Assembly: GCF_003367395.1 (NCBI RefSeq)
Contig: NZ_CP031417.1
Coordinates: 1,488,001-1,552,000, forward strand
Reading direction: 5' to 3'
Length of the DNA stretch: 64,000 bases
Source: Pseudolabrys taiwanensis
Lineage (GTDB): Bacteria > Pseudomonadota > Alphaproteobacteria > Rhizobiales > Xanthobacteraceae
Positions 1 to 64,000 of this stretch are shown in pieces. The notes below the pieces were generated by a model. That model saw only the letters and a list, made by a program, of their open reading frames with translations. It made no database searches and had not been told where the DNA came from. Position 1 is the first letter of the stretch. Each line of letters opens with the position of its first letter. Both the position numbers and the translations under genes were made by a program.

Positions 1-708
1 GTTGGCCTGCTGATACTGACGCAGGAAGGCGATGCCGAGGCCGCCCGGCTGGAACTGGAACACCATCTCGGGCTTGGCGGCGCGGATCTGCGCGAGTTCG
101 GCGGAGAAATCCGTCTGGTCGAGCTTAGTGTAGATCTCGCCGACGATCTTGCCCTTGAAGAAGCGCTTGAAGCCGGCGAGCGCGTCCTTACCGGCCTGAT
201 AGTTCGGCGCGAGGATGAAGGCCGTCTTGAAGCCGAGCTCGGTCGCGTTCTGGCCGGCGCTTTCGTGCAGGCTGTCGTTCTGCCAGGAGATCACATAGTA
301 GTTCTTGTTGCAGCCCTTGCCGGAGAAGGTCGAGGGCGCCGCGTTGGGGCTCACGTAGATGCCGCCGGCGTCCAGCACGTCCGGCACGACGGCGCCGGAC
401 ACGTTCGAGAACACGATGCCCGTGAACAACTTGATCTTGTCGTTCTTGAGCATCTTGTCGGCGATCTGCTTGCCCTGCCCCGGCTTGAGGCCGTCGTCTT
501 CCACCACGACTTCGACCGGAACGCCGCCGAGCTTGCCGCCCTGCATCTTGATCGCGAGATTGAAGGCGTCGCGGATATCCTGGCCGAGATAGCCGCCCGG
601 GCCCGACAGCGTGGTGATGAAGCCGACCTTGAGCGGCGTTTGCGCCAAGGCCCCCGCCCCGGCGGCCAAAGTCATCGCAGCGGCGCACGCTAGTGAAGCA
701 ACTCGCAT
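1..708 (-). CDS. Branched-chain-type ABC transporter substrate-binding protein (3' end outside window)
   Basis: The reading frame starts at ATG 708 and runs open for 236 codons off the left edge, so the C-terminal part is missing. A Sec signal (residues 1-22, ending near ALAQ) precedes KVGFITTLSGPGGYLG, the typical start of periplasmic LivJ/Leu-Ile-Val-type receptors (type 1 fold). It would bind a small acid or aromatic ligand in the periplasm for an ABC importer whose membrane parts are not in the window. It is the last visible gene of a leftward operon and closely resembles the complete receptor at 1711-2889, including DDGLKPGQGKQIA and APNYQAGKDA, so the two are recent paralogues. Confidence 0.88.
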   Translation of the reverse strand, partial: MRVASLACAAAMTLAAGAGALAQTPLKVGFITTLSGPGGYLGQDIRDAFNLAIKMQGGKLGGVPVEVVVEDDGLKPGQGKQIADKMLKNDKIKLFTGIVFSNVSGAVVPDVLDAGGIYVSPNAAPSTFSGKGCNKNYYVISWQNDSLHESAGQNATELGFKTAFILAPNYQAGKDALAGFKRFFKGKIVGEIYTKLDQTDFSAELAQIRAAKPEMVFQFQPGGLGIAFLRQYQQAN

Positions 709-769
709 CGATAGTCCCCTCTGATGATAGTCTTACCCGGCACCTGTCATTCCATGCGCAAGGCCTACG

Positions 770-1723
770 TCAAAGCGGCACGTACGTATAGCCCGCGCTG
801 GCCCGCTCGAAGCGGCCGAATACCGGCGTTGGAAAATGATACGGTGCAACGATTGTGCCACGGGCCACACAATCGTCGAGCAGACGGCGGCGCGTGGCAT
901 TGGCCATCGCCGGGTCCTGACAGAAATTCGATGTTGTCTCCGGATCGCTCAATTGCAGCGGGTGGTGAACGGCGTCCGCCAGGAACAATACTTCCGTGTC
1001 CTCCGCCTTAAGTCGTACGACCGCCATGCCCGGCGAATGCCCATGCGCCGGCTCGAGCGAGATGCCCGGCGCGATCTCGCTCGGCGTTGCCACCGTCTCC
1101 AACCGACCGCGTTCGACCAGCGGCGCGACGCTGTCGGCATAAGCGCCGTGCAACGTCTCGACGCCCTGGGTCTCGTAAAGCTTGCCCCAATGCGCCAGTT
1201 CGCCTTCCGGAGTCACGTAACGCGCCCGTGGAAAGGCCGGCACCCAGGCGCCGTCTTTGAGCACCGTGTTCCAGCCGACGTGGTCTGCGTGCAGATGCGT
1301 GTTGATGACGATGTCGAAGCGCTCCGGCGTAAACGACATCGCCGCCAACGCATCGAGAAATTTGCTCGTCCGCTTATGCCAACGCGGGCGATCGGGACGA
1401 TCCTTGTCATTGCCGATGCCGGCATCGACCAGCACCAACGCGTCCGGCGTCTCGACGACGTAGGAGTTGAAGCTGAGCAGCAGGCCCTCTTCCGCCACGT
1501 CGATCATGCCGGCGGGCGTATTGGCCGCCGCCCGCACCAGGGCATCACCTGTCATCGCCCGGAACATTGCGGTCGCCGGCCACTTCACACGGTCCATGTC
1601 GGCGATGCGATGAATGCGGTACGGCCCGATGTGCAGGCTGTGCACATCGAAGCCGAGGACGTCGCGCTGGGACTGTTCGATCACAGCGCGATTCGCATTG
1701 CTGGCCGCGCTCACAGTTTGCAC
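770..1723 (-). CDS. Metallo-beta-lactamase-fold hydrolase
   Basis: The 317-residue protein has the signature metal motif THLHADH at residues 142-148. A later His in AHGHSPG and an Asp in LADAVHHP complete a two-zinc site. No signal peptide is seen, so it is probably cytoplasmic. Family members hydrolyse thioesters, lactones or cyclic amides. Its place between two receptor genes and downstream of ring-attacking enzymes suggests it opens an ester, lactone or amide intermediate, but the substrate is unknown. The listed start is GTG 1723. A second GTG at 1714 overlaps the stop of the upstream receptor as GTGA and may be the real, translationally coupled start. Confidence 0.85.
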   Translation of the reverse strand: MQTVSAASNANRAVIEQSQRDVLGFDVHSLHIGPYRIHRIADMDRVKWPATAMFRAMTGDALVRAAANTPAGMIDVAEEGLLLSFNSYVVETPDALVLVDAGIGNDKDRPDRPRWHKRTSKFLDALAAMSFTPERFDIVINTHLHADHVGWNTVLKDGAWVPAFPRARYVTPEGELAHWGKLYETQGVETLHGAYADSVAPLVERGRLETVATPSEIAPGISLEPAHGHSPGMAVVRLKAEDTEVLFLADAVHHPLQLSDPETTSNFCQDPAMANATRRRLLDDCVARGTIVAPYHFPTPVFGRFERASAGYTYVPL

Positions 1724-2889
1724 TGCGCCGCGAAGGGATCGACGTAATTGCTCATGATCTTGCCCGTCGTCTTGAGCGTGAGCGCGCCGGAGGCATCCTT
1801 CTCGACCTTCATGGCGTACCAGTCCTGCACCGGGTGCTGATTGGCGCCGAACTTGAAGCTGCCGCGCGTCGCGTGGAAATCCGCCTTCAGCATCGCCGTG
1901 CGGAAAGCGGCCGCGTCGTCGATCTTGCCGCCGGTCTGCTTGAGCGCGGCATCGATCGCCAGCGCGGTGTCGTAGCCCTGGGCGGCATACATCGTCGGCA
2001 CACGGCCATAGGCCTTCGTGAACGCGGCAACGAACTCTTTGTTGGTGGCGTTGTCGAGATCGGCGTTCCAGTGCCCCGAGACATTGAGGCCGAGCGCGGC
2101 ATCGCCCACCGCCTTCAGGATCGCGTGGTCCATCGACGGCTCGGCCAGCACCATCGGAATGGTGCTGAGAAGACCGGCCTGCTGATACTGCCGCAGGAAG
2201 CTGATGCCCAGCCCGCCCGGGTGGAATTGAAACACGACATCCGGCTTGGCCGCGCGAATTTGCGCCATCTCGGCGGCGTAGTCGGTCTGGTCGAGCCGCG
2301 TATAGACCTCGCCGACAATCTCACCTTTGAAGAAGCGTTTGAAGCCCGCGATCGCATCCTTGCCGGCGGCATAGTTCGGCGCCAGCACGAAAGCGCGCTT
2401 GTAACCGAGTTCCGTCGCGTTACGGCCGGCGCTGCCCTGCATCGTGTCGGTCAGCCACGACATCACGAAGTAATTGCGGTTGCATTCCTTGCCGGCGAAT
2501 TCGGACGGACCCGCGTTCGGGCTGATGACGATCGCCCCGGCATCGAGCGCATCCGGCACCACCGCGCTGGCCACGTTCGAAAAGATGAGGCCGGTGATGA
2601 GCTTGATCTTCTCGTTCTTGAGCATGCGCTCGGCGATCTGCTTGCCCTGCCCGGGCTTGAGGCCGTCGTCCTCGACCAGCACGTCGACCGGCGCGCCGCC
2701 CAACTTGCCGTCCTGCTTCTTGACCAAAAGATTGAAGCCGTCGCGCACGTCCTGCCCGAGATATCCCGCCGGTCCCGACAAAGTGGTGATGAAACCGATC
2801 TTGACCGGCGATTGGGCCGCGGCGGGAAACGCCGAAGCCAAGCTCCCGAGCACGAGAGCAGAGAAAACGAAAGCACGCGACGACAGCAT
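1711..2889 (-). CDS. Branched-chain-type ABC transporter substrate-binding protein
   Basis: This complete periplasmic receptor (392 residues) has a signal peptide ending near FPAAAQ, then KIGFITTLSGPAGYLGQ and the long two-lobed Peripla_BP_6 fold. ATG 2889 is chosen because AAGGG lies nine bases upstream. An in-frame GTG at 2895 would add two residues. It shares most of its sequence with the truncated receptor at 1-708. Such receptors in catabolic operons often bind aromatic acids rather than amino acids. The permeases and ATPases of the transporter are not in the window and may lie beyond the left edge. It follows the dioxygenase gene after an 82-base gap. Confidence 0.92.
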   Translation of the reverse strand: MLSSRAFVFSALVLGSLASAFPAAAQSPVKIGFITTLSGPAGYLGQDVRDGFNLLVKKQDGKLGGAPVDVLVEDDGLKPGQGKQIAERMLKNEKIKLITGLIFSNVASAVVPDALDAGAIVISPNAGPSEFAGKECNRNYFVMSWLTDTMQGSAGRNATELGYKRAFVLAPNYAAGKDAIAGFKRFFKGEIVGEVYTRLDQTDYAAEMAQIRAAKPDVVFQFHPGGLGISFLRQYQQAGLLSTIPMVLAEPSMDHAILKAVGDAALGLNVSGHWNADLDNATNKEFVAAFTKAYGRVPTMYAAQGYDTALAIDAALKQTGGKIDDAAAFRTAMLKADFHATRGSFKFGANQHPVQDWYAMKVEKDASGALTLKTTGKIMSNYVDPFAAQCKL

Positions 2890-2971
2890 CAACACATTCC
2901 CTTATTTGGCTTCTGGCGCGGCCCTTCCAGCGTGAGGGCCGCGCGGTTGCGATGTAACAAACGAGTGGCGG

Positions 2972-5865
<2,894 letters not shown>

Positions 5866-5889
5866 TCAGCTGCCGATTACGGGACTAAT

Positions 5890-5936
5890 TTGTCTATATG
5901 ACAATGTCGTTTATTCGTATCTATTGATATGCAATA
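5890..5936. promoter_or_regulatory. Twin palindromes, probable LysR operator
   Basis: The AT-rich gap between two divergent genes holds two perfect 15-bp inverted repeats. TTGTC-N5-GACAA lies at 5890-5904 and TATTG-N5-CAATA at 5922-5936, with centres 32 bp apart (about three helical turns). The first contains the T-N11-A signature of LysR-family sites. LysR tetramers typically bind two such sites, so this is the likely control point for both the regulator and the hydroxylase operon. Confidence 0.6.
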
Positions 5937-5957
5937 CTTATAAGTAAGAGCCGCCTC

Positions 5958-6875
5958 GTGAACATCACCATCCGCCAAATCGAAGCTTTTCTGAAAGTCG
6001 CCGAATGCGGCAGCTTCACGCGCGCCGCGGAGCGGTTGCATGTGGCGCAACCGGCGCTGTCGCAGCATGTGCGCGATCTCGAGAGCGAGCTCGGCATCCG
6101 CCTGTTCGACCGCACCACCCGCCGCGTCGAACTGACCGAAGGCGGCCGCGAGTTTCGCAACACCGCCGCCAAGATCGTCGAAGACCTGGAGCTGGCCGCG
6201 CGCCATGCGCATGAACTCGCCACCCGCAAGCGCGGCAAGGTGACGATCGCGACGCCGCCTCTGCTCGCGGGCGCGATCCTGCCCTGGGCAATTGCCGACT
6301 TCCGAGCCGAGTTCCCCGGCATCCAAATCACGGTCGTGGAAGCGGGCGCCGACGAGATTGTCGCGCAGGTCCGCTCCGGCACCGTCGATTGCGGCTTCGG
6401 CACCTTTCGTGCCGGTGAGGATGGCATCGTCTCGACGCCGGTGACGAGCGATAGTCTGGCGCTGTTCTGCCCGCTCTCTCATCCTTTGGCGAAGAAGAAG
6501 CGCATCAACTGGAGCGAGTTGGAGAACCAGCCGTTGGTGACGCTCACCCGCGACAGCGGCATTCGCCTGCTGGTGGAGCTCGGCTGCGAAACCGCGCAGA
6601 TCGGCATGACGATCACGCATGAGGTGTCGCACGTGACGACCGCGCTGGCGATGGTCGAAGCGGGATTGGGCATCGCCGTGCTGCCGACGTATGCGCGCGT
6701 GGCGATGCGCCAGGGCGCGATCGCCGCCGTGCCAATGGCAAACCCGACCATCACGCGCGACATCGTGCTGATTACGCCGGCCGGGCGCTCGGTCTCCCCC
6801 GCCCTGTCGAGTTTCGCGCGCGCGCTGACGAAGCGGACGATCGCGACCTTCCCGCCCAAGCCGAAGCGCGCCTAA
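5958..6875 (+). CDS. LysR-family transcriptional regulator
   Basis: The 305-residue protein has the N-terminal winged helix-turn-helix (residues 4-63, with the recognition segment around VAQPALSQHVRDLE) and a periplasmic-binding-protein-like effector domain from about residue 90. The start is GTG 5958. It is transcribed away from the molybdenum hydroxylase operon and is the obvious candidate regulator of it, sensing a pathway intermediate. Its stop overlaps the flagellin stop by four bases in convergent orientation. Confidence 0.93.
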   Translation: MNITIRQIEAFLKVAECGSFTRAAERLHVAQPALSQHVRDLESELGIRLFDRTTRRVELTEGGREFRNTAAKIVEDLELAARHAHELATRKRGKVTIATPPLLAGAILPWAIADFRAEFPGIQITVVEAGADEIVAQVRSGTVDCGFGTFRAGEDGIVSTPVTSDSLALFCPLSHPLAKKKRINWSELENQPLVTLTRDSGIRLLVELGCETAQIGMTITHEVSHVTTALAMVEAGLGIAVLPTYARVAMRQGAIAAVPMANPTITRDIVLITPAGRSVSPALSSFARALTKRTIATFPPKPKRA

Positions 6876-8350
6876 CGAAACAACTGCAGCACCGTCTGGT
6901 CGCCCTGGGTCGACAGCGACAACGCCGTGAGTGCCAGGCCCTGCCGCGTCTGCAACGCGAGCAGATTAGCCCCCTCCTCGTTGGTGTCGGCGAGCACGAG
7001 GCCGTCAGCAGCGCCTTGCAGCGTGTTGATCATATTGTTGGTGAAGGTTTGCCGTATCTGCAGTGTGCCGAGATTGGCGCCGAGACTCGCCGCCTGCTGA
7101 CGTAAAGTCGCGAGCGCGGCATCGAGGCCCGGCATGAGGCCGTCGATCACGCCATTCGATTGAAAGTCGTTGCCGGACGCCGCTGTCAGATTGAGTCCGC
7201 CCGCGCTCACGCCAAAACCCGACACCGTCAGCGTACTGCTGCCGCTTTCGTTGAAGGTTGTGACAAGGCTATCACCGTTGAGGAGATTGATGCCGCCGAA
7301 CGACGCGTCGCCCGCCATCTGATCGATCTGCTGCAGCAGCGCATTATATTGTTCCTGGGCTGCGGCCCGGATCGGATCCGGCGTCGGCGCATTCACCGTG
7401 CCGTAGTCCGTGCCGGCGGCCGGCAGGCCGAGCACGGCCAGTGCGCTGCCGCTGGTCGTCAGCGAATTGGCATGGGCGACGGTGCCTGGCACGCCAATGC
7501 TCAGACCTGTTCCGTTCAACGATGCCGAGACGCCGACGCCGCCGAGCGCGCTCTGCAATTCGGCAAGCGTCGAGATCTGGCCGGCGCCGGTGCCGAAGGC
7601 CACCGTCTTGGCGCCGCCGCCATTGGCCTGCACCGTCATGCTCGTGCCGGACAAACCGCCGACCGCCTGCAACAGGTTGGTCGAAGTGCCGCTCAAGCCA
7701 TCGATGCCGACCGCTGTCGCCGCCGCCGATGAGAGCACCTGAAAGCTGGTGTCGCTGCTGGTCGCGGTGAGCTTGACGAATGTGCCGCTGGCATCGAGCG
7801 AGGCGCGCACCGCGCCATTCAATCCCGCGGTGCTGTTGATGGCGTTGATGATCGTATTGGTACCGACGTTGCCGGCCGGCGCGGCCACCGTATAGGTCGT
7901 GGCGCCGACCTGGATCTTCAGCCCGCTGATATTCGCCTGAAACGCACCGGACACGTCGACATTGCCCGTGACGCTGCCGACCGTCTCGCCGCTGATGTCG
8001 GTCGAGCCGGTCTGTGCGATCGCGTCGTAGCTCGTCTGCGCCAGCGGCGCCTGCCGCGCCTGGAGGGCCAGCGACTTCGCCGCCTGCACGAGCTTGACGA
8101 TGCCGCCGATGCCGGTGCTGGCCGCCTTCAGCGTCTCCAGCGACTGGCTCACGCGGTCGACCAGTGCGCTCAGGTCGCCGGCGCGGGCATCCAGCGCCCT
8201 CGCGGTGAAGTAACTCGACGGCTTGTCGAGCGCGCTGTTGACCTTCTTGCCGGTCGCCAGACGGTTCTGCACGGTCGTCGTGTCGGCCGCCGCATTCTGC
8301 AGCGACAGCAATATCCCTCGCACGCCCCGCGACAACACAAGGTCCGACAT
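6872..8350 (-). CDS. Flagellin
   Basis: The 492-residue protein has the conserved coiled-coil N-terminal D0/D1 region (residues 1 to about 135, with RLATGKKVNSALD) and the matching C-terminal region (last about 90 residues, ending DQTVLQLFR). A Thr/Ser/Gly-rich variable middle includes a segment like the DUF1522 insert of rhizobial flagellins. It forms the extracellular filament. No signal peptide is present, as expected for flagellar type III export. ATG 8350 is chosen over GTG 8362 because a GGTGGGGGG run lies just upstream. No other flagellar gene is in the window, so this is an isolated flagellin copy. Confidence 0.9.
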   Translation of the reverse strand: MSDLVLSRGVRGILLSLQNAAADTTTVQNRLATGKKVNSALDKPSSYFTARALDARAGDLSALVDRVSQSLETLKAASTGIGGIVKLVQAAKSLALQARQAPLAQTSYDAIAQTGSTDISGETVGSVTGNVDVSGAFQANISGLKIQVGATTYTVAAPAGNVGTNTIINAINSTAGLNGAVRASLDASGTFVKLTATSSDTSFQVLSSAAATAVGIDGLSGTSTNLLQAVGGLSGTSMTVQANGGGAKTVAFGTGAGQISTLAELQSALGGVGVSASLNGTGLSIGVPGTVAHANSLTTSGSALAVLGLPAAGTDYGTVNAPTPDPIRAAAQEQYNALLQQIDQMAGDASFGGINLLNGDSLVTTFNESGSSTLTVSGFGVSAGGLNLTAASGNDFQSNGVIDGLMPGLDAALATLRQQAASLGANLGTLQIRQTFTNNMINTLQGAADGLVLADTNEEGANLLALQTRQGLALTALSLSTQGDQTVLQLFR

Positions 8351-8606
8351 ACAGCCCCCCACCGGCTTTTAGCGGAAGCTGCTCAATGAGCGGTAAAGGG
8401 ATGGAACTCGTCTCTCGATGATCGCCGCTCCCCGGGCAAGAAGCCGCCTTCACCGCTCCATCACCCTTCGGAACCGGCGAACCGCACCATCGGAATAGCA
8501 GGCATACGCGCCGCAAGGGATTCTTAACGTAGAAGTTACATTTACCGTCGGCCGCCAGGGCTATGGTCGCGTTGTACTCCCCAAGGCACGGAGGGAGCGG
8601 ACGATC

Positions 8607-8753
8607 ATGGTCATCAAAGGCTGGAATATCGGTGAGATGCTGCGGCGTGACGCGAGCTATTTCGCGCAGGCGGCGGTCGCCGTTGTGTTCGTATGCTTCG
8701 CCGTCGTGGTTTTGGCCGCCGCCGTCGTCGACCTGCTGGCGCTCCGCTACTGA
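8607..8753 (+). CDS. Small single-pass membrane protein
   Basis: This is an open frame of 48 codons from ATG 8607 with GGAGGG ten bases upstream. The product starts MVIKGWNIGEMLRRD, then has one strongly hydrophobic segment (about residues 20-44, AVVFVCFAVVVLAAAVV) and a short tail ending LALRY. It is too short for family assignment and I do not recognise it. The clean ribosome site and obvious transmembrane helix make it a plausible real gene. It lies divergent from the flagellin and convergent with the MarR gene. Confidence 0.55.
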   Translation: MVIKGWNIGEMLRRDASYFAQAAVAVVFVCFAVVVLAAAVVDLLALRY

Positions 8754-8781
8754 CGCGCGCCGTCACGTCACGCGTGTCCGG

Positions 8782-9243
8782 TCAGCCTGCCAGCCGCTGC
8801 GGCACCCGCGACGCTTCGTTGTTCAACTCGACAAGCTGCTCCAACAGTTCCACCAGCCGGTCCCGGTCGGCCGGCTTCAGTGGCTCGAGGATGCGATCCT
8901 GCGCGCGTAGCACGGCCGCCTCCGCCCGCTTCACCAGCGCAGTACCGGACGCCGACAGCTTGAGGACCTTGATGCGTTTGTCCTCGGGCGAGGCATAGCG
9001 CGTCACCAGCTTGCGCGCCTCCAGCCGCTCCAGCACATTGCCAAGCGTCGAGCGATCGAAGGCGATGGTCGCCGAAAGCCGGGTAGCGTCGGTGCCCGGA
9101 TTCTCGCGGATGGCAACCAGAGCCGCGTACTGCACCGGCGTAAGGTCGAAAGCGGCGCATTCTTCCATGAAGATCGCCACCGCAATCTGCTGCGCCCGCC
9201 GGATGAGATGCCCCGGCTTTGAATGCAAATCCTTTAATCGCAT
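8782..9243 (-). CDS. MarR-family transcriptional regulator
   Basis: The 153-residue protein starts MRLKDLHSKPGH at ATG 9243. The MarR winged helix covers about residues 30-110, with TRLSATIAFDRSTLGNVLERL as the recognition region and SPEDKRIKVLKLS as the wing. MarR proteins are usually repressors released by aromatic ligands. It is the last gene of a leftward set with gentisate dioxygenase and 3-hydroxybenzoate hydroxylase and probably represses that set, the likely target being the inverted repeat at 11682-11730. A longer upstream open frame is not needed and shows no family similarity. Confidence 0.9.
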   Translation of the reverse strand: MRLKDLHSKPGHLIRRAQQIAVAIFMEECAAFDLTPVQYAALVAIRENPGTDATRLSATIAFDRSTLGNVLERLEARKLVTRYASPEDKRIKVLKLSASGTALVKRAEAAVLRAQDRILEPLKPADRDRLVELLEQLVELNNEASRVPQRLAG

Positions 9244-9276
9244 CAATCGGCTCCGCCAGCCGGCGCTCCCGCCTGC

Positions 9277-9300
9277 AATGCCCGGTTGGTACCGGACATT
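9277..9300. repeat. Inverted repeat ahead of the MarR gene
   Basis: AATGCCCGGT (9277-9286) and ACCGGACATT (9291-9300) pair at nine of ten positions around a 4-base TGGT loop, in the 88-base gap between gentisate dioxygenase and the MarR gene. There is no T-run after it on either strand, so an operator or RNA-processing hairpin is more likely than a terminator. Confidence 0.4.
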
Positions 9301-9331
9301 GCCGCGAAAAGCAAAAGCGGTCGGATAGGCC

Positions 9332-10375
9332 CTAGTGGAAGACTTCGAAGAAACCGAGCTTGCGCTGCATCGGCGCATCGTCGACCTGGAACAGGAAGGC
9401 CGGCTTCTGCGTCGAGCGATTGGCGATGCGGATCTTGGCGTGCGTCGGCACAGCCAAGGTGTCGCTGGCATCGGCGCTCAAGCTGACGCCATCCACCTCG
9501 GCGTCCACCGCGCCCTCGACCACATGCAGCACCGCCGAGGCCGACCGGCGTGCCGGCGCCGCGGCCTCGCCCGGCCGCAACATGATCGCCGAGAAGCCCA
9601 GCACCGGCAGACACTCGGCTCCGGTCTCGGGATTAACATAAGCAAGATGCACCATCTCCGAGGCCTCGGTGACGGCTGCCATTGCCAGCAGCGCCTCGCG
9701 CACGTCCCGCCACGGATAGCGCAGCAGAGGATAGTTGGCGCGCGGCCCACTCAAGGCGCGGTAGGGCACAAGGCCGGCGCGCCGATAATGCGTCTGCGAA
9801 CTGTCCGGCTGGTTGCGCACGGTCTGCGGCGGCCCTTCGAGCGCATAAGACGCTTCCTGCGCGAACACCGTCGGCAGATCGAGCGCATCGAGCCAGATCA
9901 CCGGGCCCGTGCCCTCGTGGCGATGTTCGTGCCACAGCAACGACGGCGTCAGGATCAGGTCGCCGCGCTCCATCGGCAGCTTCTCGCCGTCGACGATGGT
10001 GTAGCCGCCCTCGCCTTCGACGACGAAACGCACCGCGCTCGGCGTGTGCCGGTGATTGGGCGCGGTCTCGCGCGGCAGGATGAGTTGCAGACCGATATAG
10101 ATCGAGGGCGTCGCCTGCATGTTCTCAAGACCGAGGCCAGGGTTGGCGAGCACCAGCACCCGACGCTCGGCCTTTTCGATCGGCGTCAGCTCACCGGCTT
10201 CGATGAGGCGCGGCCGCACGTCGGCATAGTGCCAGACGACCGGCTGCGTGCGGCGGAACGGCGCGCCGTGCGGCAATGCCTTGCGCAGGCTCGGCCACAA
10301 CGGCACCAGGTTCTTCGCCGCGAGCCCTTCGACATAGGACGCGGGCAATTCGCTCAACGTACCGAGCGCGCTCAT
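9332..10375 (-). CDS. Gentisate 1,2-dioxygenase
   Basis: This bicupin of 347 residues opens the gentisate ring to maleylpyruvate with Fe(II) and O2. The first cupin carries [11 protein letters not shown], giving ligands H108 and H110, and H149 follows in LLWHEHRH. The second cupin, from about residue 255, lacks a clear metal site, as is usual. The start at ATG 10375 is preceded by GGAGGAAG at good spacing. It lies 31 bases downstream of the 3-hydroxybenzoate hydroxylase gene, so the two form one transcription unit making and cleaving gentisate. The next enzymes, maleylpyruvate isomerase and fumarylpyruvate hydrolase, are not recognisable nearby. Confidence 0.93.
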
Positions 10376-10406
10376 TGGGCTTCCTCCACCGGCTTGTTCG
10401 TTGGGC

Positions 10407-11633
10407 TTAGGCTGCGGCACGCTGCTGGCCGGCACCGGTCAGGCCGTTGCCGCCATAGATCCAGGCCACGCTCGAATAGAACTGCTCCGGCGTCTTGGTC
10501 TTGAGCCAGGCGTTGCGCACGAGCCGCTCGACGCCGTCGGCGTGATAGATGCGGCCGAGTTCGCGCGACGAAAGCACGACGCGATAAGCGCGCGGAATGC
10601 GCTCCTCCTGATAGGCCTGGAAGGCGGCCGCGACATCGCCGCCGGTCTTCTCGACCTTGTCGGCAAGGCACACCGCGTCTTCCATCGCCATGCAGGCGCC
10701 TTGCGCGAAGTATTGATAGGTCGGATGCGCGGCGTCGCCGAGCAGCGCGATGCGCCCGTCGACCCAGTTCGGGATCGGATCGCGATCGCCCAGCACCCAG
10801 CGTCGCCATTCGGTCGGCACTTCCAAGAGCTTGCGCGCCTTCGGCACTATGTGGGCGAAGCGGCTGAGCACCTCCTCGCGCGTGCCCGGCTCGTTGCTGC
10901 CGACGTTCGCCTGGTCGGTGACGAAGGTCGCCACCAGATTGAAGCTGCGCCAGCCCTGCAGCGGATAATGCACCATGTGGCACTTGGGACCCGCCCACAA
11001 TGTCGCCGCGTTCCAGCGCAGATCCTCCGGCATCTGCTCGATCGGCAACACGGCGCGATAGGCGACGTGGCCGGAGACGCGCAGCGGATCGTTCGCACCG
11101 GCCGTCACGTGCTCGCGCACCTTGGACCGCACCCCGTCGGCGCCGATGACGGCATCGGCCTCGTAGGTGTTGCCGGCCGCGGTCACCACCTTGGCGCCGG
11201 ACGCCGTGTTCTCGCAGGCGATCACCCGCTCCTTGTTGACCAAGGTGATCAGTTCGTGCGCGCGGCAGGCGTCGAGAAAGGCGCCGTGCAGATCGGCGCG
11301 ATGGATCACGGCATAAGGATTGCCGCAATATTTGCGGAAGGCATCGCCCAACGGCCCGTAGAACACCTGCTCGCCGGTCATGCCATCCATCATGATCAGC
11401 GCGTCGACATAGACCGCCCGTGCGCGGCCGACATCGCCGATGCCGAGATAGTCCATGGCGTGAAACGCGTTGGGTCCGATCTGGATACCGGCACCGATCT
11501 CGCCGAACTTCTCGGCCTGTTCGAGCACGGTGACACGGCAGCCCTTGCGCGCCAGGCCGAGCGCCGCGGCCAACCCGCCAATACCGCCGCCGGCAACAAC
11601 GACGGACGACTTCGCACCTTGACGATGGGGCAT
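10407..11633 (-). CDS. FAD-dependent 3-hydroxybenzoate 6-hydroxylase-type monooxygenase
   Basis: This 408-residue class A flavoprotein monooxygenase has the dinucleotide motif GGGIGG near residue 15, the DG motif in [11 protein letters not shown] and the GD motif in [17 protein letters not shown]. The pairing with gentisate dioxygenase makes 3-hydroxybenzoate to gentisate the likely reaction, using NADH and O2; salicylate 5-hydroxylation normally uses other enzymes. ATG 11633 is chosen because GGAGGAGAGG sits directly upstream. It is the first gene of the unit and lies behind a strong inverted repeat. Confidence 0.88.
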
Positions 11634-11681
11634 GGCCTCTCCTCCGCTTCCGGCCGCGCCTTGATCAGCGCGACTCCAGTT

Positions 11682-11730
11682 TGACAGCATACGTTCAATT
11701 ATCGAAGCATTTCGACCGTATACTGTCAAT
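11682..11730. promoter_or_regulatory. Operator-like inverted repeat upstream of gentisate operon
   Basis: TTGACAGCATACG (11682-11694) and CGTATACTGTCAA (11718-11730) are inverted copies with one mismatch in 13 bases, 36 bp centre to centre, about 50-100 bases upstream of the hydroxylase ATG in an AT-rich island. Each arm is itself partly palindromic (TTGA-N10-TCAA for the first). TTGACA in the proper orientation could also serve as a -35 box. The likely binder is the MarR protein encoded in the same unit. Confidence 0.6.
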
Positions 11731-11807
11731 CTAATTGGACGGCCCCGCCGATACGGAATACTACGTAGTGCAACGCAGCGAGGGCCAGGATCGGCGCGGC
11801 GGAGCGT

Positions 11808-12863
11808 TCAGCGCGGCGGATAGATGTGCGAGCGGCCGTTGAAATCTTCGACCACGGCATCGCCTTCGCCGCTCGACGTCAGATAGACCGGCCCGACCGG
11901 CGACTTGCCGTGGCCGCCCGGAATATCGAGCACATAGGTCGGCTGGCAGAGCCCCGAGAAGCGGCCGTGCAGGTCGCGCATCAGCTGCTGCCCCGTTGCG
12001 ATATCCGTGCGCAGATGGCTGGTGCCGGGGGCGAGATCGCCGTGATGCAGGTAATAAGGCTTCACCCGGCATTCGACGAGCGCGCGCATGAGAGCGCCCA
12101 AAGTCTCCGGCGTGTCGTTGACGCCCTTCAGCAGCACCGTCTGCGACAACAGCGGCATGCCGGCATCGGCCATGCGGGCAAGCCCCTCGCGCACCGCGTC
12201 GCTCAGTTCGCGCGCATGATTGACGTGCACGGCAACGTAGGTCGCCTTGCCGCTCGCCTTCATCGCGCGCACCAGATCGGGCGTGATGCGTGCGGGATCG
12301 GCGACCGGCACGCGCGTGTGGATGCGCGCGACCTTCACATGATCGATGGCCGCCAACGCGGTCATCACCGCGCGCAAGCGCCGCGGCGACAGCACCAGCG
12401 GATCGCCGCCGGTGAGGATCACCTCCCAGATATTGGCATCGCTGCGGATGTAATCGAGCGCGCGCGCCAGCGCTTCCGGTGCCAAGGCGTTCGGCTTGTT
12501 CGGGCCGACCATCTCGCGGCGGAAGCAGAAGCGGCAATAGACCGCGCAGACATGGGTGAGCTTCAGCAGCACGCGATCGGGATAGCGATGCACGATGCCC
12601 TCGACCGGCGCATGCGCATCGTCGCCGATCGGATCGGCGAGTTCCTCCGGCCTGTGGTCGAGTTCGGCGGCGTCGGGCACGAACTGCCGCGCGATCGGAT
12701 CGTGCGGGTCGGCATGGTCGATCAGTGCTTCCAGCGCGGGCGTCACCGCAACGGCATAGCGCGCGGCGACCGCTTCGAGCGCCGGCAACTGCGCGGGCGA
12801 AGCCAGCCCATGCTCGCAGAGCTGCGTCGGATTGCGCAACGTCTGCACTTTTGCGTCCATCAT
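11808..12863 (-). CDS. epmB: EF-P (R)-beta-lysine 2,3-aminomutase, radical SAM
   Basis: This 351-residue KamA-family radical SAM enzyme has the cluster motif CAVYCRFC (C106, C110, C113), then GGDPL and the PLP region of lysine aminomutases. It is close in length to EpmB and shorter than catabolic KamA, lacking its tetramerisation tail. EpmB converts lysine to (R)-beta-lysine for attachment to elongation factor P. The start at ATG 12863 follows AAGGAGAG. It sits 18 bases downstream of epmA, with efp divergent next to it, which fixes the role well. Confidence 0.94.
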   Translation of the reverse strand: MMDAKVQTLRNPTQLCEHGLASPAQLPALEAVAARYAVAVTPALEALIDHADPHDPIARQFVPDAAELDHRPEELADPIGDDAHAPVEGIVHRYPDRVLLKLTHVCAVYCRFCFRREMVGPNKPNALAPEALARALDYIRSDANIWEVILTGGDPLVLSPRRLRAVMTALAAIDHVKVARIHTRVPVADPARITPDLVRAMKASGKATYVAVHVNHARELSDAVREGLARMADAGMPLLSQTVLLKGVNDTPETLGALMRALVECRVKPYYLHHGDLAPGTSHLRTDIATGQQLMRDLHGRFSGLCQPTYVLDIPGGHGKSPVGPVYLTSSGEGDAVVEDFNGRSHIYPPR

Positions 12864-12881
12864 CGTCTCTCCTTCCCGCCG

Positions 12882-13925
12882 TCACAGATCGACGACGGGC
12901 GTCCATATCACCTGATCGATGCGGCTCGCGCCCGTCGCCAGCATCACCAGCCGGTCAAAACCCAACGCGATTCCGGCGGCCTGCGGCATCTGCGCCAGGG
13001 CGGCCAGAAAGTCCTCGTCCACCGGATAGCGCTCGCCATAGAGGCGCTGCTTCTCGGCCATGGCCTCGGCAAAGCGCGTGCGCTGTTCGGCGACATCGGT
13101 CAGTTCGCCGAAGGCGTTGCCGAGTTCGACACCGCAGGCATAGATCTCGAAACGCTCGGCGACCTTGTCGCCGCCGGGCTTGGCGCGTGCCAGCGCCGCC
13201 TGCGGCAGCGGATATTCGTACAATATGGTGGCGCGACCCATGCCGAGATGCGGGTCGACCTTCTCGACAATGACGCGGCTGAAGATGTCGCCCCAGGTGT
13301 CGTCGTCGGCGATCTGAATGCCGGCGGCCACCGTCGCCGCCGCCAGCGCATCGCGGTCGCCCTGCGCGCCGGTAATGGTCGCGAGGAGATCGACACCGGC
13401 GTAGCGGTCGAAGGCTTCCGCCACGGTGATGCGTTCCGGCGCGGCGAAGGGATCGGCGGTCTTGCCGCGATAGGTGAGCTGCGTGGCGCCGGCCGCGCGC
13501 GCCGCCTCCGCCAGCAGCGCGGCGCAATCGTCCATCAGCGTCTCGTAGCTCTCGTTGGCGCGGTACCATTCGAGCATCGTGAATTCGGGATGATGCAGCG
13601 CCGTGCGCTCGCGGTTACGGAACACGCGGGCAAAATCGAAGATGCGGGTCTCGCCGGCGGCCAATAGCTTTTTGCAGGCGAACTCCGGCGAGGTACGCAA
13701 GTAGAGCGTCTCATGCTCCCCGCCCGGCCCGACCAGGTCCGTAGCGAAGGCATGCAGGTGCGTCTCGTTACCGGGCGAGACCTGCAGGGTCGCCGTTTCG
13801 ACCTCGATGAAGCCGGAACCGGCGAACCAGCCGCGCAGCGCGGCCGCGATCCGGCCACGGGCCGCGAGGTACGGTCTGCGGGCGGCATGCGGCCCGGGCA
13901 GCCAGAATGGGATGGATTCGCGCAA
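12882..13925 (-). CDS. epmA: EF-P beta-lysine ligase (truncated class II lysyl-tRNA synthetase homologue)
   Basis: This 347-residue stand-alone catalytic domain of class II LysRS lacks the N-terminal anticodon-binding domain. Motif 2 appears as [20 protein letters not shown] and motif 3 as [11 protein letters not shown] near the C-terminus. EpmA activates (R)-beta-lysine with ATP and places it on a lysine of EF-P. The start is taken as TTG 13925, preceded by GAGG five bases away; no in-frame ATG fits better. It is transcribed away from efp across a 117-base gap and together with epmB. Confidence 0.94.
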
Positions 13926-14042
13926 TTCGACCTCGGAAACGGCCTTTACCTCAACAAAATCAGCCCGGCGGAAAGGCTGGTAATGGGCGAGAAGATCGCT
14001 ATGGTGCGCCCCGAAAATCGTCCCAGATCAAGGATTCTCGTC

Positions 14043-14609
14043 GTGAAGGTTATCGCCAGCCAAATCCGCAAGGGCAACATCGTCGACCTCGACGGCAAGC
14101 TCTATGTGGTCCTCAATGCGGAAAGCTTCCACCCCGGCAAGGGCACGCCGACCACGCAGATCGATATGCGCCGCATTTCGGACGGCGTGAAGACCCAGCA
14201 GCGCTACAAGACGACCGACCAGGTCGAGCGCGCCCACGTGGAAGACCACGAGTTCTCCTATCTCTACCAGGACGGCGACGGCTTCCACTTCATGAACCAG
14301 GAGAACTATGAGCAACTCCAGGTTCCCGCCGACGTCGTCGGCGACTACGCGCCCTATCTTCAGGAAGGCATGATCGTCAGCCTCGCCATCCACGAAGGCA
14401 TCGCGGTGTCGATGGAGATCCCGCAGAAGGTGACCCTCGAAATCACCGACACCGAGCCGGTGGTGAAGGGCCAGACCGCGTCGGGCTCGTTCAAGCCGGC
14501 GATGCTGTCGAACGGCGTCCGCACCATGGTGCCGACGCACATCGTCACCGGCACCCGCGTCGTGGTGAACACGGCCGACGGCTCCTATGTCGAGCGCGCC
14601 AAGGACTGA
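14043..14609 (+). CDS. efp: Translation elongation factor P
   Basis: The 188-residue EF-P is exactly the usual length and relieves ribosome stalling at proline runs. K33, in HPGKGTP, is the site of beta-lysylation. The three beta-barrel domains are complete, ending SYVERAKD. The start is GTG 14043, supported by AAGGA eight bases upstream. An upstream open frame with ATG at 14001 is rejected because EF-P proteins of this group begin at VKVIAS. The modifying enzymes EpmA and EpmB are encoded next to it on the opposite strand. Confidence 0.96.
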
Positions 14610-14639
14610 GCCCCGCTCCGTTCACCTAGATCGCGCGCG

Positions 14640-14670
14640 ATGGCCGGGCCCTGCCCGGCCATTTCATTTT
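14640..14670 (+). terminator. Intrinsic terminator after efp
   Basis: ATGGCCGGGC (14640-14649) and GCCCGGCCAT (14653-14662) form a perfect 10-bp stem with a 3-base loop, followed by TTCATTTT. It ends the efp transcript and overlaps the last codons of the convergent LysR gene. Confidence 0.85.
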
Positions 14671-15902
14671 GACGCGGCGGCTGCCCCGTGCACCTGCGAA
14701 ACATCGCGCAGACGATCGACGAACGCGGCATGCAGCGCGGTCGGCAGCCAGTCGCGCCGCGTTGTCAGCCCCACCATGCGGCGCACATGGGGCACCGGCA
14801 CATCCAAGATCTTGAGCTGCGTCGAACGATCCTCGCCGAAGACATAGCCGCGCGGCAGAAGGCTCAGCCGGTCGCTGACCGCCAGCATTGACGTCACCGC
14901 GCCCAGCGAATCGGTCTCGATCTGGACACGGCCCGAGAGCCGCCATTTATCGATGAGATCGTCGAGCACCGCGCGGCGCGGCAGCGACGCGGTCGGGAAT
15001 ATCCAGTCATAGGCGCGCAGATCGGCGCGTCGCGGCCGCTTCACGCGCGCGAGTGGATGATGACGGCGGCACACCACGCAATAAGGATCCTCGAACAGCG
15101 GCTCTTCCTGCAGGTCGCCGAACGGCGGCGGCGCACGCAGCGCACCGACGATCACGTCGATGCTGCCATTGCGCAGTTCATGGACGAGTTCCTGATAGCT
15201 CGCTTCGCGCAGCGTCAAACGCGCCTTCTGATGGCTCTCCAGAACCTTCTCCGTCGCTGACGACAACAGGCGTTTCGGCGCGAGAACCAGAATGCCGATG
15301 GTCATGGTCGTCGCGGCGGCACCGCGCTGCGACGCGAGTTCATCCAAGCCCGCTTTGATCTCGATACCGGCCACGGCGAAGCGGCGCGCCAGTTCCGCGC
15401 CGGCAGGCGATAGCCCAATGCCACCGGCCTGCATCCGGTAGAGCGAGACGCCGAGCAGCCGCTCGAGCGCACGCGCGGCGCGATGCAATGTCGGCTCGGC
15501 GATCCTCAGGGCCTGCGCGGCGCGGCGAAAATTGCCGGCCTTCGCGATGGCGAGCAGCGTATGGATGTGACCGTCGCTGACCTTGCGCGTCAGCCGCGCC
15601 ACGTCGTCACGATCGGCACCGGCGCCTAGCGCATGGGCCACGGCGGCATTCAGTTGTGCAAAGAAACGCCCGGCACGGCGCCCGAACAGCGCGCCCTCGG
15701 CGGTGAGAAAACTGCCGCCGGCGGCGCGCTTGAACAGCGTCACGCGCAGGTCGCGCTCCAACGCGCGGATCGCACGGGTGATTGCCGGCTGCGTGAGATG
15801 CAGGCGGTTCGCCGCGCCGCTCATGGCGCCGGCAACGCGCACGCCTTCGAACGCACGCAGGCGGCTGAGGCGCGGCAGGCGGTATTCGGACGGCTGTTTC
15901 AT
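14664..15902 (-). CDS. LysR-type regulator with two tandem helix-turn-helix domains
   Basis: At 412 residues this is about 110 longer than a normal LysR protein. The extra length is a second N-terminal winged helix. The first covers about residues 10-72 (NRLHLTQPAITRAIRALERDL), the second about residues 110-168 (ALRIAEPTLHRAARALERLL). One effector domain then starts near residue 195 (TMTIGILVLAPKRLL). It is divergent from the amidohydrolase/Pht5-like/TctC operon, so it probably controls uptake and degradation of an acid. Two DNA-binding units per chain would let one dimer contact four half-sites. Confidence 0.9.
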   Translation of the reverse strand: MKQPSEYRLPRLSRLRAFEGVRVAGAMSGAANRLHLTQPAITRAIRALERDLRVTLFKRAAGGSFLTAEGALFGRRAGRFFAQLNAAVAHALGAGADRDDVARLTRKVSDGHIHTLLAIAKAGNFRRAAQALRIAEPTLHRAARALERLLGVSLYRMQAGGIGLSPAGAELARRFAVAGIEIKAGLDELASQRGAAATTMTIGILVLAPKRLLSSATEKVLESHQKARLTLREASYQELVHELRNGSIDVIVGALRAPPPFGDLQEEPLFEDPYCVVCRRHHPLARVKRPRRADLRAYDWIFPTASLPRRAVLDDLIDKWRLSGRVQIETDSLGAVTSMLAVSDRLSLLPRGYVFGEDRSTQLKILDVPVPHVRRMVGLTTRRDWLPTALHAAFVDRLRDVSQVHGAAAASK

Positions 15903-15929
15903 CGCAGCGGCTTAGCAAAAAGTTATGAC

Positions 15930-15955
15930 CGCGGCCACGATTGGAATTGGCCGCG
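15930..15955. promoter_or_regulatory. Palindrome in divergent promoter of the tandem-HTH regulator
   Basis: CGCGGCCA (15930-15937) and TGGCCGCG (15948-15955) are perfect inverted arms around a 10-base AT-richer spacer, in the 106-base gap between two divergent genes. It is a candidate binding site; a hairpin is also possible. Confidence 0.45.
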
Positions 15956-16008
15956 CGTGGCGCGCAGGCGCTTAATGGCGGGCGACAAAAAGAAACCGGA
16001 GGTACGCC

Positions 16009-16881
16009 TTGGCCGTGGCCGACATCGTCGACATCCACACGCACGTCATCTCATCCGACACCGCGCGCTATCCATTGGCGCCGCTCGGCGGCAAGCAATC
16101 GGACTGGTCGCGCACGCGGCCGACCAGCGCCGAGGCGCTGATCGCGGCCATGGACGCCGCCGGCGTGGCGCAGTCGGCGGTCGTGCACGCCTCGACCGCT
16201 TATGGCTACGACAACTCATACCTCGCGGACTCCGTCGCCAAGTATCCGGACCGTTTCACCGGCGTGTTCTCGATCGACCTGTTCGCGCCCGATGCCGCCG
16301 CAAAGTTCGATCATTGGACGCAGGCCGGCCTGACCGGCATGCGCCTGTTCACCACCGGCAGCACGAGCCCCGGCCAGGCCGGCTGGCTCGCCGATCCCAA
16401 GACCTTCCCGATCTGGGAGCGCGCCGAAGCGATCAACCTGCCCGTCTGCATCCAGATGCGCCCCGAAGGCGCGGCGCAGCTGCAGCAGTTGCTGGAGCGC
16501 TTCCGCACGGTGCCGATCGTGCTCGACCATCTCGGCCGTGTGAACCTGTCGGACGGGGCGCCCTACGCCGGCGCGCAATGGCTGTTCGACCTCGCCCGCT
16601 ATCCCAACCTCTTCCTCAAGCTGACAACGAGGACGGTGGAGGAAGCGAGCGCCGGTGCTTCGACGCCCGAGGCTTTCTTCCCGAAGATCGTCGCGGCGTT
16701 CGGCGCCGACCGCATCGCTTACGGCTCGAACTTCCCGGCCCATGCCGGCACCATGTCGCATCTGCTCGATGAGACCAAACAGGCCCTCGCCTGCCTGACC
16801 GAAAGCGACCGCGCCGCCATCTTCGGCAAGACCGCGCGCCGTCTCTATCCGGCGCTGAACCGCGAGGGAGCCGCGGCATGA
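16009..16881 (+). CDS. Amidohydrolase-family 2 metal-dependent hydrolase (TIM barrel)
   Basis: The 290-residue amidohydrolase-2 protein has DIHTHV at the N-terminus (metal-binding HxH, residues 8-10), LDHLG for the strand-6 histidine and YGSNFP near the C-terminus. Relatives hydrolyse lactones such as 2-pyrone-4,6-dicarboxylate or decarboxylate aromatic acids. TTG 16009 is chosen because GGAGG lies seven bases upstream; GTG 16015 is an alternative. It opens an operon with a Pht5-like gene (ATGA overlap) and a TctC receptor. The reaction cannot be fixed from sequence. Confidence 0.86.
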   Translation: MAVADIVDIHTHVISSDTARYPLAPLGGKQSDWSRTRPTSAEALIAAMDAAGVAQSAVVHASTAYGYDNSYLADSVAKYPDRFTGVFSIDLFAPDAAAKFDHWTQAGLTGMRLFTTGSTSPGQAGWLADPKTFPIWERAEAINLPVCIQMRPEGAAQLQQLLERFRTVPIVLDHLGRVNLSDGAPYAGAQWLFDLARYPNLFLKLTTRTVEEASAGASTPEAFFPKIVAAFGADRIAYGSNFPAHAGTMSHLLDETKQALACLTESDRAAIFGKTARRLYPALNREGAAA

Positions 16882-17762
16882 CAGCCCTGACGACGGTGAT
16901 CGGCGCCAAGGCCTGGCGCGAGCGCCTGCCTGCGGCGGCCGCCGCCATTTCCGGCCTCGATCTCAATTTCGCTGAGGTCTCTCCGATCCACCGCGCCTTC
17001 GCGCCGATGGCGCGCGAGCAGAAGTTCGACGTCAGCGAGATGGCGATCGTCACGGCGTTGCAAGCGCTCGCCTATGACAAACCGCTGCTGTTGTTGCCCG
17101 TGACCGTCGCCGCGCGCTTCCAGCAGCGCTGTCTGATCGCGCGGCGGCAAAGCCCTGCCCTCGGCGTCGCCGATTTGCCGGGACGCCGGATCGGCGTTCG
17201 CGCCTATACGCAGACGACCGGCGTCTGGCTGCGCGGCATCCTGCAAAACGACTATGGCGTCGCGCCCGACGCGGTGCGCTGGGTGACGCAGGAGGGCGCG
17301 CATGTGGCCGAGTATCGCAACCCGGCCTGGGTCGAGCCCGCACCGGCCGGCAGCAAGCTCGTCGATCTCCTGCGCGCCGGCGATATCGATGCCGCCATCC
17401 TCGGCAACGATCTGCCGGACGATCCCGACCTCGTGCCGGTGATCCCCGATCCCGAGAACGCCGCCAAGGACTGGTACGCGAAACACAGCGTCATCCCGAT
17501 CAATCATATGATCGTGGTGCGCAAGGACGCCGCGCGCGCCAACCCGCAAGCGATCAAGGACCTGTGGCGCGCGATCGTGCAGGCGGAGCCACCGGCAAAA
17601 TCAACGCCGCGCATGACCGCCATCGGCATCGAAGCCAACCGCCGCGGTCTCGAGACGGTGCTGCATTATTGCGAACAACAGAAGCTGCTGCCGCGGCCGT
17701 TGACGGTCGATGAGATATTCGCCGAAACGGTCGCCCTGTTGGGCGATGCCATGCGCATCTGA
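16878..17762 (+). CDS. 4,5-dihydroxyphthalate decarboxylase-like protein (periplasmic-binding fold)
   Basis: The 294-residue protein has no signal peptide. It resembles the Pht5 family, cytoplasmic proteins with the fold of type 2 ABC receptors and named for 4,5-dihydroxyphthalate decarboxylase. Shared marks are DLPGRRIGVRAYTQTTGVWLRG (split here around the Tyr), the middle WVTQEG stretch and the late IGIEANRRGLETVL. It overlaps the amidohydrolase gene as ATGA, so the pair is coupled. An unorthodox receptor role is possible, but the missing export signal argues for an enzyme. A better-matching relative is encoded at 29291-30277. Confidence 0.72.
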   Translation: MTALTTVIGAKAWRERLPAAAAAISGLDLNFAEVSPIHRAFAPMAREQKFDVSEMAIVTALQALAYDKPLLLLPVTVAARFQQRCLIARRQSPALGVADLPGRRIGVRAYTQTTGVWLRGILQNDYGVAPDAVRWVTQEGAHVAEYRNPAWVEPAPAGSKLVDLLRAGDIDAAILGNDLPDDPDLVPVIPDPENAAKDWYAKHSVIPINHMIVVRKDAARANPQAIKDLWRAIVQAEPPAKSTPRMTAIGIEANRRGLETVLHYCEQQKLLPRPLTVDEIFAETVALLGDAMRI

Positions 17763-17822
17763 CGACGTCCAAGAAGCCGACAAACGAAGCCGTCGCAATC
17801 GGCCATAGTGAATGGAGGAATC

Positions 17823-18851
17823 ATGCTGTCATTGCACACATCGACGCGTTCGCGATCGAAGTTCGCGCGACCGACGCTCGCGCGACTTGCGGGCGCCGCG
17901 CTCGTTCTGAGTCTGTCGCTCGGCGCATTTGCGTCGCGGCCCGTCGCGGCCGAGACCTATCCATCGAAGCCGGTCCGCATCATCGTTCCTTACGGCCCCG
18001 GCGGCATCGCCGACGTGACCATGCGCATGGTCGCGGACAATCTGAGCAAGAAGTTCGGCCAGCAGTTCTTCATCGAAAACCGTCCGGGGGCGGCTGGCGT
18101 GCTCGGCATGCAGGCGACCGAACAAGCGCCCGCCGACGGTTACACGATGACCATGATCGGCGGCGGCCTCACCATCGCCAAGGCGTTGTTCAAGAAGCTG
18201 CCCTATGACCTCGAGAACGACTTCACGCCGATCTCGACCACGGCCTCGTACGGCCTGGTGATCGTCACCAAGGCCGACTCGAAGTTCAAAACCATCCAGG
18301 ACCTGATCGCCGCCGCGAAGGCAAAGCCCGGCACCATCAACTTCGGCACCATCAACGCCGGCAGCGCGCAGAACCTATCGGCGGTCTTGTTCCAGCTTCT
18401 CGCCGGCATCGATGTCGCCGTGATCCCGTACAAGACGACGCCGGATCTCGCGAACGCGGTCCTCCGGGGCGATGTCGATGTCGCATTCGAATACTTCGTC
18501 GGCTTCCAATCGCCGATCCAGAACAATCAGGTCACGGTCCTCGCGACGACCGGCAAGGAGCGTGCGGCCAATCTGCCCAACATACCGACTGTCGCCGAGA
18601 GCGGTGTGCCCGATTACGAGGTGACCAGTTGGAACGGCCTTGCCGTGCGCAAAGGCACGCCGGACGAGATCGTGCGTACGCTCAATCGCGCGGTCGACGA
18701 GGCACTCAAGTCGCCCCAGGTGCAGAAGTTCTCCAGCGAGGCCGGCATGGACGCGCGCAGCATGTCGCCCGAGGCATTGCACGAACGCATCGTCAGCGAC
18801 GTCGCCAAGTGGGCGCGCGTGATCAAACAGGCCGGTATCGCCCAGCGCTAG
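17823..18851 (+). CDS. TctC-type (Bug family) tripartite tricarboxylate transporter receptor
   Basis: The 342-residue periplasmic receptor has a signal peptide ending VAAE (residues 1 to about 42), then YPSKPVRIIVPYGPGG, the hallmark of the Bug/TctC family, and ENRPGAAG. ATG 17823 follows GGAGGA. Such receptors deliver di- or tricarboxylates and aromatic acids to TctA/TctB membrane subunits, which are not encoded here; orphan Bug receptors are common in this group of bacteria. Its place after the amidohydrolase and Pht5-like genes suggests it captures their substrate. Confidence 0.92.
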   Translation: MLSLHTSTRSRSKFARPTLARLAGAALVLSLSLGAFASRPVAAETYPSKPVRIIVPYGPGGIADVTMRMVADNLSKKFGQQFFIENRPGAAGVLGMQATEQAPADGYTMTMIGGGLTIAKALFKKLPYDLENDFTPISTTASYGLVIVTKADSKFKTIQDLIAAAKAKPGTINFGTINAGSAQNLSAVLFQLLAGIDVAVIPYKTTPDLANAVLRGDVDVAFEYFVGFQSPIQNNQVTVLATTGKERAANLPNIPTVAESGVPDYEVTSWNGLAVRKGTPDEIVRTLNRAVDEALKSPQVQKFSSEAGMDARSMSPEALHERIVSDVAKWARVIKQAGIAQR

Positions 18852-18995
18852 CGGCCGGTCACGCGACGGCCGGCATTGCCCGTCCTTGCGCACAGCCTCG
18901 GGCCCCCTCCCTTGTATCCGAGGGGCCGAGCAATCTAAGTTCCGGGGCCAAGCACTTCACGGCCCCGGGGGAGCGGGCAAAACGAGGGACCCGCT

Positions 18996-20711
18996 TTGAC
19001 ACGCGCCATCGTCCTCATTCTGGCGCTGCTGACCGCTGCCGCCGCGGCGGCGGACGAGATGACGGTACCGCGCCTGGCGGTCGCCGAGCCCGATTGGCAG
19101 ATGGCCGCCGCCAATGCGCCTGACGGGCTGGACGCGCTCAATGCCGCGGCCGCGACACGCTTCACCGGCATCGACAAGAGCAGTGTCCCGGTCCTGCTGC
19201 CGTTCGACAAGGAAACCCTCGCCGGCTTTCGGCCGACCGGCTTCTTCCAATCCGGCCCCGCCGGGTACGACGCCGTCTTCTCGCTGCGCACCGCCGACAC
19301 CGCCGATCTTTCCGACATCCGCTATCGCGACCCCGTCTATGTGCTGATGTCGGGTCTGCGCTTCACCTACGATCTCGACGGCCCGGCGCTGCCCGAAGGC
19401 CAGCCGGTCAAGGAACTCGACGCGCTGTTCCCCGGCATCACGCGCACCCTTCACGAATTCTATGTGCGCTACAGCTTCTCACGCTTCGGCGTGACTTACG
19501 TCGCGGCGATCTACTGCCGCGACATCCGCCCGCGGCCGCGGATCCTCTCTTGTAAGCAGGCCGACCGCGTCGCCGAGCGCTTCCTGCGCGCGCTCAAGCT
19601 GGCCGGCGGCAATCCCGCGGCCGCCGGACCGGCCGTCGAGCCGCCACCGATCGTCAGGCCGGATCAAATATCATCCGACTTCACTTACTTCAGCCCCGGC
19701 TCGCTCATCCCGGGATCCGGCCGCCGCCCGGACGTACCGGGCCGCACCGACTACACGGTCTATGCGCGCCTGCGCTTTCCGATAAAGGAGCCGCCCGCCT
19801 TCGCGAACTCGCAGTCGTTCAACAACTGGGGCGATTGCGACTTCACCGGCCGCTCGCCGCGCCGGCTCGGCCGCAAGGGCATGAGCTATTCATGCAAGGT
19901 GAACGGCCTGCCTTTGGTGTTCGATGAATCGGCCGGCCGCAACTACTCCTATCCATGGCGCGACAATTTCTGCGAACACCGCAATTTCGACGTTGGTCAA
20001 TGCCCCGCGGGCCAGGGCCATCAGGGCCAGGACATTCGCCCGAGCAATTGCGCGCAGATCAACCAGGGCGCCGACCGCTGCGAGCCCTATCGGCACGACG
20101 TCGTGGCCGCGCATGACGGCATGCTGCTGCGCGCGCCCAAGCAGGAAGCGGTGTTCCTGTTCATCAACACGGCCGACACGCATATGCGCGTGCGCTACAT
20201 GCATATGAGCCCCAAACGCCTCGACGCCGACGGCGTGCTCAGCGGCCGCACGGTGAAGGCCGGCGAACGCATCGGCCTCGTCGCGAATTACAATGAGTAC
20301 GAACGCGGCACGACCAATCACCTGCATTTCGACATGCAAGTGCCGACCAGGATCGGCTGGGTCTTCGTCAATCCCTACATGACTTTGGTTGCCGCGTACG
20401 AGCGGCTCATCGGCGCACGCGGCACCGAGATCAAGACCGGCGATCCGGAGCCGCCCGTCGCCACGGTGGCGCCCGTGATCCTGCAGCCGGGCATCGTGCG
20501 CGTGCCGACCGCGGAACAGGGAAATGCGATGGCCGACGGCGCGAAGGATGCGCTCGTGCCTGCAAAATTGCCTGAGCCGAAGCCTGCACAGATCGGCGCC
20601 AAAGAGCGTGCGGAGTCGCAGCCGCATCGTGCGACCTCCAGCAAAGAGAAAAAACCGCGCAAGCGTCGCATTCGGCGCCGCCGCAAGCGCTCGCACACGG
20701 CGGACGAATAG
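18996..20711 (+). CDS. Exported M23 (LytM)-like peptidase with arginine-rich tail
   Basis: The 571-residue exported protein has a signal peptide (residues 1-18) and a long N-terminal region without a family I recognise. A C-terminal M23-like domain at about residues 340-475 shows GHQGQD (metal HxxxD) and NHLHFD (HxH), so zinc ligands seem complete and peptidoglycan cleavage is likely. The last about 40 residues are very basic (KKPRKRRIRRRRKR). The start is TTG 18996 with CGAGGGA upstream. It stands alone between gaps of 144 and 125 bases. Confidence 0.8.
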   Translation: MTRAIVLILALLTAAAAAADEMTVPRLAVAEPDWQMAAANAPDGLDALNAAAATRFTGIDKSSVPVLLPFDKETLAGFRPTGFFQSGPAGYDAVFSLRTADTADLSDIRYRDPVYVLMSGLRFTYDLDGPALPEGQPVKELDALFPGITRTLHEFYVRYSFSRFGVTYVAAIYCRDIRPRPRILSCKQADRVAERFLRALKLAGGNPAAAGPAVEPPPIVRPDQISSDFTYFSPGSLIPGSGRRPDVPGRTDYTVYARLRFPIKEPPAFANSQSFNNWGDCDFTGRSPRRLGRKGMSYSCKVNGLPLVFDESAGRNYSYPWRDNFCEHRNFDVGQCPAGQGHQGQDIRPSNCAQINQGADRCEPYRHDVVAAHDGMLLRAPKQEAVFLFINTADTHMRVRYMHMSPKRLDADGVLSGRTVKAGERIGLVANYNEYERGTTNHLHFDMQVPTRIGWVFVNPYMTLVAAYERLIGARGTEIKTGDPEPPVATVAPVILQPGIVRVPTAEQGNAMADGAKDALVPAKLPEPKPAQIGAKERAESQPHRATSSKEKKPRKRRIRRRRKRSHTADE

Positions 20712-20836
20712 TCCGATCACTGCTTTGTGCTGATGCGTGATCGATGGCGACCTAGCCGTTGTGCGCGCCCCTCTCCATGTCAAATCGCAACGAGCGGTGG
20801 TCCCACCGCCGTGTGGCCTTGTAGAGGATCATTGCC

Positions 20837-21124
20837 ATGACACGGATAAAGACGGCGCTCGTTGCGAGCGCTATGACGATCGCGAGCACCGGCGCATTCG
20901 CGCAGACCATGGGCGCGACGGCTGGCGTCGATTTCGGCGCGCCCGCTTATCAGGCATATCAGCAACACGGGGCATACCAGGCTCGGACCGACGGTTCCGA
21001 AAGCTATGCCAGCGCCGAGCGGGTGCGTACGCCCATTCCGCGCGCAGCGCCTTCATCGAGACGGATCGATCCGCGCGTCGAAGGCGCGGGCTATGTGACG
21101 GGCGGCGGCGTTTCGCTGCGCTGA
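20837..21124 (+). CDS. Small exported protein of unknown function
   Basis: The 95-residue product has a clear signal peptide (MTRIKTALVASAMTIASTG, cleavage after FAQ). It is followed by a mature part rich in Ala, Gly, Tyr and Gln (YQAYQQHGAYQA) and a Pro/Arg stretch. AGAGGA lies eight bases before ATG 20837. I recognise no family. The low-complexity mature part suggests a periplasmic or surface-associated peptide. A strong terminator follows it. Confidence 0.65.
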   Translation: MTRIKTALVASAMTIASTGAFAQTMGATAGVDFGAPAYQAYQQHGAYQARTDGSESYASAERVRTPIPRAAPSSRRIDPRVEGAGYVTGGGVSLR

Positions 21125-21143
21125 CGGCCGCACGCTTGAAAGT

Positions 21144-21167
21144 CCCCGCTGGCCGCCAGCGGGGGTT
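21144..21167 (+). terminator. Intrinsic terminator
   Basis: CCCCGCTGG (21144-21152) and CCAGCGGGG (21156-21164) form a perfect 9-bp stem with a 3-base loop followed by a short GTTT, 20 bases after the small exported protein gene. The T-tract is weak. Confidence 0.65.
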
Positions 21168-21242
21168 TCAGGGCTGCCGCTGCGGCATCTTGCGTGTGGC
21201 CGTCGCGATTGTTTGGCGACCCATGGCGTCTAGAATGACGCC

Positions 21243-22481
21243 ATGACGCGAATCTCCCGCCTCCCCTCGGTGAACCGCCGTACGGTGCTGGGTACCGCCA
21301 TCGCCGCCGGCTTGACGTGGTCCGTTCCAGCCTGGGCACGTTCCGCCGCTTTCGAGCGTTGGGTGCAAGCCTTCCGGGCGCGCGCCATCGCGCGTGGCAT
21401 CTCCGAGGAAACCTACGACCGCGTGATGGGCCGGCTCGAGCCCGATACCGCCGTCTACGAGCAGTTTCGCAAGCAGCCCGAGTTCACCGAACAGACCTGG
21501 CAATACATCAATCGCCGCTGTTCGGATTGGCGCGTCATCACAGGCAAGCAGCGGGCCAAGGAACATGCCAGCCTCTTGGCGCGCGTGGAGAAAGACTACG
21601 GCGTCGACCGTTACGTGCTGCTCGGTCTATGGGGCATGGAGTCGTCCTACGGCGACGTCATCGACAATCCGAAATACATGCGGCCGATCATCCCGTCATT
21701 GGCCGCACTCGCCTATGGCGAACCGCGCCGCCGTAAATATTGGGAATCCGAACTGCTCAACGCGCTGCTCATCGTCGACCGTAAATGGGCGCAACCGTCC
21801 GAGATGATCGGCTCGTGGGCCGGCGCCATGGGACATACGCAATGGATGCCGGAGGTGTGGCTGCATGTCGGCGTCGACTACGATCGCGACGGCCGCATCA
21901 ATCCCTTCGGTAAGCCGGACGATGCCCTGGCCGGCACGGCGCGCTACCTCGTCGAACGCGGCAAATGGCGGCGCGGCGAAGCCTGGGGCTACGAGGTGAA
22001 GATTCCCGCCGGCCATGCCCGGCTCGCCAATAATCGCACCTGGCGCAGTTACGCGAAATGGCACGAGCTCGGCGTCACGCGTGCCGACGGCGCGGCGTTC
22101 CCGCGGCCGCACGATCAAGCCAAGCTGTGGCTGCCCGTCGCCGGCGGCCCGGCCTTCCTCGTCGGACCAAATTTCCGCGCCGTCTATTCCTACAATCCAT
22201 CGTCCAACTACACGCTGGCGCTCGTCCATCTCGGCGACCTCATCCGCGGCAATGGCGGCTTCCGCCAGCACTTCCCCGGCGGCGAACGCATCCCGACCAT
22301 CGACGAGGTCAAGGAGATCCAGCGCCGCTTGAACGAACAGGGTTTCAAGACCGACGGCATCGACGGACGCACCGGCTCCGACACCGTGCGCGCCATTGTC
22401 GCCTTTCAAAAGAAGAACGGCATCGACCCCGACGGTTATGCCGGACTGAAGCTGTTGGCTCAGCTGCGCCAGATGCGCTAG
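21243..22481 (+). CDS. Lytic murein transglycosylase (MltB family) with peptidoglycan-binding domain
   Basis: The 412-residue protein starts with a twin-arginine type signal (NRRTVLG, residues 11-17), followed by an SLT_2/MltB catalytic domain. E133 in LWGMESSYGD is the catalytic acid, and GAMGHTQWMP is the second landmark. A PG_binding_1 domain fills the last 65 residues (VKEIQRRLNEQGF, then GIDGRTG). It cleaves glycan strands to 1,6-anhydro ends in the periplasm. No MltB lipobox is seen, so it is soluble. Its stop overlaps the MFS gene stop by four bases. Confidence 0.93.
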   Translation: MTRISRLPSVNRRTVLGTAIAAGLTWSVPAWARSAAFERWVQAFRARAIARGISEETYDRVMGRLEPDTAVYEQFRKQPEFTEQTWQYINRRCSDWRVITGKQRAKEHASLLARVEKDYGVDRYVLLGLWGMESSYGDVIDNPKYMRPIIPSLAALAYGEPRRRKYWESELLNALLIVDRKWAQPSEMIGSWAGAMGHTQWMPEVWLHVGVDYDRDGRINPFGKPDDALAGTARYLVERGKWRRGEAWGYEVKIPAGHARLANNRTWRSYAKWHELGVTRADGAAFPRPHDQAKLWLPVAGGPAFLVGPNFRAVYSYNPSSNYTLALVHLGDLIRGNGGFRQHFPGGERIPTIDEVKEIQRRLNEQGFKTDGIDGRTGSDTVRAIVAFQKKNGIDPDGYAGLKLLAQLRQMR

Positions 22482-23680
22482 GCGGCCGCGCCGGCATGCG
22501 CGGCCGGCCGCTTCAGCATCAATGTCAGCACCAGGGCGACGGCCGATGCCGCCAGCATGACAAGAAACGCCGCATCGTAGCTTTTCGTGCTGTCGAACAG
22601 GGCCGCACCGAGATAGGCGCCGAGGCCGCCGAAGACCTGGTGCACCATCGTGATAAAGCCGGTGAGCGCGCCGAGATGGCGCATGCCGAAGCTCTCGGCA
22701 ACGAAGACGATGGTGAGCGGCGCCGTCACCAGGAACGTGGCGCCGAACACGAGCGCAAAGATTGCGATCGACAATGGCGACTGATCGATCATCACGAGCG
22801 CGAACACGACGATACGCGCGGCAAAGGCAATCGCCGTCGGCCACACCGGGCCGAAACGGTCGCTGAATGCGCCGCCCGCAACGACGCCGATGAGGCCGGT
22901 CAGGCCCATCACCGCCAGCAAATTGCCGGCGAGGAATGCATCGACGCCGCGGTCCTGCGAGAAGGCAACGACATGCGTGGTCACGAAGAAATCGTCGAAG
23001 CCGCAGATGGCGTAGATGACGAGCAGCAGCCAGAACTGGCGCCCCTTGGCCGCGGCAAGGATATTGAGCCCGCCATCCGACCTGGCCGATGGCGCGTGTG
23101 CCGATTGCTTTCGCGGGATCATGAGCAGCAGCATCGGCACCAGCACGATGTGCGCCACGCCGAGCCAGAGATAGATCGACTGCCAGGACATCAGCGTGAG
23201 CGCGGCGGCCAGCACGGCAATCGTCATGAGTTGCCCGACGCTCATGCCGGACATGGCGACGGCGTTGGCAAAGCCGGCGCGCGTCGGAAAGGCCCGCGTT
23301 ACCATCACGCCGACCGGGCTCATGGACGCGGCGCCGTTGCCCAAGGCGTAAATGACGCCGTACAGCAGCAAGGCTTGCCACGGCGCCACCATGAAGCTCA
23401 TCAGCCCGATGCCAATGCCGCAGACGACCAGCCCGCCCCCGAGCACAAGCCGCAGACCCGTGCGGTCCGCCAATTGGCCGGCGACGAAGGTCGCGCCGGC
23501 CGAGACAAATTGAAATACCGCGACGGCAAGTCCGATATCGCTACGATCCCAGCCGAGATCGTCGACGATCGGACGCAGCGTCAAGCCGACAGCGAAACGC
23601 GACCCGCCGGCAATGAACAGCACGAGGAAACCGGCGGCAAGAACAAGCGCGGGGCCGGCGATAATGGGTTTGCGTGACAC
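22478..23680 (-). CDS. MFS transporter
   Basis: The 400-residue protein has about twelve hydrophobic segments and the loop 2-3 signature as GQLADRTGLR, repeated in the second half as GAFSDRFG, typical of the major facilitator superfamily. The fold resembles oxalate/formate or monocarboxylate-type MFS members, but the substrate is unknown. The start is GTG 23680 with a weak GAGCGG upstream. It is encoded alone, convergent with the transglycosylase. Confidence 0.88.
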   Translation of the reverse strand: MSRKPIIAGPALVLAAGFLVLFIAGGSRFAVGLTLRPIVDDLGWDRSDIGLAVAVFQFVSAGATFVAGQLADRTGLRLVLGGGLVVCGIGIGLMSFMVAPWQALLLYGVIYALGNGAASMSPVGVMVTRAFPTRAGFANAVAMSGMSVGQLMTIAVLAAALTLMSWQSIYLWLGVAHIVLVPMLLLMIPRKQSAHAPSARSDGGLNILAAAKGRQFWLLLVIYAICGFDDFFVTTHVVAFSQDRGVDAFLAGNLLAVMGLTGLIGVVAGGAFSDRFGPVWPTAIAFAARIVVFALVMIDQSPLSIAIFALVFGATFLVTAPLTIVFVAESFGMRHLGALTGFITMVHQVFGGLGAYLGAALFDSTKSYDAAFLVMLAASAVALVLTLMLKRPAAHAGAAA

Positions 23681-23801
23681 GGCACCGCTCTAGGCAAATC
23701 TAGGCAAAGGCGTGCCGGGCGGCGCCCTGAATGAGAGTCCGCAGTTCAAACGCGGCGCCTGGATTCCCGACAAATCCTCCGCCGCAGGATCGAAGCTGCG
23801 A

Positions 23802-24752
23802 CTAGTGCGGCGTCACAACGCTGTCAAGCGCGTGCTCCGCCATCCAGCCCGTGAGAAATTCGACGAAGGCCTGCACCTTGCGCGGTATTGCGGGCGTGCG
23901 CGGATAGACCGCGAGCAGCGGCCGTGGCGGCACGTGAAAGTCCGGCAGGACGGTCTGCAAGGTGCCCTCGGCAATCTGCTCACGGACCGCGTAAGCCGGG
24001 ATGAGTGTGATACCGAGCCCGGCCTCCGCGGCTCTCGCCAAGGCAGCCGCACTGTTCGACAAGAACGCGCCGCGCACTTTCACGGAAACCGGACCACCAG
24101 TTCCTTCGAACCGCCAGATGCTGTCGTTCGGCGCTGTGTCGACGTGCACCAGACAGGCATGCTCACTCAGATCCGCAGGGGTTTTCGGTGCACCCGCCTC
24201 CGCGAGATAGTCAGGCGATGCGCACAACGTCCAATCCAGCGTCGCGACCGGGTGCTCGACGAGAGAAGAGCCTGGCGCGCCCGCCGATGGCGGGCCAGGC
24301 GGTGAAAAGGAGAGCACGACATCGAGCCCGCGTTCGGAAAAATCGTAGCTGCCGCGATACGGCGTGTTCTCCAGTAGCAACGACACGCGCAGGCGCGGTT
24401 GAGCTTTGGCGAAAGCGATCACCGCGTTGGACAGGTGCGCGGTGCCGAACGACTTCGGCGCGAGCATCTTCAATGTGCCGGCCGGCTCGAGCCGCGTGCG
24501 CACCATCGCCCGTTCGTTGGATTCGATGTCGCGAAAAACCTGCTCGCAGAATTCCAGATAAGACGCGCCCTCCTCCGTCAAACTCAAGGAACGCGTCGAG
24601 CGATTGAGCAGCCGAACGCCGAGCCGCGCTTCCAATTCACCCACGTGGCGCGACACGAGCGCGCGCGACAGGCCGAGCTGACTGGCGGCGGTGGTGAAGG
24701 AGCCCGCGCGCACCACGCGCACGAAGCTTTCCATAGTGCGAAATCGATCCAC
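23802..24752 (-). CDS. LysR-family transcriptional regulator
   Basis: The 316-residue LysR has a DNA-binding domain in residues 1-65 (ASQLGLSRALVSRHVGELE) and an effector domain of the subgroup with VRLLNRSTRSLSLTEEG. GTG 24752 is the start; ATG at codon 7 is an alternative. It is divergent from the ThDP enzyme/ABC operon across a 217-base AT-rich gap holding two inverted repeats, so control of that operon is likely. Confidence 0.92.
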   Translation of the reverse strand: MDRFRTMESFVRVVRAGSFTTAASQLGLSRALVSRHVGELEARLGVRLLNRSTRSLSLTEEGASYLEFCEQVFRDIESNERAMVRTRLEPAGTLKMLAPKSFGTAHLSNAVIAFAKAQPRLRVSLLLENTPYRGSYDFSERGLDVVLSFSPPGPPSAGAPGSSLVEHPVATLDWTLCASPDYLAEAGAPKTPADLSEHACLVHVDTAPNDSIWRFEGTGGPVSVKVRGAFLSNSAAALARAAEAGLGITLIPAYAVREQIAEGTLQTVLPDFHVPPRPLLAVYPRTPAIPRKVQAFVEFLTGWMAEHALDSVVTPH

Positions 24753-24775
24753 CCCGCGTCCTCGAGTCGCGTCTT

Positions 24776-24830
24776 ATTGTTTATTCTGATGCAACAATGT
24801 GGTTCGCATTTAGCGGCTTATATGCGCTAA
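24776..24830. promoter_or_regulatory. Two inverted repeats in the LysR/ThDP divergent promoter
   Basis: ATTGTT-N11-AACAAT (24776-24798) and TTAGCG-N9-CGCTAA (24810-24830) are both perfect in their arms and lie 33 bp apart centre to centre in the AT-rich part of the gap. They are candidates for LysR operator and activation sites. Confidence 0.45.
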
Positions 24831-24902
24831 TGTCAAAGTCTATAGTCCGACGCCAAGGACGACAGGCGGGACCCAACCCGCACGCCAATAGGGAGAGAAG
24901 TG

Positions 24903-24944
24903 GGCCGGCAGTGGGTCGACGGAGAAACGTCGTACCGGCCTTTT
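24903..24944 (+). terminator. Attenuator-like hairpin in the leader of the ThDP operon
   Basis: GGCCGG (24903-24908) pairs with CCGGCC (24935-24940) and CGACG (24917-24921) with CGTCG (24928-24932), giving a stem with an internal loop followed at once by TTTT. It lies in the presumed untranslated leader, 26 bases before the ThDP enzyme ATG, where a terminator would act as an attenuator. Confidence 0.45.
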
Positions 24945-24969
24945 GCAAGCAAGTCGGAAAGCATTTCAC

Positions 24970-26784
24970 ATGTCGAATTCTGCCAACCGCCCAGCGCCGG
25001 CGGCGAAGACCCATGCGTCAAACGACATCGCCGCCATCGACCGTCCGGTCCCGGCCGGCGTGAACGCGCCAGCCTTCGGCAGCGATATCATCGCCGACGC
25101 GCTGCGCGCGACGGACATTCCCTATATCGCCCTCAACCCGGGCGCGAGCTATCGCGGCCTGCACGACAGCCTTGTAAACTACCTTGGCAACGACAAGCCG
25201 CAGATGCTGCTGTGCCTGCACGAGGAAGCGGCGGTCGCCATCGCGCATGGCTATGCCAAGGTTACCGGCAAGGCGATGGCGGCGGCGGTGCACTCCAATG
25301 TCGGCCTGATGCACGCCACCATGGCCGTGTTCAACGCCTGGTGCGACCGCATGCCGATGCTGATCTTGGGCGCCACCGGCCCCGTGGATGCGGCGAAGCG
25401 CCGGCCCTGGATCGACTGGATCCACACCGCGCGCGACCAAGGCGCGCTGCTGCGCGGCTACAGCAAGTGGGACGATCAGCCCGCCTCGCCTGCCGCCGCG
25501 CGCGAAGCCATCCTGCGGGCGACCTGGATCGCCAACACCGCGCCGCGTGGGCCGACCTACATCAACCTCGATGCCGAGGTGCAGGAAGGCAAACTCGAAG
25601 AGCCGATCGCGCCGATCGAGACCAAGCGCTACATGCCGCCGGTCGGCGGCGCCGCCCCGCCCGACCTGATCGCGCAAGCGGCCGGGTTGCTGCGCAACGC
25701 CAAGAACGCGGTGATCCTGTGCGGCCGCACGTCGCGCAGCGTCGAGGCGTGGAAACAACGCGTCGCGCTCGCGGAGCGGCTCGGTGCGCGCGTGCTCACC
25801 GATCTGAAGATCGCAGCGTCCTTCCCGACCGACCATCCGCTGCACGTCGCCGCGCCGGGCAATATCGCGCCGCTCCCCGAGGGCCAGGAGGCGATCCGCA
25901 ACGCCGACGTCATCGTCAGCCTCGATTGGCTCGATCTCGCCGGCACCTTCAGACACGCGGGCGGTGCGCCGAAGGCCAAGGTGATCCAGGTCTCGGTCGA
26001 CCATCAGCTCCATAACGGCTGGAGCATGGACTATCAGGCGCTGCCACCGGTCGATCTGATGATTGCCTGCGAGCCCGACGCCGCGGTCGCGGCGCTCGTC
26101 GACGCGCTCGGCTCCGGCAGCGCGCCGGCGCCCGCGAGCGCGCCGAAGGAGTTCCCGAAGCTCGGCACCGACAAACTCACCGTCGATCACCTTGCCGATC
26201 ATCTGCGCCGCGCCGTCGGCGACCGTCCCGCCTCGCTGACGCATGTGTCGCTGTCGTGGAACGGCGCGAGCTGGCCGTTCCGCCATCCGCTCGATTATCT
26301 CGGCAGCGATGCCGGCGGCGGCATTGGCGGCGGGCCCGGCATCTCGGTCGGCGCGGCCTTGGCGCTCAAGGGCTCCGGCCGCCTGCCGGTCGCCGTCTGC
26401 GGCGATGGCGACTTCCTGATGGGCGTCACCGCCTTGTGGACCGCTGCGCATTACAAGATCCCGCTGCTGATCGTCGTCGCCAATAACCGCTCCTTCTTCA
26501 ACGATGAGCTGCATCAGGAGCGCGTTGCGCGCATGCGCAACCGGCCGGTGGAGAACCGTTGGGTCGGACAGCGCATTTCCGAACCGGATATCGACCTCGC
26601 CAGCATGGCGCGCGCGCAAGGCGCGGTCGGCTTCGGCCCGGTGACCGAAATCAGCGACCTGACGCCGACCTTCGAGAAGGCGATCGCCGAAGTCGAGGCC
26701 GGCAACGTCGTCGTCGTCGATGTGCGCGTCGAACCCGGTTACACTGCGGCGATGACCGCCGTAATGACTCGCAAAAGCGACTAG
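24970..26784 (+). CDS. Thiamine-diphosphate-dependent enzyme (acetolactate synthase-like family)
   Basis: The 604-residue protein has three domains in ThDP order. The N-terminal PYR domain carries the activating Glu in CLHEEAA (E85), a central NAD/FAD-like domain follows, and the C-terminal PP domain has CGDGDFLMG through ANNRSFFND (the GDG-to-NN metal and cofactor motif). ATG 24970 is chosen over an upstream TTG. Relatives decarboxylate 2-oxo acids or join C2 units. It lies 21 bases before an ABC ATPase gene and is cotranscribed with an importer, so it probably acts on the imported compound. The exact reaction is unknown. Confidence 0.85.
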   Translation: MSNSANRPAPAAKTHASNDIAAIDRPVPAGVNAPAFGSDIIADALRATDIPYIALNPGASYRGLHDSLVNYLGNDKPQMLLCLHEEAAVAIAHGYAKVTGKAMAAAVHSNVGLMHATMAVFNAWCDRMPMLILGATGPVDAAKRRPWIDWIHTARDQGALLRGYSKWDDQPASPAAAREAILRATWIANTAPRGPTYINLDAEVQEGKLEEPIAPIETKRYMPPVGGAAPPDLIAQAAGLLRNAKNAVILCGRTSRSVEAWKQRVALAERLGARVLTDLKIAASFPTDHPLHVAAPGNIAPLPEGQEAIRNADVIVSLDWLDLAGTFRHAGGAPKAKVIQVSVDHQLHNGWSMDYQALPPVDLMIACEPDAAVAALVDALGSGSAPAPASAPKEFPKLGTDKLTVDHLADHLRRAVGDRPASLTHVSLSWNGASWPFRHPLDYLGSDAGGGIGGGPGISVGAALALKGSGRLPVAVCGDGDFLMGVTALWTAAHYKIPLLIVVANNRSFFNDELHQERVARMRNRPVENRWVGQRISEPDIDLASMARAQGAVGFGPVTEISDLTPTFEKAIAEVEAGNVVVVDVRVEPGYTAAMTAVMTRKSD

Positions 26785-26805
26785 ACCGAATAGGAACGCG
26801 AAGCG

Positions 26806-27639
26806 ATGCTTTCTCCTTCTTCAACGCGAAACGACATCCTGGTCGCCAAGGACGTCATCGTCCGCTTCGAGACGGCCGAGGGCCCGATCACGGCGGTCGA
26901 TAATGTCTCGTTCAACGTGCGCCAGGGCGAGTTCCTGTCGGTCATCGGTCCGTCCGGCTGCGGCAAGTCGAGTCTGTTCAACGTCATCGGCGGCCTGCTC
27001 ACGCATCATCAGGGCTCGGTCGAAGTCGGTGGTGAGACCATCGACGGGCCGCACAAGTCGATCGGCATGGTGTTCCAGGAGGAGTCGACCTTCCCCTGGC
27101 GCACGGTCATCGACAATGTCTGCTTCCCGCTCGAGCTGATCGGCCTGCCGAAGGCCAAGCGCATCGAGAAGGCACGGACCTTCATCAAGATGGTCGGCCT
27201 CGACGGCTTCGAGAACCGCTTTCCGGGTGAACTGTCGGGCGGCATGCGGCAGCGCGTGTCGCTGGCGCGGACGCTCGCCTCCGAGCCGAAGATCCTGCTG
27301 ATGGACGAGCCCTTCGCCGCGCTCGACGAACAGACCCGCCTCTTGCTCGGCGACAAGGTGCTGCAGATCCAGCAGCAGCTGCAGCAGACCACCCTGCTCA
27401 TCACTCACAACATCACCGAGGCGGTGCAGATGTCCGACCGCATCCTGGTGATGACCTACCGGCCCGGCAAGGTGAAGCGCATCGTCGATATCGACCTGCC
27501 GCGTCCGCGCACGTCCGAAATCGTCGGCAGCGAAGCGTTCGGCCGCTATGTCGCAGAGATCTGGAACGACCTGCGCGAAGAAGCGAGCCGCGGCCTTCAG
27601 GACGAAGAAGAGCACCTGCACGGAGCATCCGGCTCATGA
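26806..27639 (+). CDS. NitT/TauT-family ABC transporter ATP-binding protein
   Basis: The 277-residue ATPase has Walker A GPSGCGKSS (near residue 50), Q-loop VFQEES, signature LSGGMRQRV, Walker B ILLMDEPF and switch His in LITHNITEA. The length and MTYRPGKVK near the end fit the nitrate/sulfonate/taurine importer class. It energises the two permeases that follow, overlapping the first as ATGA. Confidence 0.95.
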   Translation: MLSPSSTRNDILVAKDVIVRFETAEGPITAVDNVSFNVRQGEFLSVIGPSGCGKSSLFNVIGGLLTHHQGSVEVGGETIDGPHKSIGMVFQEESTFPWRTVIDNVCFPLELIGLPKAKRIEKARTFIKMVGLDGFENRFPGELSGGMRQRVSLARTLASEPKILLMDEPFAALDEQTRLLLGDKVLQIQQQLQQTTLLITHNITEAVQMSDRILVMTYRPGKVKRIVDIDLPRPRTSEIVGSEAFGRYVAEIWNDLREEASRGLQDEEEHLHGASGS

Positions 27640-28412
27640 GCGCCGCAGCCCGTCGCCGCTCCGTCTACGACTGGATGCCGGCCGCGCTCGGCATCGGGAC
27701 CGTCGTCGTCTTCTTTGCCGCGCTCGAAGGCCTGATCCAGGCGGGCCTCATCAATCGCTTCATCGTGCCGCCGCCGTCCGAGATCATCGGCAGCTTCGGC
27801 CGCGTCCTGACCGAAGAGCATGTCGTCAGCCGCTTCTTCTTTACGCTTGGCGAATGCTTCGTCGCCGGCGTGATGATCACCGTCTTCGGCGTGGCCGGTG
27901 GCGTGCTGCTCTATCGCTACAAGCTGTTGCAGCAGGCGGTCGAGACCTGGGTCGCCGCGCTCGCCGCGGCGCCCGTCGTACTGGCTTATCCGTTGTTCAT
28001 GGTGATCTTCGGCCGCTCGGCCTGGACCATCATCATGATCGGCTTCGTCGCCGCGCTGTCGCCGGTGGTTCTCAAGACGCTCGAAGGTCTGTCGGGCACG
28101 CGCAAGGTGCTGATCAACGTCGGCAAGAGCTTCAATCTCACCGGCTCGCAGCAATTCTGGAAGATCATGTTTCCTGCCGCGCTGCCGACGATGTTCGTCG
28201 GCGTGCGGCTGGGGCTGATCTTCGCGCTGATCAACATCGTCGGCGTCGAATTCTTGATCAACTATGGCGGCCTCGGCCAGCTCATCAACGATCTGGCCGA
28301 GCGTTACGACCTCCCCGGCACTTACGCGGCGATCTGCTTCGTCATCCTGGTGAGCGTCGTGTTCTTCATGTTCTTGGAAAAGGCCGAACGATGGCTGAGA
28401 CCGGTCGACTGA
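27636..28412 (+). CDS. NitT/TauT-family ABC transporter permease
   Basis: The 258-residue inner-membrane protein has about six hydrophobic segments. The coupling-loop region, around LEGLSGTRKVLINVGKSF, matches BPD_transp_1 permeases. It overlaps the ATPase gene by 4 bases and the second permease gene by 22 bases, so translation of all three is coupled. Confidence 0.93.
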   Translation: MSAAARRRSVYDWMPAALGIGTVVVFFAALEGLIQAGLINRFIVPPPSEIIGSFGRVLTEEHVVSRFFFTLGECFVAGVMITVFGVAGGVLLYRYKLLQQAVETWVAALAAAPVVLAYPLFMVIFGRSAWTIIMIGFVAALSPVVLKTLEGLSGTRKVLINVGKSFNLTGSQQFWKIMFPAALPTMFVGVRLGLIFALINIVGVEFLINYGGLGQLINDLAERYDLPGTYAAICFVILVSVVFFMFLEKAERWLRPVD

Positions 28413-29182
28413 CCCGCACGGCGCCGGCAGCGCCGATGTTTTCGCCGGTGACGCTGCTGCGCGTCGCCATCATTCTGGCGTTCCTCGCCGGCTGGGAACT
28501 GCTGTCCCGTTCGGGCTGGCTGTACCGCGACGTCGTGCCGTCGTGGCTGGCGATCGGCAAAGCTCTCGCCGACCTCTTGCTGCACGCCGACTACTACTTC
28601 AACCTCGGCGTAACCGCGGGCGAGATCGCCGCGGCGCTCGCCATCGGCGGCGTCTCGGGCCTCGCGGTCGGCATTGTGCTCGGCTCGAACAGGTTCCTGG
28701 CGAAGGCTTACGAGCCCTATCTCTATTATCTCGGCCCGACGCCCAAGATCATCTTCTTCCCGATTATGATCATGTGGTTCGGCGTCGGTCCCGGCTCGAA
28801 GATCGCGCTCGGCGTCCTGTCGTGCTTCTTTCCGGTGGCACTGTCCGCCGCGGCCGGCATGCGCCAGATCGACAAGGTGCTGATCAAGGTCGGCAAGAGC
28901 TTCCGCGCCAACACGTGGCAGACCGTGTGGAAGATCTACCTGCCGGCGATGCGCCATCCGATCATCAACGGCATCCGGCTGGGCCTGGGCGTCGCGCTGA
29001 TCGGTACGCTGCTTGCCGAAACCAAGCTGTCCAATAAAGGCATCGGCTTTCTGATCATCCAGGCCTACAGCGTCTTCGATATGCCGCGCATGTACGCGAT
29101 GCTGATCGTGCTGTTCGTGCTGGCGATCGGCGCCAATGCGCTGGTTGGGCGCCTGGGCGGATTGCACACCATCCGCCGCTAA
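28391..29182 (+). CDS. NitT/TauT-family ABC transporter permease
   Basis: The 263-residue permease starts MAETGRLTRTAP at ATG 28391, inside the end of the first permease gene. It has six predicted membrane segments and the EAA-type loop around MRQIDKVLIKVGKSF. The two permeases share the VLIxVGKSF loop, so the importer is a heterodimer. No export-signal-bearing receptor gene follows; the next gene is convergent and encodes a Pht5-like protein without a signal peptide. Confidence 0.93.
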   Translation: MAETGRLTRTAPAAPMFSPVTLLRVAIILAFLAGWELLSRSGWLYRDVVPSWLAIGKALADLLLHADYYFNLGVTAGEIAAALAIGGVSGLAVGIVLGSNRFLAKAYEPYLYYLGPTPKIIFFPIMIMWFGVGPGSKIALGVLSCFFPVALSAAAGMRQIDKVLIKVGKSFRANTWQTVWKIYLPAMRHPIINGIRLGLGVALIGTLLAETKLSNKGIGFLIIQAYSVFDMPRMYAMLIVLFVLAIGANALVGRLGGLHTIRR

Positions 29183-29206
29183 CGGTGCGTCGGCCCTGCA
29201 ATCGTC

Positions 29207-29282
29207 ATGCCCCGCAAGAACGGGGCATCCGGTCCACATATCCGGTGAAAATGTCATCGCCCGCTTTCGCGGGCGATGACAT
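29207..29282. repeat. Two REP-like hairpins between convergent genes
   Basis: ATGCCCCG-CAAGAA-CGGGGCAT lies at 29207-29228, and a perfect 14-bp stem (29251-29264 with 29269-29282) around a TTTC loop follows. The second matches in plan the hairpin at 48269-48286. They probably act as bidirectional terminators for the permease operon and the Pht5-like gene and belong to a dispersed palindromic repeat family. Confidence 0.7.
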
Positions 29283-29290
29283 AGGTCTTG

Positions 29291-30277
29291 TCAAATCTTG
29301 AACTGCTCGTGCGTGCCGGGATGGAACAGTTCCTCCGGCTTGACGAGGCGCGAGGACAAACCTTGCGCATGATGGTGCTTGAGGAAGTTCTCGAGCGTCT
29401 TGCGGTTCGCCTCCAGGCCATACGACCAGAAGTCGTCGCCCATCGTGGCGCGCGCTTCGGCGACGCGCTCCTCCATGAACGGCAAGGTCACCTTGCTGGC
29501 GGACGCGTCCTCCAGCGCCTCCAGCGCCACATCCTTGGCCTGCGAGAAGGCCTTGAACACCGCCGCCGGCAGCCACGGATGCTGCTCGACGATGGTGCGG
29601 CGCACGCCGACCAAATGCATGATCGGGAAGATGCCTGTGCGCTTGAAATAGTCCTGCGCCGCGACGATCGGATCGGGAAACAGATAACCGACATTCGGCG
29701 TGTTGCGCGGCAATGCCGGCGCGCGCGGCGCGATGAAGCCGTCGATGGCACCTTCCGCGAGCAGCGCCGAGATCGACTTGCCGGCCGGCGCGTCTTCCAT
29801 CTGCACGCCCGGCGGCAGCGAAACCTTGATCTTCTCCGGACGGTCGGCACTGGCGATGCCGCCCCGCACCCACTGGATGTCGGACGACTTCACGCCGAAA
29901 TCGTCCTCGAGGACGGCGCGAGCCCAGACGTTCGCCGTGAGCTGCCATTCAGGCAGGCCGACCTTCTTGCCCTTGAGGTCCTGCGGCTTCTTGATGCGGT
30001 CGGTGCGCACCCAGATGGCATTGTGGCGGAACGCGCGTGACACGAAGCACGGCACGCCGACGTAAGGCCCCCCGCCCTGCGACGTCTTCAGGGTGAAACT
30101 CGACAGCGACAATTCGCAGATGTCGAACTCGGTGTGACGCAGCGCGCGAAAGAAGATTTCCTCCGGCGGCAGCGTCATGCAGACAGGCTCGACCCCGTCG
30201 ATCTTAACGGTGCCATCGATCAGCGCCCGCGTGCGATCGTAAGGACCGACCGCGACGGAGAGGTTCAGTTTGGCCAT
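29291..30277 (-). CDS. 4,5-dihydroxyphthalate decarboxylase-like protein (Pht5 family)
   Basis: The 328-residue protein has no signal peptide. It starts with a strand leading to GPYDRTRALIDGTVKIDG and continues with EIFFRALRHTEFDICELS, the recognisable beginning of the Pht5 family. FWSYGLEANRKTLENFL near the end is also typical. The fold is that of type 2 periplasmic receptors recruited as an enzyme. It is convergent with the ABC importer operon at 24970-29182. The natural substrate may well not be dihydroxyphthalate, since other phthalate genes are absent. Confidence 0.82.
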   Translation of the reverse strand: MAKLNLSVAVGPYDRTRALIDGTVKIDGVEPVCMTLPPEEIFFRALRHTEFDICELSLSSFTLKTSQGGGPYVGVPCFVSRAFRHNAIWVRTDRIKKPQDLKGKKVGLPEWQLTANVWARAVLEDDFGVKSSDIQWVRGGIASADRPEKIKVSLPPGVQMEDAPAGKSISALLAEGAIDGFIAPRAPALPRNTPNVGYLFPDPIVAAQDYFKRTGIFPIMHLVGVRRTIVEQHPWLPAAVFKAFSQAKDVALEALEDASASKVTLPFMEERVAEARATMGDDFWSYGLEANRKTLENFLKHHHAQGLSSRLVKPEELFHPGTHEQFKI

Positions 30278-30451
30278 GGAGCGTTCCGGTTATTAATGTT
30301 TCTGGTAGCGCTCTGTCTTAAGGGAAATGACCGCGTGAGGCAAAGCAGGACCGCCATTCCGGCTGCGCACCGCAAGGCTGCTCGCCCGCGCGGCCGCCGA
30401 CGCCTATAGTCGCGTAGGCAGCCCGCCGGTGGCCTCGTAGACGGTGCTTCA

Positions 30452-31150
30452 ATGCGCGCAGCTCAAGCCTTGCTGATGCTGTTCCTGCTCGCGGCCGCGG
30501 CTTTCGCCGCCGACGACGATTTCAGCGCCGCCATCGATGCCGTCGGCAAACAGAACCGCGCCGCCATCGGCGCGCTGGAGAACCGCAACGTCGAACTCGC
30601 TGAATTGGAGCTCAACCGTCTGCGCGCGGCGTGGCGGCAGGTGAGCGAGCGCAAGCGGCCCGACGCGTTCAAGAACAGCGCGCTCTATACGACGGTGATG
30701 ACGGACGTCGCGACGCGCCTCATCTCCGCCGACATGATGCTCAAATTCGGCCGTCCCGATGTCGCGCGCACCGCCCTCCTCGGCATACGCGACAACCTCT
30801 ATGACCTACGCAAGTCGGCCGGCATCGTCGTGCTCGCCGACTGCGTGCGCGATGCCAATAGCGCAATGGAAGCGCTCGCCGCCTTTGAGGAGCACGCCCC
30901 CGATGTCGTCAAAGGCGACACCGCCGATCTCACGGACAAGGCCAAGCGCTATGGCGACACACTCACGCATTGCGACGCCATCGCCGGCCCGGTCAGGGAC
31001 GATCCGGCATTCCGCCACCTCATCGACAACGCCAAGGCAAACCTGGCGCTGCTCTCAGAGGCTGCGACGGCACGCGACGCCGTCCGGCTGCGCCGCGCGC
31101 TGAACGAATTGCGGTCGCTTGATACGCTGATGGCGCTCCAGTTCGGTTGA
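30452..31150 (+). CDS. Exported alpha-helical protein of unknown function
   Basis: The 232-residue product has a signal peptide (MRAAQALLMLFLLAAAAFA) followed by an all-helical, charged mature part (NRNVELAELELNRLRAAWRQV, split across helices) with two cysteines (CVRDAN and THCDAI) that could form a disulfide. I do not recognise the family. It stands upstream of the ArsR gene with a 107-base gap. Periplasmic location is the only inference I can defend. Confidence 0.7.
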   Translation: MRAAQALLMLFLLAAAAFAADDDFSAAIDAVGKQNRAAIGALENRNVELAELELNRLRAAWRQVSERKRPDAFKNSALYTTVMTDVATRLISADMMLKFGRPDVARTALLGIRDNLYDLRKSAGIVVLADCVRDANSAMEALAAFEEHAPDVVKGDTADLTDKAKRYGDTLTHCDAIAGPVRDDPAFRHLIDNAKANLALLSEAATARDAVRLRRALNELRSLDTLMALQFG

Positions 31151-31257
31151 TGCGGAAGCCCGCGTCGTCAGGTCCGTGCCGGTTTCAGCGCGACCGGGGT
31201 TGCATTAGCCCGTCCGATCGTCTGTAGTTTGGCGCCTTTGACGGCCCCGGAGCCCCC

Positions 31258-31599
31258 ATGACGTTGCAACTCGAGAGCCGCGAACGTCCGCACGACTTCG
31301 ACCGCATGGTGGGCAATGCCAAGCGCGCCAGCGACTTCCTCAAGGCGCTCGCGCATGAAAGCCGGCTGATGATCCTCTGCTTCCTCGCCGAGGGCGAGAA
31401 GTCCGTGAGCGAACTGGAGGACTTGCTCAAGCTGCGGCAGCCGACCGTATCGCAACAACTAGCGCGGCTGCGCGCCGACGGTCTGGTGTCGACGCGACGC
31501 GAGGGTAAGACGATCTACTACACGCTCGCCAGCGAGGAAGCGCACATCGTGATCGGTGCGGTGTACGAAGTGTTCTGCAAGAAGGCGCGCAAGCGCTAG
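31258..31599 (+). CDS. ArsR-family repressor, BigR/SqrR-like
   Basis: This 113-residue winged-helix protein starts at ATG 31258. The DNA-binding region is SVSELEDLLKLRQPTVSQQL (residues 50-69). It carries Cys41 (LMILC) and Cys107 (VFCKKA), the same positions as the dithiol pair of the SqrR/BigR persulfide sensors, while metal-site motifs of other ArsR proteins are missing. It should therefore repress sulfide-handling genes until the cysteines form a polysulfide bridge. No sulfide:quinone oxidoreductase or rhodanese is adjacent, so its targets are elsewhere or its ligand differs. Confidence 0.88.
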   Translation: MTLQLESRERPHDFDRMVGNAKRASDFLKALAHESRLMILCFLAEGEKSVSELEDLLKLRQPTVSQQLARLRADGLVSTRREGKTIYYTLASEEAHIVIGAVYEVFCKKARKR

Positions 31600-32387
31600 G
31601 GCGACGGCAGCAACGCGTCGGTCTTGCCGGTCAGCCGGTATGCAATCAGACCCAGCCATTCGTGCACGGCGAGATCGAGCACGCGCAGGCCTGACGAAAC
31701 GCTGCGTTTGAACTCCCATTCGCCGCTCGGCAGCGTGTACCAGTTGGCCGGATAAGCCTCGACGTCGAAGCCCGCTTTGCGGAAGCAGCCGATCGCCCGC
31801 GGCATATGGAACGCGGACGTCACCAGCAGCCAGCGTTCACCCGCTTTCGGCTGGACCAATTGCTTGGTCAGAACCGCGTTCTCCTGCGTGTTGCGCGATT
31901 TGCTCTCGAGCATCACCCGGCTCCGCGGCACGCCGAGCGCGTCGAGCAGCGGATAGACGAAATCCGCTTCCGGTTCGCCATTGCCGAGCAGGCTGGCGTC
32001 GCCGCCGGTGTAGACGATCCGCGCGTTCGGATAATCGCGCGCAAGCTTGGCGAGCGCGACCAGGCGGCCGGCGTCGCTGTTGAGCATCGGCACGCCATAG
32101 GCGCGAGAATGGTCGGTATTGAATGCGCCGCCGAGCACGACGATGCCGTCAGGGGCGCCCTCGGTCGGCCGCCAGGGTGGAAAACGGCTCTCGAGCGTCG
32201 ACAGCAAGAGCGCGCCCACCGGCAGCAACGACAATAGCGCGACCAGGACGACGCTGCCACCCGCGAGCCAGGCGCCGAGCCGCCGCCACGGTGTGAGCAA
32301 CAACGCGGCGCCGACGACGCCGCACAGAATAAGCAGATTGGAAGGAAGAAGGAGAAAGCCGATCGTCTTCGATAAAACGAAGAACAT
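31596..32387 (-). CDS. YdcF/ElyC-like membrane protein (DUF218)
   Basis: The 263-residue protein has two N-terminal membrane helices (about residues 10-30 and 40-62) and a DUF218 domain beginning IVVLGGA, with YTGGDAS and SRNTQENA as the conserved motifs. ElyC-type proteins act in the envelope in peptidoglycan precursor or lipid carrier metabolism. It overlaps the RraA-like gene upstream as TGATG and the ArsR gene stop by four bases. Confidence 0.88.
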   Translation of the reverse strand: MFFVLSKTIGFLLLPSNLLILCGVVGAALLLTPWRRLGAWLAGGSVVLVALLSLLPVGALLLSTLESRFPPWRPTEGAPDGIVVLGGAFNTDHSRAYGVPMLNSDAGRLVALAKLARDYPNARIVYTGGDASLLGNGEPEADFVYPLLDALGVPRSRVMLESKSRNTQENAVLTKQLVQPKAGERWLLVTSAFHMPRAIGCFRKAGFDVEAYPANWYTLPSGEWEFKRSVSSGLRVLDLAVHEWLGLIAYRLTGKTDALLPSP

Positions 32388-33082
32388 CAGCGCGCCTTTT
32401 TCCAGGCCTCGTAGCGCTTCTTGTTTTCTTCGTTGGGCGGATAGAGGCCGAGAAGCTGCTCGCCCTTCTCCACTTCCTGCACCAGCCAGCTTTCCAGCAA
32501 CTCGTGCTCGGCGCCTTCGGTGGCAACGAAATCGGCGAGGTCCTTCGGGATCACCACCGCGCCGTCGTCATCGGCGACGATGATGTCGCCGGGAAAGATC
32601 GCGCAGCCGCCGCAGCCGATCGGTTCGTTCCAGCCGACGAAGGTGAGCTGGTTCACCGACGCCGGCGCGGCAACACCCTGGCACCAGACCGGCAGGTTGG
32701 TCGCGAGCACGCCGTGCTTGTCGCGCATGACGCCGTCGGTGATCAGCGCGGTGACGCCGCGCTTGACCATGCGCATGCACAGGATGTCGCCGAAGATGCC
32801 GGCGCCGGTAATGCCCATGGCATCGGCGACGACGACGCAGTCCGCCGGCATCGCTTCGATCGCACCACGCGTCGAGATCGGCTTCATCCAGCTTTCCGGG
32901 GTCGCGAGATCTTCACGCACCGGAACGAAGCGCAACGTGAAGGCCGGTCCCACGACGCGCTTGCCGGAGAAGCCGAACGGCATCGCCCCCTTCATCCAGG
33001 CGTGGCGAATGCCCTTCTTCAGCAGCATCGTGGTGATGGTGCCGGTGGTGATGGTGCGCAGCGCGTCCAATGTCGCGGTCAT
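32387..33082 (-). CDS. RraA-like / HMG aldolase-fold protein
   Basis: The 231-residue RraA-family protein shows ITDGVMRDKHG (the Arg-Asp pair that binds substrate and metal in the aldolase members) and GCGGCAIFPGDIIVADDDG. Family members are 4-carboxy-4-hydroxy-2-oxoadipate aldolases / oxaloacetate decarboxylases or the RNase E inhibitor RraA. The longer C-terminal tail (EKGEQLLGLYPPNEENKK) favours the enzyme branch, which acts at the end of gallate or protocatechuate cleavage pathways. It lies downstream of queC and the queuosine-precursor transporter without obvious functional link. Confidence 0.82.
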   Translation of the reverse strand: MTATLDALRTITTGTITTMLLKKGIRHAWMKGAMPFGFSGKRVVGPAFTLRFVPVREDLATPESWMKPISTRGAIEAMPADCVVVADAMGITGAGIFGDILCMRMVKRGVTALITDGVMRDKHGVLATNLPVWCQGVAAPASVNQLTFVGWNEPIGCGGCAIFPGDIIVADDDGAVVIPKDLADFVATEGAEHELLESWLVQEVEKGEQLLGLYPPNEENKKRYEAWKKAR

Positions 33083-33091
33083 TGGGAAACC

Positions 33092-33655
33092 TCAGGCGAT
33101 CGTCAGGCCAAGCCGCTCGTCGCGGCGGCGCAAATAGGCCACCAGCGGCAGCGCCAGCAGCACCATCCAGAACTTGCCCACCACCTGGCCGGCGAGAAAG
33201 TCGAGCGAACCGAAGGCAAGCCACAGGAACACGATGGAGTCGACCACCAAGCCGACCACGCTCGAGGCCAGGACGGCCAGCACCAGCCGGCGGCGGGCCA
33301 GCGGCGTGTAGACGGCGAAATCGGCGAACTCCGAGAGCAGGAAGGCGGCCGCCGAAGCGATCACCAACGCGCCCGGCGCGACACCGGCTGAAATGACGGC
33401 GCCGGCGATGATCGCGGCGACGCCGAACTCTACGCCAAGCCGCCGTTGCACCAGATCGCGCAGGACCAGGGCCAAACCCACCATGAGGACGCCGGAGGGC
33501 GCCATCAGACCGGGCGCGACCGGCACCAGACAAGGGCCGCTCCGCGTACACACGGTTCCCACATTGCCGATCATCCAGTTGGCGGCCGGGATGGTGAGGC
33601 AGAACAGGACGAGGAATACCGCGCCCTCCAGGATCCTGCGTCGTTCGTTCGTCAT
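33092..33655 (-). CDS. Queuosine precursor transporter (YhhQ family)
   Basis: The 187-residue membrane protein has five to six hydrophobic segments and the DUF165/ECF-like features [18 protein letters not shown] and [15 protein letters not shown]. YhhQ proteins import preQ0/preQ1, precursors of the queuine base. It overlaps queC by four bases (ATGA), which supports the assignment: the cell both makes and salvages the precursor. Confidence 0.9.
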
Positions 33656-34371
33656 TTCGTCGTTTCTCGTTCGCGCATGAATTTGGCAAAGCCCTGCGCC
33701 CGCAACTGGCAGGCCGGACAGGTGCCGCAGCCATAGCCCCAGGCATGGCGCCGGCTGCGGTCGCCCAGGTAGCAGCTATGGCTTTCCTCGACAACGAGGT
33801 CGAGAAAGACCTCCCCGCCCAGTTCCTCCGCCAGCGCGAAGGTCTCCGCCTTGTCGATCCACATCAGCGGCGTATGGATGGTTACCCGCTTGTCAAGGCC
33901 GAGGGTCAAGGCAAGCTGCATGGCCTTGATGGTGTCGTCGCGGCAGTCCGGATAGCCGGAATAGTCGGTCTCGCACATGCCGGCGACCAGATGGCGGGCG
34001 CCGCGCCGGTACGCGATGGCCCCAGCGAAGCCGAGGAACAGCAGGTTGCGGCCGGGCACGAAGGTCGTCGGCAGGCCGTTGTCGGCGATCTCGATGGCGG
34101 TGTCGCGCGTCAGCGCCGTCTCCGAGATGGCGGCGAGCGCGTCGATTTTCACCAGATGGTCTTCCCCCAGGCGCATCGCCCAGGCCGGATCGAGCGCGGC
34201 CATCTTCTCGCGCAGGCTGTTGCGTACCGACAGCTCGATCGCATGGCGCTGGCCGTAGTCGAAGCCGACGGTTTCCACCCGCGAAAAGCGTTCGAGCGCC
34301 CAGGCCAGGCAAACCGTGGAGTCTTGCCCGCCGGAGAACAGGACGAGCGCGGTGTCGGAGCCGATGGTCAT
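33652..34371 (-). CDS. queC: 7-cyano-7-deazaguanine synthase
   Basis: The 239-residue enzyme has the ATP-pyrophosphatase P-loop FSGGQDS at residues 12-18 and the C-terminal zinc cysteines in [10 protein letters not shown], plus an upstream Cys in HSCYLGD. It converts 7-carboxy-7-deazaguanine and ammonia to preQ0 in queuosine synthesis. AGGA precedes ATG 34371. It is divergent from the beta-propeller gene. I looked for a preQ1 riboswitch in the short upstream gap and saw none. Confidence 0.96.
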
Positions 34372-34443
34372 CGTTCCTCGTTACATGGGTTGGCGGGCTT
34401 CGTGCTAATGGAGGGTGGGGAAACAAACAAGCAAGGCATAAAA

Positions 34444-35367
34444 ATGAGCAGCCGAGGGCTGATCGCTGTCGACAAAATGGGCTGCAAGGTTCTGTTCCTG
34501 GACGCCCAGACCTACGCGACAAGGAAGGTACTCGAGGGCTTCCAGCGTACCGTGCACGAATTGCTGGTGATCCCGGAGATGGGCCGCGCTTATGTGCCGA
34601 TCTTTGGCGACGGCATCCACGGCCGCAATCCAAATCCCGGCCACACATTGTGCGTCTTCGATCTCCGCAACGAGACGCATCTCACCGACATCGACCTGCG
34701 GCCGCATATCGCTCCGCACACGCTCAAGCTCGGTCCCGACGGGCTCATCTACATCACTTGCGAGAACAGCGCCGTGGTGGTGGTGATCGACCCCAAGACC
34801 AACACCGTGGTCGATACCATCGGCTCCGACTCGACCAACGCGCATCGCCTGATCATCGCGCCCGACGGGAAGCGGCTCTACACCGAGAACGAGGAAGACG
34901 GCGAGGTATCGGTGATCGACCTGCCGGCCCGCAAGCTCCTCGGCAAGATCAAGACGCCGCAGCCCCTCGCCGGCATCGCCATCTCCGGCGACGGCGAAAC
35001 GCTGGTCACCGTTTCCGACGTCGACCCCGTGCTGTTCCTGATCGACACCAAGAGCGAGCGCGTGCGCAAAACCGTGACCCTGACCGATGTGCCGAAGGCG
35101 GCGCAAATCGCGCGCTATCGCCCGGACTTCAGCCTCCTCGGCGTCACCAGCCTGAACAGCGGCACGGTCAGCCTCATCTCGCCGGATTTCAAAACACAAA
35201 CGGCGATCAAGGTCGGCGAACAACCGATGGACATGGCCTTCCGCGGCGACGAGCTGTTCGTCGCCTGCCAGGGCGACGGCTCGGTGCATGTCATCGACAT
35301 TCCGGCGCGGCGCTGGAAGGCGAGCTTCCAGGCCGGCACCGGGTGTGAGTCACTGGCGTTTTTCTAA
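34444..35367 (+). CDS. YncE-like seven-bladed beta-propeller protein
   Basis: The 307-residue protein is made of repeated blades with motifs such as VVVIDPKTNTVVDTI, VSVIDLPARKLLGKI and VHVIDIPARRWKASF, typical of the YncE/40-residue YVTN repeat family. ATG 34444 is supported by AAGG eight bases upstream and gives no signal peptide; upstream in-frame codons do not supply one. The protein would thus be cytoplasmic, unusual for this family. Function unknown, perhaps ligand or DNA binding. Its stop overlaps the aldo/keto reductase stop by four bases. Confidence 0.83.
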   Translation: MSSRGLIAVDKMGCKVLFLDAQTYATRKVLEGFQRTVHELLVIPEMGRAYVPIFGDGIHGRNPNPGHTLCVFDLRNETHLTDIDLRPHIAPHTLKLGPDGLIYITCENSAVVVVIDPKTNTVVDTIGSDSTNAHRLIIAPDGKRLYTENEEDGEVSVIDLPARKLLGKIKTPQPLAGIAISGDGETLVTVSDVDPVLFLIDTKSERVRKTVTLTDVPKAAQIARYRPDFSLLGVTSLNSGTVSLISPDFKTQTAIKVGEQPMDMAFRGDELFVACQGDGSVHVIDIPARRWKASFQAGTGCESLAFF

Positions 35368-36185
35368 TCCCATTTCGGCGAATAGGACCAGTCGACGATG
35401 CGCTCGCGTCGTCCGCCGAGCGCGGCGATGTCGGCCATTTCGGCCTCGGAGAGCGCGAAGTCGAACAGCGCGATATTCTCTTCCAGCCGCTCCACTTTAC
35501 TGGTGCGCGGAATGACGACGATGTTCTGCTGCACGAGATAGCGGAGCGACACCTGCGCCGCACTCTTGCCGTGCGCTTTGGCGATCCGCTCCAGCACGGC
35601 GTCGCCCTTGGCGTTGCCGCGCGCGATCGGGCTATAGGCGACCACCGCCATGCCGAGCTGGCGGCAGGCGGCGATCACTTTGCTCTGGTCGAGAAACGGA
35701 TGGCACTCGATCTGATTGCAGACGAGCGGTGCGGACGAAATCTTGGTCGCTTCCTCGAGCAGCGCAACGGTGAAATTCGACACGCCGATTTCGCGTGTGT
35801 AGCCGGCGTCACGCATCTTCGCCATCGCGCCGAGCGTCTCGGCGAGCGGCACGCGCGGGTTCGGCCAATGGATCAGCAACAGGTCGATGTGATCGAGCCT
35901 GAGTTTCGCCAGGCTCTCCTTGACCGATCGCTCGAGATCGTGCGGCGCCAGATTGGTCGGCTGCACCTTGGTGGTGACCATCACCTCGCTGCGCTTGCCG
36001 GAGGCGCGCACGCCCTCGCCCACGTCACGCTCGTTGTCGTACATCTGGGCGGTATCGATGTGGCGATAGCCGATGCGGATCGCCTGTTCGGTCAGCCGCG
36101 CGCATTCGCGGCCGCGCAACATCCAGGTGCCCAACCCGACGATGGGAATCTTGAAACCCTTGGCCTCGACCGTTTGCATGACCAC
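35364..36185 (-). CDS. Aldo/keto reductase
   Basis: The 273-residue NADPH-dependent reductase has the catalytic Asp and Tyr in YRHIDTAQMYDNE, the Lys in MVTTKVQ and the His in DLLLIHWPN, with IVVIPRTSKVERLEEN as cofactor loop. The 2,5-diketo-gluconate reductase-like branch fits the length. It reduces aldehydes or ketones of unknown identity. A paralogue lies at 36676-37500 with a small exported protein gene between them. Confidence 0.93.
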   Translation of the reverse strand: MVMQTVEAKGFKIPIVGLGTWMLRGRECARLTEQAIRIGYRHIDTAQMYDNERDVGEGVRASGKRSEVMVTTKVQPTNLAPHDLERSVKESLAKLRLDHIDLLLIHWPNPRVPLAETLGAMAKMRDAGYTREIGVSNFTVALLEEATKISSAPLVCNQIECHPFLDQSKVIAACRQLGMAVVAYSPIARGNAKGDAVLERIAKAHGKSAAQVSLRYLVQQNIVVIPRTSKVERLEENIALFDFALSEAEMADIAALGGRRERIVDWSYSPKWD

Positions 36186-36190
36186 TCCGG

Positions 36191-36676
36191 CTATTTGCTG
36201 CTGTCTGCGTCCACGAGGAACCCGAGCAGGAACAGTGCCCGCCGGGCCGTCTCCCTGTTAACGCACGAGGCGGCCATCGGGCTCGCCATGGTTCCCTGGA
36301 AATAGTCCCAGTAGAACGCACACGTCTTCTCTTTCGACACGATCCAGGCGCGCTGCATGTCGCGCAGCTTCTCCTTCTGTTGCGCGTCGAGCTTGTCGCG
36401 CAGGCGCCGGAAGGTCTCGTTCAGGATGTCGTCCCAGACGGCCAGCTCACGATCGACGCATGCGTTCATATCGGCCGTCGACTTCGTCTCGTCGCGATTG
36501 AGGCAAGGCTCGGAGACGATGCCGATGCAGGCCTCTTCCTTGCCCGGCTTCGACTTGATGCAATCCTGGATCTCGGCCGAGTCCTTCGCCGCGAACTTGG
36601 ACGGTTGCGCCGCCTCCGCCGGCCACGGACCGGCGGCAAACGTGGCAACGGCCAAGGCGACCAGCAACGCCCGCAT
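36191..36676 (-). CDS. Exported LprI-like protein (DUF1311)
   Basis: The 161-residue product has a signal peptide (MRALLVALAVATFAAG, cleavage near AEAA) and six cysteines in the DUF1311 pattern (CIKSK, EACIG, PCLNRDE, NACVDREL, TCAFYWDY, ASCVNRETARRA). DUF1311 includes the lysozyme inhibitor LprI. ATG 36676 overlaps the upstream reductase stop as TGATG; an in-frame ATG at 36691 would add five residues. Probably periplasmic; inhibitor function is inference. Confidence 0.8.
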   Translation of the reverse strand: MRALLVALAVATFAAGPWPAEAAQPSKFAAKDSAEIQDCIKSKPGKEEACIGIVSEPCLNRDETKSTADMNACVDRELAVWDDILNETFRRLRDKLDAQQKEKLRDMQRAWIVSKEKTCAFYWDYFQGTMASPMAASCVNRETARRALFLLGFLVDADSSK

Positions 36677-37500
36677 CAAGGCGTATCCCATTTCGGCGCG
36701 TGCGGCGGATTGACGACGCGCATGTTGGTGTCATTGAGCTTTTTCAGCTCCGCCATTTCGGCGTCGCTGAGCGTGAAATCGAACACGTCGAGGTTCTGCT
36801 GGAGATGCGCCGGCGTCGCCGTGCGCGGAATGGCCACCACGCCACGCTGCACCAGATAGCGCAGCGACACCTGGGCCGACGACTTGTTGTGCGCCTGGCC
36901 GATACGCTCCAACACCTCGGCGCCCGGCACCTTGCCGCGCGCGATCGGGCAATAGGCGACCACCGCCATGCCATGCCTGTTGCAACCCGCCAGCACTTTG
37001 TCCTGGTTGAGGAACGGGTGCATCTCGATCTGGTTGCACACGAGCGGCTCCGTCGTCACCGCCCACGCTTCGTCCAGCATGGCGGTGGTGAAATTGGCGA
37101 CGCCGATATGCTTGGCCTTGCCGTCCTTCTTGGCCTTGCACAGCGCGCCGACCGACAGCTTGAACGGCACCTCGGCGTTATTCCAGTGGATCAGCAGGAG
37201 GTCGACGTAAGGGAGTTGCAGGTTCGCCAGGCTTTGGTCGAGCGACCGCTGGAAGTCGTCGGGCATCAGGTTCTCCTGACGCACCTTGGTGGTGATGAAC
37301 ACATCGTCGCGCTTCACGCCGGACTGGCTTAGGCCCTCGCCATTTTCCTTTTCGTTGCCGTAGAAAGCGGCGGTGTCGAGATGGCGATATCCAAGCTGCA
37401 GCGCCGTTTTCACCGCTTGAACACAGACGTCGTCCTTGAGGGTCATGGTCCCCAGGCCGATGGTCGGAATTTGGGCGCCGTGCGCGACGACGACATTCAT
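36676..37500 (-). CDS. Aldo/keto reductase
   Basis: The 274-residue paralogue of the reductase at 35364-36185 has YRHLDTAAFYGNE, FITTKVR, DLLLIHWNN and VVAIPRTATPAHLQQN. The catalytic tetrad Asp, Tyr, Lys, His is intact. It is the first gene of the leftward trio with the LprI-like protein and the second reductase. The two proteins share most motifs but differ in the substrate loops, so they may have split specificity after duplication. Confidence 0.93.
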   Translation of the reverse strand: MNVVVAHGAQIPTIGLGTMTLKDDVCVQAVKTALQLGYRHLDTAAFYGNEKENGEGLSQSGVKRDDVFITTKVRQENLMPDDFQRSLDQSLANLQLPYVDLLLIHWNNAEVPFKLSVGALCKAKKDGKAKHIGVANFTTAMLDEAWAVTTEPLVCNQIEMHPFLNQDKVLAGCNRHGMAVVAYCPIARGKVPGAEVLERIGQAHNKSSAQVSLRYLVQRGVVAIPRTATPAHLQQNLDVFDFTLSDAEMAELKKLNDTNMRVVNPPHAPKWDTP

Positions 37501-37603
37501 TGGTTGTCTCCCTGCCTACCTGCTCATGTGCGTGGCGGCCGGGAGCATGCCCCGCCGCTACGGAGCTGCCAACGGGGGTATCTCCCCCAATGCCAAGCGC
37601 GGG

Positions 37604-37900
37604 TCAGCGGCTTCCGCCGAGCGCCGCGAAAGCAACCTCGGGCGCGCGATCGATCAGCTTGAGCAGTGCACGGGCCGGACCGCGCGGCGAGCGCTTGCCC
37701 TGCTCCCAATTGCGGACGGTCTCGAGCGGCACTTCGATCTTCTCGGCAAAGGCCGCCTGGGTGAGCCCGCAGCGTGCCCGCACATAGCGGACGAAGACCG
37801 CCGGGTCCTTGTACTCGATCGCCTTCTCACTGCCGTCGGACAGGATTTCGACGATCCGTCCGTCGGCCTTCAACCGCACCCGCATCATGCCTCGCTCCAT
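37604..37900 (-). CDS. XRE-family helix-turn-helix protein (antitoxin-like)
   Basis: The 98-residue protein has a short N-terminal beta region (MRVRLKADGRIVEILSDG) and a Cro/C1-type helix-turn-helix at about residues 40-90 with LTQAAFAEKIEVPLETVRNWEQGKR. This layout, with DPAVFVRYVR before the HTH, is common in HigA-type antitoxins. No toxin gene is next to it: the neighbours are a reductase and an acyl-CoA dehydrogenase. It is either a solitary regulator or the remains of a toxin-antitoxin pair. Confidence 0.8.
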   Translation of the reverse strand: MERGMMRVRLKADGRIVEILSDGSEKAIEYKDPAVFVRYVRARCGLTQAAFAEKIEVPLETVRNWEQGKRSPRGPARALLKLIDRAPEVAFAALGGSR

Positions 37901-37957
37901 CGACGATGGGTCGGTCAGAGGCCTAGGCGATTCGGGATAGTCAAAAGTTAATGAGAA

Positions 37958-39130
37958 CTAGCGCGTGTTCTCGAATATCTCCCGGCCGATCAGCATGCGG
38001 CGGATCTCGCTCGTGCCCGCGCCGATCTCGTAAAGCTTGGCGTCGCGCAACAGGCGTCCCGTCGAGAAGTCGTTGATGTAGCCGTTGCCGCCCAGGCACT
38101 GGATCGCCTCGAGCGCCATCCAGGTCGCCTTTTCGGCGGCGTAGAGAATGGCGCCCGCCGCGTCCTCGCGGGTCGTGCGCCCTTCGTCGCAGGCGCGCGC
38201 GACGGCGTAGACGTAAGCCTTCGCCGAATTCATCGTCACATACATGTCGGCGATCTTGGCCTGGATGAGCTGGAAGCGGCCGATCGCCTGACCGAACTGC
38301 TGGCGCTGGTGCACGTAAGGGATCACCACGTCCATACAGGCCTGCATGATGCCGAGGGGGCCGGCCGCGAGCACCACGCGCTCGTAGTCGAGGCCCGACA
38401 TCAACACGTTGACGCCGTTGCCGACGGCGCCGAGCACGTTCTCCTCCGGCACCTCGCAATCGGTGAACACGAGTTCCGATGTATCGGAGCCGCGCATGCC
38501 GAGCTTGTCGAGCTTCTGCGCCGGTTCGAAGCCCTTGAAGCCCTTCTCGACGATGAAGGCGGTGATGCCGCGCGCGCCCGCGGTGCGGTCGGTCTTGGCG
38601 TAGATCACCAAGGTGTCGGCGACCGGACCGTTGGTGATCCACATCTTCGAGCCGTTGAGCACGTAGCGGTCGCCGACCTTGTCGGCGCGCGTTCGCATCG
38701 ACACGACGTCAGAGCCGGCGCCCGGCTCCGACATCGCCAGCGCGCCGACATGCTCGCCGGAGACGAGCTTGGGCAGATATTTGCGCTTCTGCGCCTCGGT
38801 GCCATTGCGGCGCAACTGATTGACGCAGAGATTGGAATGCGCGCCATAAGACAGCCCGACCGCGGCGGAGGCACGCGAGACTTCCTCCATCGCCACGCAA
38901 TGGCTGAGATAGCCGAGCCCCGAACCGCCGTACTCCTCCTCCACCGTGATGCCGTGGAGACCCAACGCGCCCATCTGCGGCCACAGCTCGCGGGGAAACA
39001 TGTTGCTGCGGTCGATCTCGTCGGCACGCTGCGCGATGGTGTCGCGCGCGAAATCCGCAACGGTCTTGCGCAACATGTCGGCGTCCTCGCCGAGCCCGAA
39101 ATCAAAGCCTGACCACGTATTCGGAATCAT
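37958..39130 (-). CDS. Isovaleryl-CoA dehydrogenase
   Basis: The 390-residue acyl-CoA dehydrogenase has N-, middle and C-terminal domains complete (MSEPGAGSD near residue 133, [10 protein letters not shown] near 350). The catalytic base sits at E250 in LDYERVV, as in isovaleryl-CoA dehydrogenase, while the place used by medium-chain enzymes reads GAGTSEIRR without Glu. It oxidises isovaleryl-CoA in leucine breakdown and passes electrons to ETF. ATG 39130 follows GAGGCAGGA. The carboxylase genes usually beside it are not in the window. Confidence 0.9.
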
Positions 39131-39225
39131 TCCTGCCTCACTGGACTGCGCCCGGCCGGGCCGTGGCGCGATCATATCAAGCCGCCGGCAAATGCAAATT
39201 TTCTTGGGCGGCAGCCGCCGCCGCC

Positions 39226-40140
39226 CTAGCCCGCCGCCTCCACGGCGGCGCGATTCAATTCCTTGCGCAGCTCGGCAAACAGAAAATCGAAGACGACGCG
39301 CGTCTTGAACGGCACATAGCGCCGCGACGTGTGGACGAGCGATACCGGGATGCCTTGCGGCTCGAACTTGCGCAGCACCCGGACCAGTTCGCCGCTCCGC
39401 AGCGGCTGATCGAACAGCCATTCCGGCATCACGGCGATGCCCCGGCCGGCCAGACACGCCTCCTTGATGAGCTGAGCGCTATTCGAGCGGAAGCTGCCGG
39501 AGACATTGATGGTCGTGCGGCCGTCCGGCCAATCGAAGGTCCAGCCGCGGTCGATGGTCGGATTGGTGAAGACCAGACATTCATGGCGCGCGAGGTCGTC
39601 CGGCGTCTTCGGCGTGCCGCAACGCTTGAGGTAGCCCGGTGACGCGACCGCGACGCGCGAGGCGGTGCCGATCCGTTTGCCGACAAGATCGCCGGACAAC
39701 TCGCCGAGCCGCACCGCGATGTCGATCTCCTGCTCGATGAGGCTCGGCGTCAGATCGCTTACCGCGATCTCGATCTTCATGCGCGGATAGCGGTCCAGCA
39801 ACCGCCCCACGCGCTCGACGAGATGGCGTTGCGCGAAGGCGTAAGGGCTGCCGACGCGCACGAGACCCGATGCCGTGCTCTTGGACCGGCCGACCTGGCC
39901 TTCGGCCTCCTCGACGTAATCGAGGATGCGGCGGGCGTAACGCAGATAGGTCACGCCCTCCGCCGTCAATTTCAGCCGCCGCGTGGTGCGGCTCAGAAGC
40001 CGCACGTCGAGATGCTCCTCGAGCGCGGCGACCTGTTTGCTCAGGTTCGATTGCGTGACGCCGATCTGCTTGGCGGCGCGCGAGAAGTTGCCGTATTCGG
40101 CGACGCGCATGAACGCCCGCAGGCTTTCCAGCAGATTCAT
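39226..40140 (-). CDS. LysR-family transcriptional regulator
   Basis: The 304-residue LysR has helix-turn-helix [19 protein letters not shown] in residues 22-40 and the effector domain with [15 protein letters not shown] from about residue 92. It is divergent from the GST gene across 127 bases containing a perfect 15-bp palindrome, so it probably controls the GST and itself. Confidence 0.93.
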
Positions 40141-40162
40141 CGCCCAGACCTCTCGCCGATCT

Positions 40163-40177
40163 ATTCCAGTCTGGAAT
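40163..40177. promoter_or_regulatory. Perfect LysR-type palindrome
   Basis: ATTCCAG-T-CTGGAAT is a perfect 15-bp inverted repeat and contains T-N11-A (40164-40176), 23 bases upstream of the LysR ATG in the LysR/GST divergent gap. This is the canonical form of a LysR recognition site. Confidence 0.65.
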
Positions 40178-40267
40178 TAATCATAGGCCGCCGCCTTGGC
40201 TATTGGAAGCGCCGGCCCGGCGCTAGCGTCGACCAGATGGCAACAAACTTTCCGCGCGGGTGACCCC

Positions 40268-41059
40268 ATGCTCGTCCTCTATCACCATAATATCTCGGTC
40301 TGCGCCCAAAAGATCCGTGTCGCGCTCGACGAGAAAGGCATCGCCTGGGACGGTCGCGAAGTCGACCTGATGAAGCAGGAACATCTGTCGCCGGAGTTTC
40401 TGAAGATCAATCCGCGCGGACTGGTGCCTGTCTTGGTGCACGACGGCGTGCCGATCGCGGAATCGACGGTGATCCTCGAATACATCGAAGATGTTTTCCC
40501 CGATCGGCCGCTCCGCCCGCAAGCGGCGCTCGCCCGCGCCAAGATGCGCACTTGGACCAAGGTCCCGGACGAAGGTCTCCACATCGCCTGTGCCTCCGTC
40601 ACCTATGCCTCGGCCTTCGTGCATCAGCTTCGGCAGAACCACGACCCGCACGAATGGGAAGAGCGGCTCAAGAAGCTTCCCGACCGGGCGCGCGCGGCAA
40701 GACAGCGGCAGATCATCGAGCAGGAATTCGAAGCGCCGTTCGTGAAGGATGCCGTGCTGCTGCACAAGAAGGTCATCACCGAGATGGAAAAGGCCTTGTC
40801 GCAATCGGCATGGCTCGCCGGCGAGACGTTCTCTTTGGCCGACATCGCCATCATTCCCTACATCACGCGGCTCGATCGGCTTGGCCTCGACGGCATGTGG
40901 GCGGACAGTCCGGCGGTCGCCCGATGGTTCGCGGCCATGCAGGCGCGGCCGAGCTTCGAGACTGCGATCACGGCTTTCCGCTCGAACGCCTATGACGACG
41001 AATTGAAAAAGCGCGGCATCGACGTGTGGCCGCAGGTCAAAGCGCTGCTCGCCGCCTGA
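40268..41059 (+). CDS. Glutathione S-transferase family protein (LigF-like)
   Basis: The 263-residue GST has an N-terminal thioredoxin-like domain (LYHHNISVCAQKIRVAL, then NPRGLVPVL with the cis-Pro and ESTVILEYIEDVFP) and an all-helical C-terminal domain (LADIAIIPYITRLDRLG). The ESTVI...EYIEDVFP...MRTWTK run recalls the LigF beta-etherase branch of lignin degraders. Ser/Cys at the thiol-binding position (SVCAQK) fits. It could cleave aryl ethers or isomerise a ring-cleavage product; neither can be settled here. Confidence 0.85.
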   Translation: MLVLYHHNISVCAQKIRVALDEKGIAWDGREVDLMKQEHLSPEFLKINPRGLVPVLVHDGVPIAESTVILEYIEDVFPDRPLRPQAALARAKMRTWTKVPDEGLHIACASVTYASAFVHQLRQNHDPHEWEERLKKLPDRARAARQRQIIEQEFEAPFVKDAVLLHKKVITEMEKALSQSAWLAGETFSLADIAIIPYITRLDRLGLDGMWADSPAVARWFAAMQARPSFETAITAFRSNAYDDELKKRGIDVWPQVKALLAA

Positions 41060-41102
41060 AACGCATTCGCCGGTCCATCTCCAGACGACCAAGGAGCATG
41101 AC

Positions 41103-42086
41103 ATGTCCGTCCGTTTGACGAGAAGAACCGCACTCGGTGCACTGATCGCCGCAACGGCCATACGCCCCGCGTGGTCGGCGCCGGAAAAAGCGCGCTATCT
41201 GTTTCCCGCGCCGAGCTCGCTGCCCGCCTTCATCCCGTTCCACGTTGCGCAGAAGCGCGGCTACTTCGCCGCGCAGAACATCGAACTCGAAGTGCAGACC
41301 GCGCGTGGCGCGGTCGAAGTCGCCAAGCAGGTCGCGGTCGGCAATGCCGATATCGGCGGCGGGCTCGGCGAGACCTCGATGATCGTGCGCCCGAACGGGC
41401 TTGCCGTGCGCGGCGTGGCGCTTCTCGGCCAGCAGCCGTTGTTCCAGATCGTGACGCGCAAGGCCGCCGGCGTGAAGACCCTAGCCGACCTGCGCGGCAA
41501 GAAGCTCGGCGTTATCGGCTATCAGGACACCGGCTACTATGCCCTGCTCGCGGTGCTGGCGGCGAATGGCATCAAACGCGACGACGTCGAGGTTCAGTCG
41601 GTCGGCCCGGCCGGTGTCACCCAGTTGATGATCGCGCAGTCGCTGGACGGCATCGTGGCGGTCGCCGAATGGTCGGACGCCATCGAGACGGCCGGCGTCG
41701 CGCTCGATTACTTCAGGATCGACAACGTCTTTCCGGCGATGGCCCAGGCCATCGTCGCGTCGGACAAGATTATCAAGGAGCGCCCCGCTTTGGTCGGCGG
41801 CGTCGTCAAGGCCATGATGCAGGCTTTGCGCGACTGCATCGCCGATCCGGCATCCTGCGCGCGCGACTTCGTCGCCGCCGTGCCGCAGCACCAAGGCAAA
41901 GGGGCGGAAATGGAGCGGGTTTTGCGCCGCTATGTCACCGACGTCTATCGGACCGAGCCGGCATCCGCGCTCGGCCGCTTCGATCCCGCGCGGCTCGCGA
42001 AGGTGCAGGCATTCTATTTGAAGAACAACATCATCGCGTCGGCAGCCCCGGTCGAGGACCTCTACAGCAACGCGTTTCTGACCTGA
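41103..42086 (+). CDS. ABC transporter substrate-binding protein (NMT1/SsuA family)
   Basis: The 327-residue periplasmic receptor has a twin-arginine type signal (TRRTALGALIAATAI, cleavage near AWSA). AAGGAG lies before ATG 41103. The type 2 receptor fold shows NADIGGGLGETSMIVRPN and LGVIGYQDTGYYALLAVLAA, stretches nearly identical to those of the receptor at 55417-56394, which belongs to a complete importer. This copy has no permease or ATPase beside it, so it may share the importer at 53375-57263. Confidence 0.92.
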   Translation: MSVRLTRRTALGALIAATAIRPAWSAPEKARYLFPAPSSLPAFIPFHVAQKRGYFAAQNIELEVQTARGAVEVAKQVAVGNADIGGGLGETSMIVRPNGLAVRGVALLGQQPLFQIVTRKAAGVKTLADLRGKKLGVIGYQDTGYYALLAVLAANGIKRDDVEVQSVGPAGVTQLMIAQSLDGIVAVAEWSDAIETAGVALDYFRIDNVFPAMAQAIVASDKIIKERPALVGGVVKAMMQALRDCIADPASCARDFVAAVPQHQGKGAEMERVLRRYVTDVYRTEPASALGRFDPARLAKVQAFYLKNNIIASAAPVEDLYSNAFLT

Positions 42087-42100
42087 GCGCCGGCGGCGCT

Positions 42101-43951
42101 TCAGGCTGTCAGCGACTTCGCGGCGGGCGGCTCGCCCGCCTGCTTGGCCTGCGCAAGGAGCTTGTCGATGGCTTTGGCCGGTGCCGGCTTGGCGAACAGA
42201 TAGCCCTGCATCTCATCGCAGCCGGCAAGCCGCAGCAGCACACGCTGCTGCTCGGTTTCGACGCCCTCGACCGTGGTCGAGAGGCCGAGGGCACGTCCGA
42301 GCGCGACGATGGCCTGGATGAGCACGCCGCCATTCGCCGACGTGCCGAGGGCAAGGACGAAGCTGCGGTCGATCTTCAGCTTGTCGAGCGGGAAGCGCTG
42401 CAGGTAGCCGAGATTGGAATAGCCGGAGCCGAAATCGTCGAGCGCGATGCGCACGCCGAGGCCGTGCAAGTCCTCGATGCGCTTGACCATCTCGTCCGGG
42501 TTGTCGATCAGCACGCCCTCGGTGATCTCCAGCATCAGCCGCTGCGGCGGCACGCCGCTCTCCTCGAGAGAGGTGCGCACGAGATCGATGATGGCGCGGT
42601 CGCGCACCTGCAATGGCGACAGGTTGACGGCGACATAGAGGTCGGGCCAGCGCTTGGTCTCCTGCAGCGCGCGGCGCAGCACGAAGGCGCCCAACGTATC
42701 CATCAGGCCCATCTGCTCGGCCACCGGGATGAACGTCGCCGGCGGGATCGGCCCGCGCGTCGCATGGGTCCAGCGCAACAGCGCCTCGACGCCGACGATT
42801 TTGCCCCCACTCGCGGTGACGATCGGCTGGTAATGCAGCTCCAGCTCGTTGGCGCTGAGCGCGCGGGGCAACTCGCGATGGATGAAGCGCTGGTCGTTGG
42901 AGATCGTGTCGATCGCCGGCTCGAACGCGACTAGCGCGCCCGGCCCCTTCTTGGCGGCGGCACGGACGGCAAGTTCGGCGCGGCGCACGAGTTCGCCGCG
43001 CGTCCCGGCATGCGCCGGCGCCTGCGCAAAGCCGGCATGCGCGCTGACGCGGACCACCGTGTCGATCCAATGCGGACGCATGACCGCTTCGAGCGCGCCG
43101 CGTACGATGTATTCGGCGTCGATCACCTCGGCGGCGGTCAAGGCCACGGCGAATTCGTTGCTGCCGATCCGGCCGCAGGTCGCCTGCGGCGGCAGCGAGT
43201 CCTTCAGCCGCTTTGCCACCGCGTCGATCAGTTCATCGCTGCCCAGCACGCCGAGATGCGCGGTGATGTCTTCCATGCCGTCGAGCTGGATCAGCGCGAA
43301 GGTCGTCACCTCGCCCTCTTCCCGTTCAGCCAGCGCCAGGTCGAGCAGCTCGAGCGTCTTGGCGTGGTTCGGCAGACCGGTCAGCTTATCTACGTCGCCG
43401 GCCCGACGGGCCACTTCCTCGCTGACCGCCAGCGCGCGGCGCGCGCGTACGAGTTGGAACATGAAGACGCCGGCGAAGGTCAGCAGAAGCAAAGTGATGG
43501 CGCCGATGCCCGGCATCAGCCGGTTCATCATTTGCGTCATCGGCCGCGAGCGCTGCCAGGTGAAGAAGCCGGCGATGCGCCCCTGCGTATCCATCACGGG
43601 CTGCGACTCGAACGGCCCCGGGGGCGGATCGCTCTCGAATTTCAGCCCGCGGATGCCGGCGCCCTGCTCGACCATGCGCACAAAGCGCGGGTCGATCTCG
43701 CCGCCTTGCCCGAACACGGCCCGGAATTCCGCCGTCGCCGCCCGGAGCGACGCCCGCTGCTCGGCCAACAGTCGGTCATCGCTCTGGCGCGCGAAGCCGT
43801 ACCCGGCAGCCATGGCCACCGCGCCCAATCCAAGGGAAAGACATGCAAAAAGCACGACGAGGCGAAAATTCGCCGGTCGTCCGCGCTTTGCGCCTGCCGC
43901 TTGCCGTTTAGCCTCGCCTTCCACGGAACCATTCCACGCACGCGGATACAC
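42101..43951 (-). CDS. Membrane-bound EAL phosphodiesterase with degenerate GGDEF domain
   Basis: The 616-residue protein has membrane helices at about residues 29-52 and 148-170 enclosing a periplasmic sensor. A GGDEF-like domain (about 180-345) has its active motif reading GSNEF, so it is inactive as a cyclase. The EAL domain (about 355-600) has EALLRW, DDFGSGYSNL and KIDRSF, so c-di-GMP hydrolysis is likely. The GGDEF-like part may bind GTP as a regulator. The start is GTG 43951. It is encoded alone. Confidence 0.92.
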   Translation of the reverse strand: MYPRAWNGSVEGEAKRQAAGAKRGRPANFRLVVLFACLSLGLGAVAMAAGYGFARQSDDRLLAEQRASLRAATAEFRAVFGQGGEIDPRFVRMVEQGAGIRGLKFESDPPPGPFESQPVMDTQGRIAGFFTWQRSRPMTQMMNRLMPGIGAITLLLLTFAGVFMFQLVRARRALAVSEEVARRAGDVDKLTGLPNHAKTLELLDLALAEREEGEVTTFALIQLDGMEDITAHLGVLGSDELIDAVAKRLKDSLPPQATCGRIGSNEFAVALTAAEVIDAEYIVRGALEAVMRPHWIDTVVRVSAHAGFAQAPAHAGTRGELVRRAELAVRAAAKKGPGALVAFEPAIDTISNDQRFIHRELPRALSANELELHYQPIVTASGGKIVGVEALLRWTHATRGPIPPATFIPVAEQMGLMDTLGAFVLRRALQETKRWPDLYVAVNLSPLQVRDRAIIDLVRTSLEESGVPPQRLMLEITEGVLIDNPDEMVKRIEDLHGLGVRIALDDFGSGYSNLGYLQRFPLDKLKIDRSFVLALGTSANGGVLIQAIVALGRALGLSTTVEGVETEQQRVLLRLAGCDEMQGYLFAKPAPAKAIDKLLAQAKQAGEPPAAKSLTA

Positions 43952-44024
43952 AGGTTCCAGAGTTAGACATTTAGCATTAATGCCGGGTCAGGAAACACGG
44001 TGAACGAACGGTAACCAAAACGGG

Positions 44025-45416
44025 TCAGCGAAGCCCGAACCAGACCGTGGCGATGGCCAAGAAGGAGAAGAACCCGACCACGTCGGTGACCGTGGTCACG
44101 AAGGGACTGGAAGCGACCGCCGGATCGAGCTTCATCCGATGCAGCGCCAGCGGGATGAGGATGCCGCCGAGCGCGGCCGCGACCAGGTTGCAGATCATGG
44201 CCAGGCCGATGACGATGCCGAGCCCCGGCACCTTGAACCAGACATAGGCGGCAACACCCGTGATCGCCGCAAAGGCGATGCCGTTGAGGAACCCGACCAG
44301 CAACTCACGCAGGATGACCCGCTTGGCATTGGCGTCGACCAGTTCGCGCGTGGCCAATGCGCGTACGGCGACGGTCATGGTCTGGGTCGTGGCATTGCCG
44401 CCTTGGCTTGCCACGATCGGCGCCAGCACGGCCAAAGCCACCATCTGCTGCAATTGCTCCTCGAACAAGCCCAGCACCGAGGACGCCAGGAACGCCGTCG
44501 CCAGATTGACCAGCAGCCAGTTGAAGCGGCTGCGCGCGATGTACCAAACGCGATCCGACAACTCTTCGTCGGGCCGTACGCCGCCGAGCGCCTTGATGAC
44601 CTCTTCGGCCTCCTCCTGGATGACGTCCGCGACGTCGTCGAAGGTGATCACGCCGACAAGACGCCCTTCCGTGTCCAGCACCGGGGCCGCGACCCAGTTG
44701 TAGCGCTGGAATAGCCGGGCGACCTCCTCCTGCTCCTGATCGGCTTTGATGAGCGGCCGCTCATCCTCCATCAGGTCGGCGATCGGCACCGGGCGTTTCG
44801 AGCGCAGCAATCGGTCGAGCGGCACGGCGCCGACGAACTTACGGGCATCGTCGACGACATAGACCTCGTAGAAGCGCTCGGGCAGTTCGGCCGTCTCGCG
44901 CATGTAGTCAATCGTCCGACCGACGTTCCAACTGTGCGGCACGGCGATGAAATCGGTCTGCATCCGCCGGCCGGCGGACGCTTCCGGATATTCAAGGCTG
45001 CGGGCGAGCGCGACGCGCTCCATGACCGGCAGTTGATCGAGAATTTCGGCGCGGTCCTCGCTCGGCAGATCCTGGAGAATGGCAACCGCGTCGTCGGCCT
45101 CGAGCTCGCGTACGCCTTCCGCCACGGTGCGCGGCTGCAGTTCCTCGAGGATTTCCTCGCGCACGGTATCGTCGACTTCGGTCAGCGCCGTGAAGTCGAA
45201 ATCGATACCGAGCAGTTCGACGAGCCGCGGCCGTTTGTCGGGCTCGATCGCCTCGATGACGGCGCCGAGATCGGCCTCGTGCAGGTCGCCGACAAGGTCG
45301 CGCAGGGCCTGCACATTGCCGCCATCGATGGCTTCGGAGACAGCTTCGATGAAGTCGGGCCGGACGCCGCCCTCTTCGTCGCGCAAGGCCGGCGTGTCGG
45401 TCTGATTGTCGAGCAT
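44025..45416 (-). CDS. mgtE: MgtE-type magnesium transporter
   Basis: The 463-residue protein has the full MgtE order. An N-terminal superhelical domain (about residues 20-140, with ELEADDAVAILQDL) is followed by two CBS domains (about 145-270, with VPLDRLLRSKR and AAPVLDTEGRLVGVITFDD). A membrane domain of about five helices carries IVASQGGNATTQTM, the family signature. It is a Mg2+-gated channel. ATG 45416 is chosen with AAGG upstream; a longer upstream frame adds nothing recognisable. Divergent from the first deacetylase gene. Confidence 0.93.
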   Translation of the reverse strand: MLDNQTDTPALRDEEGGVRPDFIEAVSEAIDGGNVQALRDLVGDLHEADLGAVIEAIEPDKRPRLVELLGIDFDFTALTEVDDTVREEILEELQPRTVAEGVRELEADDAVAILQDLPSEDRAEILDQLPVMERVALARSLEYPEASAGRRMQTDFIAVPHSWNVGRTIDYMRETAELPERFYEVYVVDDARKFVGAVPLDRLLRSKRPVPIADLMEDERPLIKADQEQEEVARLFQRYNWVAAPVLDTEGRLVGVITFDDVADVIQEEAEEVIKALGGVRPDEELSDRVWYIARSRFNWLLVNLATAFLASSVLGLFEEQLQQMVALAVLAPIVASQGGNATTQTMTVAVRALATRELVDANAKRVILRELLVGFLNGIAFAAITGVAAYVWFKVPGLGIVIGLAMICNLVAAALGGILIPLALHRMKLDPAVASSPFVTTVTDVVGFFSFLAIATVWFGLR

Positions 45417-45558
45417 GCCGATCTGCCTTGACGCGTGCGGGAGGGGAATTGCGCCGCTTGTACGCTGCGACTCCCGTGCCCGCAAACGATAAAGACAATG
45501 CTGCGTCACGAAATCGTCGCTTGCGACACGCTATCCGTTGCGGTCAATTGCGCGTCTC

Positions 45559-46332
45559 ATGACCCGCTTCATCGCCCTCGCCTTCGCGATCATCCTCATG
45601 CCATGGACGGCAGCCGCGGAGCCGTGTCCAGGCAACCCGCAGGCGCTCGGCACCGCGCGCACCATCGAGGTCGACGCCAAGAGTTGGCCGCGCGTCGGCC
45701 GCAAGCATTTCCCGCAGACCTTGCCGTTGCAGGCGAAGGAGTTGGTGCTCACCTTCGACGACGGCCCCTGGCCCGGCACCACGCCCAAGGTTCTGGACGC
45801 CCTCAAGCGCGAATGCGTGCGCGCCACCTTCTTCCTGGTCGGCCGCAACGCCGAAGCCCACCCCGCGCTCGCAAGGCGCGAAATCGCGGAGGGGCACAGC
45901 GTCGGTCATCACACCTATGCGCATCCCCTGCTCGATCGCATGCCAATCGACAAGGCCGAGGCCGAGATCAACCGCGGCATTGCCGCCGACGAATTTGCGA
46001 TCTACGGCGAACGCCGCAACCGGCCGACGACGCCATTCTTCCGGTTCCCGGGCTTTGCCGCCACCGATGCCCTGCTCGACCGTCTGAACGATCGAGGCAT
46101 CGTCGTGTTCGGTGCCGATGCTTGGGCGAGCGACTGGGTGGCCATGACGCCCGAGCAGGAACTTGCGCTGATCGTCGCCCGCGTCGAGAAGATCGGCCGC
46201 GGCATCGTGCTGTTTCACGACACCAAAGCGCAGACCGCCCATATGCTGCCGGCCTTCCTGCGCGAGTTGAAGCGCCGCGGCTTCAGCATCGTTCATGTGG
46301 TGCCGCCGGCGCATACCAACGCGCTCAACTGA
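45559..46332 (+). CDS. Exported NodB-type polysaccharide deacetylase
   Basis: The 257-residue protein has a signal peptide MTRFIALAFAIILMPWTAAA. NodB-domain motifs are complete: LTFDDGPWP (catalytic base and metal Asp), HHTYAH (metal histidines), FFRFPGF and LFHDTK. It removes acetyl groups from N-acetylated glycans such as peptidoglycan or poly-GlcNAc. ATG 45559 is chosen; an in-frame TTG at 45538 would only lengthen the signal peptide, and neither start has a good ribosome site. The next gene encodes a homologue. Confidence 0.87.
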   Translation: MTRFIALAFAIILMPWTAAAEPCPGNPQALGTARTIEVDAKSWPRVGRKHFPQTLPLQAKELVLTFDDGPWPGTTPKVLDALKRECVRATFFLVGRNAEAHPALARREIAEGHSVGHHTYAHPLLDRMPIDKAEAEINRGIAADEFAIYGERRNRPTTPFFRFPGFAATDALLDRLNDRGIVVFGADAWASDWVAMTPEQELALIVARVEKIGRGIVLFHDTKAQTAHMLPAFLRELKRRGFSIVHVVPPAHTNALN

Positions 46333-46372
46333 GCCTTTTATTTTCCGGCTTAACACTGTGAGATTGTGGAGA

Positions 46373-46392
46373 GATCCAAATATTTGTGGATC
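46373..46392. repeat. Short palindrome between deacetylase genes
   Basis: GATCCA-N8-TGGATC with an AATATT core lies in the AT-richer 155-base gap between the two deacetylase genes. It may be an operator for the second gene. No terminator-like T-run follows. Confidence 0.3.
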
Positions 46393-46487
46393 GGGTGCGG
46401 CCGTTCATCTTTGGTTTATATGGTCTTCCCTACCACTGGTTCTCTCAAGGACGGCGTCGCGCGGGGGCGCGGAGAAGGCGGGGATTC

Positions 46488-47510
46488 ATGCGCTATTTGG
46501 CGGTCGCTTTAGTTTGCCTGGCAGGCGGAATGCTGCCGGCGGAAGCAACCGAGGTGTGCCCCGGCAATCCCGACGCGATCGGCACCAGCCGCACCATCAC
46601 CGTCGACCCGGCCGAACTGCCGCGCATCGGCAGAATCCAATACCGCACGACGTTGCCGCTCGAAGACCATGAGGTGGTCATCACCTTCGACGACGGCCCG
46701 CTGCCGACCTACACCAATCGCATTCTCGACGTCCTCGCCCAGAACTGCGTGAAGGCCACGTATTTCCTGGTGGGGCGCATGGCGCAGACCTATCCGGACA
46801 CGGTGCGCCGCATTTTCAATGAAGGCCACGTCATCGGCACGCACAGCCTCAGTCACCCCTTCAGCTTCCGCAACATGAGCGAGGAGCAAGTGGCCGACGA
46901 GGTGAATGGCGGCATCGCTCGTGTGACGGCGGCGCTCGGCAATCCCAATGCGGTTGCGCCGTTCTTCCGTATCCCCGGTCTTTCCCGCAGCAACACCGCC
47001 GAGAGCTACCTCGCCGAACGGTCCGTCGCGGTGTGGAGCGCCGACGAAGTCGCCGACGACTGGCGTCGCGGCGTCACGGCCAAGGATATCGTGCGCTTGG
47101 CGCTTCAGCGCATCGAGGCGCGCGACCATCGCGGCGTGCTGCTGCTGCACGACATCCATCCGGCCACGGCGATGGCGGTGCCGATGCTGCTGAAGGAGCT
47201 CAAGGAGCGCGGCTACAAGATCGTTCAGGCCGTGCCGCCGGGGGAGCGGCCCAAAGCGCTCCCGCCCAAGCCGGACACGGCGGTGGCGCAGGCCGGCCAA
47301 GGCTGGCCGCGCGTGGTCGAAGGGTCGGCGGCGGCCGCGAAGGAAGACGCGCCGAAGGCCCCGCTCCACCGCAAGCACGCCGCGCGCAAGGATCGCGACC
47401 AGGCGCTCGCCGACAAGCTCGCCAAGAAAAAGAGCAAACCGCAAACCGCCGAGAAGGCCGAAGTCACCGGGACCGGCACTGAGCGCGGCTTCTTCTCGTT
47501 CCTGCAGTAG
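46488..47510 (+). CDS. Exported NodB-type polysaccharide deacetylase with lysine-rich tail
   Basis: The 340-residue paralogue of the preceding protein has a signal peptide ending AEAT, then CPGNPDAIGTSRTITVD as in the first copy. NodB motifs are ITFDDGPLP, THSLSH, FFRIPGL and LLLHDIHP. It differs by about 75 extra C-terminal residues rich in Lys, Ala and Pro (KHAARKDRDQALADKLAKKK), which could bind acidic cell-wall polymers. GGAGAAGG precedes ATG 46488. Confidence 0.9.
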   Translation: MRYLAVALVCLAGGMLPAEATEVCPGNPDAIGTSRTITVDPAELPRIGRIQYRTTLPLEDHEVVITFDDGPLPTYTNRILDVLAQNCVKATYFLVGRMAQTYPDTVRRIFNEGHVIGTHSLSHPFSFRNMSEEQVADEVNGGIARVTAALGNPNAVAPFFRIPGLSRSNTAESYLAERSVAVWSADEVADDWRRGVTAKDIVRLALQRIEARDHRGVLLLHDIHPATAMAVPMLLKELKERGYKIVQAVPPGERPKALPPKPDTAVAQAGQGWPRVVEGSAAAAKEDAPKAPLHRKHAARKDRDQALADKLAKKKSKPQTAEKAEVTGTGTERGFFSFLQ

Positions 47511-47550
47511 CTCCTGGAATAGGCGCGGACTGCTCACATTTTGCGGCGTC

Positions 47551-47692
47551 ATGCCCGGGCTCGACCCGGGCATCCACGATGAGCCTCCACGCATGAGGAC
47601 CGTACGTTCGGTTATGCCGTGATGCGCGGCCTCATGGATTGCCGGGTCGTAAAGGCGTTCACGCCTGTCTTCGACGGGCTATGCCCGGCAAT
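47551..47692. repeat. Two REP-like palindromes downstream of deacetylase
   Basis: ATGCCCGGG-CTCGA-CCCGGGCAT lies at 47551-47573. A nested structure at 47638-47692 has outer arms ATTGCCGGG / CCCGGCAAT, inner GTCG / CGAC and a central AGGCGT-TC-ACGCCT hairpin. They fill the 256-base gap before the DUF3830-like gene and look like dispersed intergenic repeats of Bradyrhizobium-type genomes. I see no gene in this gap. Confidence 0.65.
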
Positions 47693-47766
47693 GACCGCGG
47701 GGAGAGGCAGCCGTTGCAGTTTGCCGCGCAGCCCTCTACAGCCTTGGGTCAGCCAAGGAGCCTGAA

Positions 47767-48180
47767 ATGTCCGACCTGCGCATCATCGCCGGCCCGTTCA
47801 CCTTCCCTGCCCGTTTCGAAACGGCGCTCGCGCCCAAGACCTGCGAGATCTTCCGCAAGCTCCTGCCCTACAGCGAGCGCGTGATCCACGTGCGCTGGAG
47901 CGGTGAAGCGGTCTGGATCCCGCTCGGCGATACCGATTTCAAGATTCCGGCCGAGAACCAGACGAGCTATCCGGCGCCCGGGCATCTCATCGTTTATCCG
48001 GGCGGCATCAGCGAGACCGAGATCCTGCTCGGTTACGGCGGCGTGCATTTCGCCAGCAAGGTCGGCCAGCTCGCCGGCAATCACTTCATCACCATCACCG
48101 GCAACCACGACGACCTACCCAGGCTCGGCAAGAAGGTGTTGTGGGAAGGCGCGCAATCCTTCCGCATCGAGGCGGCCTGA
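47767..48180 (+). CDS. DUF3830-like protein
   Basis: The 137-residue cytoplasmic protein resembles the DUF3830 family, which has a cyclophilin-like barrel. Typical stretches are FETALAPKTCEIFRKLLPY, HVRWSGEAVWIPLG and HLIVYPGGISETEILLGYG (each with short breaks from consensus). DUF3830 genes are commonly found in amino-acid or aromatic catabolic clusters, but no reaction is established. AAGGAG lies near ATG 47767. It points toward the catabolic cluster that begins at 48302 on the other strand. Confidence 0.8.
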   Translation: MSDLRIIAGPFTFPARFETALAPKTCEIFRKLLPYSERVIHVRWSGEAVWIPLGDTDFKIPAENQTSYPAPGHLIVYPGGISETEILLGYGGVHFASKVGQLAGNHFITITGNHDDLPRLGKKVLWEGAQSFRIEAA

Positions 48181-48210
48181 GTGCGTCGGTCGCAGTCCTA
48201 ATCTCCGTCG

Positions 48211-48286
48211 ATCCCCGCGCAAGCGGGAATCCAGGGCGCCTCTATGAGAGCTGCTTTTTTGCGCCGGCTCCCCGCTTTCGCGGGGA
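48211..48286. repeat. Paired GCGGG hairpins between convergent genes
   Basis: CCCGC-GCAA-GCGGG (48214-48227) and TCCCCGC-TTTC-GCGGGGA (48269-48286) lie between two convergent genes with a T-run at 48255-48260. The second has the same TTTC loop as the hairpin at 29251-29282. Likely bidirectional terminator built from REP-like elements. Confidence 0.65.
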
Positions 48287-48301
48287 CGAACGGTTTGTGC
48301 G

Positions 48302-49441
48302 TTACGCCGCCTTGTCGAGCGGCACCGCGGTCGCGTCGTAGGCGTAGACCCAGTCGGCATTGCCGCCCTGCTTGAGCCACTCGTTGCCGCGCGAGCCGAT
48401 CTGCACGCGCGCGGTGCGCTCCTTGCGCGCCTCTTCGTAGCGCTTGAGCGCATCCGGCACACCGGCATCGGTCACACCCGTCAGCGCGCGGCCGAGCACC
48501 ACCGCATCCTCGATCGCCATGCAGGCGCCCTGCGCCATGAACGGCACCATCGGATGGCAGGCATCGCCCAGCAGCGTAACGCGGCCGACCGACCAGACGG
48601 GCAGCGGATCGCGGATATAGAGCGCCGATTTGGTGACGCTCTCGGCGGCATCGAGCAGCGCCCGCGCTTGCGGATGGAAGTTGGCGTAGGCCTTGCGCAG
48701 CTCCGCGACATCGCCCGGCATGGTCCAGGACTCGTGGCGCCAGTCGTCCTGCGCCGTGGTGGCGAAGACGAAGATCTCCTTGCCCTTGTTCAGCGGGAAC
48801 GTGACGATCTGCAGATCGGGCGTCGGGCCCCACCATTTGGTGAAGGCGTCCAAGTTCGGCAGGTCGGCCACCTTCGCGCGGTCGAACACCGCGCGATACG
48901 AGACGAGCCCGGTGAAGCTCGGCTTCTCCGGACCGAACAGCGCCGTGCGCGTCATCGAATGGATGCCGTCAGCGCCCACCAGCACGTCGACGACGCGCGA
49001 GGTGCCGTTCTCGAACCGAACGATCGGCTTGTCGCCCGAGGTGTCGACCGCCGTGACGCGGTGGCCGAGCAACACACATTCCTCCGGCACTTCCCGGCGC
49101 AAGGCATCGAGGATGTCGGCGCGATGGATGGTGAGTTGCGGCGCGCCATACTTCTGCTCGGCCTCTTCCGCCATGGCGAGGCGCGACGTCTCCTCGCCGG
49201 TATCCCACATGCGGCTGATGCGATGCGTCGGCCGCGCCGCCGTCTCGCTCAGCGCCTCGAACACGCCGAGGCTCTTGGCCGCCCGGACCGCGTTCGGCGT
49301 CAGATTGATGTCGGCGCCGATGCGGCTGTAGTTCGTCGCCTGCTCGTAGACCTCGACGTCGTGGCCCGCCTTGCGCAGCGCGATCGCCGCCGCGAGGCCG
49401 CCGATGCCGCCACCATTGATGCCGATCTTCAACTTCGCCAT
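48302..49441 (-). CDS. FAD-dependent monooxygenase, NicC-like (6-hydroxynicotinate 3-monooxygenase / salicylate hydroxylase family)
   Basis: The 379-residue class A flavin monooxygenase has GGGIGG near residue 10, VGADGIHS and LLGDACHPMVPFMAQG. It resembles NicC at many points, notably IHRADI, FTKWWGP and the C-terminal NEWLKQGGNADWVYAYD. NicC hydroxylates and decarboxylates 6-hydroxynicotinate; relatives do the same with salicylate-type acids. GGAGGGG precedes ATG 49441. It is the last gene of the leftward arm of the IclR-controlled cluster, 16 bases after the SDR gene. Confidence 0.87.
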   Translation of the reverse strand: MAKLKIGINGGGIGGLAAAIALRKAGHDVEVYEQATNYSRIGADINLTPNAVRAAKSLGVFEALSETAARPTHRISRMWDTGEETSRLAMAEEAEQKYGAPQLTIHRADILDALRREVPEECVLLGHRVTAVDTSGDKPIVRFENGTSRVVDVLVGADGIHSMTRTALFGPEKPSFTGLVSYRAVFDRAKVADLPNLDAFTKWWGPTPDLQIVTFPLNKGKEIFVFATTAQDDWRHESWTMPGDVAELRKAYANFHPQARALLDAAESVTKSALYIRDPLPVWSVGRVTLLGDACHPMVPFMAQGACMAIEDAVVLGRALTGVTDAGVPDALKRYEEARKERTARVQIGSRGNEWLKQGGNADWVYAYDATAVPLDKAA

Positions 49442-49457
49442 GACTTCCCCTCCGATA

Positions 49458-50210
49458 TCAGTGCATCGAGAAACCACCGTCGACGGCGAGCGTCTGGCCG
49501 GTGATGAATTTGGAATCGTCGGACAATAGGAACGCCACGACGCCGTCGAGATCGTCGGGCTGCTGCGTGCGCTTGAGAATGGTGCGCTCGGCGTAGTCGT
49601 TCCAGCGCGTCTCGGGGATGTCCTTCGTTGCCTCGACCTTCGTCAGGCCGGGCAACAGGCAGTTGACGCGGATCATGCGCTCGCCGAACTCGCGCGCGAG
49701 CGAGCGCGTCATGCCGACGATCGCCGACTTGCTGGTGACGTAGTGCAACAGCTTGGGCGCGCCCCAATAGATCGTGTCGGACGACAACGTGACGATCGCG
49801 CCGCCGTTCTTCACCAAAGGTCCGAGCGCGCGAATGGTGAGCCAGGTGCCGCGCACGTTGATCGCCATCATACGATCCCAGACGTCCGGCGTGATCTCGT
49901 CATAGAGCTTGCCGCCGACATTGTTGGCCCAGCCGGCATTGGCAACGACGCCATGAATGCCGTCGACACCTTCCACCGATGCCTTCGCCAGCGCGGCAAC
50001 CGAGGCTTCCGATGAGATATCCGTCTGCACGAAGCGGGCATCGAGGCCTTGCGCCTTCAGCGCCTTCTCGGCCTCATGGCCCAGAGCCTCGTCGATCTCG
50101 GCGATGATCACGCTGGCGCCTTCCCGCGCCAGACGTTCGGCGAAGGCGAAGCCCAAGCCGCGCCCCGCCCCGGTGATCACAATGCGTTTGCCGCTAAAGC
50201 GCTGCGTCAT
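49458..50210 (-). CDS. Short-chain dehydrogenase/reductase
   Basis: The 250-residue classical SDR has TGAGRGLG (residues 13-20), NAGW, the catalytic Ser in LSSDT, and Tyr/Lys in HYVTSKSA, with CLLPGLTKVEA after them. All catalytic residues are present, so NAD(P)-dependent alcohol oxidation or ketone reduction is expected. It sits between the small unknown protein and the NicC-like monooxygenase with gaps of 9 and 16 bases, so it is part of one transcript. It could oxidise a dihydrodiol or a side-chain alcohol. Confidence 0.92.
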   Translation of the reverse strand: MTQRFSGKRIVITGAGRGLGFAFAERLAREGASVIIAEIDEALGHEAEKALKAQGLDARFVQTDISSEASVAALAKASVEGVDGIHGVVANAGWANNVGGKLYDEITPDVWDRMMAINVRGTWLTIRALGPLVKNGGAIVTLSSDTIYWGAPKLLHYVTSKSAIVGMTRSLAREFGERMIRVNCLLPGLTKVEATKDIPETRWNDYAERTILKRTQQPDDLDGVVAFLLSDDSKFITGQTLAVDGGFSMH

Positions 50211-50219
50211 GGTCGTCCT

Positions 50220-50579
50220 TCAGGTGGCATCGCCTTCGGCGACCACCGCGTATTGGAAATAATCGTTGCGATCGCGGTCATAGAGCGTGACCGACGAACC
50301 GCCGCCGGCGCGGCCGGAGAACGGCTCGCCGCTCGCCCGCTCGACGCCTTCGAAGAACACGTCGCCGACCAGTTTGAGCTCGATCGCGCCGGTCGGCACG
50401 ACAATGTCGTTGCCGTTCGAGCGCACCGAGAGCCCCGTCGTCACGTCGACGAAGCCGTCCGCCGTCGGCTTGATCTCGAAGGTCTCGCCGGTGCCGAGCG
50501 AATGCACGCGCACCGGACAGCGGCCGGACCGCCGCCGATGCGCCTCAACCGCCACGATGCGCCGCACGTCCGGGGTCAC
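50220..50579 (-). CDS. Small protein of unknown function in catabolic operon
   Basis: The 119-residue product starts at GTG 50579, supported by AAGGAG seven bases upstream. It is rich in beta-strand and turns (VRVHSLGTGETFEIKPTAD, then DIVVPTGAIELKLVGDVFF) and has no signal peptide or membrane segment. I do not recognise the family; a small beta-sandwich or an accessory subunit of a neighbouring enzyme is possible. It is tightly packed between the extradiol-type dioxygenase (12-base gap) and the SDR (9-base gap), so it surely belongs to the pathway. Confidence 0.75.
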   Translation of the reverse strand: MTPDVRRIVAVEAHRRRSGRCPVRVHSLGTGETFEIKPTADGFVDVTTGLSVRSNGNDIVVPTGAIELKLVGDVFFEGVERASGEPFSGRAGGGSSVTLYDRDRNDYFQYAVVAEGDAT

Positions 50580-50590
50580 GACATTGCTCC

Positions 50591-51541
50591 TTAGGCGTGG
50601 CCGCGGCCGCTCTTGTCGATGCCCTGCGCCTGGCGGCGCGTGTTGCCGTCGATGCCGCCGGCGATCGCCCATTCGGCGAACAGTTCCGGCTTGCGCTCGA
50701 AGGTCTGCGGCTTCCAGTCTTCGGTGCAGTAGTCCTCGTCGGCGTAATATTCGAGCGGCGCCGCCAGCGGATTTTCGAAGTACCAGAAATAGGCCGAGGA
50801 GATCGGATGCCGGCCGGGGCCGATCTCCGTCTTCCAGCCCTTCTTGCTCATCGCGATGCCGCCGCCGATCACCTCGTGAATGTCGGTGACGGTGAAGGCG
50901 ACGTGGTTGATGCCCGGCTTGCCGGGACGGTTGAGCACGAAGGTGTTGTGGTGATCGCCGACCTTCTGGCAGCGCATGAACACGCCATGGCCCGGATATT
51001 CGTCGCTGATGTGGAAGCCGAGCTTCTCGGTGTAGAAGGCCCGCATCGCCGCGAAGTCGTTGGCGAACAGCACGACGTGACCGATGTTGATCGGATGCGC
51101 TTGCGTGTGGATCGGCGAGCGCGAATTGACGCGGTTATGCGAGCCCGGCGCGTTCGGCATGGTCGGCTGCACGGTGACCGGCGTGCGCTTCGACACCCGG
51201 AACGCAAGGCTCATGCCGTTCGGATCTTTCACCCGCGGCAGACCGTCGGCGCCGACCTGAAAGCTGTCGAGCCCGCGCAAATTCTTCAGCGTCGCCTCGA
51301 GCTCCTGCTCGTTGGCCGCGCCCCAGATGACTTCGCGCACCGTCTTGCCGGCCTCGATCGCCGGCGGCAGATCGGCGGCCTCCATCGGCCGCACGATCGC
51401 CTCGGCGCCGTCGCGCGTGCGGTAAATCAGCTTGTCCGCGGTCGCCGAGACCTGTGTCAGGCCCCAGTCCTCGAGAAAGCGTTTGGATTCGGCCATGTCG
51501 GCGACGCCGAACACGACGGCATCGATACCCATCAGCGACAT
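50591..51541 (-). CDS. Two-domain vicinal-oxygen-chelate protein, extradiol dioxygenase-like
   Basis: The 316-residue protein has an N-terminal VOC half (about residues 5-118) and a catalytic C-terminal half (about 150-290). The iron ligands of type I extradiol dioxygenases can be placed at H155 (IGHVVLF), H213 (NHVAFTV) and E264 (LEYYADE). Such enzymes cut a catechol ring next to the hydroxyls. The substrate may be a catechol-like or hydroxypyridine-like diol produced by the monooxygenases of the cluster. Its 114-base leader holds a GC-rich inverted repeat. Confidence 0.88.
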   Translation of the reverse strand: MSLMGIDAVVFGVADMAESKRFLEDWGLTQVSATADKLIYRTRDGAEAIVRPMEAADLPPAIEAGKTVREVIWGAANEQELEATLKNLRGLDSFQVGADGLPRVKDPNGMSLAFRVSKRTPVTVQPTMPNAPGSHNRVNSRSPIHTQAHPINIGHVVLFANDFAAMRAFYTEKLGFHISDEYPGHGVFMRCQKVGDHHNTFVLNRPGKPGINHVAFTVTDIHEVIGGGIAMSKKGWKTEIGPGRHPISSAYFWYFENPLAAPLEYYADEDYCTEDWKPQTFERKPELFAEWAIAGGIDGNTRRQAQGIDKSGRGHA

Positions 51542-51605
51542 CGAATTCTCCCCTGCAGTCGGCGCGCGGATAATAGTCGCAGGCCGATCAACTTAAACAA
51601 TCGAC

Positions 51606-51646
51606 GGCGCGCCGGGCCGGATTACAACTCCCTGGTCCGGCGCGCC
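51606..51646. repeat. GC-rich inverted repeat between cupin and dioxygenase genes
   Basis: GGCGCGCCGG (51606-51615) and CCGGCGCGCC (51637-51646) are perfect 10-base inverted arms with a 21-base spacer in the gap after the cupin gene. It could be an mRNA-stabilising hairpin or partial terminator that lowers expression downstream. Confidence 0.45.
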
Positions 51647-51655
51647 GGTGCTAGA

Positions 51656-52186
51656 TCAGCGCTTGATCTTCGCCAGCGGATGATCCGCCGGATACGTCGG
51701 CGTGATCGGCTTGGGCGAACCGATCATGACCATCATGATCGCGTCCTCTTCGCCGATATTGATCTCGCCGCGATAGACACCCGGCGGCACCGAGATGCAA
51801 TCGCGCTCGCCGAGGATGGCCTCGAAGTACTCGCCGTCCTTCTCGACCATGACCTTGATCTTGCCGCGCAACACGAAGAACACCTCTTCGGCGTCGACGT
51901 GCAGATGCATCGGGCCCTCGCCGCCGGCGGGGATGATCATGTTGGAGAGCGTAAAGTGCTCGGCCGGAATGACGTTGGTGTCGCTCTTCACGCCGGTGCC
52001 GCCGGTGCCGATGAAGCGCTTCTGCGCGCGGCGATACTTCGGATCGAAGTCGGCCTGAAACTTGAGCGCGTTCCAGTCATAAGGCCGGTCGCTCACGCGG
52101 GCGATGCGGGTCTTCATCCAGTCTTCGAAGCTCGCGCCTTCCGGGCGGTCCCAGGAACGCTGGTTCGGGCGGGTCACGTCGTCCAT
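51656..52186 (-). CDS. Cupin-domain protein
   Basis: The 176-residue single-cupin protein has motif 1 GPMHLHVDAEEVFFVLRG, with two His and a Glu as metal ligands. Motif 2 reads PPGVYRGEIN, where the usual third His is replaced by Arg. It could be an oxygenase or isomerase with altered metal site or a binding protein. It is the second gene of the leftward arm, 28 bases after the IclR gene. Confidence 0.88.
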   Translation of the reverse strand: MDDVTRPNQRSWDRPEGASFEDWMKTRIARVSDRPYDWNALKFQADFDPKYRRAQKRFIGTGGTGVKSDTNVIPAEHFTLSNMIIPAGGEGPMHLHVDAEEVFFVLRGKIKVMVEKDGEYFEAILGERDCISVPPGVYRGEINIGEEDAIMMVMIGSPKPITPTYPADHPLAKIKR

Positions 52187-52214
52187 GTCTCAACTCCTCT
52201 CGTTTGTGCCTGTC

Positions 52215-53078
52215 TTATCGTGCGGACCTGCGGCTGAGGTCCTTGGTTTCCGAACCGTCGGCCTGATGGCCGAGGTCGCGTGAAATGGCGTCCGCCGCCG
52301 CGAGCACTTCGGCCCGCAACGGGCCGTTGAGCTCGCCATCGTTGGTGAGCAGCGCGACTGCGGAAATGTTGATGGCGGCGATGATGTGCCCGGTCATGTC
52401 GCGGATCGGCGCCGCGATGCTGGCAACACCGGGTTCATAGGCCGAGTTCTGCACCACCGCGCCGGCTTCCTGATCGCCGGCCAGTTGCTGAATGAAGCTC
52501 TCGAGCGAGACGCCACCGCCGGCGAAAGGCTCGTCGCGGTAAAGCTCCCTCACCTCATCCGCCGACAAGCCGGACAGCAGAATGCGGCCCATGGTCGTCG
52601 ACCGCGCCGGCAGGCGTGTGCCGACATGGACCGTGGAGGCGATCGAGCGGCGCGTCGCGACGCGGGCAAGATAAACGACGTCGCGGCCGTGCAGTTCGCC
52701 GAGATGCGCCGACCAGCCGGTGCGGTCCCGCAAGCGCACGAGATGCGGCATGGCGACCTCGACCAGGTCGCGCGAGGCGAGATAACCGTAGCCGAGCTGC
52801 AGCACCTGCGGTCCCAGCGCGTAGGTCTTGGTGTCGGCGTCGAAGGCGACAAAGCCCATATGGCCGAGCGTAAACAGCAGCCGATAGGCCGATGAGCGTG
52901 TGACGCCCAGCGCCGCCGCCACTTCCGACAGCGTCAACCGCCGCCGCTCGCCGGACAGCTCCTGCAGGATATTCAGACCGCGGATCAGCGCCGGCACGAG
53001 ATAGCGGTCGGACAGGTCCGCGGCGGGGGCCGATTTTGCCCCCTTCGACGCGGTCACTTTGTCGCGGCTCTTGACCAT
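52215..53078 (-). CDS. IclR-family transcriptional regulator
   Basis: The 287-residue IclR regulator has its winged helix at about residues 30-90 (LSEVAAALGVTRSSAYRLL) and an effector-binding domain from about residue 105 (LRDRTGWSAHLGELHGRDVVYLARV, split over two strands). ATG 53078 is chosen because the family similarity starts shortly after it; a longer frame exists but is unconvincing. It stands at the middle of the catabolic cluster, first gene of the left arm and divergent from the right arm, so it likely controls both in response to a pathway aromatic. Confidence 0.92.
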   Translation of the reverse strand: MVKSRDKVTASKGAKSAPAADLSDRYLVPALIRGLNILQELSGERRRLTLSEVAAALGVTRSSAYRLLFTLGHMGFVAFDADTKTYALGPQVLQLGYGYLASRDLVEVAMPHLVRLRDRTGWSAHLGELHGRDVVYLARVATRRSIASTVHVGTRLPARSTTMGRILLSGLSADEVRELYRDEPFAGGGVSLESFIQQLAGDQEAGAVVQNSAYEPGVASIAAPIRDMTGHIIAAINISAVALLTNDGELNGPLRAEVLAAADAISRDLGHQADGSETKDLSRRSAR

Positions 53079-53097
53079 GAAGCTACGGACGCTCGCC

Positions 53098-53138
53098 GAT
53101 GTTTTATATGCTAAACACAATATATCAAATAAAACATC
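53098..53138. promoter_or_regulatory. Inverted repeat just upstream of IclR gene
   Basis: GATGTTTTAT (53098-53107) and ATAAAACATC (53129-53138) are perfect 10-base inverted arms, 31 bp apart centre to centre, in an AT-rich stretch 20-60 bases before the IclR ATG. This is a good candidate for autoregulation of the left arm. Confidence 0.55.
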
Positions 53139-53304
53139 CGTCGAAAAGCGAAAAGCGCGCGCAGCCCAGGGATATATCGTTTCCGGTCGCCCCCTCCTTC
53201 GATAACGCTCTTCCAATAATCCATACGCACTGCGGCATTTTGCTCTCTCCGCATGCATGCACTGCACAAAATTTGGCGCTGATGAAGGATTGACTCTGAC
53301 GCTT

Positions 53305-53353
53305 GTTCAGGATTGAACTGTCGAAAGTACGAACTCATAGTTCATATACGAAC
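53305..53353. promoter_or_regulatory. GTTC/GAAC half-site array upstream of right arm
   Basis: GTTC-N6-GAAC occurs at 53305-53318 and again at 53340-53353, with GAAC-N5-GTTC at 53331-53343 sharing a half-site. TACGAAC is directly repeated at 53328 and 53347. The array ends 21 bases before the ABC ATPase start, a position fitting an operator that also covers the promoter. An IclR protein is the likely binder. Confidence 0.55.
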
Positions 53354-53374
53354 AATTCGACGGGGAGCTCCGCG

Positions 53375-54172
53375 GTGGCGTCTACAGCTACGCAGGTATT
53401 GGAGTTACAGGACGTCGCCCGCCGCTTTCCGGGGCGCACCGTTGGCGCACCGCCCTTCACCGCGGTCCGCAATCTTTCCTTCGACGTCCGCCGGAGCGAA
53501 TTCGTCTCCATCGTCGGACCGTCCGGCTGCGGCAAGAGCACGCTGCTCAATCTCGTCGCCGGTCTCGACCGGCCGAGCGAGGGCCGCGTCGCGCTCAACG
53601 GCGTCGAGGTCTCCGGCCCGAATTCCAGCGTCGGCTTCATGCTGCAGAAGGATCTGCTGCTGCCCTGGCGCACGGTGCTGCACAACGTCGAGTTCGGCCT
53701 CGAGGCGCGCAAGATGAGCGGGTCCGAGCGGCGCCAGCGCGCGATGCGCGAATTGGAGCGCTGCCGGCTGACCGAATTCGCCGACCGTTACCCCTATCAA
53801 ATCTCCGGCGGCCAGCGGCAGCGCGCGGCCCTCGCCCGCACACTCGCCATCGACCCCGATGTGGTGCTGCTTGACGAGCCCTTCTCCGCGCTCGACGCCC
53901 AGACCAAGCTGGTGCTGCAAAAGAGTTTTGCCGGCACCATCGCCAGTTCGGGCCTGACCACGCTGCTGATCACGCACGACCTCTCGGAAGCCGTGGCGAT
54001 GTCCGACCGCATCCTGGTGATGAGCGACCGGCCGGGCCGCATCGTCGAGGAAATCGAGGTCGGTCTGCCCGACCGCGACAACCCGATCGCGCGCGTCGCG
54101 ACGCCGCGCGCCGGCGAGATCGTCAAGCATCTCTTCCACTCGCTGCACATCGACACGCGGGAAGACGCATGA
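53375..54172 (+). CDS. NitT/TauT-family ABC transporter ATP-binding protein
   Basis: The 265-residue ATPase has Walker A GPSGCGKST, Q-loop MLQKD, signature ISGGQRQRA, Walker B VVLLDEPF and switch LITHDLSEA. GTG 53375 is chosen, with GGGGAG seven bases upstream; an earlier in-frame start at 53303 would put coding sequence over the half-site array. It opens the right arm and overlaps the monooxygenase gene as ATGA. The cognate receptor and permease lie 1.2-2.2 kb downstream. Confidence 0.93.
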   Translation: MASTATQVLELQDVARRFPGRTVGAPPFTAVRNLSFDVRRSEFVSIVGPSGCGKSTLLNLVAGLDRPSEGRVALNGVEVSGPNSSVGFMLQKDLLLPWRTVLHNVEFGLEARKMSGSERRQRAMRELERCRLTEFADRYPYQISGGQRQRAALARTLAIDPDVVLLDEPFSALDAQTKLVLQKSFAGTIASSGLTTLLITHDLSEAVAMSDRILVMSDRPGRIVEEIEVGLPDRDNPIARVATPRAGEIVKHLFHSLHIDTREDA

Positions 54173-55323
54173 ACCGACGCGTCGTCATCATCGGTGGCGG
54201 CATTGCGGGCTCGGCGCTCGCGATCGCACTCGCCCGCCGTGGCATGACGACGACGTTGATCGAGCGCGAGGCGCAGTGGGCGCCGCTGAGCTCGGGCCTG
54301 TTCATCTACAGCAACGGCCTTGCCGCGCTCGACGGGCTCGGCGTGCTCGACGACATCTGCGCCAGCGGCTGGGTGAGCCCCGACGGCGGCAATCTCTATC
54401 TCGCGGCCGACGGCAAGGCCATCACGCGCACGCTTTATCCCGGCATCGGCGACCGCATTCCGGCCATCGTCGGCATGCGTCGCGCCGAGCTGCACCGCAT
54501 TCTGGCAGGCGCCGTCGCGGCGCTCGGCGTCGACGTCCGGCTCGGCACCACGGTGACGGCTGTCGAAACCGGCGATGCGACGCGCGCCGCCAGCGTTACC
54601 TTGTCGGACGGCAGCACCATGACCTGCGACGTCCTCGTCGGCGCCGACGGCATCCGCTCGCAGATTCGCACGCTCTTGTTCGGCGCGCTGGAGCCGACCT
54701 ACACCGGCTTCGGCGTCTGGCGCTCGATGCACAAGAAGCCGGCGAGCATCGATCAGAAGATTATGATGATGGGCGTTGGCATCCGCCTCGGCATCATGCC
54801 GATCAGCCGCGACCAGCTCTATATGTTCGGCACGACGCGCGAGCCCGGCAAGCCGTTCTATGCGCGCGACACCTGGGCGCAGGAGATGCGCGTGAAGTTC
54901 GCGGCATTCAAAGGCCCGGCCGAAGCGCTGCTCGCCGAAATCACCGATGCCGCGCAGGTCTTCTACACCTCGGTCGAGGAAGTGCACCTGCCCCTGCCCT
55001 GGAGCCGCGGCCGCGCCGTTCTGATCGGCGATGCCGCGCACTCGTCCTCGCCGTTCATGGGTCAGGGCGGCGCCATGGCGCTCGAGGACGCCATCGTGCT
55101 CGCCGACATGTTGGGCGACGCTTCCGACATTCCGGCGACGCTCGATGCTTTCGGCCAGCGCCGTTTCGAACGCTGCAAGTTCGTGCAGGACGCCTCGCGC
55201 CGCGTCGGCGAAGCCGGCGCGATCGAAGACGCCGCGGCGTCGCAAATCCGAAACACGCGGATGCAGGCCGGCGCGCAGAAAGACGTCGACGATTTCTACG
55301 CACGCATGGCGGAGCCGATCTGA
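54169..55323 (+). CDS. FAD-dependent aromatic monooxygenase
   Basis: The 384-residue class A flavoprotein has IIGGGIAGSALA (GxGxxG near residue 9), VGADGIRSQIR and LIGDAAHSSSPFMGQGG. It differs clearly from the NicC-like enzyme at 48302: there is no WVYAYD tail and the substrate half carries several Met. NAD(P)H-dependent hydroxylation of a phenolic or heteroaromatic acid is expected. Coupled to the ATPase gene by ATGA; its stop overlaps the mini-ORF start as TGATG. Confidence 0.9.
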   Translation: MNRRVVIIGGGIAGSALAIALARRGMTTTLIEREAQWAPLSSGLFIYSNGLAALDGLGVLDDICASGWVSPDGGNLYLAADGKAITRTLYPGIGDRIPAIVGMRRAELHRILAGAVAALGVDVRLGTTVTAVETGDATRAASVTLSDGSTMTCDVLVGADGIRSQIRTLLFGALEPTYTGFGVWRSMHKKPASIDQKIMMMGVGIRLGIMPISRDQLYMFGTTREPGKPFYARDTWAQEMRVKFAAFKGPAEALLAEITDAAQVFYTSVEEVHLPLPWSRGRAVLIGDAAHSSSPFMGQGGAMALEDAIVLADMLGDASDIPATLDAFGQRRFERCKFVQDASRRVGEAGAIEDAAASQIRNTRMQAGAQKDVDDFYARMAEPI

Positions 55324-55415
55324 TGGCCGCCGTGAACCGCTTCGAGAACGATCTATTACAACCGATGCTCGGCGTGACTGACGTCCGGCCTCACAGCACC
55401 AGGGGAGTTAATTGA
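55323..55415 (+). CDS. 30-codon mini-ORF between monooxygenase and receptor genes
   Basis: ATG 55323 overlaps the monooxygenase stop (TGATG) and the frame ends at TGA 55413-55415, one base before the ATG of the receptor gene. The peptide MAAVNRFENDLLQPMLG... has no signal or membrane segment. The ribosome site of the receptor gene (AGGGGAG) lies inside it, so its translation may open or couple the receptor start. It could also be chance. Confidence 0.35.
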   Translation: MAAVNRFENDLLQPMLGVTDVRPHSTRGVN

Positions 55416-55416
55416 T

Positions 55417-56394
55417 ATGCTGATCACGCGTCGTACCGCCCTCGGCGGTCTTGTTGCCGCTGCCGCTATTCGTCCGGCTTTTGCCGCGCCGGAAAAGGTC
55501 ACCTATCTCTTTCCGGCGCCGGGCTTCCTGCCCGCCTTCCTGCCCTTCCAGCTCGCGCTCAAGCGCGGCTATTTCACCAAGAACAACCTCGAAGTGACCT
55601 TCCAGACCGGCCGCGGCGGCGCTGACGTCGCCAAGCAGGTCGGCGTCGGCAACGCCGATCTCGGCGGCGGCCTTGGCGAGACATCGATGATCGTGCGCCC
55701 GAACGATCTGCCGGTGCGCGCGGTGGCGCAGCTCGGCTCGCATCCCTTGTTCAAGCTGGTCACGCGCAAGGAGAGCAACGTCAAGTCGCCGAAGGACCTC
55801 GTCGGCAAGAAGCTCGGCGTCATCGGCTATCAGGACACCGGCTACTACGCCCTGCTCGCGGTGCTCGCCGCCAACGGCATCAAGCGCGACCAGCTCGAGA
55901 TCCAGGCCGTCGGTCCGGCCGGGGTCACGCAGCTCATGATTGCCAAGTCACTCGACGGCATCATGGCGACGCCGGAATGGGCGATCGACATCGAGAAGGG
56001 CGGCGTCGCCCTCGACTACTTCGACGTCGAGAAGACCTTCCCCGCCATGGCGCAGGCCATCCTCTCCTCCGACAAATTCATTAAGGAGCGTCCGGAAGCG
56101 GTGCGCGGCTTCGTGCATGCGGTGCTGCAGGCGGTGCGCGATTGCATGGCCGACCAGGATTCCGCGGTGAAGGACTACGTCGCCGCGGTGCCGCAGCACG
56201 CCGGCAAGGAAGCCTATCTCAAGGAAATTCTCGGCCGCTACGTGAAGGACGTCTACGCCACGGAGCCCGCCTCCGCGCTCGGCACCTTCGATCCGAAGCG
56301 TCTCGCGACCGTGCAGAAGTTCTACGTCGAGAACCAGATCATCCAGAAGGCCGTGCCGGTGGAAGATCTCTACACCAACGACTTCGTCAAGTAA
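55417..56394 (+). CDS. ABC transporter substrate-binding protein (NMT1/SsuA family)
   Basis: The 325-residue receptor starts with a twin-arginine type signal (TRRTALGGLVAAAAIRPAFA). The mature protein has LPFQLALKRGYFTKNNL, NADLGGGLGETSMIVRPN and IGYQDTGYYALLAVLAANG. It delivers the ligand, probably an organic acid or sulfonate-like aromatic, to the permease encoded next. Nearly the same protein is encoded without transporter partners at 41103-42086. Confidence 0.94.
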   Translation: MLITRRTALGGLVAAAAIRPAFAAPEKVTYLFPAPGFLPAFLPFQLALKRGYFTKNNLEVTFQTGRGGADVAKQVGVGNADLGGGLGETSMIVRPNDLPVRAVAQLGSHPLFKLVTRKESNVKSPKDLVGKKLGVIGYQDTGYYALLAVLAANGIKRDQLEIQAVGPAGVTQLMIAKSLDGIMATPEWAIDIEKGGVALDYFDVEKTFPAMAQAILSSDKFIKERPEAVRGFVHAVLQAVRDCMADQDSAVKDYVAAVPQHAGKEAYLKEILGRYVKDVYATEPASALGTFDPKRLATVQKFYVENQIIQKAVPVEDLYTNDFVK

Positions 56395-56399
56395 GAACC

Positions 56400-57263
56400 A
56401 TGAGCACCGCGATGTCCAACGAGGCGACGCCCTCGGTCCAAGACCGCCTCTCGCCCCGCGCCATACTGGCGCGGGGTCTCTGGCGGCGCGGCGCCGCGGT
56501 GCCGCTCGCCAGCCTCGCCGTCGCGATCATCGTTCTGGTCGCGTGGCAATATCTACCGCCGGCGCTCGGCGTGCCGAAATACATCATCCCGCGCGTCACC
56601 GATTTGTCGAGCGAGATGGTGCGCATGTGGTTCCAGGAGAACCTGCTCAAGCACTTCATCTCGACCGCGTCGATGTCGATCCTCGGCTTCGTGCTCGGTG
56701 GCCTGCTCGGCGCCGTTGTCGGCTACGCGCTCGGCCTGCTGCCGACCTGGGAGAAGGTGCTGTCGCCTTATATCCTGGCGCTGCAGATCGCGCCGAAGGT
56801 CGCCTTCGCGCCGCTGTTCATCTTGTGGTTCGGCTACAACGCCTGGCCCAAGCTGATCGTGACGATCCTGGTCGTGTTCTTCCCGATCCTGGTGAACGTG
56901 CTGCAGGCGATGCGGGTGATGGACCGCGATCTGGTCAACCTCGCCCGCGCCTACAACATGAGCAAGGCAAAGATATTCATGAAGGTCATGCTGCCCTACT
57001 CGATGCCGAACCTGATGGCCGGCCTGCGCATCGGCGCGACGCTCGCCGTCATCGGCATCACGGTCGGTGAGCTGGTCGGCGGCGAGATCGGCCTCGGCTA
57101 TCTCATCAGCTTCGGTCAGGGCCAGGCCAACACGGCGATGGTGTTCGATGCCATCGGTCTGCTCACCGTGATCGGCATCGTCATGTACTGGGCCGTCACC
57201 GCCATCGAAACCCGCGTGCTGCACTATGTGCCGCGCGCATCGGAGAGCCGTCCGCAGCCATGA
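56400..57263 (+). CDS. NitT/TauT-family ABC transporter permease
   Basis: The 287-residue permease has about six membrane segments, preceded by a soluble 35-residue N-terminus. The coupling loop is around MDRDLVNLARAYNMSKAKIF, followed by LPYSMPNLMAGLRIG, typical of SsuC/TauC. Only one permease gene is present, so it would form a homodimer, unlike the importer at 26806-29182. It starts five bases after the receptor stop and overlaps the hydrolase gene by four bases. Confidence 0.93.
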   Translation: MSTAMSNEATPSVQDRLSPRAILARGLWRRGAAVPLASLAVAIIVLVAWQYLPPALGVPKYIIPRVTDLSSEMVRMWFQENLLKHFISTASMSILGFVLGGLLGAVVGYALGLLPTWEKVLSPYILALQIAPKVAFAPLFILWFGYNAWPKLIVTILVVFFPILVNVLQAMRVMDRDLVNLARAYNMSKAKIFMKVMLPYSMPNLMAGLRIGATLAVIGITVGELVGGEIGLGYLISFGQGQANTAMVFDAIGLLTVIGIVMYWAVTAIETRVLHYVPRASESRPQP

Positions 57264-58096
57264 CGATCGCCGCCGACATCGCGCGCGCGACGCCCGGCTA
57301 TGTCGCCGGCATCGGCTTCCTGCGTCGCCCCGCCCGGGGTGGCGCGGGCTTGCCGCTGGTGCTGCTGCACGGCATCGGCAGCAACGCCAAGAGCTACACC
57401 GGGTTGATGGCGGCGCTGCCGCCGGCGCTCGACGTCATCGCCTGGAATGCGCCAGGCTACGCGACGTCGCAGCCGCTGACCGTTGCCGCCCCCACCCCGC
57501 GCGATTATGCCCAGGCCCTCGCCAAGCTGCTCGATGGGCTCGGCCTGACGCGGATCGTGCTGGCCGGTCACTCGCTCGGCTGCCTGTTCGCGGCGAGCTT
57601 TGCGACGCTCTATCCCTCGCGCGTTGCGTCGCTCGCGCTGTTGTCGCCCGCGCTCGGCTACAAGATCGCCCCGGGCGAAACGCTGCCGCCCAAGGTGCAG
57701 GCCCGCATCGACGAGATCGAGACGCTCGGCCCCGAAGCGTTCGCCGCGCAGCGTGCGGCGCGCCTCGTGTTCGAGCCCGAACGCAAGCCGCAGGTGCTCG
57801 CCTCCGTGCGCGAGGCCATGGCGGCGGTCAATCCGCCCGGTTACGCACAGGCCGTGCGCGCGCTCGGCGCCGGCGATTTGCTGGCCGACGCGGCACAGAT
57901 CACCGCGCCCACACTCGTCGCCGTCGGTGCCGAGGACGTCATCACGCCGCCCGCCAACGCCCGCGCGACCTACGATGCACTGCCGAACGGCGCCGGCTAT
58001 CACGAGATCGCGGGCACCGGTCACGCCATGCCGCAAGAAAATCCGGCGGCCGTCGCGGCGCTGCTTGCCGAACTGATCGAGGCCGGCCATGGCTGA
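57260..58096 (+). CDS. Alpha/beta hydrolase
   Basis: The 278-residue alpha/beta-hydrolase has the oxyanion HGIGSN, nucleophile elbow GHSLG with S105, an acid in GAEDVITPP and catalytic His in GTGHAMP. The layout resembles ring-cleavage-product hydrolases and enol-lactonases of aromatic pathways as well as NicD-type deformylases. In this cluster it may cleave the ring-fission product or a substrate ester or amide. It overlaps the permease before it and the IclR gene after it (8 bases), so it is firmly in the operon. Confidence 0.9.
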   Translation: MTIAADIARATPGYVAGIGFLRRPARGGAGLPLVLLHGIGSNAKSYTGLMAALPPALDVIAWNAPGYATSQPLTVAAPTPRDYAQALAKLLDGLGLTRIVLAGHSLGCLFAASFATLYPSRVASLALLSPALGYKIAPGETLPPKVQARIDEIETLGPEAFAAQRAARLVFEPERKPQVLASVREAMAAVNPPGYAQAVRALGAGDLLADAAQITAPTLVAVGAEDVITPPANARATYDALPNGAGYHEIAGTGHAMPQENPAAVAALLAELIEAGHG

Positions 58097-58964
58097 AAAG
58101 CACGCCGCCGAAACGGAAGAGCGCGACGACGGCCTTTACATTTCGCCGCCGGTGCAACGTGCCGCGCGTCTGCTGCGCCATATCGCCGAGGGCGATCGCG
58201 TCACCAACATGTCGCGCACGGCGCGCGAGCTCGGCATCAACCGCACCACATTGCTACGCCTGTTGCACACGCTGGAAGCCGAACGCTTCATCGAGCCGCG
58301 GCCCGAGGGCCAGGGTTGGCGCATCGGCGTCGGCCTCATCGGCATCACGGCGCAGGCCTTCTTCTCCGAGGACCTGGTGCAGATCTCGGTGCCGGTGCTG
58401 ACGCGGCTCGCCGAGAACCTGAGCCTCTCCGCCCATCTCGGCGTGCTCGATGGCCTCGAGATCGTCTACATCGTGCGCCGCGTACCGAACCACGCTTTCG
58501 CCAGCAATATCCGCATCGGCAGCCGCCTGCCCGCGCACGCCGCCAATATGGGCCGCATCATGCTCGCGCATATGCCGCCCGACCGCGTCGATCGCATGTA
58601 TGCCGGCGCGGTGCTCAAGGCAGTGACGCCGCATACCTCGGTAACCTTGGCGCAGCTGCACGCCCAACTCGACGCCGACCGCATCGCCGGCCTCGCCTGG
58701 AGCGACGGCAACTACGAAGCCGGCATCAGTTCGGTCGCGGCCGCGATCTTCGACGCGACCGGCACGCCGATTGCCGCGCTCAATGTGAGCGGCCATGCCG
58801 CCGACTTCGCCGGCACCGCGCGCCACACGCAGATTGGCGCGCAGGTGCAAACCGCGGCGGCCGAGATTTCGCAACGGCTCGGCTGGCACGGCGCGACCGC
58901 CGCGCGCGCCGAAGCGAGAGCGGTCGATCGTTCGCGGCGTACATCGTCGCCCGTCGCAAATTGA
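58089..58964 (+). CDS. IclR-family transcriptional regulator
   Basis: The 291-residue IclR has its winged helix at about residues 15-75 (MSRTARELGINRTTLLRLLH) and an effector domain with LSLSAHLGVLDGLEIVYIV and AGISSVAAAIFDATG. It is the second IclR protein of the cluster and lies inside the right-arm operon, overlapping the hydrolase gene. It may control the downstream half of the pathway or act together with the divergent IclR at 52215. Confidence 0.92.
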   Translation: MAEKHAAETEERDDGLYISPPVQRAARLLRHIAEGDRVTNMSRTARELGINRTTLLRLLHTLEAERFIEPRPEGQGWRIGVGLIGITAQAFFSEDLVQISVPVLTRLAENLSLSAHLGVLDGLEIVYIVRRVPNHAFASNIRIGSRLPAHAANMGRIMLAHMPPDRVDRMYAGAVLKAVTPHTSVTLAQLHAQLDADRIAGLAWSDGNYEAGISSVAAAIFDATGTPIAALNVSGHAADFAGTARHTQIGAQVQTAAAEISQRLGWHGATAARAEARAVDRSRRTSSPVAN

Positions 58965-58974
58965 GGGTACGGCT

Positions 58975-59766
58975 TTGGACTTGGGACTGAGCAACAGCGT
59001 CGCGGTGGTCACGGGCGGAAGCTCGGGCATCGGCTTGGCCACGGCGAAAATCCTCATCGCCGAAGGCGCCCGCGTCGCCATCTGCGGCCGCGATGCCGCG
59101 CGCCTCGCCGCCGCCAAGGAAAAGCTCGACGCCATTAAGCCGGGCGCGGCCCTCGCCGAAGTCTGCGATGTGCTGAACGCCGACGCGGTGAAAGCCTTCG
59201 CCGACAAAGTCGCGGCCTGGGGCGGCAGCAAGCTCGATTTGCTTGTCAACAATGCCGGTCAGGGCCGCGTCTCGACCTTCGCCAACACCACCGACGCGCA
59301 ATGGCGCGAGGAGCTCGATCTCAAGTTCTTCAGCCAGATCCTGCCGATCCGCGCCTTCAAGCCGCTGCTCGACGCGGCGCCGGCGCCGGCCATCGTCGCG
59401 GTCAATTCGCTGCTGTCGCTGCAGCCCGAGGCGCACATGGTCTGCACCTCGGCGGCGCGCGCGGGCGTGCAGAACCTGCTCAAGTCGCTCGCGACCGAGT
59501 TCGCACCGCACATCCGCGTCAACACGATCCTGATCGGCCTCGTCGATAGCGGTCAGTGGCAGCGCCGCTTCGAAGCGCGCACCGACAAAACGCAGACGCG
59601 CGAAGCGTGGTACGGCGCGCTTGCGCGCGACAAGAAGATCCCGTTGCAGCGGCTGGGCGAACCTGAAGAGCCCGCCCGCGCCATCGTCTTCCTCGGCTCA
59701 CAAGCCGCCAGCTACATCACCGGCGCCAGCCTCGAAATCTCGGGCGGCGTTTCGCGCTTTATCTAG
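58975..59766 (+). CDS. Short-chain dehydrogenase/reductase with altered active site
   Basis: The 263-residue SDR starts at TTG 58975, with GAGGG seven bases upstream. The cofactor motif GGSSGIG (14-20) and NNAG are intact, and SGGVSRFI closes the fold. The catalytic YxxxK is replaced: the aligned stretch reads T158-SAA-R162 in VCTSAARAGV. The Ser position (S145/S148) may remain. It could bind NAD(P) but use another base, or be non-catalytic. Between IclR and the ThDP enzyme, with short gaps. Confidence 0.88.
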   Translation: MDLGLSNSVAVVTGGSSGIGLATAKILIAEGARVAICGRDAARLAAAKEKLDAIKPGAALAEVCDVLNADAVKAFADKVAAWGGSKLDLLVNNAGQGRVSTFANTTDAQWREELDLKFFSQILPIRAFKPLLDAAPAPAIVAVNSLLSLQPEAHMVCTSAARAGVQNLLKSLATEFAPHIRVNTILIGLVDSGQWQRRFEARTDKTQTREAWYGALARDKKIPLQRLGEPEEPARAIVFLGSQAASYITGASLEISGGVSRFI

Positions 59767-59784
59767 GACCGGGCAACGAAGGCC

Positions 59785-61485
59785 ATGAAATTCTCCGTCA
59801 TCACCGCCGAGCGCGCCTCACCACCGACCCATGCGCTTCAGAGCGAACCGGTCGGCGACGCCATCGCACGCGCCCTCGCCGACATGGGCGTCACCACCGT
59901 GTTCGGGGTGATCTCGATTCATAACATGCCGATCCTCGACGCGATCGCGCGCCATGGCCGCATCCGCTTCGTGCCAGCGCGCGGCGAAGCCGGCGCCATG
60001 AACATGGCCGACGCTTACGCCCGTGTGTCGCGCTCGCTCGGCGTCGCCATCACCTCGACCGGCACCGCGGCGGGTAACGCCGCCGGCTCGCAGGTCGAAG
60101 CCCTCACCGCCGGTTCGCCGGTGCTGCATATCACCACGCAGGTCGACCGCGAATTCGCCGACCGCGATCGCGCCGCCATCCATGACGTGCCGCGTCAGCC
60201 GGACATGCTGAAGGCGATCAGCAAGTGCTATCTGCGCGTCTGGGAGCCGGCCGCCGCCATCGACACGCTCGTCGCCGCGGCGCGCGAAGCCATCAGCGCG
60301 CCGAGCGGGCCCGTGACCCTGGAGATTCCGGTCGACGTCCAACGCAGCATGGTGCCGCTGCGCACGCTGAATGGCATGCCGCCAGCGGTACGCCGCGACG
60401 CCGACAGCGCGCAGCTCGATGTTCTGGCCGAACGCGTGCGCAAGGCCAAGCGGCCGATGCTGTGGCTCGGCGGCGGCGCGCGGGGCGCGGCGGAAGCGGC
60501 GACCGCCCTCGCCGATCGCGGCTTCGGCATCGTCACCTCGACCAACGGCCGCGCCGTCGTGCCGGAGGATCATCCGCACAGCCTCGGCGCTTTCAACATG
60601 ACGCGCGAGGCGATGGAGATCTATGCCCGCACCGATCTTCTGATCGTGGTCGGCTCGCGCCTGCGCGGCAACGAAACCCAGAACAACCGCATGCCGCTGC
60701 CGCCGATCGTCCAGATCGACGCCGATCCGACGCAGGCCGCGCGCAATTATCCGGTCGACATGTTCATCGACGCCGACGCGGAGCTCGCGCTCGAGGGCCT
60801 TCTCGCGCGGCTGCCCGCCAAGCTCGACGCCGACGCGACCTTCCTTGCCGATATCGGCGCCGCGCGCGCCCGCGCCGAAGCGACGCTGCGCAACGGCCTC
60901 GGCCCCTATAGCGCGCTCGCCGACACGATCCGCGATCGTGTGTTCAAGAACGGCCACCCTTGGGTGCGCGACGTCACCATCTCCAACAGCACCTTCGGCA
61001 ACCGTTATGTGCGCATCGCCGCGCCCCACTTGGGCGTGCATGCGCTCGGCGGCGGCATCGGCCAAGGCATCGCCATGGGCATCGGTGCGGCTTTGGCCGG
61101 TGGGCCTGCCAAGACCGTGACGCTGCTCGGCGACGGCGGCGCGCAATTGATGATCGGCGAGTTCGCCACCGCGGTCGAGATGCAGGCCGACATGGTGTTC
61201 GTGCTGATGAACGACAAAGGCTACGGCGTCATCCGCAACATCCAGGACGCGCAGTACGGCAGCCGTCACGTCTATTCCAACATCCTGACGCCGGACTTCG
61301 CGCTCATCGCCCAGGCGGTCGGCCTGCCGCACGAACGCATCGCCGACATTGCGCAGTTCGAGGCCGCCTTCGACCGCGCGCTCGCCACCAAGGGCCCGCG
61401 CCTGATCGAAATCGACATGGTCGCGATCGGCCCGTTCAGCCAGAGCTTTGCCGGCCCGCCGGCCGGCGCCGCGGGGAATTCCTGA
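59785..61485 (+). CDS. Thiamine-diphosphate-dependent enzyme, 2-oxo acid decarboxylase-like
   Basis: The 566-residue ThDP enzyme has a PYR domain with E68 in PARGEAGAMNMADAYAR (the usual preceding His is Gly), a central domain with SRLRGNETQNNRMPLPP, and a PP domain with LLGDGGAQLMIGEF to LMNDKGYGVIRN, the metal and cofactor motif. The family holds acetolactate synthase, benzoylformate decarboxylase and similar enzymes. The aldehyde dehydrogenase gene overlapping its stop (TGATG) suggests that it makes an aldehyde from a 2-oxo acid. It is distinct from the ThDP protein at 24970. Confidence 0.88.
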   Translation: MKFSVITAERASPPTHALQSEPVGDAIARALADMGVTTVFGVISIHNMPILDAIARHGRIRFVPARGEAGAMNMADAYARVSRSLGVAITSTGTAAGNAAGSQVEALTAGSPVLHITTQVDREFADRDRAAIHDVPRQPDMLKAISKCYLRVWEPAAAIDTLVAAAREAISAPSGPVTLEIPVDVQRSMVPLRTLNGMPPAVRRDADSAQLDVLAERVRKAKRPMLWLGGGARGAAEAATALADRGFGIVTSTNGRAVVPEDHPHSLGAFNMTREAMEIYARTDLLIVVGSRLRGNETQNNRMPLPPIVQIDADPTQAARNYPVDMFIDADAELALEGLLARLPAKLDADATFLADIGAARARAEATLRNGLGPYSALADTIRDRVFKNGHPWVRDVTISNSTFGNRYVRIAAPHLGVHALGGGIGQGIAMGIGAALAGGPAKTVTLLGDGGAQLMIGEFATAVEMQADMVFVLMNDKGYGVIRNIQDAQYGSRHVYSNILTPDFALIAQAVGLPHERIADIAQFEAAFDRALATKGPRLIEIDMVAIGPFSQSFAGPPAGAAGNS

Positions 61486-62975
61486 TGGACCAGGCCGTCA
61501 CCTTCCAGGACAAGCTGTATATCGGCGGCGAATGGCGTCGCGGCGGTGGCGCCGAGATCGCGTCCAACTTCCCGGCCGACGGCTCGGTCAACACCAAGCT
61601 GGCCGGCGCCTCGCTGGAGGACACCGACCTCGCCATCGCGCGCGCACAGGAAGCGGTCAACGATCCCAAGTGGCGCAAGCTGCTGCCGCATGAACGCGCG
61701 ACGTTCCTTTACAAGATCTCGGAAGGCATCGCCCGCAACGCCGACCGCATCTCGCATGTGCAGTCGCGCGACACCGGCAAGACCCTGACCGAAACGCGCG
61801 CCCTGGCGCTCAGCGCCGCCGGCACCTTCCGCTATATGGCGGCGGCGCTCGAGACGGCGGAAGACGCCCTCACCCCCGCGCGCGGCAACTACCTGACCAT
61901 GTCGGTCTACGAGCCGCTCGGCGTCACCGCCGGCATCACGCCGTGGAATTCGCCGATCGCCTCCGACGCGCAGAAGGTCGCGCCCGCGCTCGCCGCCGGC
62001 AACGCCATCCTGCTCAAGCCGTCGTCCTGGAGCCCGCTGGTCTGTCTCGAACTCGCGCGCATCATCGACGAGGCCGGCCTGCCGAAAGGCCTATTCTCGA
62101 CCTTGCCCGGCGCGGGCGCAATCGTCGGCGAACGGCTGGTGACGCATCCGGCCATCCGCAAGGTGTCCTTCACCGGCGGCACCGAGACGGGCCGCGATAT
62201 TGCGCGCAAGGCCGCCGACAAGCTGATGCCGGTGTCGCTCGAACTGGGCGGCAAGTCGCCGACCATCGTCTTCGCCGACGCCGATCTCGATCTTGCCGTC
62301 GCCGGCGTGATGTTCGGCGTGTTCTCCTCGACCGGGCAGTCCTGCATCGCCGGCTCGCGCCTGTTCGTCGAGCGATCGATCTACGATGCGTTCGTTGCCA
62401 AGCTGGTCGCGGCGACCGAGCGGCTGCGCGTCGGCCATCCGTTCGAAGCGACGACACAAGTCGCCCCGCTGATCCGGCCGAAGCATCGCGACGAGGTCGA
62501 GGGCCACGTCAAGCGCGCCCGCGAAGACGGCGGCAAGGTGCTGACCGGCGGCGAGCGCCCCACCGGCACCGGCTATGCCGACGGTACCTATTATCGTCCG
62601 ACCATCATCGCCGGTCTCGGCAACGACAGCCGGTTATGCCGTGAGGAAGTGTTCGGTCCGGTGCTTGCTGTGCTGCCGTTCGACAACGAGGACGATCTCG
62701 TCGCCCAATCGAACGACAACAGCTACGGCCTCGCCTGCGGCATCTACACCCGCGACTTCCCCAAGGCGTGGCGGATCGCGCGCGCGATCGACACCGGCAC
62801 GGTGTGGATCAACACCTACAAGCAGTTCTCGATTTCGACGCCGTTCGGCGGCACCAAGGATTCCGGTCTCGGCCGCGAGAAGGGCCGCGAAGGCATCCGG
62901 GCCTGGATGGCGCAGAAGTCGCTGTATTGCGATCTGAGCGAAGCACCCCATCCTTGGGCCAAAAGCGCGTTGTGA
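61485..62975 (+). CDS. NAD(P)-dependent aldehyde dehydrogenase
   Basis: The 496-residue aldehyde dehydrogenase has catalytic C287 in STGQSCIAG, general base E253 in LELGGKSP, the cofactor motif SFTGGTETG and the C-terminal PFGGTKDSGLGREKG. All key residues are present. ATG 61485 overlaps the ThDP enzyme stop. It probably oxidises the aldehyde made by that enzyme to a carboxylic acid for the ring-attacking steps. Betaine aldehyde-like and benzaldehyde-like enzymes share this length. Confidence 0.95.
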   Translation: MDQAVTFQDKLYIGGEWRRGGGAEIASNFPADGSVNTKLAGASLEDTDLAIARAQEAVNDPKWRKLLPHERATFLYKISEGIARNADRISHVQSRDTGKTLTETRALALSAAGTFRYMAAALETAEDALTPARGNYLTMSVYEPLGVTAGITPWNSPIASDAQKVAPALAAGNAILLKPSSWSPLVCLELARIIDEAGLPKGLFSTLPGAGAIVGERLVTHPAIRKVSFTGGTETGRDIARKAADKLMPVSLELGGKSPTIVFADADLDLAVAGVMFGVFSSTGQSCIAGSRLFVERSIYDAFVAKLVAATERLRVGHPFEATTQVAPLIRPKHRDEVEGHVKRAREDGGKVLTGGERPTGTGYADGTYYRPTIIAGLGNDSRLCREEVFGPVLAVLPFDNEDDLVAQSNDNSYGLACGIYTRDFPKAWRIARAIDTGTVWINTYKQFSISTPFGGTKDSGLGREKGREGIRAWMAQKSLYCDLSEAPHPWAKSAL

Positions 62976-62984
62976 GGATCGAGG

Positions 62985-63980
62985 ATGGCGGACGTGGCGG
63001 AGTTGACTGAGCCTGTGACCATGACGGCACCACGTGCGGGCGAACAGACCTTCGAGGCGCGCGTACGCGCGCTGATCTGGGAGGCGCCGGGCGTGCTGTC
63101 GCTCGAGCTCGCCGCGCCCGATGGCGGCGCATTGCCGGCGTTCGAGCCCGGCGCGCATATCGATCTGAAGCTGCCCGACGGCACGTTGCGGCAATATTCG
63201 CTGTGCGGCGATCCCAACGACCTGTCGCATTACCGGCTCGGCATCCGCGCGGTCTCGGGCGGCATGTCGTCGGGCTATGTCCATCGCAAGCTCCGCCCCG
63301 GCGATCTCGTCACCGTCAGCGCGCCGCGCAACAATTTCCCGCTCGTCGAGGCCAAGCACTACATCTTCGTCGCGGGCGGCATCGGCGTCACGCCCTTCAT
63401 CCCGATGATGCGCGAAGTGAGCGCCAAGCACGGCTCCTTCACCCTGCTCTACTGCAACAAGCGTAACGAAGACGCGCCGTTCCTCAACGAGATCAAGAAG
63501 CTCGGCGGCGAACTCTCCCTGCACGCGTCCGAAGCCGGCACGCGGCTCGACGTCGCGCAGCGGCTGACCGCGGTGGAGAAGGACGCGGTCATCTACTGTT
63601 GCGGCCCCGAGAAGCTGATGCTCGCGGTCGAGGAAGCAACCGCCGCGTGGCCGGAAGGCACCGTGCATTTCGAGTGGTTCGCGCCGCGCGCGCGGCCGGA
63701 AGACGAAGTCAGCGGCGCGTTCGAGGTCGTATGCGAGCGCTCCGGCCTGACCGTGACGGTGCCGCCCGATAAGTCGATCCTCGACGTGCTCACCGAAGCC
63801 GGCATCGATATCCCGCGCTCCTGCGAGCAAGGCATTTGCGGCACCTGCGAGGTGCGCGTGATCTCCGGCGACATCGACCACCGCGACAGCATCCTGTCGT
63901 CGTCCGAGCGCGCCGCCAATCAGACGATGATGACCTGCGTGTCGCGCGCGAAGAGCGGACGGCTGGTGCTCGACATCTGA
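62985..63980 (+). CDS. Oxygenase reductase component (FMN / NAD / plant-type 2Fe-2S, VanB-like)
   Basis: The 331-residue protein has the phthalate dioxygenase reductase order. The FMN-binding barrel carries RQYSL at 69-73, the NAD domain has GGIGVTP at 131-137 and CCGPEKLM near 205, and the C-terminal ferredoxin has C280, C285, C288 and C318. It takes electrons from NADH to a Rieske oxygenase or O-demethylase. No oxygenase component is in the window; the gene ends 20 bases before the edge, so the partner is probably the next gene. The start is ATG 62985 with GAGGATCGAGG upstream. Confidence 0.93.
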   Translation: MADVAELTEPVTMTAPRAGEQTFEARVRALIWEAPGVLSLELAAPDGGALPAFEPGAHIDLKLPDGTLRQYSLCGDPNDLSHYRLGIRAVSGGMSSGYVHRKLRPGDLVTVSAPRNNFPLVEAKHYIFVAGGIGVTPFIPMMREVSAKHGSFTLLYCNKRNEDAPFLNEIKKLGGELSLHASEAGTRLDVAQRLTAVEKDAVIYCCGPEKLMLAVEEATAAWPEGTVHFEWFAPRARPEDEVSGAFEVVCERSGLTVTVPPDKSILDVLTEAGIDIPRSCEQGICGTCEVRVISGDIDHRDSILSSSERAANQTMMTCVSRAKSGRLVLDI

Positions 63981-64000
63981 CGCAGGACGAAAAAGGACGA

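What the first reader, a model, noticed from the sequence alone, without database searches (positions are those of the whole stretch)
48302..63980. Bidirectional IclR-centred catabolic cluster of unknown substrate
Sixteen or so tightly packed genes radiate from an IclR gene and its operator region. The left arm has a cupin, extradiol-type dioxygenase, unknown protein, SDR and NicC-like monooxygenase. The right arm has a complete ABC importer with a second monooxygenase, hydrolase, second IclR, altered SDR, ThDP enzyme, aldehyde dehydrogenase and oxygenase reductase. The combination of a 2-oxo acid decarboxylase-like step with aldehyde oxidation, two ring hydroxylases, a ring-cleavage enzyme and a Rieske reductase matches no pathway I can name. 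A mandelate- or phenylglyoxylate-like side chain on a hydroxylated or N-heterocyclic ring would fit.
Basis: partly seen in the sequence, partly recalled or inferred. Interest (0 to 1): 0.75.

Follow-up and report, generated by a model that had tools for sequence, protein, structure and literature searches.

The report
Probable kynurenate-degrading gene cluster
These genes form one conserved bacterial pathway that most likely breaks down kynurenic acid (or a close quinoline relative), a tryptophan waste product whose bacterial degradation was described in the 1960s but whose genes seem not to have been assigned.

Summary
In detail: 16 tightly packed genes diverge from an IclR gene and a conserved operator region. 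The right arm runs past the window into two Rieske oxygenases, a metallo-hydrolase, a RidA-like protein and a TctC receptor. The two arms are one unit: 41 of 50 distinct loci counted carry left- and right-arm genes together, in several Betaproteobacteria and a Klebsiella record as one same-strand run. Most relatives add an aspartate dehydrogenase (29 of 35 loci with at least 4 of 6 core genes). Rieske oxygenase, coupled SDR, extradiol dioxygenase, ThDP enzyme and aldehyde dehydrogenase match, step for step, the classical kynurenate ('quinoline') pathway as I recall it; only its first step's citation was seen. A ring-opening cupin, a hydrolase and AspDH would finish the pyridine ring, the nitrogen leaving as iminoaspartate (inference). 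The substrate is not proven: tryptophan dioxygenase is not linked, the ene-reductase is uncertain, and several proteins lack roles. The chemistry would be known and the gene assignment new, as far as limited open-library searches show.

The parts
48302..49477 (-). MOX1: single-component FAD aromatic monooxygenase, closest solved relatives 6-hydroxynicotinate 3-monooxygenase and tropone 2-monooxygenase; accessory (15 of 35 well-covered loci)
49458..50210 (-). SDR1: short-chain dehydrogenase; relatives overlap the end of the Rieske oxygenase gene (8 of 11 Rieske genes in 10 annotated records), hence proposed cis-dihydrodiol dehydrogenase
50220..50579 (-). UNK: 119-aa conserved protein, no Pfam family; predicted N-terminal helix plus beta strands (pLDDT 90.8)
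50591..51541 (-). VOC: extradiol-type ring-cleavage dioxygenase; presumed metal ligands H155, H213, E264 invariant in 11 of 11 aligned
51656..52186 (-). CUP: small cupin, HxH...E motif invariant in the 10 and 20 sequences aligned, canonical fourth His absent (Tyr); proposed opening of the 6-hydroxy-4-pyridone ring
52215..53078 (-). ICL1: IclR-type regulator (287 aa from ATG at 53078)
53100..53135 (.). Conserved operator-like element next to ICL1, in 8 of 8 aligned loci
53290..53354 (.). Conserved promoter/operator-like element before the right arm: TTGACT followed by three alternating GTTC/GAAC half-site pairs; seen in the 4 of 8 aligned stretches that reach it (one only in part)
53375..54172 (+). 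ABC transporter ATPase (start inferred after the operator; open frame from 53303)
54169..55323 (+). MOX2: second FAD monooxygenase (nearest named families PRK06847 and HpxO urate hydroxylase, both below cut-off); role unknown
55417..56394 (+). Periplasmic substrate-binding protein, NMT1/SsuA type
56391..57263 (+). ABC transporter permease
57260..58096 (+). HYD: alpha/beta hydrolase (nearest PcaD-type families, all below cut-off); proposed C-C bond hydrolase
58089..58964 (+). ICL2: second IclR-type regulator
58975..59766 (+). SDR2: short-chain dehydrogenase, over the cut-off of family PRK07062 (start inferred; open frame from 58795); possible ene-reductase, uncertain
59785..61485 (+). ThDP enzyme, over the cut-off of family PRK07064 (no named function); proposed 2-oxo acid decarboxylase
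61485..62975 (+). Aldehyde dehydrogenase, start overlapping the ThDP stop (no AspDH between them here); below the cut-offs of named families such as betaine-aldehyde and HpaE dehydrogenase
62985..63980 (+). Oxygenase reductase (FAD, NAD, C-terminal 2Fe-2S), presumed partner of the Rieske oxygenases just past the window (L009:2088-3152 and 4802-5881)

Best explanation
One catabolic unit that takes up and breaks down a quinoline-2-carboxylate, most likely kynurenate. Proposed order: (1) Rieske oxygenase + reductase dihydroxylates the unsubstituted benzo ring (7,8-dihydrodiol); (2) SDR1 oxidises the diol to 7,8-dihydroxykynurenate; (3) the VOC dioxygenase cleaves between C8 and C8a, leaving a pyridine with a -CH=CH-CO-COOH side chain; (4) the double bond is reduced (SDR2 possible, unproven); (5) the ThDP enzyme decarboxylates the 2-oxo acid to an aldehyde; (6) the aldehyde dehydrogenase gives 5-(2-carboxyethyl)-4,6-dihydroxypicolinate; (7) the cupin opens this 6-hydroxy-4-pyridone ring and (8) the alpha/beta hydrolase splits the chain into iminoaspartate and glutarate (or 2-hydroxyglutarate, if a FAD monooxygenase acts first); (9) aspartate dehydrogenase captures iminoaspartate in most relatives. 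In this genome that gene is missing from the operon, and spontaneous hydrolysis, the 30%-identical homologue at 3.28 Mb, or the RidA-like protein might stand in. MOX1 would be a second entry, e.g. C7 hydroxylation of xanthurenate to the same catechol. Two IclR proteins and two conserved operator-like elements would control the arms. Shown: genes, order, conservation, conserved motif residues of VOC and cupin, conserved intergenic elements. Inferred: every reaction, the regulation and the substrate.
For: Gene content and order. Both arms together in 41 of 50 distinct loci counted; one same-strand run in K. pneumoniae and in betaproteobacterial L063, L070, L073, L074. SDR1-type gene overlapping the end of the Rieske gene for 8 of 11 Rieske genes in 10 annotated records, as expected for diol formation then dehydrogenation. 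Within the conserved run of genes no hydratase, aldolase or CoA ligase of a usual meta-cleavage route is listed; ThDP + ALDH travel with the extradiol enzyme instead (the plasmid gene tables are incomplete, and flanks do hold unrelated examples). AspDH in 29 of 35 well-covered loci suggests nitrogen in the ring, and AspDHs of K. pneumoniae and Delftia are active on oxaloacetate in vitro (PMC5554190, abstract and passages). The isoflavone (ifc) pathway is a chemical precedent: FAD monooxygenase at C8, glyoxalase-type dioxygenase on the A ring, then a cupin that acts on a 2-hydroxy-4-pyranone, the oxygen analogue of a 6-hydroxy-4-pyridone (PMC11069340, sections 15-17). Kynurenate 7,8-hydroxylation as an enzymatic fact: title of Taniuchi and Hayaishi 1963 seen in a reference list; the later intermediates are recalled. 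A second Rieske/ThDP/VOC set in Caballeronia NK8 sits beside a molybdenum hydroxylase whose best solved relative is 4-hydroxybenzoyl-CoA reductase, with quinoline 2-oxidoreductase fourth: suggestive only.
Against: No link to tryptophan catabolism: tryptophan dioxygenase occurs in 16 of 28 genomes that carry the VOC gene, but the window genome's own protein finds no relative in any of the other 102 fetched loci; G000's gene is at 4.17 Mb. SDR2, the only ene-reductase candidate, is missing from 5 of 35 well-covered loci. The operon here lacks AspDH, and in its RidA-like protein the arginine of canonical relatives aligns with serine (that this arginine is catalytic is recalled). The VOC of Paracoccus, Vibrio and Pseudosulfitobacter is only 23-26% identical to the window's although ThDP and others are conserved. 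L061, L077 and L078, not cut by contig ends, hold a VOC relative without the right arm. MOX2, MBL, UNK and the 114-aa ORF have no assigned step. A flanking CoA transferase/acyl-CoA dehydrogenase pair in Pseudosulfitobacter did not prove glutarate-specific. I recall that PA3499, the best PDB relative of the RidA-like protein, lies beside the AspDH gene in P. aeruginosa PAO1; if that strain has the cluster and does not grow on kynurenate, the substrate must be something else.
Confidence: 0.5

Rival explanations
1. Same pathway logic, but the physiological substrate is another N-containing bicycle: xanthurenate, quinaldate, a 4-quinolone or a relative. The catechol is still cleaved next to the ring fusion and the side chain still goes through ThDP decarboxylation and aldehyde oxidation.
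For: MOX1 is present in 15 of 35 well-covered loci, and a frameshifted MOX1 stands without a Rieske gene in the 30 kb read of V. nigripulchritudo, suggesting a second, already hydroxylated substrate. A molybdenum hydroxylase stands beside a second copy set in Caballeronia NK8. The VOC is exchanged for a distant relative in some lineages.
Against: AspDH in 29 of 35 is best explained by a carboxyl at C2 and an oxygen at C4, i.e. kynurenate or xanthurenate (inference).
Confidence: 0.25
2. A flavonoid/chromone A-ring pathway like fde/ifc: FAD monooxygenase, glyoxalase-type extradiol dioxygenase, cupin and alpha/beta hydrolase acting on an oxygen heterocycle.
For: The same four enzyme kinds occur in the ifc hotspot, similar to fde (PMC11069340).
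Against: The conserved core here has Rieske oxygenase (26 of 35), SDR1 (33 of 35), ThDP and AspDH (29 of 35), while MOX1 is optional (15 of 35). AspDH makes little sense for an oxygen ring. No direct sequence comparison with Ifc/Fde proteins was possible here.
Confidence: 0.08
3. One reading: a mandelate/phenylglyoxylate-like aromatic acid whose 2-oxo acid side chain is decarboxylated at the start.
For: ThDP enzyme plus aldehyde dehydrogenase plus ring hydroxylases are present.
Against: ThDP scores 139.8 against a cut-off of 493 for benzoylformate decarboxylase. It would not explain AspDH (29 of 35).
Confidence: 0.05
4. Riboflavin/lumichrome-type catabolism (lum), which also combines a ThDP decarboxylase, a Rieske dioxygenase and an extradiol enzyme.
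For: Same enzyme kinds in the abstract, opening part and two result sections read of PMC12746152.
Against: lum needs a P450, ring-opening hydrolases, a xanthine oxidase, a two-subunit ThDP enzyme (20 and 23 kDa) and an alpha/beta Rieske; the cluster genes scanned here include no P450, amidase or xanthine oxidase, and the ThDP protein is a single 566-aa chain.
Confidence: 0.03
5. The two arms are separate pathways that merely share a regulator region in this genus.
For: Two different IclR genes and two different conserved elements; loci with VOC but no right arm exist (L061, L077, L078 untruncated). Distances of left-arm VOC correlate less well with right-arm HYD, ThDP and SDR2 (r 0.62-0.71) and with MOX1 (0.35).
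Against: Left- and right-arm genes together in 41 of 50 loci and in a single same-strand run in K. pneumoniae and several Betaproteobacteria; left-arm CUP distances correlate with HYD, ThDP and SDR2 at r 0.85-0.89 over 26 to 31 loci (no species-tree control).
Confidence: 0.05

Closest known systems
Kynurenate ('quinoline') pathway of tryptophan catabolism (Hayaishi, Taniuchi, Kuno; recalled, with enzymes EC 1.14.99.2, 1.3.1.18, 1.13.11.10 recalled as orphans)
   Same: Arene hydroxylation to a diol, diol dehydrogenation, extradiol cleavage, 2-oxo acid decarboxylation and aldehyde oxidation all have a candidate gene here.
   Different: No paper tying genes to it turned up in the listings of my searches (capped listings); a clear ene-reductase is not identified; the lower pyridine-ring steps are inferred.
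ifc isoflavone catabolism of Variovorax and fde naringenin catabolism of Herbaspirillum (PMC11069340)
   Same: Cleavage of the benzo ring of a fused heterocycle by a glyoxalase-type dioxygenase, followed by a cupin acting on a 2-hydroxy-4-pyranone; alpha/beta hydrolase nearby.
   Different: Ring hydroxylation there by a FAD monooxygenase; ThDP enzyme, AspDH and Rieske oxygenase are not mentioned in the sections read (15-17).
lum lumichrome catabolism of Nocardioides simplex (PMC12746152)
   Same: ThDP decarboxylase, Rieske dioxygenase, extradiol dioxygenase.
   Different: P450, ring-opening hydrolases, xanthine oxidase, two-subunit ThDP enzyme.
NicC 6-hydroxynicotinate 3-monooxygenase (nicotinate pathway)
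   Same: Best solved relative of MOX1 (E 3.5e-82).
   Different: MOX1 is accessory here; partners of the nicotinate pathway were not specifically searched for.
Characterised aspartate dehydrogenases of K. pneumoniae and Delftia (PMC5554190)
   Same: A protein over an AspDH cut-off is encoded inside this cluster in K. pneumoniae.
   Different: They were studied for aspartate production; the passages read do not discuss a catabolic context. Identity of the studied K. pneumoniae protein with the clustered one is presumed.

Membership tests
Kynurenate pathway | Oxygenase able to dihydroxylate the benzo ring | tested here: inconclusive
   Two Rieske oxygenases of the VanA_C type follow the reductase gene; regio- and substrate specificity unknown.
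Kynurenate pathway | Dihydrodiol dehydrogenase | tested here: inconclusive
   SDR1 relatives overlap the Rieske gene for 8 of 11 Rieske genes; activity not tested.
Kynurenate pathway | Extradiol (8,8a-type) ring-cleavage dioxygenase | tested here: inconclusive
   Extradiol family and invariant presumed metal ligands; cleavage position not testable.
Kynurenate pathway | 2-oxo acid decarboxylase and aldehyde dehydrogenase for the side chain | tested here: inconclusive
   ThDP enzyme (over the cut-off of unnamed PRK07064) and ALDH (Pfam, below named cut-offs) adjacent; substrates unknown.
Kynurenate pathway | Reductase for the side-chain double bond | tested here: inconclusive
   SDR2 is the only candidate and is absent from 5 of 35 well-covered loci.
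Kynurenate pathway | Growth on, or conversion of, kynurenate | not testable with these tools
   Needs the bench.
fde/ifc flavonoid catabolism | Initiating FAD monooxygenase as obligatory first enzyme | tested here: not met
   MOX1-type genes in 15 of 35 well-covered loci only; Rieske oxygenase in 26 of 35. Loci cut by contig or fetch limits lower both counts.
fde/ifc flavonoid catabolism | Sequence relationship to FdeE/IfcA, FdeC/IfcB, IfcD | not tested
   Reference sequences were not at hand.
lum lumichrome catabolism | P450, ring-opening hydrolases and two-subunit ThDP decarboxylase | tested here: not met
   Single-chain 566-aa ThDP enzyme; no P450 or amidase family among the cluster proteins scanned.
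Mandelate/benzoylformate pathway | Benzoylformate decarboxylase equivalog | tested here: not met
   139.8 bits against cut-off 493.

The most novel reading that the evidence does not exclude
This is the missing gene set of bacterial kynurenate catabolism, spread over Alpha-, Beta- and Gammaproteobacteria including human-associated Klebsiella and Acinetobacter. It has a new lower route in which a cupin opens the hydroxypyridone ring and the ring nitrogen leaves as iminoaspartate that aspartate dehydrogenase turns into aspartate, which would also explain why mesophilic bacteria keep an aspartate dehydrogenase in an aromatic-degradation operon.
Probability: 0.4. Interest if true: 0.75.

Novelty: new variant of a known kind. 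Interest (0 to 1): 0.6.

Why it matters
Kynurenate is a neuroactive and immune-active product of tryptophan in animals and is common in plants and honey (recalled). The bacterial route for degrading it was worked out chemically in the 1960s, but its enzymes are, to my knowledge, still without genes. A testable gene set would close several orphan enzyme entries, give a marker for kynurenate loss in gut and soil metagenomes, and give a reason for the aspartate dehydrogenases of aerobic Proteobacteria.
Full report
What is there. The window is G000:C1:1488001-1552000 of a 5.59-Mb genome held as one contig. Named records with the closest VOC relatives are titled Pseudolabrys, Rhodopseudomonas, Bradyrhizobium, Rhizobiales, Rhizobium or Proteobacteria. 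Sixteen genes lie between 48302 and 63980. Six run left, ICL1 included; ten run right. Start corrections: ICL1 starts at 53078, the small unknown protein at 50579 and, by inference, the ATPase at about 53375 and SDR2 at about 58975. The aldehyde dehydrogenase start overlaps the ThDP stop. The right arm continues outside the window: 114-aa ORF, HTH_62-like ORF, Rieske oxygenase, MBL hydrolase, RidA-like protein, second Rieske oxygenase, TctC (L009:1506-6891, i.e. about window positions 64005-69390).

Control region. Aligning the ICL1/ATPase intergenic region of eight loci (window, L035, L036, L043, L045, L046, L047, L055) shows two conserved elements: an AT-rich element at 53100-53135 beside ICL1 in 8 of 8, and, in the four whose stretch reaches it (L046 only in part), TTGACT followed by alternating GTTC/GAAC half-sites at 53290-53354 before the right arm. 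Two of the three half-site pairs are among only 12 GTTC-N3-8-GAAC matches in the whole window and one among 9 of the reverse arrangement. Two elements and two IclR genes suggest separate control of the arms; this is inference. No Rfam family reached its gathering score in 44000-64000.

One unit. I mapped the cluster proteins onto fetched loci. Of 50 distinct loci, the window not counted, 41 have a left-arm and a right-arm gene together. The nine without are L052, L056, L061, L065, L066, L075, L077, L078 and L095; most are cut by contig or fetch ends, but L061, L077 and L078 are not. Dropped before the count: duplicates of loci already in, pieces fetched as flanks, and two distinct loci that would count as misses (L039, ThDP and ALDH relatives without VOC or cupin in 20 kb; L097, a VOC relative in 3.9 kb). 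Among the 35 loci with at least 4 of 6 core genes: IclR 35, SDR1 33, AspDH 29, Rieske 26, MOX1 15, RidA-like 3; flanks cut by contig or fetch limits lower the Rieske, MOX1 and RidA counts. In K. pneumoniae the ferredoxin, HTH protein, Rieske, SDR1, IclR, VOC, ferredoxin reductase, MFS, cupin, hydrolase, SDR2, AspDH, ALDH and ThDP genes form one same-strand run; its nine proteins with window counterparts (eight enzymes and IclR) are 36-61% identical to them. A. baumannii has the same order of enzymes, with IclR divergent. The cluster is accessory: VOC relatives at E<=1e-50 in 2 of 369 genomes of a class sample, one being the centre genome, 4 of 89 in the genus of a record titled Comamonas, and at 80% identity or more in 5 of 24 genomes of the window's genus counting its own.

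Reading the chemistry. In the 10 annotated records with a Rieske gene, 8 of 11 Rieske genes are overlapped at their end by SDR1. That suggests cis-dihydroxylation followed by diol dehydrogenation, so the substrate ring probably carries no hydroxyl group. The VOC protein is an extradiol enzyme with its presumed metal ligands invariant in 11 of 11. Within the conserved run the annotated clusters list no hydratase, aldolase, tautomerase or CoA ligase of the usual lower routes (the plasmid gene tables are incomplete); they list a ThDP enzyme and an aldehyde dehydrogenase instead. In the classical kynurenate pathway (recalled from established biochemistry: kynurenate, 7,8-dihydrodiol, 7,8-dihydroxykynurenate, oxopropenyl- and oxopropyl-dihydroxypicolinate, formylethyl- and carboxyethyl-dihydroxypicolinate) these enzyme kinds are needed in this order. 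The first step's primary paper was seen only as a reference title (Taniuchi and Hayaishi 1963).

The nitrogen. AspDH is the most frequent gene that the window lacks; its K. pneumoniae member exceeds an AspDH subfamily cut-off (401.5 against 177), and AspDHs of K. pneumoniae 34618 and Delftia Cs1-4 aminate oxaloacetate in vitro (PMC5554190, abstract and passages). Hydrolysis of carboxyethyl-dihydroxypicolinate across its lactam and the beta-keto bond gives iminoaspartate plus glutarate with balanced atoms (C9H9NO6 + 2 H2O = C4H5NO4 + C5H8O4; my calculation). The cupin is a plausible ring opener because the isoflavone cupins IfcD1/D2 act on 2-hydroxy-5-(4-hydroxyphenyl)-4H-pyran-4-one and give C10H10O3 (i.e. 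+H2O -CO2, my arithmetic) and C10H10O4 (PMC11069340). No sequence comparison with IfcD was possible.

Second entry. MOX1 is optional. In V. nigripulchritudo a MOX1 gene, frameshifted in the record read, stands in a cluster without Rieske or SDR1 within the 30 kb read. An already hydroxylated substrate such as xanthurenate, hydroxylated to the same catechol, would fit.

What does not fit. No tryptophan dioxygenase linkage; other kynurenine-pathway genes were not searched. SDR2 missing in 5 of 35. This genome's operon has no AspDH; the only homologue found is 30% identical at 3.28 Mb. In the RidA-like protein the arginine of canonical relatives aligns with serine. The VOC of one set of lineages is a distant relative (23-26%). 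MOX2, MBL, UNK and the 114-aa ORF are unexplained. My probability that the true substrate is kynurenate itself is about one half; that it is kynurenate or another N-containing bicycle, about three quarters; that the arms plus Rieske genes are one pathway, above 0.9.

Literature status. In the held open library, searches for combinations of enzyme names, kynurenate terms and locus tags showed no paper assigning these genes in their listings. Several listings were capped (see Tried and rejected); paywalled papers and supplements were not searched. So novelty is claimed only to that extent.

Noticed in passing
L086:1785-11016 (Caballeronia sp. NK8 pNK84): A second module of ferredoxin, HTH protein, Rieske oxygenase, ThDP enzyme and VOC protein is followed by a three-subunit molybdenum hydroxylase and an SRPBCC protein: possibly an entry route for another heterocycle.
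   Followed up: partly
L084, L085, L088 (Paracoccus, Vibrio, Pseudosulfitobacter): The VOC dioxygenase is only 23-26% identical to the window's while the ThDP enzyme is 61-69% identical: an apparent exchange of the ring-cleavage enzyme within a conserved operon.
   Followed up: partly
L061:10001-10951 (Commensalibacter MAG): A lone VOC relative, 61% identical, with no other cluster gene found in the 21 kb read.
   Followed up: no
[not shown]
   Followed up: partly
L080 and L081 (plasmid records of K. pneumoniae and A. baumannii): The flanks hold chromosomal-looking genes (metK, speA, tkt; pgaBCD), so these 'plasmid' records may be chromosomal segments or fusions, and the cluster there may be chromosomal.
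   Followed up: no
L085:19208-20155: The MOX1 gene of V. nigripulchritudo pVNTG1 is frameshifted in this record and is absent from its gene table.
   Followed up: partly
window 46386-47510 and 47767-48180: Left neighbours are a polysaccharide deacetylase and a DUF3830 protein; no evidence that they belong to the cluster.
   Followed up: no
L009:7496-11281: Beyond the cluster: a HpaB-type hydroxylase gene and an AidB-like acyl-CoA dehydrogenase on the opposite strand.
   Followed up: no
L051 and L072: In these short contigs the ThDP gene is not followed by AspDH or ALDH; L072 goes straight on to VOC.
   Followed up: no
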